Assembly (NCBI RefSeq): GCF_035083965.1
Contig: NC_089732.1
Coordinates: forward strand, 5,001 to 69,000
Direction: 5' to 3'
DNA from: Branchiostoma lanceolatum
Taxonomy: Eukaryota; Chordata; Leptocardii; Amphioxiformes; Branchiostomatidae
Length of the DNA: 64,000 nt
Each line of letters begins with the position of its first letter. Position 1 is the stretch's first letter. This document shows, piece after piece, positions 1-64,000 of the stretch. The translations under genes were made by a program, and so were the position numbers. The notes under the pieces are model-generated. The model ran no database searches. It was not told where the DNA came from and saw nothing but the letters and a program-made list of their open reading frames with translations.

Positions 1-168
1 CTTACCCCTTACCCCTTACCCCTAACCCCTAACCCCTAACCCCTAACCCCTAACCCCTAACCCCTAACCCCTAACCCCTAACCCCTAACCCCTAACCCCT
101 AACCCTAACCCTAACCCTAACCCTAACCCTAACCCTAACCCTAACCCTAACCCTAACCCTAACCCTAA
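1..168. repeat. Telomeric repeat array (TTAGGG type, C-strand)
   Basis: About 170 bp of CCCTAA-type repeats at the extreme left edge, in the orientation expected for a left chromosome end (C-rich strand 5' to 3'). The outer 100 bp are 7-mers (CCCCTAA, CCCCTTA) and the inner 65 bp canonical CCCTAA hexamers. The sequence then changes abruptly to ordinary subtelomere. Confidence 0.93.
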
Positions 169-224
169 GCAAGAAACTATGTCTAAACTCGTTGTGTCAA
201 TGACACGTCATCGCCCACAAAAAT

Positions 225-640
225 ATTTCCCACATATGGAAACAGCAGTAACGACTTTTCGAGCAAAGTACCCGTTACAGGAAGACGGTATAGCCAAGAC
301 ATAAAACATAATTGAATGCTTTGGCATCTAGATAAGTATAGAATACCAGACGAACAGAGACAGCTCTTAAACATCAAAGCTATCCATCCATCAAAATCTG
401 AAGTTAGTAAAATGTTTCCAACTGGGTTCATCCGGTTTACGCTGAAAAATGTACACGCCATGAAATGCCGACATATGGAAAAAGTCAGCGGCAAGAATGT
501 GGCGAACGGTCAGCGCCAGGATGGCGCCAGGATGCACGCAGCGTGACCCCGCGATGCACATGTCCATAGCGAAAAAGGCTCTCGTCAGTCTTATTCTAAT
601 TGACCCATGACAAACAAGAAAATTTGATTCCAAAGTCCCG
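225..640. repeat. Subtelomeric duplication, copy 1
   Basis: This block recurs with roughly 85-90% identity by eye at about 1680-2040; both contain GGAAGACGGTATAGCCAAGA followed by a shared stretch around TACCAGACGAACAGAGACAG. A shorter third piece with the AGTCAGCGGCAAGAATGTGG segment lies at 1430-1510. Short open frames cross both copies, but they differ in length and have no recognisable domain, so I treat the block as non-coding. Confidence 0.8.
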
Positions 641-1429
641 GTCTCAAGCGTTCATATTCCTCGCACGCTTTATATTTTTTCAAAGCACATCAAAATCAGC
701 TGCCTTTCTTTCCTTCACTTGAAAATAAACGGAAACTCTCTATCTTAGTTTAGCACAGTTTCAACAAAATCTAAGGCCGAAAATCTATATAAGACAATCA
801 ATAGACCAAGTCGTGACCCTATGACACGGAAAACGTAATTGGAAACACCACATGGTATAGAAAGACATATGGAACAAACACTGGCCATCACGACTCAAAT
901 CGTCTTTTCCAGATTGGAGCACTCTTTCTCTAAATAAGATTCCATTGACAAGACTTCTTCAACAATTCATTAATGGAATCCCCAGTCTCTAGCCAACTTT
1001 GTCAAAACACAAGGTCTGTGCATAAGCTATAGTTTTAAATGCTTTAAGCAATGATAAAAGGCTTTACGAAAAGTATCCACATACCTTCCTCAACGGTCAA
1101 CATTGTCCAAGATCAATAATATCTTCCAGTAATGATCTCAATTTCCATTGATACAGCGCTAACAAATGATTAAAAAAGAGAGACAAATCAGATACAATTT
1201 CATATGCAAGGGACAAAGTAAAGTAAAGTAAAGTTAAGTCTAGCGAAGCAACGCAATGCACAGTAGAGTAAGACAAGGCAAAATACGCAAAACAGAGCTA
1301 ATCAAAACATTATCGACCAGCCTTCATCAACGCGTGCATGAAATAAATATATTAATGTTAGGCAACTATTTCCAAACACAAGCTCTAAGCAAAAACTATA
1401 GCTTTAAGTGCTTTAAGCAATAATCAAAT

Positions 1430-2040
1430 GTTTCCAACATATGAAAATAGTCAGCGGCAAGAATGTGGCGAATGGTCAGCGCCAGCATGCACGACGCCTG
1501 ACACGGACATAACTTGGAAAGCTGACGACAAAGCAAAGAATTCATAGAAGCGAATTTCTATCCAACAAAACAATACACAGACATCTAAAAACAATAAAGT
1601 ATATTAATTTCGTTAGGCTTCTCATTTAGAAAAAAATTCTCTCCTCTCAGTCAACGAGGGCAAAAGGCACGTCCCAACCACGAAAATGTTTCCCAAATAT
1701 AGAAACAGTCAGCAGTAACGACTTTTCGAGCAAAGTTCCCGTTACAGGAAGACGGTATAGCCAAGATATAAAACATAATTGAATGCTTTGGCATCTTAAT
1801 AAGTATAGAATACCAGACGAACAGAGACAGCTCTTAAACATCAAAGGTATCCATCAAAATCTGCAGTTAGTCGAATCTCGTCAGCTAATATGTTTCCAAC
1901 ATGTACACGCCACGAAATGCCGACATATGGAAATAGTCAGCGGCAAGAATGTGGCGAACAGTCAGCGCCAGGATGGCGCCGGGATACACAAAGCCTGACC
2001 CCGCAATGCATGTGTCCATAGCTAACGACAAAGAACTTTA
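1430..2040. repeat. Subtelomeric duplication, copies 2 (partial) and 3
   Basis: 1430-1510 is a fragment and 1680-2040 a fuller copy of the block at 225-640. The intervening and following sequences (around 1021, 1381 and 2053) also share a motif like AAGCAAAAACTATAGCTTTA. The whole 169-2514 interval may therefore be a decayed tandem of larger units. No gene is seen. Confidence 0.7.
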
Positions 2041-2514
2041 TAACAAAACAAAACAGCTCTAAGTAAAAACTGCAGTTTTAAAAGCCTTACGCCATTATCT
2101 TAGGCGTTAAGAGAAATAAACAACATACCTTAATGAGCGGTCAAGTCTGTCCAAGGTCAAGAATATCCTTCAGCGTTGATCTCCATTTCCGTTCCCATTC
2201 AGGGAGCGCTAACAAATGCAAGCGCAGGAAAAAACATCGACCTTTATATATCAAACAAATACTTTAGAATTTCTAACTAAATAATACGTCAATTTTTTTT
2301 ATTTAAGATAAAAGTAAATCAGCAAAACATTATCTAAAAAGTTAGATAAAATCACCTTTTATACAAACCTACAACCTTCAAGAAGAAACCGAGAGAAAGA
2401 AATGATCAAAATTCCACCTAAAAATCAATGCGCAAGTGATCAGACCAGGGGAGTGATTCGGTGCTATATCCCTCCGCGTAGTAAACTAACTTTGAAACGC
2501 GAATTTTACTCTAT

Positions 2515-2552
2515 ACCTAACCCTAACCCTAACCCTAACCCTAACCCTAACC

Positions 2553-2593
<41 letters not shown>

Positions 2594-2872
2594 CCCTAAC
2601 CCTAACCCTAACCCTAACCCTAACCCTAACCCTAACCCCTAACCCATAACCCCTAACCCCTAACCCCTAACCCTAACCCTAACCCTAACCCTAACCCCTA
2701 ACCCCTAACCCCTAACCCTAACCCTAACCCTAACCCTAACCCTAACCCTAACCCTAACCCCCTAACCCTAACCCCCTAACACCCTAACACCCTAACACCC
2801 TAACCCTAACCCTAACCCTAACCCCCTAACACCCTAACACCCTAACACCCTAACCTAAACCCTAACCCTTTT
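2515..2872. repeat. Interstitial telomeric repeat block
   Basis: About 360 bp of CCCTAA repeats, 2.35 kb inside the terminal array and in the same orientation. The proximal part degenerates into CCCCTAA, CCCTAACA and similar variants (2755-2870). This suggests a telomere extended by insertion of, or fusion to, another subtelomere unit. A short degenerate telomere-like patch also lies near 4287-4320. Confidence 0.92.
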
Positions 2873-4860
2873 TGCAAAATGCCGTCTTTCATTTTTTCCA
2901 GACATTCAGGGACTTTTCTATTGCCATTTTCAAAAATAGGGGACAACATACAAAATACAAGAGGTTTATGATTAAAAAGCACATTTTCTTGGCCACATTA
3001 TATTGTTACGATACATGAAACGCTTTGTTTTTTTCGTCAAAAAGGCTAAGAAGAATTTTCCAGAAGCCTACCTGTAACATTATGGCTGTGCATCACTTTC
3101 AATCCGTTGCCATCGGACCGTTCATCCAAGCTCTTCTACAAACTTCATCCGGCCATCCTCGCCCATGCCATGGTATTCCAGAAGCCCTTCTTCGCAATTT
3201 TTGAAAAAAATTTCGCGAAAACGTGAGGAAACTGCGAGTTTTGGAGTGTCGAAAGTTTGAATTTGTCAACATGCCATTCACGAGGAACTGCTTGTACAGC
3301 AAGAATGTTTCACCTGGAGATCATGACGTCATAGTGGCGGAAACATTTGAATATTACATAAGGTAGTTAGTCAGGGGCGTCTCTGATTGGCCAAGAAAGT
3401 TGGATATAATCATCTAGATAAATCTTTATAGAGTCTTCTTATTGAAATATATTCGTTATCATTCGTGAGCCTTTTATCTTATCCAGTCAAAGTAAGGAAG
3501 TCGTATAAGACTGACGAACCTCTAGGACTTTCTCTCCTATTTTACAAGTTGCACTTTGAGCCTAAATCGCTGGAGGCCGCTATTGCATTGTCTGATATTG
3601 ACGTTGCTGTTCAACATATGCATTTTACATATACAATGCGGGGTTTTGGCCGCTTTGAGGCATACCTGCACTCCTAGACCGTTTACGAATGTTTATAGAA
3701 AATGAAACAGCCCTCTAAGGCCCCTCTCCACTCGCGTTACCGGCTGCATTGTCCATTTCGGGGTGTTCCAACCAAGGTCAATAACCTCTAGGCCTTTTCC
3801 TCCTATTTTTCAAGATGCACTTTGCACCTGAATCGCTAGTAGCTTTGACGGCGCTTTTGATCCACGCGGTGTAGCTGGTGGGTGCACTTTTTATTTCGTA
3901 TAATAGAGGTCGCTTCTTTATTCGAGCAAAGTTTCGACATCTACAATGTAATTGATGTCAGATCCTTCATGCTGATTAGTAAGTGGGTTGTTTATCGTAT
4001 TTTGTTACAGTTTCTACAACTTTCTTAGCCTGGAGAGCAGCCTGGTGGGACGAAGGGATTTCTGTTCGCACTGAGAATAAGAAAGGGAAAAGCTTGCCAC
4101 CTTTTTTATTGAAATCAAACATGCTTATTGAATATCGTATTCAAGAAAAAAATAACATGTTGGAATTTGGAACAAAAATATATCGTGAAACTTTCAAGCA
4201 AGAAACAAGGCTTATAAAGGGTTATGGGAGGTGAAATATATCACCTTATCGGTATACCGCAAACCTCCATCGACAGCCCGTGACCCTGATCCTGACCCTA
4301 ACCCCTAAACCTAAACCCCGTGATACAGCTTCTTTACTTGAAACGGTCCTTCTGCCCTCTGACACCTTAGGAATGTCTGGTCTCCTCTCCAGGCATCAAC
4401 AATAATCGAAGCCCGATGTGTAATATGCAGCTCCTTCCATAACACAGAGCATAACAACAGTTCTGGCTTTTCTTGAATTCAATTTGTGATAACTGTTATG
4501 ATACAAGTCGTGCACAATGGCTACCGTTACTTACGGTTCCTTCCGTCTTTCGGACGCATAAATGTCCTGTTGTTGTTTGCCTGTACTCAGCCATGATGAC
4601 GACAGAAGAGTATTATACGGTTGCCATGACGACATAGGTATCACGCATTGTTGTCAGGATAAACAATTAACAATTTTCTGAAATTGTTGTGTCAACCTCC
4701 AACTTGTTTCTCGAGCTCTGAAGTAACACAAAACTCTGACTTACGTTCTGGATCTGGGCTAATAAATACTAGTACCATAATCTACGCAGTCTTCCATGCA
4801 CTTTTTGCTGCACTCTCATACACACTGTACAAATGATGGTGAGCCGTATATTTGTGAATC
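2873..4860. other. Non-coding interval with diverged satellite monomers
   Basis: No convincing gene. Around 3510-3700 and 3760-3870 two pieces share the motif AATCGCTGGAGGCCGCTA (or a variant) and a CAAGGTCAATAACCTCTAG-like segment with the satellite at 41.2-43.4 kb. They are about 255 bp apart, which matches the monomer spacing there. The remainder is AT-rich unique sequence with only short open frames. Confidence 0.5.
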
Positions 4861-4863
4861 AGC

Positions 4864-4869
4864 TTTATT
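4864..4869 (-). terminator. Candidate polyadenylation signal of CYB5RL
   Basis: TTTATT on the plus strand (AATAAA on the minus strand), about 1.37 kb downstream of the CYB5RL stop and just beyond the 64-bp array. If used, the whole array lies in the 3' UTR. It is the first clear hexamer after the array. Confidence 0.5.
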
Positions 4870-5033
4870 ACCAGCATGTTGGAAGATACAACACAAAGGC
4901 CGCTGGGATTAGAACAACTGTTCCTTACACTGTAAAACTCAAGGATCATCAAAATACAACCAGTTAAAAACGTTACAAAACATTAAAAATGTCCGCTGCA
5001 TTAGTCACAAAAGAGCAGGAACCATTAAAATCT

Positions 5034-6305
5034 GAAGATGTTTGTTTGAGAGAAGCCCAGGGCCTTCAGGCTTTCCTCCATGTCTGAGTTAGAATCTAAA
5101 GATGTCTGTTTGAGAGAAGCCCGGGGCCTTCAGGCTTCCCTCCATGTCTGAGTTAGAATCTGAAGATGTCTGTTTGAGAGAAGCCCAGGGCCTTCAGGCT
5201 TTCCTCCATGTCTGAGTTAGAATCTGAAGATGTCTGTTTGAGAGAAGCCCGGGGCCTTCAGGCTTCCCTCCATGTCTGAGTTAGAATCTGAAGATGTCTG
5301 TTTGAGAGAAGCCCGGGGCCTTCAGGCTTTCCTCCATGTCTGAGTTAGAATCTGAAGATGTCTGTTTGAGAGAAGCCCAGGGCCTTCAGGCTTTCCTCCA
5401 TGTCTGAGTTAGAATCTGAAGATGTTTGTTTGAGAGAAGCCCGGGGCCTTCAGGCTTCCCTCCATGTCTGAGTTAGAATCTAAAGATGTTTGTTTGAGAG
5501 AAGCCCAGGGCCTTCAGGCTTTCCTCCATGTCTGAGTTAGAATCTGAAGATGTTTGTTTGAGAGAAGCCCGGGGCCTTCAGGCTTTCCTCCATGTCTGAG
5601 TTAGAATCTAAAGATGTTTGTTTGAGAGAAGCCCAGGGCCTTCAGGCTTTCCTCCATGTCTGAGTTAGAATCTGAAGATGTCTGTTTGAGAGAAGCCCAG
5701 GGCCTTCAGGCTTTCCTCCATGTCTGAGTTAGAATCTAAAGATGTCTGTTTGAGAGAAGCCCGGGGCCTTCAGGCTTTCCTCCATGTCTGAGTTAGAATC
5801 TGAAGATGTCTGTTTGAGAGAAGCCCGGGGCCTTCAGGCTTTCCTCCATGTCTGAGTTAGAATCTAAAGATGTCTGTTTGAGAGAAGCCCGGGGCCTTCA
5901 GGCTTTCCTCCATGTCTGAGTTAGAATCTAAAGATGTTTGTTTGAGAGAAGCCCAGGGCCTTCAGGCTTTCCTCCATGTCTGAGTTAGAATCTGAAGATG
6001 TCTGTTTGAGAGAAGCCCGGGGCCTTCAGGCTTCCCTCCATGTCTGAGTTAGAATCTGAAGATGTCTGTTTGAGAGAAGCCCAGGGCCTTCAGGCTTTCC
6101 TCAATGTCTTGGTAAGAATCTAAAGATGTCTGTTTGAGAGAAGCCCGGGGCCTTCAGGCTTTCCTCAATGTCTTGGTAAGAATCTAAAGATGTCTGTTTG
6201 AGAGAAGCCCGGGGCCTTCAGGCTTTCCTCCATGTCTGAGTTAGAATCTAAAGATGTCTGTTTGAGAGAAGCCCAGGGCCTTCAGGCTTTCCTCCATGTC
6301 TGAGT
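5034..6305 (-). repeat. 64-bp minisatellite, about 20 copies, made from the end of the CYB5RL CDS
   Basis: Exact 64-bp period (for example 5034, 5098, 5162). The unit nearest the gene (6241-6304) is the true end of the CYB5RL coding sequence, encoding residues from SDMEESLKALGF to the stop TAA at 6243-6241. The further units repeat it, stop codon included, into the 3' UTR. Because 64 is 3x21+1, the frame rotates from unit to unit. Sites alternate between CCCAGGG and CCCGGGG, and between TCTAAAG and TCTGAAG, so variant maps could be read. Confidence 0.95.
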
Positions 6306-9300
6306 TGAAGGATCGGGTTCCACAGATCAGCACTAGCACTCCACTTCCAGGGGGAGGCAGCTCAGCAGACAAAACAGCCTGGTCCACACGGCCATGGTGG
6401 ATTTCATCTCCGTATTTGGGTTTGAAATTTTTCTGATCCTCCTGAACAAAAATAGATCAACAATTAGACAAACTCATGGGTAGAAAAGGTCGATCTGAAA
6501 ACTGACACTTTGCCTTGAAGACTTTAGTTCAAATGGCTCAGCCAGATGGGAAAATAGATATGAATGCCACAGCACACAAAGACACCAGCTGAATTTGAAT
6601 GTTCGTACTTAGGCTAATGTTTCCAAAACGAATGTACCTGACTGAGGTAGTAGGACACAGAGAAGTTCCAGAAAGCCGCCAGGTTGTCCAGAACGTCTTT
6701 AAGGAGAAGGTCTTGGTACCGTCGGCAGGCGTACAGCAGCCTCACCAGCGTCTCATCCTCCTCGTTACCAAGGACACGCCTAGCAACCTGCAGCATAGGC
6801 GTGATCCCTGTTCCCGCGGCAACCATCACCACATGGCGATACTGTTGGAAAGGTCAGAGGTCAATGCAGTGACTAGTGTCAATGACATAAAGATTAGATA
6901 AATAACTCATCACTACAAACTACGGTAGGTGAAAGTTCTCCTCACCTGGTTTGCTCGGTAAGTGAAAGTTCTCCTCACCTGGTTTGCTCGGTAAGTGAAA
7001 GTTCTCCTCACCTGGTTTGCTCGGTAAGTGAAAGTTCCCCTCACCTGGTTTGCTCGGTAAGTGAAAGTTCCGAAGGGCCCTCTCCACTCCACCATATCTC
7101 CCACCTGCCAGGTGCGCACGTACCTGGACATCACACCTGTCTGATAAACCTGTCAAACACGAAAAAACATCAGTAAACAAAAAATTGCTAAGATAATATG
7201 GGAATAAACTGATGGTATAACAGCCATAAAAATTCTCATCTTCATAATTATATACAATACAGCACATTGCATTATCCAACCTTTGTATCATGCATTACAT
7301 CATCTAATCTTTCCTGCCAAAATCAATCAAGATGCATTTCCACACCTTAGCTTGATCACATGACCAGCTCAGCTTGATCACATGACCATCTCAGCTTGAT
7401 CACATGACCATCTTTGCTTGATCACATGACCAGCTCAGTTTGATCACATGACCAGTTCAGTTTGATCACATGACCAGCTCAGTTTGATCACATGACCAGC
7501 TCAGTTTGATCACATGACCAGTTCAGCTTGATCACATGACCAGCTCACCTTGATCAACACGTCGAAGTGGCCTCTGGCGTCCAGTGGGCTGATGGGAGTG
7601 TACTGTCGGGTCACTGACCTGCTGGCCACTGACCCCCTGAACAAACGACATAACAAGTCAGAGTCTGCTACTATCGGTGCCACAGTCAAATTCTCCTACT
7701 ATCAGTTCCGCAGTCAGAGCATGCTACTATCAGTACCACAGTCAGAGCCCGCTACTATCAGTACCGCAGTCAGAGCATGCTACAATCAGTACCGCAGTCA
7801 GAGCCTGCTACTATCAGTACCGCAGTCAGAGCCCGCTACTATCAGTACCACAGTCAGAGTCTGCTACTATCAGTACCACAGTCAGAGCCTGCTACAATCA
7901 GTACCGCAGTCAGAGTCTGCTACTATCAGTACCGCAGTCAGAGTCTGCTACTATCAGTACCGCAGTCAGAGTCTGCTACTATCAGTACCGCAGTCAGAGT
8001 CTGCTACAATCAGTACCGCAGTCAGAGCATGCTACAATCAGTACCGCAGTCAGAGCCTGCTACTATCAGTACCACAGTCAGATGGTGTGCTGTACCTTAA
8101 GATGATGTGCTGTGCCTTAAGATGATGTCCTGTACCTTAAGATGGTGTGTTGTTCCTTAAGATGATGTGCTGTACCTTAAGATGATGTGCTGTACCTTAA
8201 GATGATGTGCTGTACCTTAAGATGATGTGCTGTACCTTAAGATGATGTGCTGTACCTTAAGAAGGTGTTGTACCTTAAGATGATGTGCTGTACCTTAAGA
8301 AAGTGTGCTGTACCTTAAGATGATGTGCTGTACCTTAAAATGGTGTGCTGTACCTTAAGATGGTGTGCTGTACCTTAAGATGGTGTGTTGTTCCTTAAGA
8401 TGATGTGCTGTACCTTAAGATGATGTGCTGTACCTTAAGATGATGTGCTGTACCTTAAGATGATGCGCTGTACCTTAAGATGATGTGCTGTACCTTAAGA
8501 AGGTGTGTTGTACCTTAAGATTATGTGCTGTACCTTAAGAAAGTGTGCTGTACCTTAAGATGATGTGCTGTACCTTAAAATGGTGTGCTGTACCTTAAGA
8601 TGGTGTGCTGTACCTTAAGATGGTGTGCTGTACCTTAAGAAGGTGTGCTGTACCTTAAGATGGTGTGCTGTACCTTAAGATGATGTGCTGTTCCTTAAGA
8701 TGATGTGCTGTACCTTAAGATGGTGTGCTGTTCCTTAAGATGATGTGCTGTACCTTAAGATGATGTGCTGTACCTTAAGATGGTGTGTTATACCTTAAGA
8801 TGATGTGCTGTGCCTTAAGATGATGCGCTGTACCTTAAGATGATGTGCTGTACCTTAAGAAGGTGTGCTGTACCTTAAGATGATGTGCTGTACCTTAAGA
8901 AGGTGTGCTGTACCTTAAGATGATGTGCTGTACCTTAAGATGGTGTGCTGTACCTTAAGATGGTGTGCTGTACCTTAAGATGGTGTGTTGTTCCTTAAGA
9001 TGATGTGCTGTTACACTGCTGTACCTTAAGATGATGTGCTGTACCTTAAGATGATGTGCTGTACCTTAAGATGATGTGCTGTACCTTAAGATGATGTGCT
9101 GTACCTTAAGATGATGTGCTGTACCTTAAAATGGTGTGCTGTACCTTAAGATGATGTGCTGTACCTTAAGAAGGTGTGCTGTACCTTAAGATGATGTGCT
9201 GTACCTTAAGATGATGTGCTGTACCTTAAGATGATGTGCTGTACCTTAAGAAGGTGTGCTGTACCTTAAGATGATGTGCTGTACCTTAAAATGGTGTGCT

Positions 9301-11071
9301 GTACCTTAAGATGGTGTGCTGTACCTTAAGATGGTGTGTTGTTCCTTAAGATGATGTGGTGTACCTTAAGATGATGTGCTGTACCTTAAGATGGTGTGTT
9401 GTTCCTTAAGATGGTGTGTTGTACCTTAAGATTGTGTGTTGTTCCTTAAGATGATGTGCTGTACCTTAAGATGATGTGCTGTACCTTAAGATGATGTGCT
9501 GTACCTTAAGATGATGTGCTGTCCCACGGCTAACCCGAGTCGCCTGTCACCAGGAATGTGGAACCTGAACACATATGTGTCAGAGGTCGTGTCAAAGGTC
9601 AGCTTCTGGATGTTCTCTAATCTGAAGGCGGTGTACTTGTCTGGACTCAGCACAGGCCCAGCCTAAAGGCAGTCAATCATCAAATTATCAATCAACCAGT
9701 CAATCAATCAGTCAATCAAGCAATATTCTCCAAGCAGAGACTACGATCTTACGTAAGAAATCCCGGACAAAACTAACCCTCTGGATCGAAGCCTCTCCTT
9801 GGAGAATAATCAAGCAGTCAATCAGTCAATAAATCAACCAACCAATCATACAGTCTTTTTGCTCCAGGTCCGGTGTTGCGAGTGGAAGGTCTCAGAAAAT
9901 CTTCCAAGGTGTGAATTCTGTTTCAGATGTAATCAGTTTTTCTGTGTCAAAAACTTGTCTACAATAGAGATTCTGCACTGGGTAATTGCAGCCCTGATAG
10001 TAAACAGACAGTAAATGGATAATATAACTACCCTACTGTACACAACACTTCTGGTGCTGGAAATAAACATGTAAACTGCTCTCAGTGCGAGGAAATAAAC
10101 ATATAAACTGCACTCACAGTGGGAGGAAATAAACATGAAAACTGCACTCACAGTGGGAGGAAATAAACATGTAAACTGCACTCACAGTGGGAGGAAATAA
10201 ACATGTAAACTGCACTCACAGTGGGAGGAAATAAACATGTAAACTGCTCTCAGTGCGAGGAAATAAACATATAAACTGCACTCACAGTGGGAGGAAATAA
10301 ACATGTAAACTGCACTCACAGTGTGAGGAAATAAACATGCAAACTGCACTCACAGTGGGAGGAAATATACATGTAAACTGCTCTCAGTGCGAGGAAATAA
10401 ACATGTAAACTGCACTCACAGTGGGAGGAAATAAACATGTAAACTGCTCTCAGTGCGAGGAAATAAACATATAAACTGCACTCACAGTGTGAGGAAATAA
10501 ACATGCAAACTGCACTCACAGTGGGAGGAAATAAACATGCAAACTGCACTCACAGTGGGAGGAAATAAACATGTAAACTGCACTCACAGTGTGAGGAAAT
10601 AAACATGTAAACTGCACTCTCAGTGGGAGGAAATAAACATGTTAACTGCACTCACAGTGGGAGGAAATAAACATGTTAACTGCACTCACAGTGTTAGGGA
10701 ATAAACATGTAAGCTGCACTCACAGTGTGAGGATCCCTGCTCTCCTGCGCCGTGCGTTTCCCTTCCCTGAGAGAACGGTACTCCTCCTGCCACAGCCTCA
10801 TCTCCTCTGCATAGATGTCCATCACACACGGGACGCACCCGCCCCCACAGCAGTCGCTAGGCAGGGGCTTCTCAGGCTCCACCGGCCAATCACAGCCAGC
10901 TTCTGCAGTCACATGACAGTTGCTAGGAGAGACACGCCCACCTCCACAGCAGTCACTGGGCAGGGGCTTCGCAGGCTCCGGTGGCCAATCACAGCCAGCT
11001 CCTGCAGTCACATGACAGTTGCTAGGAGAAGCTTTTTGAGTGACAGCTGGAGGCAGATCTGAGTTCTCCAT
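6241..11071 (-). CDS. CYB5RL: NADH-cytochrome b5 reductase-like protein (CYB5RL), 6 coding exons
   Basis: Flavoprotein reductase of the cytochrome b5 reductase family, expected to pass electrons from NADH through FAD; the physiological acceptor of CYB5RL is not settled as far as I know. Exons in transcript order: 11071-10724, 9662-9505, 7636-7549, 7140-7045, 6841-6638, 6441-6241, joining with consistent phases to 364 residues. Exon 1 carries an N-terminal oxidoreductase-like motif (DCCGGGCVPCVMDIY), the feature that separates CYB5RL from other b5 reductases. Later exons show the FAD motif RQYTPIS, the NADH-binding GTGITPM, and a C-terminal CGTRSF. The human protein is about 315 residues; the excess here is partly an internal duplication in exon 1. 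The ATG lies exactly at an AG acceptor, so a 5' untranslated or further coding exon probably exists upstream. Four introns and the 3' UTR hold minisatellites copied from exon ends. Confidence 0.88.
6913..7078 (-). repeat. 33-bp array copying an exon end and its splice donor
   Basis: Five units at the 3' end of CYB5RL exon 7140-7045. Each unit repeats the last codons (TFTYRANQ) plus the donor CAG|GTGAGGAG, so identical donors recur every 33 bp. The length is a multiple of three, so using a later donor would add VRRTFTYRANQ blocks in frame. The last unit decays (TYRSL then stop). Confidence 0.93.
7340..7556 (-). repeat. 22-bp array seeded on the donor of CYB5RL exon 7636-7549
   Basis: About ten units, each containing TGATCAAG followed by a GTGAGC-like or CTGAGC segment, then TGGTCATG. 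The exon itself ends TTGATCAAG|GTGAGCTGGTCATG, so the first unit is the real exon/intron boundary. In the copies the donor GT is mostly mutated to CT. Confidence 0.85.
7652..8085. repeat. 28-bp minisatellite, about 15 copies
   Basis: Unit built around CAGTCAGAGTCTGCTACTAT, in the intron about 16 bp upstream (transcript sense) of the acceptor of exon 7636-7549. The 28-bp period makes all three frames open, which yields spurious proteins. I cannot show that it copies the acceptor. Confidence 0.93.
8086..9524 (-). repeat. 20-bp minisatellite, about 70 copies, seeded on the donor of CYB5RL exon 9662-9505
   Basis: Minus-strand unit GTACAGCACATCATCTTAAG. The exon ends GGACAGCACATCATCTTAAG|GTACAG, so each unit reproduces the last 14 coding bases and the junction AAG|GTACAG. 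Variants such as TTCTTAAG and CCATCTTAAG are interspersed. About 1.4 kb of intron thus presents a near-identical donor every 20 bp. Confidence 0.95.
9663..10030. other. Intron remainder with CAAT-type simple repeat
   Basis: Between CYB5RL exon 9662-9505 and the 34-bp array. It holds CAATCAATCAGT-like simple repeats near 9668-9730 and 9808-9850. Nothing else is seen. Confidence 0.6.
10040..10735 (-). repeat. 34-bp array (with 30-bp variants) seeded on the donor of CYB5RL exon 1
   Basis: Units contain, on the minus strand, CACTGTGAGTGCAGTTTACA. The exon ends CCTCACACT|GTGAGTGCAG, so the donor is copied about 20 times. A shorter 30-bp variant (CGCACTGAGAGCAG) is mixed in and lacks the GT. Confidence 0.9.
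10820..11035 (-). repeat. In-frame duplication inside CYB5RL exon 1
   Basis: About 99-102 bp are repeated twice in frame, giving two successive stretches that read SPSNCHVTA-x-AGCDWP and end in PLPSDCCGGG. Only the second, C-terminal copy continues into the complete cysteine motif with CVPCVMDIY; the first ends in GGGRV. The first copy is therefore a half-motif that lacks the second cysteine pair. Confidence 0.85.
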
Positions 11072-11598
11072 CTGAGGACACCCCCCACCCCAAAAAAGTC
11101 TTCTCAAGCTTCTTGCAGGACAAACGTCTTCTACTAATAGTAGGCCTAGGCTTTACTTCTTGAATTTAGTCTGGAAGTTTGTATATACAGGTTGATACAT
11201 CTTTGAATTTTGGAGACTAATTTTACAAATGATAGTATGGTCAGAAAGCAAGGAATGTTGCATTTGATTTTTTTTAACTCCAAAGTACACACACACACAA
11301 AAAATGCTGTCACATCAAGTTTTCTAAACTTATCAGGGTGAACTTACACAACATTCGATTTCTCATAGAATTTTGAATATCAATTGCTCCTGGAACACTT
11401 CAAATGTTTTTTGGAAGACGTTCTGATGCAAAACAGAATCCTTCAAACTCCCTGAGGGCCTCAGTTCTCGGACTGTATCTGACAAAGTAAAAAGATATAA
11501 AGTTTACTATTATAATTTCCTGAGAACACTTCCAACAGTTATCTTTTAAAAATCTAACTAGCAATATGCGAACAAGCTAACAGCCCAGTCCAGCTGAC

Positions 11599-13206
11599 TC
11601 AACAGTTGTGGGAGTTTTTGACAGGCACTGAATGCGGCTGAGATTTCTCATACGGCATCCCCAGCATCAGGCAGGTCCACCAGGAGAAGCCGTCCTCCAC
11701 AGCACACTTGGTGCCTGTTTGGTTGGGCAGGGCGGACTCACACTTTCTCTTCCTGGGGTTGTCTGCAACAGGAAAGGACAAGAGGAGTGGCTACAGCTGT
11801 CCCGTACAAGTTGTGATTCTCTTTAGTGAATTATTGTCAAATTGATGAAGAAAAATTTTACAGAGAGAGGGGAGATAGTGGTAGCAATTATTTGACAGAA
11901 AACATAAATCTCCCGAGGTTATGAGTTTGTTTGTATTGCATGACCGATAAACCGCCACATTGCGTAACACACAAGGTTTGTACTGAAGAGTACAAGCTGC
12001 ATATTTGGGGATTTATTTGATCCACTCACACCGGGAAGGACCCCTACTCTTTTCGATAAGTGTGGTGGGTTATTTTACATGCTTGGGTGAGGATCTTTTC
12101 GAACACGGGACCTCCATTCCACGTCCTGTCCGATTTGGACATCTCTATCAAAGATAGGAGCTCATCTCTACCTGATTGAAGTGAGGAAATTCTTGTTTAG
12201 TGCCTTTTCCAAAGGCACAACGTTGTGGCATGTCAGGGGATTAGAACCCTGGACCACTGGGTTCTGGGCCAAACCTGCTGTTACGCCACTAGGCCATGCC
12301 ATGAAACTTTGTGAAACTGTGTTTTGCCTTGAGACACTGATGCAAAACAAACACAAAGGACAGACTGCTGTAACCAATAAAGCAGAAGTTAGAATTCTTT
12401 TATATAATTATAATACCTTCACAAAGAGGCCAAAACATGTGAATCTTAATCACCCTGCAGTCTGCATCACCCATACCTGAACATGTGAATCTTAATCACC
12501 CTGCGGTCTGCATCTGACGGTGACCCATACCTGCGGTCTGCATCACCTATACCTGTGGTCTGCATCACCCATACCTGAACATGTGAATCTTAATCACACT
12601 GCGGCCTGCATCTGACGGTGACCCATACCTGCGGCCTGCATCACCCATACCTGCGGCCTGCATCTGACGGTGACCCATACCTGCGGCCTGCATCACCCAT
12701 ACCTGCGGTCTGCATCACCCATACCTGCGGTCTGCATCACCTATACCTGTGGTCTGCATCACCCATACCTGAGTGGCACCGTCCTGCCTGATTACTGTCT
12801 CAAATCTTCCTCTCTGGTACTCACTCTGGTACTCACCCTCTGGTACTCACTCTGGTACTCACTCTGGTACTCACCCTGGTACTCACTCTGGTACTCACTC
12901 TGGTTTACTCTGGTACTCACTCTGGTACTCACTCTGGTACTCACTCTGGTTTACTCTGGTACTCGCTCTGGTACTCACTCTGGTACTCACTCTGGTACTC
13001 ACTCTGGTTCACCCTGGTACTCACTCTGGTACTCACCCTGGTACTCACTCTGGTTTACTCTGGTACTCACTCTGGTACTCACCCTGGTACTCACTCTGGT
13101 ACTCACTCTGGTTTACTCTGGTACTCACTCTGGTTCACGCTGGTATTCACTCTGATTCACTCTGGTACTCACTGGTTTGTTCGCACCTTCCGCTGCTGTC
13201 AGCCAT
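11599..13206 (-). CDS. Tentative small gene of unknown function, 2-3 exons
   Basis: I do not recognise this protein. A first exon (13206-13173) starts at an ATG, encodes MADSSGRCEQT and ends in a strong donor CA|GTGAGT. A terminal exon (11762-11599) follows a good acceptor (CCTGTTGCAG) and runs to TGA; it is basic at its start (NPRKRKCES) and contains SWWTCLMLGMPYEKS. The two join in frame to 65 residues. A middle exon near 12817-12775 (open for RFETVIRQDGATQ) is suggested because the flanking arrays look seeded on its edges, but I could not make all phases agree. Alternatively these are upstream exons of CYB5RL, which the stop codon argues against. The start lies 566 bp from the DCAF11 start, divergent. 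Confidence 0.35.
12000..12307 (-). mobile_element. tRNA-derived SINE
   Basis: On the minus strand from about 12307: an A-box-like TGGCCTAGTGG, then a B-box-like GGTTCTAATCC about 45 bp later, then CTGACATGCC and a body with TTGTGCCTTTGG. This is the internal Pol III promoter layout of tRNA-related SINEs. The distal part (12030-12130) has the GTGGGTT...CGGGACC body motif seen again near 36385-36440, where a headless copy may sit. Confidence 0.72.
12455..12775 (-). repeat. 22-bp degenerate array with repeated CAG|GTATGGGT junctions
   Basis: Minus-strand units of the type GATGCAGACCGCAGGTATGG with longer interspersed units. Each contains a donor-like CAG|GTATGG. The unit nearest 12775 continues from a short open segment ending GCCACTCAG|GTATGG, the candidate middle exon. 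Confidence 0.75.
12816..13172 (-). repeat. 12-bp array seeded on a first-exon donor
   Basis: About 28 units of GTGAGTACCAGA (minus strand), with occasional 6-bp insertions. The array begins directly at the donor of the putative first exon (CAAACCA|GTGAGTACC). Every unit contains a consensus GTGAGT donor. Confidence 0.93.
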
Positions 13207-13772
13207 CGCCGGTCCGCTCCGAATTTAGGAGGCAAGTCCTACAAAACCATGGAGATAATAACAAATCCTGCTTTCCTCGCCGTTACGGCCGCCATTTTGG
13301 GGTAAATGTTTATCCAAGAAGACACCATGTACAGCCGGGGGGTAAGCAGTTTTTGTGATTGTTAAAATATGATATATAATACCACGGTTTTCTCGATTTT
13401 TGGATTACAAATCACATATATTATAGTTTTCATGTTTAAAATGTATACATTTGAGTAACTTAGTACGTAACTTGTATTTATAAATAAGACCTCTCTATTA
13501 TATAACATTGGTATATTCTGAGGCCAAAGGTCACGGCACATTTTTGGAGCGGACCCGGAAGGTGGATCCGATAACAACAGTTTGCCGGACAGAGCGACTT
13601 CAAACATCAGTAAAAACGGCAGCGGCGTTAACTCCTCGCTACTGCATGGTTCAGTCGTCCGCCCGGCTGTTGGTGCGATCGCTGCTGTTCCGCCAGATCC
13701 CGGGATCTAAGATCGCCCGCCTGTAGGAAAGACCAAGACTCCGGCTGGCTCTGAGAAGGCGAAGGGTCCGCC
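13207..13772. promoter_or_regulatory. Divergent intergenic region upstream of DCAF11
   Basis: A 566-bp gap between the putative minus-strand ATG (13206) and the DCAF11 ATG (13773). GC rises sharply from about 13540. There is no clear TATA box, and promoter function is inferred from position only. Confidence 0.45.
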
Positions 13773-15254
13773 ATGTCAGAAGAACAGGATGAGCCAATTT
13801 GGGGTTTTGACCTGGAAGACTGGAGCTCCGAGTTCGACTCCGCTTCTGGCTCGGATGGGAGTGAGTTTGACCTGGAGGATCCCGGCAACTTGGACTGGGC
13901 GAGTTTCCTGGAGGAGCCGGGTCTGTCGCTGCGGCCGCAGGTGTGCGACACGTCCCGCCTGCAGGACAGCAGCTTCCGCCAGGTGGCGCTGCGCCGGCTG
14001 GGGAGAGTGGGACACCGGCACGGCGACGTCACGGGCAGGACCGTCCCGCAGCTGCTGCTCCGGCGGGAGCAGGGCCTGTGTCAGCGGAGCCCCGGCTTCT
14101 CCCCGGGGCATCGGGCCTCCGTCGGCTCCAGGTTCGTCCCCAACGCGCCCTACCTCCAGGCCAAGTACGGCTACAAGGCCTTCTGCGGACAGTACTCGCG
14201 CGACGGGAACGTCTTCCTGACGGCCTGCCAGGACCAGCGGATCCGCGTGTACGACACGCGCCGCGGCGGCTTCCGCCTGAAGAGGACGGTCCAGGCGCCC
14301 AACATCGAGTGGAGCATCCTGGACACGGCGCTGAGCTCGGACGGGCGCTACGTGGTGTACTCCGGCTGGGCCGACAGCATCTACGTCTGCGAGGTGCAGA
14401 AGAAGGAGGGCAGCGTGCACCAGCTGCCGTTTTCCCACGACGGCTTCGCCTCGTGCGTCTTCTCGCTCACGTTCTCGCACGACGACAGCGAGATCATGGG
14501 CGCTGCTAACGACGGGTGTCTGTACGTGTTCGACCGGCGCCGCCAGGAGAGGACGCTCTGCATCCACAGCCACAGCAACGACGCCAACGCCGTGACGTTC
14601 GCGGACGCGTCGTCGCAGATCCTGTTCTCGGGGGGCGACGACGGGCTGCTGAAGGTGTGGGACCGGCGCATGCTGCGCGAGGAGAACCCGCGGGAGGTCG
14701 GCATCCTGCTCGGCCACTTCGACGGCATCACGCACATCCACTCCCGCGGCGACAGCCGCTTCCTCATCTCCAACTCCAAGGACCAGACCATCAAGCTCTG
14801 GGACATCCGCAAACTCTCACCCCCCGCCAGCGTGAAGCCCTCCCTCGGCAGGCTGCGCGGCCTGCACCGCTGGGACTACCGCTGGCAGCGGACGCCCTCC
14901 GACCGCCTCACCGCGCAGCGCCTGCCCGGCGACACGGCCGTCATGACGTACGCGGGGCACGTGGTGCTGCGGACGCTCATCAGGTGCTACTTCTCGCCGG
15001 ACTTCACCACGGGCCAGCGGTTCATCTACAGCGGCAGCGCCACGGGCGACATCGTGGTGTACGACGTGCTGACGGGGGCGGTCGCGGCCAGGCTGAGGGG
15101 GCACAGGTCGTGCGTGCGCGACGTCTCGTGGCACCCGTTCGCGCCTCGGATTCTCAGCGTGTCCTGGGACTGCACCGTGCGCAGGTGGGAGTGGGACGAG
15201 CACGACGCGTCGCCCGTCACAAAGGGCGTCACAAGGGGCGACAACACGGACTGA
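13773..15254 (+). CDS. DCAF11: DDB1- and CUL4-associated factor 11 (WD-repeat protein 23), intronless
   Basis: Substrate receptor of the CUL4-DDB1 ubiquitin ligase; its nematode homologue restrains the SKN-1/NRF2 stress response. A single uninterrupted frame of 493 residues, against about 546 in human. The N-terminus is acidic (FDLEDW, SDGSEFDLEDPG). WD-repeat landmarks follow: YDTRRGGF (about 150), ANDGCLYVFDRR, SSQILFSGGDDGLLKVWD, SNSKDQTIKLWDIRK (about 340), then WDYRWQ, LIRCYFSP, and near the C-terminus CVRDVSWHPF. The vertebrate gene has many introns, so an intronless copy among intron-rich neighbours suggests a functional retrocopy. Codon use is extremely GC-rich at third positions, unlike its neighbours. 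No frameshift or internal stop is present. Confidence 0.93.
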   Translation: MSEEQDEPIWGFDLEDWSSEFDSASGSDGSEFDLEDPGNLDWASFLEEPGLSLRPQVCDTSRLQDSSFRQVALRRLGRVGHRHGDVTGRTVPQLLLRREQGLCQRSPGFSPGHRASVGSRFVPNAPYLQAKYGYKAFCGQYSRDGNVFLTACQDQRIRVYDTRRGGFRLKRTVQAPNIEWSILDTALSSDGRYVVYSGWADSIYVCEVQKKEGSVHQLPFSHDGFASCVFSLTFSHDDSEIMGAANDGCLYVFDRRRQERTLCIHSHSNDANAVTFADASSQILFSGGDDGLLKVWDRRMLREENPREVGILLGHFDGITHIHSRGDSRFLISNSKDQTIKLWDIRKLSPPASVKPSLGRLRGLHRWDYRWQRTPSDRLTAQRLPGDTAVMTYAGHVVLRTLIRCYFSPDFTTGQRFIYSGSATGDIVVYDVLTGAVAARLRGHRSCVRDVSWHPFAPRILSVSWDCTVRRWEWDEHDASPVTKGVTRGDNTD

Positions 15255-15342
15255 TGTCCTGGAACTGCACCGTGGGAGTGGGGGTACGACGAGGGGGCAT
15301 TCCCGTCGCCGGTCACAAAGGCGGACAACACGCACTGATGGC
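15160..15342 (+). repeat. Tandem duplication of the DCAF11 CDS end into its 3' UTR
   Basis: The last coding stretch (GTGTCCTGGGACTGCACC through GACAACACGGACTGATG) is followed at once by a diverged copy (ATGTCCTGGAACTGCACC through GACAACACGCACTGATG). The stop codon region is duplicated along with it. Inside copy 1 a further 12-bp repeat (TCACAAAGGGCG) has expanded the C-terminus. Confidence 0.85.
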
Positions 15343-15422
15343 ACCAGTAAACGAACAAATATGGACGACGACGAGAAGTGCTGATGCCTGACTGAACTAC
15401 AGACAGTAAAACAAGCCACACG

Positions 15423-15640
15423 AGAACCATAGTAGAATGGAACTCGTTGTCATCAAGTACTGTAGGAGCTTCCTCACTAAGTAGCTTTAAAGAACGGTTG
15501 CAGTCAGATATGCAAAGACTAGGTGTAACAGACCGTTCGGTGTAATATGACCAGCTGCTGCCGCGCCGCGTGCCTGCGAAGCTGGTGTGTTACGCCTAAT
15601 GGCGGTTATACCGGCTATATAGATACAGATACAGATACAC
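15423..15640 (+). mobile_element. 3' end of a non-LTR retrotransposon (LINE remnant)
   Basis: An open frame 15423-15545 reads like the extreme C-terminus of a LINE reverse transcriptase ORF: EWNSLSSSTVGASSLSSF, then FKERLQSDMQRLGV, then stop. It is followed by a GC-rich tail ending in GATACAGATACAGATAC, a short tandem 3' tail typical of some LINEs. It lies about 170 bp after the DCAF11 stop, inside the likely 3' UTR. Heavily 5'-truncated. Confidence 0.65.
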
Positions 15641-15757
15641 TGATGTTCAGGGATTTTTTACGCGAGCCTGCACATAGTAGAAAACATCAGAGACTTCATG
15701 TTTAAGCTGGTGCCATTCTAATTTGGGTTGCAGTGTGTGCTGTGTATACATGTATAC

Positions 15758-15763
15758 AATAAA
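15758..15763 (+). terminator. Candidate polyadenylation signal of DCAF11
   Basis: AATAAA 504 bp after the stop codon, followed within about 25 bp by a GTGAGTTTGTGG stretch that fits a GU-rich downstream element. It lies beyond the LINE remnant. Confidence 0.55.
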
Positions 15764-15789
15764 GTTTACCTTGACGCTGACGTGAGTTT

Positions 15790-18375
15790 GTGGATTGATA
15801 ATGATGGCGTTACAGAAACCTCCCTGAGAACCTGCGCTCAGGCTTGCTGGGGCCCTCAGCGATGATTACCATGTTTGATTCTAGGGCTACGTTGTGAAAC
15901 AGGAACAAAATGTGACAACAAAGCATGAGCTTTTGAAGTCATGTAAGGGTATGTTAAGAAGCTTTCTACCCGTAAGGTAATATTTACATTTTTTGTACAG
16001 ACGGTGCGTGGGATTCTTTTTTCTGAGTAAAGATCTGCTGTTCAGCTTGTGTGGTTGTCTTGTTTATTACAGTCGTGAAGGTTTAGTCTCACACGTACCT
16101 TCAGCTACCGCCCTACTCACACGAGCGCACGTACCTTCAGCTCCCGCCCTCCTCACACGAGCGCACGTAGCTTTAGCTACCGCCCTCCTCACACGAGTGA
16201 ATGTGCCTTCAGCTCCCGCCCTCCTCACACGAGCGCACGTACCTTTAGCTACTGGTACCGCCATTCTCACACGAGCGAACATGCCTACACGTTCACTGCT
16301 AGACATACACATACAAATTCAGTGCAAGACGATTCTCCGGTGGTGCCTGTTGAAGGCTAGTTTATTGGCCCTCCATTGCTCCTGTAGACTACAGTACCTG
16401 ACTATGTGCTACAGTGTAACAACGTTGGTCCTGTGGCTACAGCTGCTGTGCTACAGTGTAACAACGTTGGTCCTGTGGCTACAGTTCCTGTACTACAGTG
16501 TAACACTATTGGTACAGTGGCTACAGTTCCTCATTTTCTAGTTTAAGTTGACTGCAGCTCAGACTGTACAAATGTGGTTATAAGGCTACTTTTCCTTGAA
16601 GTCCATTAAAATCTGACTTGTACAGGTAAAATCTAGTTATTTAAGTTTGTACATGGTACCAGGTCATAATGAGATTTTGCTACACCCAAGACAGGTCAAA
16701 GTTCATCATGATGGCCGAACCCAACGCATCAGTTCTACTGTCTGAGAACATCTGATTCAAAGCAAGAAAAAGGTGGATATTTCGACAGTGAATCCTGTGG
16801 ACCCAGGGATACAAAAAGGTGAAGTATTACAGCCAGGTGTACACTCTCTCATTACAACTCTTCACAGCTTGAACACTTGGAAATGACATTTCTTACAGTC
16901 AGGAAAAGTGGGGGTGTTTAGCTTAACTTCACAAAGTAAAATATAACCATTTCCTGACAGATCTAATAGAACAATACCGTGAAGCGCCCAAACAGCGCCT
17001 GCAGAACAGACCACATGTCAGTGAGTGAGCTATTGCTTGGAATGAAAGTAATGGTACAAGTGTTCTCCACGGTTTGTGGTCCTAATTCGCACAAGGGTTC
17101 TCCACAGTACCTTGTCCTTGGTTCACCTTTAACCTGTCTTCAGTTCACCTTTAACCTGTGCTTGGTTCGCGGTGTTCTACCTTAGCATAAGTTCATGATC
17201 AGCACCATCAGCATTTACAACTAGCCATGTTCGAGTAAGAAAACTGCAGACTATTTCTCTACAGGAGCAAATTTCACCTACAGTAAAATGTACACATCAG
17301 CATTTTTGGTTTCCTCTTTCAGACCTCTTCCACATTCTCTTCTATGTACAGTTACTAAAATAAAGGTCTTCTCTTTTTGCATATTTTTCCATAATTTTCA
17401 TCTGCTTCATTTTAAATATCAAACAAAGTCCTGTCACAGAAACGAGTTTAGGTGAAAAAAAAACAGCCTAGCTTTCTACAGTGACACTACAATTTACATA
17501 CATATACTAAAACCTAGGAAGAACCAGCTAAAACAGCCCATTGTAGAAACACAAGAATATGCGGTCAACAATATACTGACATACTAGTACAAAATACGAA
17601 ATACAAAACAATTGCAGACATGAACATTTGTAGTGAAGAAATATTCACTCTTAATCAATCTTATCCCATTAACCTAACTTAATTTGTTTTCTCAATTATA
17701 TTTGTAGATAATAATTTTACCTGGGCCAGAATGTTTCTAGGTTCTCCTGACTTAAGATGGGGTTAAGACCAGCCAGCCGAAATTATCCCCAACATTCGAA
17801 CCAAAATTTTACACAGAACCCAGGACCCCATGTAAAAGACTTTGTTATGGGTCATGGTTGGTGGGCCATTTTTGGCGGCCATGTTTGGTGGGTGGAAAAA
17901 ACCCTGTCACTATAGCCTTTCATAGTCTTATAACAGTGCTTTAGTTTTCAGACTAACTGTTGACCTTCTGTGATGTTTGTTTCCTACATAATGAGACATG
18001 CTGGTGGGTAAATGTCAGACCCCACCCAAAAAACTCTGAATCAACAAAGCACAGAATTATGCCACACATCTTACAAAGTTGCACAGCTCATCTTATCGTA
18101 AATACTGATTTTGTTTCTTCCTAAAGAGGGCCACATTTATTAACTTAAGTAATTCCATAATCAGTGTCAGGACATCTGCAAAATCATCTTCTGGACAATG
18201 CCAAAAGTTCAAGTTTTAAATTGAAAAACTAAAGGGCATTCTTAAACAAGAATGGCTAAGTTCTTCAGAAAACAGCTTTAAATATCCACAAATCATCTCG
18301 ACTGAACATACGAGCATTTATAAACAATATTCATGTTGAAAATGACATAACTGCAGGTTCTCTGTTTACGGATAA
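15790..18375. other. Non-coding interval (MIER 3' UTR/intergenic) with two short arrays
   Basis: No coding exon is recognised on either strand. It contains a 36-bp array at about 16094-16300 (units around GTACCTTCAGCTCCCGCCCT, five copies) and a 42-bp array at 16390-16525 (CTACAGTGTAACAACGTTGG, three copies). The part above 18136 probably belongs to the MIER 3' UTR. Confidence 0.55.
18136..18141 (-). terminator. Candidate polyadenylation signal of the MIER gene
   Basis: TTTATT on the plus strand (AATAAA minus), about 800 bp beyond the MIER stop at 18940. Other weaker candidates exist, so the true 3' end may differ. Confidence 0.35.
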
Positions 18376-18376
18376 A

Positions 18377-18640
18377 TTGTCATATTGCCTACATGTTTCC
18401 AGTTGTGCCTACATGTTGCCAGTTGTGCCTACATGTTGCCAGTTGTGCCTACATGTTGCCAGTTGTGCCTACATGTTTCCAGTTGTGCCTACATGTTGCC
18501 AGTTGTGCCTACATGTTGCCAGTTGTGCCTACATGTTGCCAGTTGTGCCTACATGTTGCCAGTTGTGCCTACATGTTGCCGGTTGTGCCTACATGTTGCC
18601 AGTTATAATTAACGTTGTGCCTACATGTTGCCAGTTTCAT
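18377..18640. repeat. 20-bp minisatellite in the MIER 3' UTR region
   Basis: About 12 copies of TGCCTACATGTTGCCAGTTG, nearly identical, with one interruption near 18600-18613. No coding connection. Confidence 0.93.
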
Positions 18641-18939
18641 TACTTGCAGCAAAGTAAGGTAGCAAAGTATGTGGCAATGTTCATAAATGCCCAAATAAGC
18701 CTACAGATGAAGACATTCTGGGAAGTTCAGCTGTTTTCTGAGAACTTAGTTGAACCCAAGATGAAAGAAGGCTGTCCTATTTCTAGTCAGGTGCTCCGAG
18801 GTCTAGATATTTGTCTGGTTGGTTCCTGTCTGTCCTCCCCTGCCCTGTAACACTTGTCTGTGGGAAGCCGTGTTATTCACATATGTACATCTCGGCTGCC
18901 CGCGAGGTAACGTGTTTCCCCCCTCCCCCCTGGCTAACA

Positions 18940-28145
<9,206 letters not shown>

Positions 28146-28556
28146 GTTGAATAATATTATGGGATAGCAAAGATGACCCGGATGTTATTTACATGTTTAT
28201 CAGGTTGTTACGCCTGCTGTGATTGGATGGCTTCTCGGTGTGCTGAATTTTTGGTGTCTTCCACCGACTATATGAAATACAACTTTTCTTCTTATCTGCT
28301 TCTGTTTGGCTCTAAATAGTTTGCATAGCAAAATGTAAAACGTTCACTGTAAAAAGTTGCACTGTTCTATCACAACAGCAAGAAACCCAATTGACATCGG
28401 TAGATTGAACTGACCAATGAGAGCTTAGTTTACCTGCCTAACTATTGACCCCAGCAGTTAATTTATGCGGGTGCTCATAGCAACATCAACATTAGCTTTC
28501 TGGACTTTTGAGCGATTTTGGGGAGACTTCTGTGGCCATTTCCAGAGTTTTCCAGC
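28146..28556. promoter_or_regulatory. Probable bidirectional promoter of MIER and DNAI4
   Basis: 411 bp separate the divergent start codons. No TATA box is obvious. The interval is not notably GC-rich; CCAAT-type sequences occur (TGACCAATGAGAG near 28409; ATTGG near 28223). Shared promoter function is inferred from the head-to-head geometry. Confidence 0.6.
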
Positions 28557-31500
28557 ATGTCAGCGTCAGCCAAGGGAAGGAGTAAGGCGCCCAGCATGGC
28601 AGGGTGCGGAAAGGCCGAGTTTTACTCGTTTTCACTTTCTTGGATCTGGATCGAACGCCTGTTCCTAGTAGTGTAGTGGCACGTATGGGGGAGGGGGGCA
28701 TCGTGAGGAACAATTGTACGTAGCTTACCGAAGTGGGCGTAAGTCACACTGTGGTTTTCTTTATGTGCAGGCCTTAGTTTTGGCCAAAGTCCATGTTTCT
28801 GTTTTTCGCAAGTTGTCATTTGTTAACCAAGACCGTGCCTCAAGGACTAAACTCTCTGTCTCTCTTGTAAAACTAAAAGTTTTCTACTTATTATAGATAT
28901 GACAAAAATAATTATTAGCCTGGAATCCAGACCTATTATAGCTCCCGAGTCTCTCTCCGCAAATAGCAAATATTTGCGGAGAGAGACTCGGGAGTTATAA
29001 TAGGTCTGGATTCCAGGCTAAATAATTATAGCCACGTACCTGTCAATAGTTTTAACCTTCACCCCGTAACCAATACAAATTCGGTGCCAAACAGCTACCT
29101 TATAATTACTGGATGTAAATCCTACCTGACCGAAGACTCTACTCTACTATACTCTTACACGCAGGCTGAAGGTTGAAAAAGTGTTGACAAGATAGGTGTC
29201 AGCCAATCATAGCCCCGTTTGTTTGTTTGTTTGCTTTTGCGGCTCTGTTGTAATACTTGTGACACTGTACATGAGGATGACATGTACACCTTGGCAGAGT
29301 TTTAGGCAGTCATGTGTCTCAGTAAGCCAGCCGTGTGGACCTGAGCACTTTAAGTTTCAGTGCAGCGACAACAGGACTGCAGACCAAGATCAGAAACTGT
29401 TGGACCATGTTGCTATATATCCTCCACACTAATGCCCAGTGAGTTTAGCTTATACATCACAGTAAGTGAGTCGGAATACATCCATTCAACAGTTCATTAT
29501 TCCAGCTCAGGGATGTCAGATGAGCACACCAAGAGCTCCATGATGTTGTGACCATGTGTGTTTATTTCTGTGTTTATTTGTTTGTTTGTTAGGGGTGCTC
29601 CCCAGAAGAGCATGCTCCGCAGCACGTTCCAGCACACCAAGAGCTCCATGATGGTGGGCTCCACGCGCAGCCAGGTCGCGGGGTCAAGCAGCAAGAAGAG
29701 CGTGGTGTTGGATGATGGGAAGGGTGGGGTGACGCAGCGCAACAAGGGGCCAAATGTGGTTGTCCTTGATGACGCGGGGAACGACGTGACGCCCCAGCCG
29801 CTGCTGGCCGTGGACCCGAACGCGCCGCATCACACGCAGAGCAAGCTGTTCGGGCAGGGCGGCACCGACTCATCATCTGTGGGAACTGTGAGTAGGGCGG
29901 GGTCCTATCAGAGGGCTTCTTACAACAGCTTTGTTACAGCTGGGTCCTATCAGAGGGCTTCTTACAACAGCTTAATTTGTTACAGCTGGGGTGACGGTCC
30001 TATCAGAGGGCTTCTTACAACAGCTTAATTTGTTACAGCTGGGGTCCTATCAGAGGGCTTCTTACAACAGCTTAATTTGTTACAGCTGGGGTCCTATCAG
30101 AGGGCTTCTTACAACAGCTTTGTTACAGCTGGGTCCTATCAGAGGGCTTCTTACAACAGCTTAATTTGTTACAGCTGGGGTGACGGTCCTATCAGCTTTG
30201 TTACAGCTAGGGCCTATCAGAAATCTTGTTGCAGTTGGTTACATTCTAGTCCGGCCAATCAGAAATATTCTACAGATTCTGAACTTAGTATCCCAGTCCG
30301 GCCAATCAGAGATCTTCTCACAGTAGTTAACATCCCAGTCTGGCCAATCAGAAATCTTGTTACAGTACAGTAGTTACAACCCTGTCCAGCCAATCAGATT
30401 TGTTACAGTACTAGTACAGTAGTTACAACCCTGTCCAGCCAATCAGAGATCTTGTTACAGTAGTTTTGTCTCTGTCCAGCCAAACAAATCTTCTCTCAGT
30501 AGTTTACATCCCAGTCAGTCCAATTAGAAATCTTGTTACAATAGCTTTCATCCCTGACCTGATTAATTAAAAGTTTCTTCCCTGACTAGCCTCTTAGATT
30601 TCTTGCTTGTTTGTTTGTTCAGCCCACTGACTTCATGTCGCAGGCTTCCATCTACCAGACTGGCACAGGAACGGCCAGCGTGTTCGGCGCTCCTTTCTCC
30701 AGGTCAGTATCAAATAATAACTTAAATATAACAGTTGGAAACTACAGATTGCGGCCGAATCCGAACAGCTCCTTTCCCCAATCTTGAAATGCTTCAGAAA
30801 ATCAAGATTTGGTGTATTGGTACCGTCATGACCCCATTTTCACACCTTTCCAACCAGTTTGTAGTAAATGTATTCATCACGGAGACATGATGGTGTATGC
30901 AGTTTTAATAATGACCTTCAAGTTGTTATTTTCATGTAACCCTTATCATTCTAAAACAAGTGGGGCTCTTCGTCTTCCACTGCCTCCAACAAAGAAGTCA
31001 AACCCAGCTTGTGTAGATATTGCCATGTAGATATTGCCAACGCTATTATTATTGAGTAATCAGAGTATGTTACAACGTCAGTCACAGTTCCACGGGCAAG
31101 AACTGGCAATACATTAGCTTTCATATCATTTCTCCCCTCAGGTCGGTGATGGGCAGCGTCTCTCGGATCTCCGGACAGTCCACAGCAACAGACCAGTCCT
31201 TCGGTGACGAGATCTCGGAGGCGGGATCCCACGACCTTGCCCCTGGGCTGTCCAGTAAGTCATGACCTTGCCCCTGGGCTGTCCAGTAGGTCACGACCTT
31301 GACCCCGGGCCGGAAAACAGCCGGAGAACAATAACGTAGCAAACTTTGCTAAGGGGTTAACTACACGTAAAGAGTTAAGAATTAAATATTTTAGCTACTC
31401 ACAGAGAATAAGTTTGTTTGTTTGTGAAGGTGTGAAGATGCGGCGTGAGGAAGTGAGAGGTTCTGAGGGAGGATAAGTTTGTTTGTTTGTGAAGGTGTGA

Positions 31501-34500
31501 AGACGCGGCGTGAGGAAGTGAGAGGTTCTGAGGGAGGATAAGTTTGTTTGTTTGTGAAGGTGTGAAGACGCGGCGTGAGGAAGTGAGAGGTTCTGAGGGA
31601 GGATAAGTTTGTTTGTTTGTGAAGGTGTGAAGACGCGGCGTGAGGAAGTGAAGGAGGTTCTGACGGAGGCAGATCTGGATCTCTCAGTGCCGATCCGGCT
31701 GACGGAGAGCGACACGATCTGGATCCTGGATCTGGTCGGGACGTGCGTAGCCAACGACAGCGAGAACGCCGACGGGATCCGGGCCAGGAATGAGAAGTAC
31801 AAGGAGGTGAGATCTCTTAGATCTGGCATCACAACTCTTAGATCTGGGATCACAACTCTTAGATCAGGGATCACAACTCTTAGATCTGGCATCACAACTC
31901 TTAGATCTGGGATCACAACTCTTAGATCTGGGATCACAACTCTTAGATCTGGGATCACAACTCTTAGATCTGGCATCACACATGTTATTTGATATATTTC
32001 CAAGCTGATGTTATTTCATATGTTTCCCAGCTGATATTTGATATATGTTCCCCAGCTGATATTATTTGATATTTTTCCCAGCTGATATTTGATATGTTTC
32101 CCAGCTGATATTTGATATGTTCCCCAGCTGATATTTGATGTTTCCCAGCTGATATTTGATATGTTCCCCAGCTGATGTAATTTGATATGTTCCCCAGCTG
32201 TGTAAGAACCGTGTGGGGAACGACCGGTACATGGAGAGGGGCATGCAGACCTTCAACGATGCGCCAAAGAACAAGGAGGTGCAGGCGGAGAAAGTGGAGC
32301 TGATCGTAAGTAACTTTCACTGCTGTAAGTAACTTTCACTGCTGTAAGTAACTTTCACTGCTGTAAGTAACTTTCACTGCTGTAAGTAACTTTCACTGCT
32401 GTAACTACACCTGTCTGTGCAGGCAGTGCAGGTAATATTGTACAGGACACAGGCGTCCATGCCTCGGTATGGTTTGTGTGCTGTTGTTGAATTATTTGCA
32501 TGCTATTCTTGTATGGGAAGTAGGAGACAACAACTAACAGGACCACTCGCAAACAACTGAGCTTTATCAAACGAGAGAACCGGATTGGCTGTTATATGTT
32601 CAAACAGCCGGTACCAGATAACGTCTAGTAGTACGTACTATAGAATCGCGTTCGAGATTACGTCTATGTACTATAGAGTCCTACACTTGAATGCACTGTT
32701 CCTGTACTGTTGTTTGTTCTGTTTCAGGACACGGGCATCAATGCCTCCGAGTGGGACATGCATGACACTTATCAGGACCTGGCAGCTAAAGACAAGGGTA
32801 AGAGTTTCCAAGTTGAAAATAACAAAGTAAAAAATGATCTTTTGTTGCACAACTTCCGCATGTGAAATTCCTGGACCCTGTTTGTGTATCAATGTGAAGG
32901 TTTGATGCCGTAACTCTCTCCTCTGCCCCTCCCCTGCAGAGAAGTCGGGAGAGGCGGATGCGGACCAGGACCTGATCAGCCGACCCACCAGCAAGAAGGC
33001 CGACCTGGAGGAGACTTCTGTGGAGGGGTCGATGCGGCAAGGGTCGGCTCTGTCAGGGCAAAGTGGGAGGGGTGAGTTTTATAAGGGTCGGCTTTGTCGG
33101 GGCACAGTGGGAGGGGTAAGTTTTATCGTGAGAATGTGACCTATGAAATTTATCCAACCATGTTCCGATAAACCATGGGACCACTAGCCAACCACCACCT
33201 GATTCCCAGCTCACATGACCTGTAATGTTCCAGAGAGCCGTGCCAGCCTGATGGGGTCCAGCATGCAGGTGTCGCAGTTCGAGATTGCGGAGACGCCCGC
33301 GCCGCCAGCGCTGCCAGAGAAGGACGGAACCGTTGATGGCGTCATCGATGATGCCGACCATCCCCTCCTCAAGGTCAGGCTCCTCAAGGTCGTGTAGGGG
33401 GACCTTGGGGCAGTGATGCTTTTATGCATGCCATGTTTTTCTTGTGCTGATTTTGTGCTGTTTGTAGGCATTCCTTGTTTTGTGCTGATTCTGTGTTTTT
33501 GTAAATCCGCTGGCCTTGTGCTTCAGACGGAGAGCCTGCAGCACGACTTGTTTGTCATGGAGAGGGTCGTGGTGCAGAACATCTTCCAGCCCAAACAGGC
33601 AGCGTACAGAGGCATGGACGAGCTCACAGGTCAGTACAAACCCACAGGTCAGTACTAACCCACAGGTCAGTACAAACCCACAGGTCAGTGCAAACCCACA
33701 GGTCAGTACAAACTCACAGGTCAGTACAAACCCACAGGTCAGTACAAACCCACAGGTCAGTACAAACCCACAGGTCAGTACAAACCCACAGGTCAGTACA
33801 AACCCACAGGTCAGTGCAAACCCACAGGTCAGTACAAACTCACAGGTCAGTACAAACCCACAGGTCAGTACAAACCCACTGGTCAGTACAAACCCACAGG
33901 TCAGTACAAACCCACAGGTCAGTACAAACCCACAGGTCAGTACAAACTCACAGCCTACAGAGGCATGGACGAGCTCACAGGTCAGTACAAACCCACAGGT
34001 CAGTACAAACTCACAGCCTACAGAGGCATGGACGAACTCACAGGTCAGTACAAACCCACAGGTCAGTACAAACCCACAGGTCAGTACAAACTCATAGCCT
34101 ACAGAGGCATGGACGAACTCACAGGTCAGTACAAACCCACAGGTCAGTACAAACCCACAGGTCATTACAAACCCACAGGTCAGTACAAACCCACAGGTCA
34201 GTACAAACCCACAGGTCAGTACAAACTCACAGCCTACAGAGGCATGGACGAACTCACAGGTCAGTACAAACCCACAGGTCAGTACAAACCCACAGGTCAG
34301 TACAAACTCATAGCCTACAGAGGCATGGACGAACTCACAGGTCAGTACAAACCCACAGGTCAGTACAAACCCACAGGTCAGTACAAACCCACAGGTCAGT
34401 ACAAACCCACAGGTCAGAACAAACCCACAGGTCAGTACAAACTCACAGGTCAGTACAAACCCACAGGTCAGTACAAACCCACAGGTCAGTACAAACCCAC

Positions 34501-37500
34501 AGGTCAGTACAAACCCACAGGTCAGTACAAACCCACAGGTCAGTACAAACCCACAGGTCAGTACAAACTGATGAAACTGCTTCTAAAACCTTGCTGTAAC
34601 TAGACTATGGCCAAATTTGCAGAGCAGTACAAACTCACAGGTCAGCAAAACTGTCTCTCATTGATATATAAAACTCTACTGTAAGTAACCACACCATAGA
34701 CAAAGTCAGGTCATGAACATGCTCTTTGTTTTAACTTAATGTTCTGTTCTGGGATTCATGGCAACAGTAATGTGCTGACTGTTGTCTAGACAGTCCAGTG
34801 TGTCTTCCTGCCCCGTTGGATGATGATTGTGATGATTAGTCATGGTGATGATGATGTGTGATGATGGTAAGTGATTGTGATGTTTAGTGCTGATGCTGAT
34901 GCTGTTCTGTACACCCCCCACCCCCCAGACGTGGACCGTGAGGTTCCGGACGAGCCCCCTCCCACGGCCGGCTCCATGTCCATCACACAGATGGGCCCCA
35001 ACCTGGAGCGGCTCTGGATCTACCACTGCGAGCTGACGGACGGCAGGAACGTCAGCTGCCTGTCCTGGAACAAGGCTAACCCGGTCAGCAAACAAACAAA
35101 CAGACAAACATAGAAACCCAGTAGGTGCAATAGAACATGTATGTCCTGGTCAGTGGACTAACCTAACTGTACCCTACCTTGAATGTTTTTTTTTAAATAT
35201 TTATTGTTATAGAAATGCTAAGAGGAAAAAGACAGTAGTTAAGGAAGAAGAGCATGCAGCATAATCTCACAGTCTTTAAAGTGAGAGGAATGTTCAGCAT
35301 AATCTCACAGTCTTTAAAGTGAGAGGAATGTTCAGCATAATCTCACAGTCTTTAAAGTGAGAGGAATGTTCAGCATAATCTCACAGTCTTTAAAGTGAGA
35401 GGAATGTTCAGCATAATCTCACAGTCTTTAAAGTGAGAGGAATGTTCAGCATAATCTCACAGTCTTTAAAGTGAGAGGAATGTTCAGCATAATCTCACAG
35501 TCTTTAAAGTGAGAGGAATGTTCAGCATAATCTCACAGTCTTTAAAGTGAGAGGAATGTTCAGCATAATCTCACAGTCTTTAAAGTGAGAGGAATGTTCA
35601 GCATAATCTCACAGTCTTTAAAGTGAGAGGAATGTTCAGCATAATCTCACAGTCTTTAAAGTGAGAGGGATGCTCAGCATAATCTCACAGTCTTTAAAGT
35701 GAGAGGAATGTTCAGCATAATCTCACAGTCTTTAAAGTGGGAGGAATGTTCAGCATAATCTCACAGTCTTTAAAGTGAGAGGAATGTTCAGTATAATCTC
35801 ACAGTCTTTAAAGTGGGAGGAATGTTCAGTATAATCTCACAGTCTTTAAAGTGAGAGGATGTTCAGCAGAATCTCATTGTTTTTTTATATTTGCAACCAG
35901 GACCTGATCGCCGTGGGTTACGGCCAGTTTGGGTTCAACGACCAGAAAGGCGGGCTGGCCTGCTGCTGGTCTCTCAAGAACCCCAAGGTGAGACCATGTA
36001 CACAATGATTATACCAATGCGCAGTATGAACCCCAATGTGAGACCGCTTGTAAGCTAAGTTTCCCAGTATGAGTAAAGGAAACTGTCTGCAGTTGTAGTG
36101 TTGTTGTTTGTATGAGTAAAGGACTCGTATCTGCAGTTGTAGTGTTTTTGTTTGTATGAGTAAAGGAGGCGTCTGCAGTTGTAGTGTTGTTGTTTGTATG
36201 AGTAAAGGACTCGTATCTACAGTTGTAGTGTTGTTGTTTGTATGAGTAAAGGACTCGTATCTGCAGTTGTAGTGTTGTTGTTTGTATGAGTAAAGGAGGC
36301 GTCTGCAGTTCCAGTGTTTTTGTTGCATGATAATTACCAGACCCGACTGGTAGGTTTATTTCTCCACTTACTCTTAGTGATAAGTTTTGTGGGTTCTCAT
36401 ATAAACATGCTCAAGGTGTAACACGGGACCTGGGGCTTTATATCCCGTCTGAGTTAACATTCCTTATAGAAGCTATATTATACTAATTTTCACCATTTAA
36501 GTGAGGAAACAGGTTCCTAGTGCCTCCCTACTTGCTGCTGAATGTTAAGTGAAGAAACAGGTTCCTTGTGCCTCCCTACTTGCTGCTAAATGTTAAGTGA
36601 AGAAACAGGTTCCTAGTGCCTCCCTACTTGCTGCTAAATGTTAAGTGAAGAAACAGGTTCCTAGTGCCTCCCTACTTGCTGCTGAATGTTAAGTGAAGAA
36701 ACAGGTTCCTAGTGCCTCCCTACTTGCTGCTGAATGTTAAGTGAAGAAACAGGTTCCTAGTGCCTCCCTACTTGCTGCTAAATGTTAAGTGAAGAAACAG
36801 GTTCCTAGTGCCTCCCTACTTGCTGCTAAATGTTTCCTGCTGATGTTGCTGTTTCAGTACCCAGAGAGAGTGTACCACTGTGCCTCGGGGGTGGTCAGCA
36901 TGGACTTCTCCTACCAGAACCCCAGTCTGCTGGCCGTGAGTAGATTTGGTGCTTCTAGTGGAACAATTTGTGCACTCAGGAATATCAGCTCAATCCTGGG
37001 AAACTTGCACCTTGAAATTCAACCAAAGTGCACTGGTGTAATCTGACGAGAAGTCAACAGTCCCAAATTAATGGCACTTCCTGTTGAAGGAAACATGAAA
37101 TTCCCAGTTGTTTGAATCAAAGCAAGTGTGAACCTGCAGTTCCTCCCATGTCTGCTAGGTGGGGCTGTACGACGGAACTGTTGCCATCTACAATGTGAGG
37201 AGCCAGGAGGACTCACCTGTGCTGGACAGCTTGTAAGTTTGTCTCACCTTTCTCACCTGTGCTCACCTGTGCTGGACAGCTTGTAAGTTTGTCTCACCTT
37301 TCTCACCTGTACTCATGCTCATGGCCTCACCTTTCCTCACCAGCGCTGGGCGACTTGTAAGTTTGCTTCACCTGTGCTCACCTGTACTAGACAGCTTGTA
37401 AGCTTGCCTCACCTGTCCTCACCTGTCCTCACCTGTGCTAGACAGCTTGTAAGCTTGCCTCACCTGTCCTCACATGTCCTCACCTGTGCTAGACAGCTTG

Positions 37501-40367
37501 TAAGTATGTTCACATGAGCTGCACACTCGTCCTCAGCTTGCCATCAATCTGCATGCATTAATGACTCTCCCCTGCTTCCCTGCCAGCTGCATGCATTAAT
37601 GACTCTCCCCTGCTTTCTCCTGCTTTCCGCAGTCAGTCCGGACAGGACCACGTCAAAAACAGGTAGGTTCTTTTCTGCCCTCTGCACCCCCGGTATGATG
37701 TAGACTAGGTCAGGTTTCATTTATTGTTTTTGCCTTTTTTCATTAGTAGCTTTTCTAATACTTTGCTCATGAAGTTGTGTCCCCCCCCCCTGCGGTGAAG
37801 TACACTTTACCCCTAGTCCTCTTGTGTTTTAACAGCATAGTGAACATACATACTTACATACACTTACCTATATGTGCTGTGTGTAACGTGTCTGTCTGTC
37901 TGTAGTGAGAACGCAGGGAAACACTCGGCGCCGGTGTGGCAGCTCAAGTGGGTGGAGCGAGACCGCGGTGCCCATGGCGATGAGCGCGGCGAGGTTCTGG
38001 TGTCGGTGTCGGCTGACGGCAGGGTCGTGCAGTGGTCCATCCGGAAGGGACTGGAGGCTTCAGGTACAGCAGCTGTGCTTGATGAATTGTTATCTTTTCT
38101 GCGTCTCTGATGACTGCTAATGACTCCTTCCTTCAATACTGCTGAAGGCTCCTTCCTGTTAGACTACTGAAGGCTCCTTTCTGTGTTCCTTAAGACTCCT
38201 GAAGGCTCCTTCCTGTAAGACTACTGAAGGCTCCCTGCTGTATTTCAGACCTGATGAAGCTTAAGCGCACGGCTGTGAAGCAGACGGGAGCGGGGAAGGG
38301 AAAGGAAGGAAGCAAGAAGAGCGAAGGTCTCATCTTCAGATTCGCCCCCGGACTCTGCTTCGACTTCAGTGCCAAGGACCCCAACATGTGAGTCCCAAGC
38401 CTGCACACTTTGTCCTTTTGCTCTGAGTAGTTTGGAATAAGGAATGGGGTCTTGTGTTTCCATGGAAACATTCCTACATAACCTACCCACAATGCTACCA
38501 TGTTCAACCTACCCATAATGCCCCATTACTTCCTGTGTGCAGCTACCTGGCAGGGACGGAGGAGGGCCACATCCACAAGTGTTCCTGTTCCTACAACGAG
38601 CAGTACCTGGACTCATATGCAGGGCACACGGTAAGGGCAGTACCTGCACTCATATGCAGGGCACACGGTAAGGGCAGTACCTGGACTCCTATGCAGGGCA
38701 CACGGTAAGGGCAGTACCTGGACTCCTATGCAGGGCACACGGTAAGGGCAGTACCTGGACTCATATGCAGGGCACACGGTAAGGGCAGTACCTGGACTCA
38801 TATGCAGGGCACACGGTAAGGGCAGTACCTGGACTCATATGCAGGGCACACGATAAGGGCAGTACCTGGACTCATATGCAGGGCACACGGTAAGGGCAGT
38901 ACCTGGACTCATATGCAGGGCACACGGTAAGGGCAGTACCTGGACTCATATGCAGGGCACACGGTAAGGGCAGTACCTGGACTCATATGCAGGGCACACG
39001 GTAAGGGCAGTACCTGGACTCATATGCAGGGCACATGGTAAGGGCTGTTTCTGTCCTGCTTATGTCCTGTTGCTGTCCTGTTTATTTATTTAACTCTACA
39101 AGATCATCATGATTGATTGCTGTTTGTGCACGGCTGATTCTGTCCTGTTTCTGTCCTGTTCCGTTTAGGGTCCAGTCTACAAGATCACGTGGTCGCCGTT
39201 TGCGCCCGACATCTTCCTGAGCTGCAGCGCCGATTGGAGCGTCCGACTCTGGTCACATGACATGACATCACCAGCCATTAACTTCTTCTCCTCCACGGTG
39301 AGAAGCCAATAACCTCAGAAAGTTTCAGCCATCATTTTTTTTGGATTTCTTCAATCCTAAAACAAAATGATAACTGTAAATTGTATAAGACCTATTCCTT
39401 CCATTCTCCACATGACAAACTGTTGCTGTCATATTACCAGTAAGTGAAGAAATCGCCATGTTGCACTTTGTCCCCACCCGCAGCGCTCGGTGTACGATGT
39501 GTGCTGGTCGCCCTCATCATCCACTGTGTTCGGCTGCGTCAACGAAGGAGCCGTGGAGATCTGGGACCTGTCCGTCAGCACGTGAGCTTCTTAGCTTTTT
39601 CTAGGAGTCTTGAAGTAAGAATAAAGGCAGCTACAGGCGGGGTCTTTGACCCTATCAGCAGCCTTGTGTGAAAAAGACCTGTAAATCATGGCTCTGTGGT
39701 ACCGGAAGGTACAGAATTGTGCCACCTGTGTAATAAGTACTAACCCTGTCTGTCTGTCTGTCTGATTGCCGCAGGTTGGATCCCATCATCGTGAACGTGC
39801 CGAACCCCGGCATCAAGCTGTCCTGCATCTCCTTCACTCTCAATTCCGATGTAAGTACCACAGACAAACAAACAAACAAACGATTCTCACTCTGACCTCT
39901 GAAATATGTACCACACACACTGTGGAATGGAACAGCATTTAACTTTTTCTGTACCCCCCTGCAGTGCGTATTGGTAGGTGCCAGTGATGGACAAGTCACT
40001 GTCTATAAGCTGAAGTGCATGCAGCCGACGCCCGACAACCAGGTCAGCACATCAGAACTGCATTGTGTTTTGAAATTTTATCTCAGACCAAGGAAAAGCC
40101 TCCTTGCTCAGACCAAGATGTGCTGTAACAGCCAAGTCAGAAGATGTGTTGAGAAAAGGATATCTATGATAATTTACACTAATGCCATGCACAAATGCAG
40201 GTTACTGAAGGGAACTTTTTTTCATTGATCCACTGTGAGTTGATTAGTTTGATAAAATGTGTTGTTTATTTCAGGGCGGCGCCCTGAGGGACATTATCCA
40301 GGCCACCATGGCCTCCCAGCTGCAGAGCACGGGCAAGGCAGGCAAGAAGAAGGGCAGCGGGGAGTGA
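28557..40367 (+). CDS. DNAI4: Dynein axonemal intermediate chain 4 (WDR78), 23 coding exons
   Basis: WD-repeat intermediate chain implicated in assembly of axonemal inner-arm dynein f, needed for ciliary motility. Exons: 28557-28603, 29593-29887, 30623-30702, 31142-31254, 31625-31806, 32198-32305, 32728-32797, 32940-33072, 33234-33373, 33527-33629, 34929-35083, 35901-35987, 36858-36935, 37159-37232, 37633-37662, 37906-38063, 38249-38387, 38543-38630, 39169-39297, 39484-39581, 39775-39850, 39965-40042, 40275-40367. About 850 residues, as in human (848). Landmarks: VVVLDDAGNDVTPQPL, NDRYMERGMQTFNDAPKNK, QHDLFVMERVVVQNIFQPK, LERLWIYHCELTDG, VGYGQFGFNDQKGGLACCW, VWQLKWVERDRGAHGD, IYLAGTEEGHIHKCSCSYNE, FLSCSADWSVRLW, YDVCWSPSSSTVFG. 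The tail is lysine-rich (GKAGKKKGSGE). The only phase mismatch is between exons 8 and 9: one base too many near 33060-33072. Confidence 0.93.
28917..29019. mobile_element. 103-bp foldback (hairpin) element in DNAI4 intron 1
   Basis: 49-bp arms with one mismatch and a 5-bp loop. Ends AGCCTGG/CCAGGCT and total length 103 bp are identical to the element at 25875-25977, although the arm interiors differ. ATAATTAT flanks both sides. Confidence 0.85.
29500..29550 (+). repeat. Displaced copy of part of DNAI4 exon 2
   Basis: CACACCAAGAGCTCCATGATG at 29525-29545 is identical to an internal piece of exon 2 (about 29634-29654), about 110 bp upstream. It is a short exon-derived duplication placed before the acceptor. 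Confidence 0.8.
29888..30600 (+). repeat. Two adjoining degenerate arrays after DNAI4 exon 2
   Basis: 29888-30215: units around TCCTATCAGAGGGCTTCTTA and ACAACAGCTT, 45-60 bp, six copies, starting 13 bp past the donor. 30215-30590: about 46-bp decayed units containing CCAATCAGA and TTGTTACAGTAGT, evidently an older relative of the first array. Confidence 0.82.
31223..31312 (+). repeat. End of DNAI4 exon 4 with donor, two extra copies
   Basis: The exon end CCTTGCCCCTGGGCTGTCCA|GTAAGTCA is followed by CCTTGCCCCTGGGCTGTCCA|GTAGGTCA and a third, decayed CCTTGACCCCGGGC. The unit is about 33 bp. Confidence 0.9.
31405..31640 (+). repeat. 65-bp array: acceptor and start of DNAI4 exon 5
   Basis: Three upstream units, each containing the acceptor-like TTTGTTTGTGAAG|GTGTGAAG and the exon start CGGCGTGAGGAAGTGA, precede the real one at 31625. 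The real exon differs by continuing into AAGGAGGTTCTGACGGAGG, which the copies read as GAGGTTCTGAGGGAGG. Confidence 0.9.
31807..31982 (+). repeat. 21-bp array starting at the donor of DNAI4 exon 5
   Basis: Eight copies of ATCACAACTCTTAGATCTGG(G/C), beginning about 8 bp after the donor. The donor itself is not copied. Confidence 0.92.
32000..32197 (+). repeat. Array of copied acceptors before DNAI4 exon 6
   Basis: About eight units of 20-26 bp with TTTGATATGTTCCCCAGCTG. The real acceptor is exactly TTTGATATGTTCCCCAG|CTGTG, so each unit carries the polypyrimidine-CAG junction and the first exon bases CTG. Confidence 0.92.
32306..32405 (+). repeat. 19-bp array of the donor of DNAI4 exon 6
   Basis: Five to six copies of GTAAGTAACTTTCACTGCT, the first of which is the actual intron start. 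Exon 6 is thus flanked by copied acceptors on one side and copied donors on the other. Confidence 0.93.
32430..32470 (+). repeat. Decayed copy of the acceptor/start of DNAI4 exon 7
   Basis: ACAGGACACAGGCGTCCATG resembles the real TCAGGACACGGGCATCAATG at 32724-32743. It is a single diverged copy about 285 bp upstream. Confidence 0.6.
33040..33122 (+). repeat. Duplicated end of DNAI4 exon 8 with donor
   Basis: GGGTCGGCTCTGTCAGGGCA through GGGAGGGGTGAG is repeated once as GGGTCGGCTTTGTCGGGGCA through GGGAGGGGTAAG, about 48 bp apart. The second copy lacks one A present in the first, which bears on the reading frame. Confidence 0.88.
33600..34595 (+). repeat. 18-bp array, about 45 copies, seeded on the donor of DNAI4 exon 10, with interspersed exon copies
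   Basis: Unit GTCAGTACAAACCCACAG. The exon ends GAGCTCACAG|GTCAGTACAA, so every unit has the junction CACAG|GTCAGT. Five times a longer exon piece (GCCTACAGAGGCATGGACGA) is included, showing at least two amplification events. The 18-bp period leaves long open frames (GQYKPT repeats), but the exon's own frame meets a stop at 33656-33658, in the second unit. Confidence 0.95.
35215..35870. repeat. 38-bp minisatellite, about 16 copies
   Basis: Units around CAGCATAATCTCACAGTCTT and TAAAGTGAGAGGAATGTT in the intron before DNAI4 exon 12. Very homogeneous; only the last few units vary. No exon sequence is copied. Confidence 0.95.
36070..36315. repeat. 42-47-bp minisatellite, five copies
   Basis: Units around GTATGAGTAAAGGACTCGTA and CTGCAGTTGTAGTGTTGTTG, downstream of DNAI4 exon 12. 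Confidence 0.9.
36490..36835. repeat. 48-bp minisatellite, seven copies
   Basis: Units around TTAAGTGAAGAAACAGGTTC and CTAGTGCCTCCCTACTTGCT, ending about 20 bp before the acceptor of DNAI4 exon 13. The preceding 36380-36450 shows a SINE-like body motif (GTGGGTTCTC...CGGGACC). Confidence 0.92.
37205..37505 (+). repeat. Copied end of DNAI4 exon 14 with donor, five extra copies
   Basis: The exon ends CACCTGTGCTGGACAGCTT|GTAAGTTT. The segment GCT(G/A)GACAGCTT|GTAAG recurs about five times, spaced 45-60 bp by CTCACCTGT-rich filler. Each copy has an intact GTAAG. Confidence 0.9.
38100..38245. repeat. Pyrimidine-rich degenerate repeat before DNAI4 exon 17
   Basis: Four to five copies of CTGAAGGCTCCTTCCTGT-like units, 25-35 bp, ending at the real acceptor (GGCTCCCTGCTGTATTTCAG). 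It may be acceptor-derived, but the CAG is not repeated. Confidence 0.75.
38594..39045 (+). repeat. 37-bp array: 30 bp of DNAI4 exon 18 end plus donor, about 11 copies
   Basis: Each unit is CAGTACCTGGACTCATATGC + AGGGCACACG followed by GTAAGGG. The exon part encodes QYLDSYAGHT. All copies keep CACACG|GTAAGGG except one (CACACG|ATAAGGG, 38847-38853) and the last (CACATG|GTAAGGG). As 37 is 3x12+1, use of a later donor would usually shift the frame. Confidence 0.95.
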
Positions 40368-40960
40368 CACTAACTTATGCAGCTTTCCTCAACGAAATCA
40401 GTACAGTCTCAAACTTCTGCAGCTTATCTCAAGGAAATCAGTAATGCGCCATCTCAAACTTCTGCATCTTCCCTGGAGGAAATTTGCTTCATGGGGGAGA
40501 AATGCACCATCTCATACCTCTTGCATTTGTCGCCAGACTAGCGGAACTGATTTCTCACCTTGTAGAAAGGAAAACTACAGGTTGGATAATGGTATTGAGG
40601 AAGGAACTGGCAGTTCAAATACATTATATTCCTGTAAATTGAATTTCCCCCTGACCAAAGTAACATGAGGCAGAAATGCTGAATGTATGGCAGATATAAC
40701 TTGTGTGATGATCTTCATTTTTCAACACTGTATAGATGAGAATGAATTTTGCAGAAGATGTACATGCAAACAGTGTAAGAAAATTAGACGTCTTGTACTT
40801 GACATTTTTGCTGCTGACACCACTGTTCTGTCAAAAGATGTATATTTTGTAAATTGATACACAGAGTAGCTTTGTGTTGATATGTGACTCTTCGGTTGTA
40901 TAAGATATATAAAGGTTCCAGAAAGTAAAGGTTCCAAAAACCGTTCACTGTATGGCTGTT
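40368..40960 (+). other. DNAI4 3' untranslated region
   Basis: Sequence after the DNAI4 stop. The first 120 bp contain two to three diverged 50-bp units (CAAACTTCTGCAGCTTATCT). No canonical AATAAA is seen before 40960; a TATAAA at about 40908 might serve. The transcript end is unresolved. Confidence 0.4.
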
Positions 40961-41214
40961 GGTTTTTGGTTGGATGGGGTTGGAGGTATTCAGTCATGCA
41001 CATTGATCTGGAAGATTTGAGGAGAGTGAGCCATGTGGTAGATCCATACATACAAGTCGAAAAGGTCAAAATGCCTAAAGGTGCACCTGAAAGACACATC
41101 GCTAGAGGTCACTGCTGTACAGTTATCTCTTTTGCTCATGAAAGCAGATGCATGTATTGTAAGTGGAGTTCATATATAGCCGTCCTGTGTAAAGACGTGG
41201 TCATTCTCGAAGAC

Positions 41215-43375
41215 TAGAAGAATAGACATTCCAAACAGAAATTTATATTGCTGTAAATCGACAAAATGGTGATGAATTTACTACATGGCACACCGCAAGT
41301 TTGACACGGCAGTTTAAAACTAAATCGCTAGAGGTCGCTAGTGCGTAGTCTACTTTTGGCAGAAATCTTCAACACACGCAGTTTGTACATGAAATATGGT
41401 TTATTTGCCATTTTACGGAATAACATGACCTTGAAAATAGTTGTAAAACTTAACAGGAATGTAAACTAAACTCCAGGATGTCTGTCAGTGTGTTGTGGGC
41501 TACATTTGCGAGATAATGACATTACACAGGCAGGGGGGAGGGGGGGCTGTCCGCGCGCAAGGTCACTGACATTTTTGTCTGAAGCATTGTGGGAGAATTT
41601 GGGCGCTAAATATTATATTTTATCAAAAAGCGATACGTGAACCTTCAGATTGCCAATATAGAACTCGCACGGAAAGTTGTGAAACTTAGAAAATGGACAA
41701 TCCTGTAATATTGTCCTTACATCAACGGCGTTGTCGTGTCGTGACAACAGCTGGTGGGAGGGGGGCTTCGTTCGCCAGCTTGTTCTTGCAGTTTGAAACT
41801 AAATCGCTGGAGGCCGCTAGTGTGTGGTCCACTTTTGGCGGGAATCTTCAACACACACAGTCTATACATGAAATACGGGTTATCTGCTATTTTACGGAAC
41901 AAACTGACCTCCAAAATAGTTGTGAAACTTAACAGGAAAGTAAATTAAACTCCAGGGTATCTGTTGTTGTGTGTTATGGGCTATTTGTGTGACTATGAAG
42001 ACGTAAATAGATTTTTGTGGGGAGGGGGGGCGTTCGAGCAAGGTCAACGACCTCTAGTGTGTTTGTTCCAGGTCTGATGCTGAACTTTGGTAATAAATCG
42101 CTAGAGGCCGCTGATATGACGTCACCAGTTCAACATACGCAGTTATCCTCTATAATATGTGTTATCTTTAATTTCAGGGGATTGCCAGTCACCCACAACG
42201 GCTGGAAAAGTTATAAGGAAAGGCAAAAAACATTCTGAGGTGCCTTTCTAACCAAGCCGTGGGCTACATTTACAAGTTAATGGCATATATTACACCGGCA
42301 GGGGGAGGGGGGCTGTTCGCGGCAAGGTCGATGACGTTGCACCTAAAGCATTGTGGGAGAATTTGGGCGCTAAAAATTATATTTTTTCAAAAGCAATACG
42401 TTGACCTTCAGATTGCCAGTAAAGAACTTGCACGGAAAGTTGTGAAACTTAGAAAATGGACAATCCTCTGATATTCTCTTTACATCAACGGCGTTGCCGT
42501 GACAACAGGTAGGGAGGGGGGCTTCGTTCGCCAGCTTGTTCTTGCAGTTTGCAACTATATCGCTGGAGGCCGCTAGTGTGTGGTCTACTTTTGGCGGGAA
42601 TCTTCAACACACGCAGTCTGTACATGAAATATGGGTTATCTGTCATTTTACGGAATAACCTGACCTCCAAAATAGTTGTGAAACTTAACAGGAAAGTAAA
42701 TTAAACTCCAGAGGCTGTTGTTGTGTGTTATGGGCTATTTGTGTGACTATGAAGACATAAATAGATTTTTGTGGGGAGGGGGGCGGTTCGAGCAAGGTCA
42801 ACGACCTCTAGTGCGTTTGTTCCAGGTCTGATGCTGAACTTTGGTAATAAGTCGCTAGAGGCCGCTGATATGACGTCACCAGTTCAACATACGCAGTTAT
42901 CCTCTATAATATGTGTTATCTTTAATTTCAGGGGATTGCCAGTCACCCTCAGCGGCTGGAAAAATTATAAGGAAAGGGAAAAATATTCTGAGGTGCCTGT
43001 CTAACCAAGCCGTGGGCTACATTTACAAGTTAGTGGCATATATTACACAGGCAGGGGGAGGGGGGCTGTTCGCGGCAAGGTCGATGACGTTGCGCCTGAA
43101 GCATTGTTGGAGAATTTGGGCGCTAAAATTATATTTTTTCAAAAGCGATACGTTGACCTTCAGATTGTCAGTAAAGAACTCGCACGGAAAGTTGTGAAAC
43201 TTGTAAAATGGGCAATCCTCTGATATTCTCTTTACATCAACGGCGTTGCCGTGACAACAGGTGGGGAGGGGGGCTTCGTTCGCCAGCTTGTTCTTGCAGT
43301 TTGCAACTAAATCGCTGGAGGCCGCTAGTGAGTGGTCTACTTTTGGCGGGAATCTTCAACACACGCTAGCATCAT
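41215..43375. repeat. Higher-order satellite: about 250-bp monomers in 755-760-bp units
   Basis: The landmark AATGGACAATCCT recurs at about 41691, 42456 and (as AATGGGCAATCCT) 43207, so the long period is 755-765 bp. Each long unit contains three related monomers that share a G-rich run, a TTCG...AAGGTCAACGACC-like segment, AAATCGCTGGAGGCCGCTA, a TTCAACACACGCAGT-like segment and GTTGTGAAACTTA-like ends. The first unit lacks the middle monomer. Diverged monomers also lie at 3.5-3.9 kb. Confidence 0.85.
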
Positions 43376-45553
43376 TCCAAACTCACTCATTTATACCATA
43401 ATTTTGCCAGAAATTCGCGGTGGTAACATGTGCGGGGTGGCCATCTAGTCATGAGCTTGCTGACAAGTAAGTATCTTCCACGCGTTGCGACGTTAGACCC
43501 TGCGTTTTGCTTGTGCGTCGTTTGAGGTCGCTGCTAGACCGTGACTTGGCTTGGCCTAACACCATGCAGTACTGACCTCCTGCGGTTCACATTAAAAATG
43601 CATGTGATGTAAACTCCAGTTTCAAAGCTTTCTGTTCAATACATTCAGGTGTGCATCAATACACTCTACTCTGCATCAAGCCTTCATTATATATCTGTTA
43701 ACAAATTCTTGGTATGGTAAGAAGGAAAGGTTCACCACAGAGTGAGCTAGCTGTAAAAGTCAAATCAGTTTTGAACAGCAACTTTTCCTGTAGAAAGCAA
43801 AATCTTAAAACCATCTTGAACATCTATCTGGATGCTGAAATATACTACAGAAGAAGAAATTAATGATTCACTTTGATTTCAAACCTGTCTTAGTACAGGA
43901 ACAGATAAAGATATTCGAGTATGATGACCGTGTCAGTCCCTACACCTGAGTGAGGAGGGTTGACACGGTGGCCTTCGCGTGGATTTGTTTAGGGTGGATG
44001 ACAGGTTGCGAATCTGAGACCCACGCACTTTGGGGCTGGGCACCCATCTTCTCCAGTGCCACCAATTCAAGGGAGACGTGCTGGTTCTGGTTGGGATGCT
44101 TGCATGAGGGTGTACTATTCAAACTCATCTCGAAATGCAGACCAGGTATATAAGTCCTTTCATCATCATCATATCGAGCGGCTTGCCCGGACTAGGGCTG
44201 CTCTCTCCCTCCAGGCATCCTTTAGAAAGCTGGAAAACCAGCGACAGCCTAAATGAAAATTTCCCCAAAGACATTGTTGTCAGACAGAGTTGTGTCTTGA
44301 GAATCTCTAATTTAAGTCGATGATCCAGCTTAATTCTGCGGAACTTGAGGCCTCTTTGGTTCTGGTGGTTCTGGTGTATCCACGTTGCCCGTGACATGGT
44401 TATATTGTCAACAAATCATCTTAAGTTCTCAATAAAACCATTACTACTCAGGTCCTTTAATTCAGGTGACCATTACTGTAAAAGGTGGACAAATAAACCT
44501 AAACAATAAGAAAGGACAAATTTGATCAAACTTAAGATTTCAGCTATTCTACGAAAATATGGAAATGGCTCCTTCCAATACTATTTAGGTGTTATACTTA
44601 GAACAGGCTATAGCTTCCACATAGCATGACGAAAACACTGCAAAGGAGGGGCATGAACATGCAATAAACATGAATGAGTATCAGATCTAACACTGGTAAA
44701 ACTCTACTCCTCAATACCCTCTACCACAAGCTTATGTAGTTGACCCTCGCATTGCCCCAATACTAATGTATGGTGCAGCAATATGAGGCTTGAACAGTGC
44801 ATCTCTGCTTGAGACACTTCCCCTTAGTTCTGTAAGTCTATGAAGAAGGAATGCCGGTGACCTTGCCACTAGAGCAGAGCTCGAGAAACTCCTGTAATGA
44901 AAGACTAGGTATATGTCTGCTACTCCAAATTACTTAGTGCTGCATACCTAAACGTAACATCAGGTACAGGTACTGGTACAGAGGTTTAGGTACAGGTCTG
45001 GACCTAGTACCTCAGTACCTGAACAATTTTGAAAAATTAACATGTGTTTTTCTGAACTTCTTCAATTATGGCAGAAACATGAATAAACTTGTCAGTATCT
45101 TTATTCAAAGAACATAACTAGGTTTCCTATCGCCAAACTCCCTTGGCCTTTAAGCTTGCTATCAAAACTCCCAACCTGCCTGAATGATCTGTTGCATATT
45201 AGTAACGCTGTTCCAAGGTGTCACTTTGGTCACGTTTGGTGTTGCATGAGGCCATGAGGTTAGGAGATCAGTCACAAAATAAGCACATACTTGGTGTAAA
45301 TTTATATCGGTACAGTACCGGTACTTCATGATTCGGTATTTTGGACCTGTACCTAATCAAGTTTTAAGGTACAGTACCGATACTCAGTACCGGTACTCAG
45401 CACTACTCCAACTGCATTGAGGAAGACGGACACATGGTGCAAGATTGTGCACTGTACGATAATGAAAGAAAAACATTTATACTCAGTTCAGTTTATCTGG
45501 ATTCGCTAATTTAAAATTTCTTTTCATATATACACTGTACATATATGTATATA
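43376..45553. other. Intergenic region with dispersed-repeat-like sequence
   Basis: No gene is recognised. 43935-44400 looks like old repeat (TCATCATCATCATATCGAGC and neighbours), but I cannot define its ends. 44960-45010 and 45305-45400 are rich in GGTACAGTACCGGTACT-type palindromes, with the two patches about 350 bp apart. Confidence 0.45.
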
Positions 45554-46927
45554 CAGTATATAGAATGCCTGCCCAAGGCGACCACCCGGCGGACCGAGCG
45601 AAAACGGTCGCGATGGACAGGTGGTCGCCATGAAGAGGATTCCACTCACATGTTTCCAGGTCGAGGTTTTCAAATACAGTATGTAAATGGATGGAAAATT
45701 ATGTGAATTGAGACAGCATGACTGGTGGGGACCAGGTTCAATTCTCATTGACAGAAAGATCCTACAAAAATTACATTTTCCCCGCTACATCGTGTACAAA
45801 TTTTCGTCATAATTTTGACTACAAAACAATGGTTGCCTCGATGATCTCGCAGCGCCCTCCCGCATTCACACCTTACATAAATAGTACACACACACACGCA
45901 CATCATCGAAGTTTTAAGGCCTATAAGACAAATCCCTAGAAAACACCTGCTGGTCCCAGCCTTTTTTGGGGGGCCGACCGCTGGATAAAAGGGTCAAAAA
46001 GTTTTCGATCTGACAACTAAAGATGAAAACGGAACAGTGTGATTTTCAAGGTGAATATTTCGTCGCGCCGCGCCACCAAGCTCTGTGCGACCGCATCGAA
46101 AGGTAAGTCTGAGTGCAGCAGAACGCACAGCGTCCAATAAAGGTTTGTGAGATTCATGGAAATAAAAAGAAAATAAGAATATTGATTTTCATCAATAACT
46201 ACAGCATTCGTAAATGTTCATACACAAAAGCATCGTGTTTTAGAAAGGTCAGCGGTACGCCAAATCCGGGCCGCGCCAACTTGGTCCAAGATGGCGTCGG
46301 GACCAGTGAACAACATTTCTCGCCCGATGTTTTTCCCGCCGCGAAGTCATTTTTCGGCGGAATTTAGTAAGACACAGACACATTTTTGTTAAAAATACAA
46401 GAAATAGATAGTTATTTCTGTGAAATCTGACTTTTTGACGCCATGCACTACGTATTCGTTTTGAAAATTTAGTTTAAACCGAACTGAGTTTGCGGTAAAC
46501 TTAGTATAAGATTACGATAGGCACAACAACATCACAAACATTTGTCTTTACAATGTTTATAGGGATAGGGGGAACGTTTTATTAAAACACTTAATGGAGG
46601 AATCGATGCTATAACATTGCTATGCCATATAAATTTGTCCATATTTTTGTCCTTCAAAGTCTTGAAAACATTTCCTTGAAATCCGACAGCAAAATGATCC
46701 GATGTCACCACACGCTTGAAAATTTGGCGGCCGCCATGGGCAGGGATCCGGATTGTGCTCTGTGCGGTTCCAATTCGTGGCGGTCACGGTCGCGTTGGAC
46801 AGATGGTCGCCTTGTGCAGGCAGCTTAATGCTTGTGCCTATGGGGAAAATTTTCGGGACCGAGAAAAAGCGGTCGCCATGGCCAGGTGGTCGCGTTGAAA
46901 AGGTGGTCGCCTAGGCAGGTTTGACTG
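45554..46927. mobile_element. Candidate TIR DNA transposon, non-autonomous, 1.37 kb
   Basis: The left end CAGTATATAGAATGCCTGCC then CAAGGCGACCACC mirrors the right end, which on the other strand reads CAGTCAAACCTGCCTAGGCG then ACCACC. TA dinucleotides flank both ends, as in Tc1/mariner/pogo-type insertions. Internal GGTCGC...GGACAGGTGGTCGCC repeats occur near both ends. No transposase frame is present. The superfamily is not certain. Confidence 0.6.
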
Positions 46928-47288
46928 TACATCTGATTAGTCTGTATAACCCAAACTCCAGCTGTCCGGGGCTGTAATGGCCCTCCCCGCGGGCTGACCG
47001 GTTACGGGCGGCTGCTGTGAGCGCGATTAAATCAGGATATACATGTGCGATAAATTGTGCCAATGAATGCGTCTTGTATGATAGATCTACTTGTAGAATT
47101 GTTTCCCACTCCTGCTTTAAAATGTGAGAAGAGACCAGGTGTAGAATGACGGATTGTAGTGGTAACCATAGAAGCCATTGGCGGATAATATCTTTCAATT
47201 GTTGTCAAGTTGAACATGCAATAAACATGCATCATCTGATAGAATAGACTATAACAAAAATCAGACTCCGGTGAAAGTGCCATCTGCT

Positions 47289-47306
47289 AGCAGCGCCCCC
47301 TAGCCG
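47289..47306. promoter_or_regulatory. Candidate CTCF-like site
   Basis: CAGCGCCCCCTAGCCGG resembles the reverse-strand vertebrate CTCF core (GCGCCCCCT). It lies at the edge of the CpG island. Assignment is by motif similarity only. Confidence 0.3.
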
Positions 47307-47490
47307 GCAGTCTGAGCACTGCACGCAGCAGGGTGCCTGCGCAGGACGGTCCGTTTCAGGCCGGTTCTGCGCATCCCGCTGGGCCACAAGCCACAAACTT
47401 TTTGTCCGGATTGCGGCTGGAGTATCTGGTCTGGCCGGGCGGAATTCGGCCCGTTTTTCCTCAGAGTTCCGCGCCACAGGCCCGGACGGC

Positions 47491-47569
47491 ATGGCTGGAT
47501 CCTTCGGCACTCCCTCGGCCTTCCTGGTAGCGGTGCTGGCGGCGGTTTGGGCGTCGGGGACAGCGCAAG
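47491..47569 (+). CDS. First coding exon of a secreted or membrane protein; rest lies beyond the window
   Basis: The ATG at 47491 opens 26 codons ending at a strong donor CAAG|GTAAGC. The peptide MAGSFGTPSAFLVAVLAAV followed by WASGTAQ has a short polar start, a hydrophobic core and small residues suitable for signal peptidase near ASG-TAQ. The donor is phase 1, the usual phase after signal-peptide exons of extracellular and receptor proteins. No second exon could be recognised in the following 16 kb, so the intron is long or the next exons are too short to see. The family is unknown. Confidence 0.6.
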
Positions 47570-49344
47570 GTAAGCCCGAGTCCCTCAGTCTGTGGTGCGG
47601 CCCGAAGTTAGTGCGGCGCCGCGGTGCCAACTGTTGCATGCGGGGTGCGGATCGCCTCCTCCCGAGGCTCCCGCCCTCCCCGCGCGGCGGTGTGGGGTTC
47701 TGGGGCGGGGGGAGAGGGTGTGGGTCCTCCCGGGGACAGATCGGGCCCGCCAGGCCGTCTGCACGGCCCCGATCCCGGCAGTTTGCCCCCCGGACCCCCG
47801 GCAGTGCGGGACGGCGCGCCCGCCTGACTCCCCCCGGCCCCCTGAGGAAATCACAACTTTGCTCCCCCGAACGGCAGGAATATCTTAGACACGGTTGAGC
47901 TTAGCCAGAAACTTCCGCACATCGCCGGGAGGACCAGACCCAATCTCGTCAGCTTCTTCTGTCAATCAAACTCAGCCCTTCTGACGTCCGCTGGAGTCAC
48001 GATCTGCTTATAATATTTCAGGCACGTGAATCTCATGTCTGCCACATTCCGATATTTGCTACCTTAAAGCATGTAGCAAACAGACACGAAATGTCGCCGA
48101 GTGATTGTAGCTGAGTGATTGCCGTAAGTTGTTACTGTTTGGCTACAGAAATGGCTACAATCCTGGCGGCGCCTGTTGTTTGGAAAGGGGCGGGACGGAA
48201 GTGACAAGAAAACAGCAATCATAATTTATGTGTTGGTTTCCCAAACATGGCGGGTTTGCACGTACACGTTTGCTCTGTCAGGCCCAGCCGGGAAGAACTC
48301 CTGCAACATCGCGACAATTTCTCCACTGGGACAGTTGAAGAAAGTAGGAATAGACCCCGCACCCTTCCCATAACGTGTGTGCCCCCCCCCCCCCTGCAGT
48401 GCTCTTATGATAAACAACAATATGACACAGAACGTGTGTACAACAGTTTTGCCCATCTCCCTATGTGTGAGCCCCTGTCTGAAGGTTGAGGTAAATACTG
48501 AGTGTAAAATTCAGGTAAACAGCAAAATTCAGGGTAAACATTGAACAGGGCTTAGTGCCATGTGAGCTCAGCATGTTCAGCTGGGCAGGCGCAGGTCTGC
48601 AAACTAGCAGGTAAAAAATCAGGGTCCCCCCTCGAATCGGGGGGGGGGCAGTAGTGCTGAACAGTACGACAGTTTGCGTCCTGATTTGTTGAAAAGTTGG
48701 GGTAAGTTTGATACAGAGAGGGTGGGTTGTTTGTGGCCCAGTGTTGGGTAAGTTTGCGTAAATTTCATACAGATCTCTAGTCAGTTGTTTGTGGCCGAGT
48801 GTAGAGTAGGTTCCCAGTCACCGATAGCTGCCGTGTGTATAGCCTTTCCCCGCGGCTCACATGCGATATGTTGTATACGTTACGGCCAGAGCCTTTGAAT
48901 TGGACGTGGAGAATGGGCTGTTTGCTTTGCCCTTTGTTGGTGTGTCGGGTTGGAGAGGCTGGTTTCGCTAACAGCCAGCGCTCTTTCACGCCAAGGGCTT
49001 TCCTACGCAAATCTGAAAGTGTAACCTCTGGGAAAGTCCTCTCGGAGGTGAAAGGTGACGGTTCGGTTCGGAAACGGCCTGTGGTGTTGGTTCGTGCGCT
49101 GAGAGTCCTTCTGACGCGCACAGCACACCCAAAATGCACACACTTCTGGGCTGTTTACGGTAGCCCCAGCACGGTACAGTAGAACTCTGGTCAACAGTAA
49201 ACGATACACTAAAGCTAACAGCAGGCCGCGGCCGGGCGAGAGTCAGCGTTCTCGGGTAGAGCCGGGACGTTTGCACGGCCGCGTAGCATCAGGCACACAA
49301 ACCCACGCCTCTGTTCCCGTCGTAACAAAACCTGCTCCTAATGG

Positions 49345-49945
49345 GACGCGGCTAACACTAGAAACATTGTACAACAGCAGCCTATCTAAGTGTGTGTGCT
49401 AACGCTAGAAACACGCTACAGCATCAGCCTATCTAAGTGTGTGTGCTAACGCTAGAAACACGCTACAGCATCGGCCTATCTAAGTGTGTGTGCTAACACT
49501 AGAAACATTGTACAACAGCAGCCTATCTAAGTGTGTGTGCTAACGCTAGAAACACGCTACAGCATCAGCCTATCTAAGTGTGTGTGCTAACGCTAGAAAC
49601 ATTGTACAACAGCAGCCTATCTAAGTGTGTGTGCTAACGCTAGAAACACGCTACAGCATCAGCCTATCTAAGTGTGTGTGCTAACGCTAGAAACACGCTA
49701 CAGCATCAGCCTATCTAAGTGTGTGTGCTAACGCTAGAAACACGCTACAGCATCAGCCTATCTAAGTGTGTGTGCTAACGCTAGAAACACGCTACAGCAT
49801 CAGCCTATCTAAGTGTGTGTGCTAACGCTAGAAACATTGTACAACAGCAGCCTATCTAAGTGTGTGTGCTAACGCTAGAAACACGCTACAGCATCAGCCT
49901 ATCTAAGTGTGTGTGCTAACGCTAGAAACACGCTACAGCATCAGC
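49345..49945. repeat. 47-bp minisatellite, about 13 copies of two types
   Basis: Units around AGCCTATCTAAGTGTGTGTG and CTAACGCTAGAAACACG. Two alternating versions occur: ACACGCTACAGCATCAGC and ATTGTACAACAGCAGC. Confidence 0.95.
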
Positions 49946-50754
49946 GTTGGTTGTGATCGTGCATGTCCATGTGCTGACAGTTTGCGTCCATGGCTGGCCA
50001 GGCTTACTGCAGCGTGTTTGTGTGGATCTGAGCATTAGATAGAAGTAATCTGGCTGGGAGAAGTGAGATAGGAACATTCCTGCTGTGTGTTAGACTTCAG
50101 AACAGCCCAGGGGGAATGGTTGTGGCAGGGGAAGGTACCTATAGTTGAGGTTGACCTGCAGAACCATCAGGATGTTTGTGTAAAGGTCAGCGCAGTCGGC
50201 CCATTGTTCCGCGGGCGGTGCTTTGTGTGGAGAAAACTGTTTTGGAAACTCGGAGAAAGTCACGCAGACGTGTCAGGTGCGACGTGGGCAGACATTTCAA
50301 GTGCGAAGTGGACAGGCTTTTGGTTTGTTGGAGCTTTGATAGACATGAAGATTTACATTTATGTTGTTTTCCTTTTTGTAGGCTGATTTGTTATGATTTG
50401 TAAGGGCTCCCTTTGAAATCAGTTACTCAGTTAACTGAAGGGAATACCCTTAAGTTAAGATTAATAGATTAAAAAATTAAAATAAAACATCAACAAGGAA
50501 CAGACTTTTGTTGGCTGGAGAGTTTAAAAAACAGTTCCCAAAGTCTAGGAAGAATTGCAGATATCAGAACTGTTCACCTCTGCTTTCCTCTGTTTTCTTA
50601 GATCACTGTATCATACAGCAGATGTGACCTTGCTCTTGACCTTCGCTGACATGGCTTCTGATTGACAGTCCTGGGGTCTCCCTTCCCCTGCACCATTACT
50701 GAACAACCCCACCAAGTCTTAACCTTCCCCTGTACCATTACTGAACAGGCCCAA

Positions 50755-51815
50755 AATCCAGTCCCTAACCCCAGGGTCACCCAGCCCCTAACCCCAGGGT
50801 TACCCAGCCCCTTACCCCAGGGTTACCCAGCCCCTAACCCCAGGGTTACCCAGCCCCTAACCCCAGGGTTACCCAGCCCCTAACCCCAGGGTTACCCAGC
50901 CCCTAACCCCAGGGTCACCCAGCCCCTAACTCCAGGGTCACCAGCCCCTAACCCCAGGCTCACCCAGCCCCTAACCCCAGGGTTACCCAGCCCCTAACCC
51001 CAGGGTTACCCAGCCCCTAACCCCAGGGTTACCCAGCCCCTAACCCCAGGGTTACCCAGCCCCTAACCCCAGGGTTACCCAGCCCCTAACTCCAGGGTCA
51101 CCAGCCCCTAACCCCAGGCTCACCCAGCCCCTAACCCCAGGGTTACCCAGCCCCTAACTCCAGGGTCACCAGTCCCTAACCCCAGGCTCACCCAGCCCCT
51201 AACCCCAGGGTCACCCAGCCCCTAACCCCAGGGTCACCCAGCCCTTTACCCCCAGGGTCACCCAGCCCCTAACCCCAGGGTCACCCAGTCCCTAACCCCA
51301 GGGTCACCCAGCCCCTAACCCCAGGGTCACCCAGCCCCTTACCCCCAGGGTCACCCAGCCTCTAACCCCAGGGTCACCCAGCCCCTAACCCCAGGGTCAC
51401 CCAGCCCCTAACCCCAGGGTCACCCAGCCCCTAATCCCAGGGTTACCCAGCCCCTAACCCCAGGGTCACCCGGCCCCTAACTCCAGGGTTACCCAGCCCC
51501 TAACCCCAGGGTCACCCAGCCCCTAACTCCAGGGTCACCCAGCCCGTCGTAACCCCAGGGTCACCTGGCCCCTAACCCCAGGCTCACCCAGCCCCTAACC
51601 CCAGGGTTACCCAGCCCCTAACCCCAGGGTCACCCAGCCCCTAACTCCAGGGTCACCCAGCCCGTCGTAACCCCAGGGTCACCTGGCCCCTAACCCCAGG
51701 GTCACCCAGCCCCTAACCCCAGGGTTACCCAGCCCCTAACCCCAGGGTCACCCAGCCCCTAACCCCAGGGTCACCCAGCCCCTAACCCCAGGGTCACCCA
51801 GCTCCTAACCCCAGA
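50755..51815. repeat. 23-bp minisatellite, about 45 copies, telomere-like
   Basis: Unit CCAGCCCCTAACCCCAGGGT(T/C)AC. It contains both CCCTAA and, in the T-type, GGGTTA; TAACCC and GGGTTA flank CA and form a small hairpin. T-type units dominate the left third and C-type the right two thirds. Confidence 0.95.
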
Positions 51816-54800
51816 ATTGTGTCCAGACTGGCAGGAAGGACAGGCACAATATGGAACCCAACCCGCCCAAACCTGGTCCAGTGTGGGTATGTGTAATTAA
51901 TGGATGTTCCCTATGAGTGTGGGTATGGATGATTGTGTCCCCCCCTGGCAGTGTGGGTATGTGTAATTAATGGATGTTCCCTATGAGTGAGGGTATGTAT
52001 GATTGTGTCCCCCTCTGGCAGTGTGGGTATGTATGATTGTGTCCCCCCTGCGGGACTCGAGCCTGTTTGCATGACAGGGTGTGCAGGGTGATTATATCTT
52101 TTGTTGTGCAGAAGACAGAATAGCGCTGCACGACCCCTAAAGCCGCCACAATTACAGGCCGCGGCCGGGCTAGGGGCTCTGAGCCGACGGGCAGGTCAGC
52201 AGGGCCGTCCCTTTCCTCACTCCCCGGTGCTGTCTGTCTGTATGGTTCAGGAGAGTCCTGTACACCTTCTCTGTCCAGACTCGTTGCTGTCTGGCAAAGC
52301 ATCTGTTGGCACAATGGTCATGAAACAACTTCCAACAGGAAGGTCAGGGAGTCGCTTTGAGTCTGTAAAAGAGAAAAAGTTTACAGACCTACCAACATCC
52401 GACTAGAGTTTGACAAGACTAACAGATACAGAGGCAATAGCTATCCTCACAACGCACAAGTGTCCTCCTGTGTTCCTGCCCTCTATACACCCTCCCCGGT
52501 CTGTCCCCTATTGTTTTATTGTTGGACACCCCTAGTATTGTATGGACGGTCCCCTAGTGTTATAGTAAAACTGTTGGACACCCCTAGTATTGTATGGAAC
52601 GGTCCCCTTGTGTTGTAGTAAAACTGTTGGACACCCCTGGTGTTGTAGGAAGTGCTGTGCTGTCAGTGGCTCCCTCTGTGCCATTGTTCCTGCCAACCAT
52701 ATCTGATGACACCCCAGTAGGACAGATCGGATTACACCCTTGTATAGGACAGAAGGAAAGCCGATGTATCGGGTAAAGGGGGGAGGTTGTCGTGTCAGGG
52801 GGAAAGGGGTGAGGGGAGGGGAGGTTTTAGGTGCTGCTGCATCATCATGTAAACAGCATATTCACAGAGTTTACCTTTTTGGTTTTCTGTACGACTTGGG
52901 ACAGCCTGAATAAGGCCAATTTTGACAAAAGAAAACCTTAGTATGAGTATGTATATACCTCCCCCCAGTCAGACTGCAGCCCACACAGACAGCTGATGTT
53001 TGCTGGCCCAAATATTTGCTGTGTCCACAAACCTGTCAACTCTGCCCGGCTACCTCCAACAGGGCCGTGTTGTCCTGGTAACGTTTGTTGTTGCCCCGGT
53101 AACGTTTGTCTTGTTCCTCAGTTTGGTGTGAGGATTGGAACAGTGCAGGACGATCGGTTGTTAGTGTTGAGATTCGTAAATGTAACTAACTTCAGGTAAC
53201 AGGCCCATGTTTGACAATCCCAGCGAACTGATGTGTTTTGTATTGTCACTGCAATGCTATGTAGGTATGTGTGTTGTAAATTTTTGTTAAGTAGGGATGG
53301 GTGTTGTTGTAGTTTGGAATGACAGTGTAGAAAAGGTTATTTGCTCTGTGAATCAGACTTCCTGGTTTCCTGCACGATGTTTGTCAGTGATGAGGAAATC
53401 TAGTCTGCTTGGAGAAGAACTCAGCTGTACAAAAGCCTGCCAACAGTTGTATTTTAACTGGTGCAAAGGTTTGACAAATATGACATCTTGTGTTCTATTA
53501 CAATATGAAGCAGGGTTTGACCAATTTTGAACAGAAGGAAAAAATCAAAAATCCCCAAATTTCAACTGTTTATTTAGCACCAGTATGTGTCAGATTTGGG
53601 TGAGTTCATAACTTTTTTGTCTTGTGTTGGAAAACGTAGTTAACCCTACTTCAGGTTAATCAGAATGAATCATTGTTAATAATAAGTCATTAAAGTTGTA
53701 ATGTCCTCTCTCTTCTATTGTAGTAGACACAGCTAGGTGACACTTCTCCACCCCCTGCTTAGAAGGGTGACAAAAACCACAGCAAAACTGTGAAAATCCT
53801 CCACAGGAAACTCATTGTTGTTCTGTCAGATTTCACACCTAACAGTCAAACTAACCTGGAATGGTCCATTGTTCCTGGGTGGGGGGGGGGAGCTGCAGAC
53901 AAGTTTTGTTGTCTTGTCCAGCTGTGATGAGGAGTTTTTGTGTGATGGCCGACATCAGAACTGTTCCTCTCCTCGCTTTGTCATCCCCCCCTCTCTCAAA
54001 TCTGGATGGTCCCCTCCTCCACCCAGGTGTGTCAAGTCTGGATGGTCCCTTGCTTATTTTTGCAGTAAGCTAATGTCACCAGTGGGGACCTACCGCATGG
54101 TGGGGCAACTGTGTGGGAAAGATCTGACCTGGTCGCACAAAGCACATAGTTCTCTGCTGCAGACCCAAACACACATTTAGCCATCATCCTCTGCTACAGG
54201 CCTGCGGGTTCTGTGTGGAAGGATATGTAGCTGCTGTCTGCGCTCTCTATGAGTCCTAACTTGGCTGGTGGCCTGGCTCTGAGGGTGTCTATAGGCAGCA
54301 TTTTTTACGATGTTTGCGTTGGTTGGGGTTTGCTTGCATCCTAACTTGGCTGATTTCCAGGCTATATGTTATAAGGGAGCTACTTGTCTGTCCTGAGATG
54401 AGAGCTGCTGAGAAGCCGTTGTTGTTTCCTGCGACCTTGCTGGATGTTCCTGCGACCTTGCTGTTGGTGCCATAAGCCGGGCTTTGGGCAGATCCTGCTG
54501 CAGACAGGCGACGTGCTCGTCTGAGTTCGTCTGAGGAACGGAAGTCTGGATCTAACTGCCAAGGTCACAGGTCAAACATGGTGGATCTACAACCCAAGGT
54601 CAAACAGTTCTCAGACTGAGTGGCAGGTTGCTATGATATCAGTGGTAGACAGCAGAAAGGGTGGTGCATGTTGTTTTTATATGTTGATTGTTTGTCACTC
54701 AGAATATGTTGTTGTAGTTTGTAGAAGGGGAGGGGGTAATGATACCAAGCCATGTCTGTCTGGCGGCCGCGCCCAGAGTCAAGGGAAGTGAACCTGGTCA

Positions 54801-55844
54801 GGAAATGGAAGGAAGGCTTGAGTTTTCCCCAGTAAAAATGTTTGAATTGAAATGTTGCTGGGAGTGTTGAGAGAGACTGACCAATGTTATCCTGGGGAGG
54901 GGGGTACTGTCTGCAAAAGTGGAAAGATGTGAACTTATGGCTGCATAGACACCCACTGAGCCCAGAGAAGGAAAACAAACTTCAAGCAGTTCAAGTTTTG
55001 CACCCAAATCAGACTGATGGCAAGTAGGGAGTGACACCAGCTGTTGGAAGAGCTGCCAGGTCACCCTGCTGTTCCAGGTCACAGAGGTCGTGACCTGTCC
55101 CTGTTCCTGAACAGACCACAGCAACTTGATCCAAGTGAAACCTACAGAGTACTTCTGAACTACCTTTGCAGAACATACCTATACAAACCCTTACTTCACT
55201 AGCAACGTTGATGCCCAAAATTACTTTTAAAACTTATTGCAGAAAATGATTCAGGCTTGAGATGTTCTACCCGCCCTTCTGACCTTCCACTGCCCCCCTC
55301 CCACTCCTGTAATGGTAGGTTGTGCTTGGAACAGACTCCAACAGGGGCTTGCAGGAAGAGGGACTGGGCTGTGGTGCGTTTGTGATGTAAATGGTCTGTT
55401 TTGATGTTGGTGCAACCCTGTAGTTACCCTGTGGGGGGCATCAGAAGGTCGCAGTGGGTTAGGGGGGAGGGGGGGCGAATTCCTCCACATCAGGTCAGAC
55501 TGGGCTCCCACCTGTTGGTCAGCAGTCCTGTGTACCTGGTCTGAACAAAATGCTCTTGCCTTCTCGCGACATGACTCACTCAGGCCATGTTTCATCTTCA
55601 GGGCTCTGTCAATAAACATGTCATCAGATGAGTCATCTGTTTGACACTTCTGTGCGTGTTGGTTGGGATTGTGATGGTGTGCTGCTGTTGTTGAACAGTT
55701 CTTTCCTGTGAATGTGTGGTGCCAGGATGAAGTTTGGGGCCAGGATGAGGGTTTTTGGCCAGGTTCTGTACCTGTGAAATGAGGAAGGCCTCAGCTAATC
55801 CCAGACTGATCCTCACTAACCCAAACCAGGCTCCTGCCAGCATA

Positions 55845-56565
55845 TCTCTAGGGACCAACCAACAATGCACCAGAAGGTCCACAGGCAGGTTTTAGGGACC
55901 AACCAACAATGCACCAGGGGGTCCACAGGCAGGTTTTAGGGACAAACCAACAATGCACCAGGGGGTCCACAGGCAGGTTTTAGGGACCAACCAACAATGC
56001 ACCAGAGGGTCCACAGGCAGGTTTTAGGGACAAACCAACAATGCACCAGGGGGTCCACAGGCAGGTTTTAGGGACAAACCAACAATGCACCAGGGGGTCC
56101 ACAGGCAGGTTTTAGGGACCAACCAACAATGCACCAGGGGGTCCACAGGCAGGTTTTAGGGACCAACCAACAATGCACCAGGGGGTCCACAGGCAGGTTT
56201 TAGGGACCAACCAACAATGCACCAGAGGGTCCACAGGCAGGTTTTAGGGACCAACCAACAATGCACCAGGGGGTCCACAGGCAGGTTTTAGGGACCAACC
56301 AACAATGCACCAGGGGGTCCACAGGCAGGTTTTAGGGACCAACCAACAATGCACCAGAGGGTCCACAGGCAGGTTTTAGGGACCAACCAACAATGCACCA
56401 GAGGGTCCACAGGCAGGTTTTAGGGACAAACCAACAATGCACCAGGGGGTCCACAGGCAGGTTTTAGGGACCAACCAACAATGCACCAGGGGGGTCCCCA
56501 GGTATGTTTTAGGGACCAACCAACAATGCACCAGGGGGGTCCCCAGGTATGTTTTAGGGACCAAC
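55845..56565. repeat. 44-bp minisatellite, about 16 copies
   Basis: Units around GGTTTTAGGGACCAACCAAC and AATGCACCAGGGGGTCCACA. Variants alternate GGGACC/GGGACA and CAGGGGG/CAGAGGG. The last two units shift to GGGGTCCCCAGGTATG. Confidence 0.95.
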
Positions 56566-59500
56566 CAAAACGGTACCAGTAGCTCCCCTACCCTTCAACA
56601 CCCCGACCCCTCCATAAGACCTAACAAGCCTTCTGGGGATTCCATACCACTTACCCAGGGCCAGAAAGGGCAGGCAGGCCGCACCACAATAAGGACAGGG
56701 GCACAACAATAAGGGCAGGAATGGCTGCTGGGTGGCTGCTGTGTGGCTGATGGACACAGTGCACAACTGTGTGATGGACGACCTGCTACTTGACACTGCC
56801 AGGACAGAACTCTGGCCAGGGGCGCCCCACAGGGCAGGGATTTGTGTTGGCTACATTGTTGCATATCATAGGGACTGGCTACATTCTGGCTACATTGTTA
56901 CATATCATGGTCACTGGCAACATACTGGCAACATAGCAGCACATAATGGCCACTGCTGGGAAGGCCCAAAGTGTTACCCTAGCTGGGTCACAGTTTTCTT
57001 CTTCTTTCTTCTTTACTCTGTTTTCAATTTCTCCACTTTGTGGAGTCATGGGGGATTCATCTGTGTGGGTAGCTGTGGATGCAGGCAGAAAGACAACCCT
57101 GAGTACATGGGCAGCTCTGGGGAACGTGGGGACCATCTTCTCTCTGTATCAGGCCTGCTCTGTATGTGTGTGTTGTGTGTCTGGACAAGTCCATTCTGAG
57201 TGTGAGTGGGGGGGGGGAGTCTGGACCAGTCCATTCCGGCTGCATGGGGGGTAGTGAGGGACATGTGACCAGCCTGTGTCCTGCAGCACCTGTGCTCCCA
57301 TGTCTGCCTGGTCTGTGCAGCACTTGGATTGAGTACAGAACAATCTGCACGAGTATGGCGGGGTCACATGTCAGACAGCAGCGGTGACCTTGTCTTGACC
57401 TTGCCATCCATCAGCGCGACAGGCGGGGCTGTTCCCGAGCAGGATCTGTCAGGCCTGATGTAAGGTCGCTCGGGGCTGTTCTCTGAAGGTCACTCGGGGC
57501 TGTTCTCTGAAGGTCGCTGTTCTCTGAAGGGCGTGCTGCCCACTAAAATGTCACTCCAATCCATTCCTCATCACTGAGCAGTTTAACAATCTCACCTCAC
57601 CTCAATCCAAGTGACAATCTAACAATCTACCATCAGATAAATCGCTTGAATAGATCTAGATAAATCTGTCAAATCATAACTCCACTTTACAAACAGTGAT
57701 AGTTTTCAAACTAAAAGTGCAGCTTTGCCTGCTGGGTACAGAATGCTTTGTCCTGTAAATGTCAGACTGGCAGTTTGGAGAGGGAAAGTAGCAGTCAGCA
57801 AATTTTTGTGGCTTTGTTAGAAGGTTTTGTGTCGGTTGAACAGTACATGAGTGCTGATTGTGGCTGTGTTTGCAGAGTAAACTACTCCAACTGTAGGGCA
57901 GCCGTGGTGGGTAGGGGAGGGGGGCACCTCTGTAGGGGTATGTTGACTATTGTGGGCAGAATGGGGGCTTTCCTGTGGATACTACTACTACTTCTACCTG
58001 TCAGCTTATCCAAACTTTACTTGGACTACTTCAAGCCGAGCATATAAACTTCCTTCAGCGTTACACACACAACTCAACACAACACAGCTTAACCTGGGCT
58101 AGCAGGAGCTACATTAAATACAATTCATAACATAATGTCTAGTTAGATATTGTTTGACGTTGAAGAGTTCCATTCCTTGCCCTGGTGGTGTGTGTTTGAT
58201 TGTTTCTTGTGAAAGGTGTGTTTGCTCAATTGTTTATACAGCGGGAGTTATCATAAGTGCCGTTAGTGTGTACATAGTGTTAGTGGTGGCCACTTCAGCT
58301 TATCATAGGTACATATAGAAGTATGAAGTACTTTGAAACCTCATTAACTGATAACTGCCAGGTAGGTACTGTACATACAGTTATATATGGCTGTAGTGGG
58401 GACCACTCCTGCTACTCTACTAGTACTACTAGGTGGTCCAGTTGATTCAGACAGAATTTTCCATGCCTGATTAGAACCTGAGCCGTTTCCATGGAAATTT
58501 GCAGCCTGGTGACCTTATCAGGCACATGATCTGACACCTATGTGGACTTGAGCATAAACTCTAAACAGAAATTTTAGTGGTTTATGAACTTCTTGATGGA
58601 CGTCATAGAAAATTGCTTTTTCAGACGAGATGTGTCCTGTAACTGATGTAAACAGAGGTTATAGGTTAGCAGCTCCTGAGTTCCAGTCTGGGTGTGAAAT
58701 TTGAATTTTAGATTCAAAGCAGACGATTTTCTCCTGCTGAAACTTGAGCTGTCCGCTGGCACAGACGCTCCTGGTCTGGGCAGGCTGGGGGCCTGCATGG
58801 GGGATACTGTCAGGCAGGCTGGGGGCCTGCTTGGGGGGATACTCTCAGTGGGGCTGGGGGGCCTGCATGCAGTCTGTTGGTGTGTTGGTTTTGGTCAGGA
58901 TTTCCACCAATAAAAATCTCATGAAGGTGAGACTTCCCATGTTCCCTTGCTTATTTCCCATCATTCCCAGCTGTGTTCTGCGGTGGAAGGTTGTTACTGA
59001 AGGAATGTTGAGCTAAGATCCCAGCTTAGGCCGGATTAGCAGCAGAGCAGCCTTAATGAAAAGGATAATCGGTTCTATTGTTCCTGGAGCACCTCAGGGG
59101 CCTTGGGAAACCACAGGCAAATCTGATTGTTCTCCTGACACCTCAGGGGCCTTGGAAACCACAGTTCTGTTCAGTGACACAAACTCAATTTATGAATGAC
59201 GTCCTAAAGAAAAGGTTGTGAGAAAGTGCAAAACTGTAGCTCAAGTTGCCTGATGCTTCGAAATAAAGAAAGTTCATCACCGTCCTTGTGAATTAAAGTG
59301 AGAAATGGGATATGTTTGAATATTTGTGTATCAAAACCAGTAGTTCTGCTGCAGTTCCAAGGAAAGGCAACAGGAGGTCCAAAATCCAATAATTTCTTCG
59401 ATAGAACCATACCTGCTCACTTGCCACATGTCATAACATCCTATCAGATCCAAAGCTTCTTGAGTTATGCTGTTGAAAACATACAAACGCTACCAAACAT

Positions 59501-62500
59501 AACCTTCTGGGTGAGGCATGAAAAGGAGTCCGAGTGTCTGACTGCATGTGAGAAGTCTCCAGGTGGAGCACATCTCCCCCACCTGTCCTCCATGTTTGAC
59601 TTCAGCTTAGTTCTGGTTGTCTTATAATAAAACACTTTGTCTTCTGCTATACTTCAGATGATGACAGGGGGCTTTGGGGCTGGAGAGGGGGTCTAAGCCT
59701 GCTCCCCACCCAAGGGAAGGCTCCCCACCCAAGGGAAAGCCGCCCCACCCCCCAACCCCCCAATACTCAGGGTTGCAGAAGTTGTTATGTGGCGAGTTGC
59801 AGAAGTTGTTATGTGGCGAGTTGTGGCAGAAATGTGACGTCAGCTGTTCCGACTGTAGCGAAATGTGGGCTGTTTACAATCGGGGGTTAGGGAGGCGTAA
59901 CAAGCCGCCCTGTTTTTGCCACAGGCCTTTGTGCGGCGAAACTCGACCCCTCGCCACAGTTTTTGCAACACGTCAGGCTTTTATCGCGCTGCAACGGAAC
60001 TCCCGGGCTCTTGAGCAGGGACAAAAGCCAGGTGTGTCAGCGCACCTTAATAACCGCAACCCGACACCTCCCATTGTCAGCCATGCGCGGAGACATCAAC
60101 ACTAATAATGGGGGCGAGGGCAAAGGTCAGCCGCGGGGTGCAGAGGAATTCTCAGGGTTCCCAGGGCGGCTGTTTGGCCTAGTTTGTGTCCTGTGGGGTA
60201 AACTGCCCGGGGGGACCCTGCACGGCCCCACCGCGCGCCTGTGGGGTAAACTGCCCAGGGGGAGCCTGCACGGCCCCACCGCACCCCCCACGGACGGACA
60301 CACTGTTCGAGGCTTTTACTATAACGAGGTGTGGGAAAATATTTCCAAACATGTCAGGAGAAACGTCCGGATTAAACCGTCCCAGAAACACACTAACTCC
60401 TGCGGCAGCATTACAGCAGGGGAAGTAATAACTGCTTATCTCACACTGTCACAGATAAGGCTGAGACTGGCAGCAGCCTCGGGCTGAGCGCACCTGTCTG
60501 AACTGTGGTGGTGTCAGGCAGCCTGATGGAGTTTGTAGGGCACAGATTGTGGTTAGACATAGTATCATATTATGTGAGGGTATCCTGCTTTTATTTATAC
60601 TATTTGAGGATACTGTGTGTATTTATGCTATGTGAGGTTGTTTGTGTACATGTTTATATTGTGTAAGAAGGTGTGCAGGTGCACTGAGACATTTTAATAA
60701 GTCAGTATAGCAATCCAGGGTCAGAACTTCCGCTGAGAATCAGAAGTAAAGAAAGGTTTTTTCTGTGACTTCAGAGCAGCGTCCATTTGTGTATTGGGGA
60801 AGAGTAAAGTCAAGTCAGTGCCTTATTGAGTGTTGTTGATACTGTCAGAAGTTTGTGTGTGTTTTCCCGGCAGTCTCTGATGACTGAGTCAGCTTTGTAT
60901 GAAAGTCTAGGTAGAAGCCAGCTTGTCTCACTTCTCCCCACTGCTTGGCAGTCCCCTCCCTGGTTCCTGTATGGACACGTGTCAGCGCTAGTTGGGAGAA
61001 TCTGTCATCGCCTGTTGCCAGTGGTAATCCCAGGAATAACTGGGCGGATTCTGACAGACTCCGGCTGAAGGTGGGGAGAAAACGTCGGCCGGGATTTCTG
61101 CTGTTTGGAAACGGAGATTAAACAAACAATTGTCTGAGTCCAGAGTTTCTACAACACAAACACATGAGTCAACTGGATACTCTAACCCGGCTACACGTTG
61201 TTACAGTTAGCTCCAGTCAGCTGGTTACTCTAACCCGGCTGCACGTTGGTACAGTTAGCTCGATCCCGGTTGGTTTATGTTACTGTTCAAAATGTCAAGG
61301 CTGAGCAGAACTCCGCTTTATGTCAGCCTTTGACACTTGCAACATTCACGGTTATACTTGTGACTGCTGTCACCCTACCTGTTGACTTAGCTGTTGCCCT
61401 ACCTGTGCCTGCTGTTTTTCTACCTGTTGCCTTACCTATAGCCAGTCTATCCCTACATGTTGCCTTCCCTGTGGTTGGTACATTGTATTTCCCTACCTGT
61501 TGCCTTACCTGTGGTCAGTGGTTCCTACCTGTTGCCTTACCTGTGGTTGGTATTTGCCTACCTGTGGTCCTACCTCTGGCTGCAGTTCTACAGTGTTTCC
61601 CCACCTGTTCTCCTACCTGTGACTGCTGTCTCCCTACCTGTTGCTTTACCTGTGGTCCTACATGTTCCCTTACCTGTGGTCCTACGTGTTCCCTTACCTG
61701 TTGCCTTACCTGCGCCCTACCTGCAGCCACAGTGGGTGGTCTTACACCTGATTAACACGGCTGTTAATCACCTCATGCACACCTGGCCACCGCAGGTGAG
61801 ACACCACCACCCCAGGCAGTTACCATGGCAACAGGGCATTGTAGCTACTAGTTGTCTAAATCATAATTCTGATGTCATGTTCTGTTAAAACAGGTTGATC
61901 AAAAGATGGCTTTTGTCATCAGAAAATCAAAGCCTCCAATTCACATCATGTTCCATAAAAATGTACATCAACAAGATGCTTCTGACACTTATAAAAGCTG
62001 CAGGTGTTGTAGGACAGGGATAGCAGCTTGAGTATTTTGCAGAAAGTTTTTCTAAATCACACAAGATTCTGACACCTTGCAGAGTTGCAGCTGGTGAAGA
62101 CTGCTCCAAACCTGACAACTCAGCAGGGAATTCCTCACATTCTGTCAACCACAGTTCATCTGTGGCTGGACCCAGGTGTCAGAAACTGTTGTCCTATACC
62201 TGTCCTGTTGTTGTTCTATTGCTGTCCTGTTGTTGTTCTATTCTGTCCTGTTGTTGTTCTATTGCTGTCCTGTTGTTGTTCTATTCTGTCCTGTTGTTGT
62301 TCTATTCTGTCCTGTTGTTGTTTTATTGCTGTCCTGTTCTATTGCTATCCTGTTTTGCTCCCGTTGTTGTCCTGAAACTCAAATCAATGGGAGAACCATA
62401 GGCTGGGAGTGTTGTTTGTTCTTTATTTGAAGGATGAGGGGAGACCTGCCTGTCATAAAGTTACTTCCACCAGAACGGTTCTTACCTGGGCTTACTTCTA

Positions 62501-63124
62501 TTGTTCCCTCCGGAAATGAGTTCCTGACCTGGACAGGTGCGTAGATGTCTCACCTGTACGGTGTTCTCTCTGCAGGTGTGACAAACAACGTCTAATCTTT
62601 TAATCTTTGTCTTTAGAACCTCCTTCTGTGGAACAAGGATATTTCCTGGCACACAAAGTGTTGGTAATTGCACAAGCCGGCAGCAGAATGGGGCCATGAT
62701 TGACCATTGTGTGTTTAAATGGAGGAATTAAGATGCAATATTGTGTCTTTTGTGTTGTGTTGTTGTTGGGGTGGAGACTTTTCCACCTGAGGTGATGAGT
62801 TCACACATCCACAAACGTCCCTTAAACCTGCCGTCCCCTGCTGTGTGTTTGGGGGAGGGGGGCAAAATCCTAACCCTGCCCCGGGAGGGGGGCAAAATCC
62901 TAACCCTGCCCCCTTACAGCAAGGAGGCACAAACCCCATATCTCTCAATACTTTTACACACAGCCATCTTCTGCTTGTCTGTGAATTTTGGTCAAACATG
63001 ATGAAGTTGAAGTAAATGAATTTCCTGTGAGATAAGACAGGACCAGTATCGGGGTTCCAGAGTCCAGACAGCTCCGAAGCTGGTTAATTTGGAAGCCTTC
63101 TCTGCCTATTAAATAGTACTATGT

Positions 63125-64000
63125 GGTTTAGTTTTGTGGTCAGGACTTGTGGCCTTACTCCTGTGCTCAGGACTTGAGGCCTTACTCCTGTGCTCAGGAC
63201 TTGTGGCTTCACTCCTGTGCTCAGGACTTGTGGCCTTACTCCTGTGCTCAGGACTTGTGGCCTTACTCCTGTGTTCAGGACTTGTGGCTTCACTCCTGTG
63301 CTCAGGACTTGTGGCCTTACTCCTGTGGTCAGGACTTGTGGCCTTACTCCTGTGCTCAGGATTTGTGGCCTTACTCCTGTGCTCAGGACTTGTGGCCTTA
63401 CTCCTGTGCTCAGGACTTGTGGCCTTACTCCTGTGCTCAGGACTTGTGGCCTTACTCCTGTGTTCAGGACTTGTGGCTTCACTCCTGTGCTCAGGACTTG
63501 TGGCCTTACTCCTGTGGTCAGGACTTGTGGCCTTACTTCTGTGCTCAGGACTTGTGGCCTTACTCCTGTGCTCAGGATTTGTGGCCTTACTCCTGTGCTC
63601 AGGACTTGTGGCCTTACTCCTGTGCTCAGGACTTGTGGCCTTACTTCTGTGCTCAGGACTTGTGGCCTTACTCCTGTGCTCAGGATTTGTGGCCTTACTT
63701 CTGTGCTCAGGACTTGTGGCCTTACTTCTGTGCTCAGGACTTGTGGCCTTACTCCTGTGCTCAGGACTTGTGGCCTTACTTCTGTGCTCAGGACTTGTGG
63801 CCTTACTCCTGTGCTCAGGATTTGTGGCCTTACTCCTGTGCTCAGGATTTGTGGCCTTACTCCTGTGCTCATGACTTGTGGCCTTACTCCTGTGGTCAGG
63901 ACTTGTGGCCTTACTTCTGTGGTCAGGACTTGTGGCCTTACTCCTGTGCTCAGGACTTGTGGCCTTACTCCTGTGCTCAGGACTTGTGGCCTTACTCCTG
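63125..64000. repeat. 27-bp minisatellite running off the window end, at least 32 copies
   Basis: Unit GGACTTGTGGCCTTACTCCT + GTGCTCA. A multiple of three, hence long open frames on both strands (CSGLVALLL and STGVRPQVL) with no gene features. It continues past 64000. Confidence 0.95.

What the first reader, a model, noticed from the sequence alone, without database searches (positions are those of the whole stretch)
5034..39045. Minisatellites that are copies of exon edges and splice sites across neighbouring genes
In CYB5RL, MIER, DNAI4 and the putative small gene, tandem arrays or duplications beside exons are built from the exon edge plus its splice site. Donor-type cases: 7045, 7549, 9505, 10724, 13173, 19857, 23757, 24001, 31254, 32305, 33072, 33629, 37232 and 38630. 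Acceptor-type cases: 20699, 24867, 31625, 32198 and probably 19322. Coding-end cases: 6241 and 15254. Chance placement of arrays in introns would not match the exon boundary to the base this often. It implies a process that starts tandem duplication at exon/intron boundaries, or selection favouring arrays that copy working splice sites. I recall a report of amphioxus Adh intron minisatellites called 'mirages' that copy exon-intron boundaries; that is memory and should be checked. If right, this window shows the effect is pervasive and includes acceptors and stop codons.
Basis: partly seen in the sequence, partly recalled or inferred. Interest (0 to 1): 0.93.

Follow-up and report, generated by a model that had tools for sequence, protein, structure and literature searches.

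The report
Minisatellites copying exon edges
In this stretch of an animal chromosome, probably from a lancelet, about half of the intron DNA is tandem repeats and a number of repeats are built from the edge of the neighbouring exon with its splice site, a known oddity called a mirage that is unusually dense here and favours the upstream (donor) splice site.

Summary
The observation mostly holds. I built exon models from reading frame and homology rather than from the repeats (39 introns, 78 junctions). Five do not: 13173, 23757, 32305, 32198, 19322. One was missed (35987). In all, 12 of 39 donors, 3 clear acceptors of 39, 2 of 5 stop codons and 0 of 5 start codons are copied.

The chance argument needs correcting. 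Arrays fill 50% of intron sequence, and junctions lie inside repeats less often than random intron positions. What stands out is donor-side array ends: 17 of 25 lie within -35..+19 of the donor, against 8.4-11.8 expected (P 0.0001-0.012; threshold chosen after seeing the data). Acceptors show no excess. Exon copying alone is marginal (P 0.009-0.35).

These are "mirages", already described in amphioxus (PMC3087553, PMC3902484). Most likely, duplications straddling a donor survive because the exon-side copy still works, while duplicated acceptors are mostly purged. Using a distal donor copy would break the reading frame in 137 of 141 cases, so splicing must choose by position.

The parts
5025..6306 (-). 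Coding-end array at CYB5RL: 64-bp unit, 20 copies, made of the last 66 coding bases region including TAA, extending into the 3' side
   Evidence: TRF and exon overlap; unit; stop-spanning copy score 117
6923..7070 (-). Donor mirage at 7045 (CYB5RL): 33-bp unit, 26 exon nt + 7 intron nt, 4.5 copies
   Evidence: all 3 extra donors as strong as the real one
7349..7556 (-). Donor-edge array at 7549 (CYB5RL): 22-bp unit, 8 exon nt; copies have lost the GT
8080..9522 (-). Donor mirage at 9505 (CYB5RL): 20-bp unit, 73 copies, 18 exon nt in the array
   Evidence: 60 of 70 scored copies keep GT
10059..10733 (-). Donor mirage at 10724 (CYB5RL): 34-bp unit, 20 copies, 10 exon nt
12812..13173 (-). Array abutting the donor of the putative small gene (12-bp unit, 31 copies); 1 exon nt only, not a true exon-edge copy
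15162..15340 (+). DCAF11 coding end (95 bp with stop) and one downstream gapped duplicate (84 bp)
19690..19890 (-). Degenerate, spaced copy of the MIER donor edge at 19857 (33 exon nt + 9 intron nt, offset 96)
20663..20836 (-). MIER acceptor edge at 20699 and its copy 120 bp into the intron
23936..24019 (-). Donor mirage at 24001 (MIER): about 33-bp unit, 2.8 copies, 19 exon nt
24844..24993 (-). Acceptor mirage at 24867 (MIER): 41-bp unit, 3.7 copies, 24 exon nt
31230..31310 (+). Donor mirage at 31254 (DNAI4): 31-bp unit, 2.6 copies, 25 exon nt
31404..31669 (+). Acceptor mirage at 31625 (DNAI4): 65-bp unit, 4.1 copies, 45 exon nt by TRF
32306..32404 (+). Array starting exactly at the donor GT of 32305 (19-bp unit, 5.2 copies), no exon bases
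33039..33126 (+). Donor mirage at 33071 (DNAI4): 44-bp unit, 2 copies, 33 exon nt
33625..34568 (+). Donor mirage at 33629 (DNAI4): 18-bp unit, 50 copies, with longer copies of up to 30 exon nt embedded
35976..36045 (+).
37211..37504 (+). Donor mirage at 37232 (DNAI4): about 50-bp unit, two TRF blocks, 22 exon nt
38600..39045 (+). Donor mirage at 38630 (DNAI4): 37-bp unit, 12 copies, 31 exon nt

Best explanation
These are mirage minisatellites. Short tandem duplications (units mostly 18-65 bp) arise often in the introns of these genes and then grow by repeat expansion. Some began with a unit that straddled an exon edge. When the edge is a splice donor, or a stop codon, the duplication does little harm, because the outermost, exon-side copy still serves and everything beyond it becomes intron or 3' untranslated sequence. 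Duplications that straddle an acceptor put extra, equally strong acceptors upstream of the real one and are mostly purged; those inside coding sequence are purged unless in frame. Splicing must then pick the exon-proximal copy by position, not by strength. Shown: the copies, their side, their equal strength and the donor-side clustering. Inferred: the duplication mechanism, the purging and the choice by position.
For: Exon edges fixed independently of the repeats. Junction-spanning copies: 12 of 39 donors and 4 of 39 acceptors by the loose criterion, one acceptor hit (32727) weak; 10 and 3 by the strict one; 2 of 5 stop codons, 0 of 5 starts. Repeat density rises from exon into intron without a peak at the junction, as expected for a filter on scattered duplications. 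Exon-interior positions are rarely repeated (38 of 600). Unit lengths show no preference for multiples of three, so the copies are not being read as protein. Of 141 intact donor copies, using 63 would shift the frame and 74 would add a stop; 4 would keep the frame. Most copies in the arrays at 7045, 9505, 10724, 33629 and 38630 score as high as the real donor, so strength cannot choose.
Against: A pure filter on randomly placed arrays predicts 8.4-11.8 donor-side ends within -35..+19; 17 of 25 are seen, so something also favours donors. The donor/acceptor contrast is modest: Fisher P 0.047 for 12 vs 4 of 39, paired sign test P 0.054. No RNA data, no second haplotype and no other individual were available, so purging and site choice are untested.
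Confidence: 0.6

Rival explanations
1. Duplication is started at splice donors by a process tied to transcription or splicing (for example an R-loop or a repair event near the exon/intron border), so arrays nucleate there.
For: Two unannotated stretches (1-5024 and 40368-47490, no gene modelled there) hold no array while introns are 50% array.
Against: Window and cut-off chosen after seeing the data; threshold-free tests are weaker (KS P 0.0032-0.11 when exon overlap is allowed). Exon overlap alone is not clearly above the random null (9 of 25; P 0.009-0.35). Arrays away from junctions show no donor motif. Array-poor stretches may be young repeats rather than untranscribed DNA.
Confidence: 0.22
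2. Arrays saturate these introns and meet the exon edges by chance; nothing is special about the boundary.
For: Arrays cover 50% of intron sequence; junctions are inside repeats less often than random intron positions (donors 10, acceptors 3, null about 13 each of 39); acceptors match the exon-interior background (3 of 39, P 0.45).
Against: Donor-side clustering and donor copies above exon background (10 of 39 vs 38 of 600, P 1e-4).
Confidence: 0.12
3. Selection keeps arrays of spare splice donors as a backup.
For: In several arrays most copies keep a donor as strong as the real one.
Against: Copied donors are not weaker than uncopied ones (9.2 vs 8.2, P 0.11); using a distal copy breaks the frame in 137 of 141 cases; the 7549 array has lost GT in all 9 scored copies.
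Confidence: 0.03
4. The pattern is an assembly artefact, or exons grew out of the arrays rather than the reverse.
For: Tandem arrays are prone to misassembly; no reads were available.
Against: Copies differ from each other (85-99% match), which collapse or read-duplication would not give. Exon sequences at 7045, 7549, 9505 and 38630 align without a gap to distant homologues, so the exon is the older sequence.
Confidence: 0.03

Closest known systems
Mirage minisatellites of amphioxus (Adh3: Canestro et al. 2002, cited in PMC3087553, not held in the library; globins BflGb6 and BflGb9: PMC3087553, passages read)
   Same: Tandem units spanning an exon/intron boundary, at 5' and 3' boundaries, many carrying AG/GT signals; units of 10-72 bp (Adh3) to about 150-160 bp (globins).
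   Different: Here 15 clear junctions in three neighbouring genes, far more donors than acceptors, and two cases that copy a stop codon. Splicing and copy-number instability, both reported there, were not testable here.
Splice-site-spanning repeats of lancelet PGBD5, with troponin C cited there (PMC3902484, one passage read)
   Different: Described as imperfect and few in copy number; here up to 73 copies.
Intron gain by tandem duplication of AG/GT proto-splice sites (as discussed in PMC3087553)
   Same: Duplication that copies splice signals.
   Different: Here existing introns are enlarged; no newly created intron was identified or looked for systematically.

Membership tests
Amphioxus mirage minisatellites | Tandem units that span an exon/intron boundary | tested here: met
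   12 of 39 donors and 3 clear acceptors of 39
Amphioxus mirage minisatellites | Units of roughly 10-160 bp | tested here: met
   TRF periods at junction-spanning arrays 18-65 bp, apart from a 134-bp row that TRF also reads as 34 bp
Amphioxus mirage minisatellites | Many but not all copies carry splice signals | tested here: met
   e.g. 60 of 70 at 9505, 44 of 44 at 33629, 0 of 9 at 7549
Amphioxus mirage minisatellites | Normal splicing is kept | not testable with these tools
   No RNA data; the frame argument only predicts it
Amphioxus mirage minisatellites | Length instability between alleles or in the soma | not testable with these tools
   One haplotype only; no genome held
Amphioxus mirage minisatellites | Host is a cephalochordate | tested here: inconclusive
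   Animal proteins and TTAGGG-type telomere repeats; species not identified, homologue search switched off
Intron gain by tandem duplication | A new intron created inside an ancestral exon | not tested
   No intron-position comparison with other species was made

The most novel reading that the evidence does not exclude
Splice donors are preferred starting points of tandem duplication in this genome: a process linked to transcription or splicing duplicates DNA around the 5' splice site, so introns grow outward from their donors, and untranscribed DNA is largely spared.
Probability: 0.2. Interest if true: 0.85.

Novelty: new member of a known kind. Interest (0 to 1): 0.5.

Why it matters
The window holds natural competition tests for splice-site choice: rows of up to about 60 near-identical donors at fixed spacing beside a real exon, and three acceptor rows in which equally strong sites lie upstream of the real one. 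Existing RNA-seq from the right species could show which copy is used and how accurately. If donor-side clustering holds genome-wide, it would point to a duplication process tied to the exon/intron border and a route by which introns lengthen. The stop-codon versions show that the same tolerance rule applies to any edge whose outermost copy does the work.

Tried and rejected
Paper searches listed no genome-wide survey of mirages among the rows shown; the listings are capped and most subscription journals are not in the library.

Rejected: junctions as hot spots at position level (the reverse is true); donor motifs as seeds inside intron-interior arrays (16 arrays, sense vs antisense P 0.41); backup selection for weak donors; outward growth with a similarity gradient from the exon (correlations -0.37 to 0.22 in the arrays with more than 4 copies, no consistent sign); translation of the arrays (frames broken; unit lengths not in threes). 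GC content of the last 30 exon bases does not differ (0.57 both).

Rows dropped: TRF rows with period under 10 or score under 60 and rows overlapping a better one by half were removed before the array tests (138 rows before filtering, 37 intronic arrays kept). Score cut-offs 100 and 200 gave the same direction. A two-copy 15-bp duplication at donor 33373 (9 exon nt) is visible in the sequence but fell under the score limit and is not counted.

Full report
What the window is. The first 165 bases and 2516-2869 are telomere-type repeats, so this is a chromosome end. Five genes were modelled: CYB5RL (minus, 6 exons), a putative small gene (minus, 2 exons), a DCAF11-like single exon (plus), MIER (minus, 12 exons) and DNAI4 (plus, 23 exons). 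Each gives an uninterrupted protein. DNAI4, CYB5RL, MIER and DCAF11 have homologues of known structure or Pfam domains; the small gene has reading frame only. The first donor of DNAI4 was chosen by reading frame and is uncertain. All 39 introns in the models are GT-AG.

Are exon edges copied? Yes. Under a loose rule (at least 6 exon bases, 2 intron bases, score at least 13, within 600 bp) 12 of 39 donors and 4 of 39 acceptors have a copy, one acceptor (32727) weakly. Background under this rule: 17 of 250 exon-interior, 24 of 250 intergenic, 154 of 250 intron-interior and 71 of 250 positions in 47.7-63.2 kb. Under a strict rule (score at least 25) it is 10 and 3 of 39, against 38 of 600, 47 of 600 and 316 of 600. 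Donors exceed the exon background (P 1e-4) and acceptors do not (P 0.45). Two of five stop codons and none of five starts are copied.

Case list. 35987 was missed.

Is the boundary special? At the level of positions, no: junctions lie in repeats less often than random positions of the same introns (donors 10 vs 13.0 expected, acceptors 3 vs 12.9), and repeat density climbs smoothly from exon to intron. Arrays cover 11,084 of 22,047 intron bases, in 25 of 39 introns. At the level of array ends, donors are: outermost donor-side ends number 11 at -35..-1, 6 at 0..19, 1 at 20-59, 3 at 60-119, 2 at 120-200 and 2 beyond; acceptor-side ends are 1, 2, 3, 5, 6, 5 and 3 for -60..-36, -35..-1, 0..19, 20-59, 60-119, 120-200 and beyond. 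Random placement gives 8.4-11.8 donor ends up to +19, depending on how much exon overlap and acceptor exclusion is allowed; 17 of 25 are seen, P 0.0001-0.012. Against this: the cut-off was set after seeing the list; exon overlap of at least 6 nt alone is 9 of 25 against 4.1-7.9 (P 0.009-0.35); threshold-free KS tests give P 0.0032-0.11 when overlap is allowed; the paired donor/acceptor comparison gives P about 0.05.

What the copies can do. In the arrays at 7045, 9505, 10724, 33629 and 38630 most copies score as high as the real donor. Using a distal copy would shift the frame in 63, add a stop in 74 and keep the frame in 4 of 141 cases, over 11 of the 12 donor junctions; the 12th, 7549, has no copy with GT. 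At the three acceptors, 6 copies give 4 frame shifts, 1 stop and 1 kept frame. So the genes can work only if the exon-proximal site is used; that is a prediction, not a measurement.

Why more donors than acceptors. My inference, from general knowledge of splicing: an extra donor lies behind the real one, whereas extra acceptors lie in front of the real one and would be met first after the branch point. Purging of acceptor duplications would follow. The data fit but do not prove this.

Known or new. PMC3087553 (passages) reports minisatellite-like duplications of intron/exon boundaries in two amphioxus globin genes, cites Adh3 and other loci, says both boundaries are affected and calls the mechanism unclear. 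PMC3902484 (passage) adds PGBD5 and cites troponin C. The huntingtin paper PMC2206037 (passages) mentions tandem repeats in that locus but no boundary copies in what I saw. The kind is therefore known; this window adds dense new members, a count with controls, a donor bias and stop-codon versions. I found no print report of the last two in searches, which cover open-licence papers only and show capped lists.

Noticed in passing
1-5024 and 40368-47490: No array of score 60 or more (period at least 10) in 12.1 kb without a modelled gene, while introns are 50% array.
   Followed up: partly
41277-43366: Longer repeated blocks of about 750-bp spacing, up to 97% alike, in the array-free stretch.
   Followed up: no
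25874-25978 and 28915-29021: Two near-perfect hairpins with 50-51-nt arms and 5-nt loops, both beginning TAGCCTGG-like and ending CCAGGCTA-like, resembling foldback mobile elements.
   Followed up: no
10838-11029: A 99-bp in-frame duplication inside CYB5RL exon 1, in or next to the oxidoreductase-like N-terminal domain.
   Followed up: no
33360-33395: Two-copy 15-bp duplication across the DNAI4 donor at 33373, below the score limit used for counting.
   Followed up: partly
7349-7556: All 9 scored copies of the donor edge at 7549 lack the GT although the exon-side copy keeps it.
   Followed up: partly
28146-28556: MIER and DNAI4 are head to head with 411 bp between their start codons, free of arrays.
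   Followed up: no
47491-47570: A plus-strand ORF start that looks like a signal-peptide first exon; the 16 kb after it is 28% array.
   Followed up: no
11599-13206: Putative two-exon gene for a 65-residue protein without a Pfam or NCBIfam match.
   Followed up: partly
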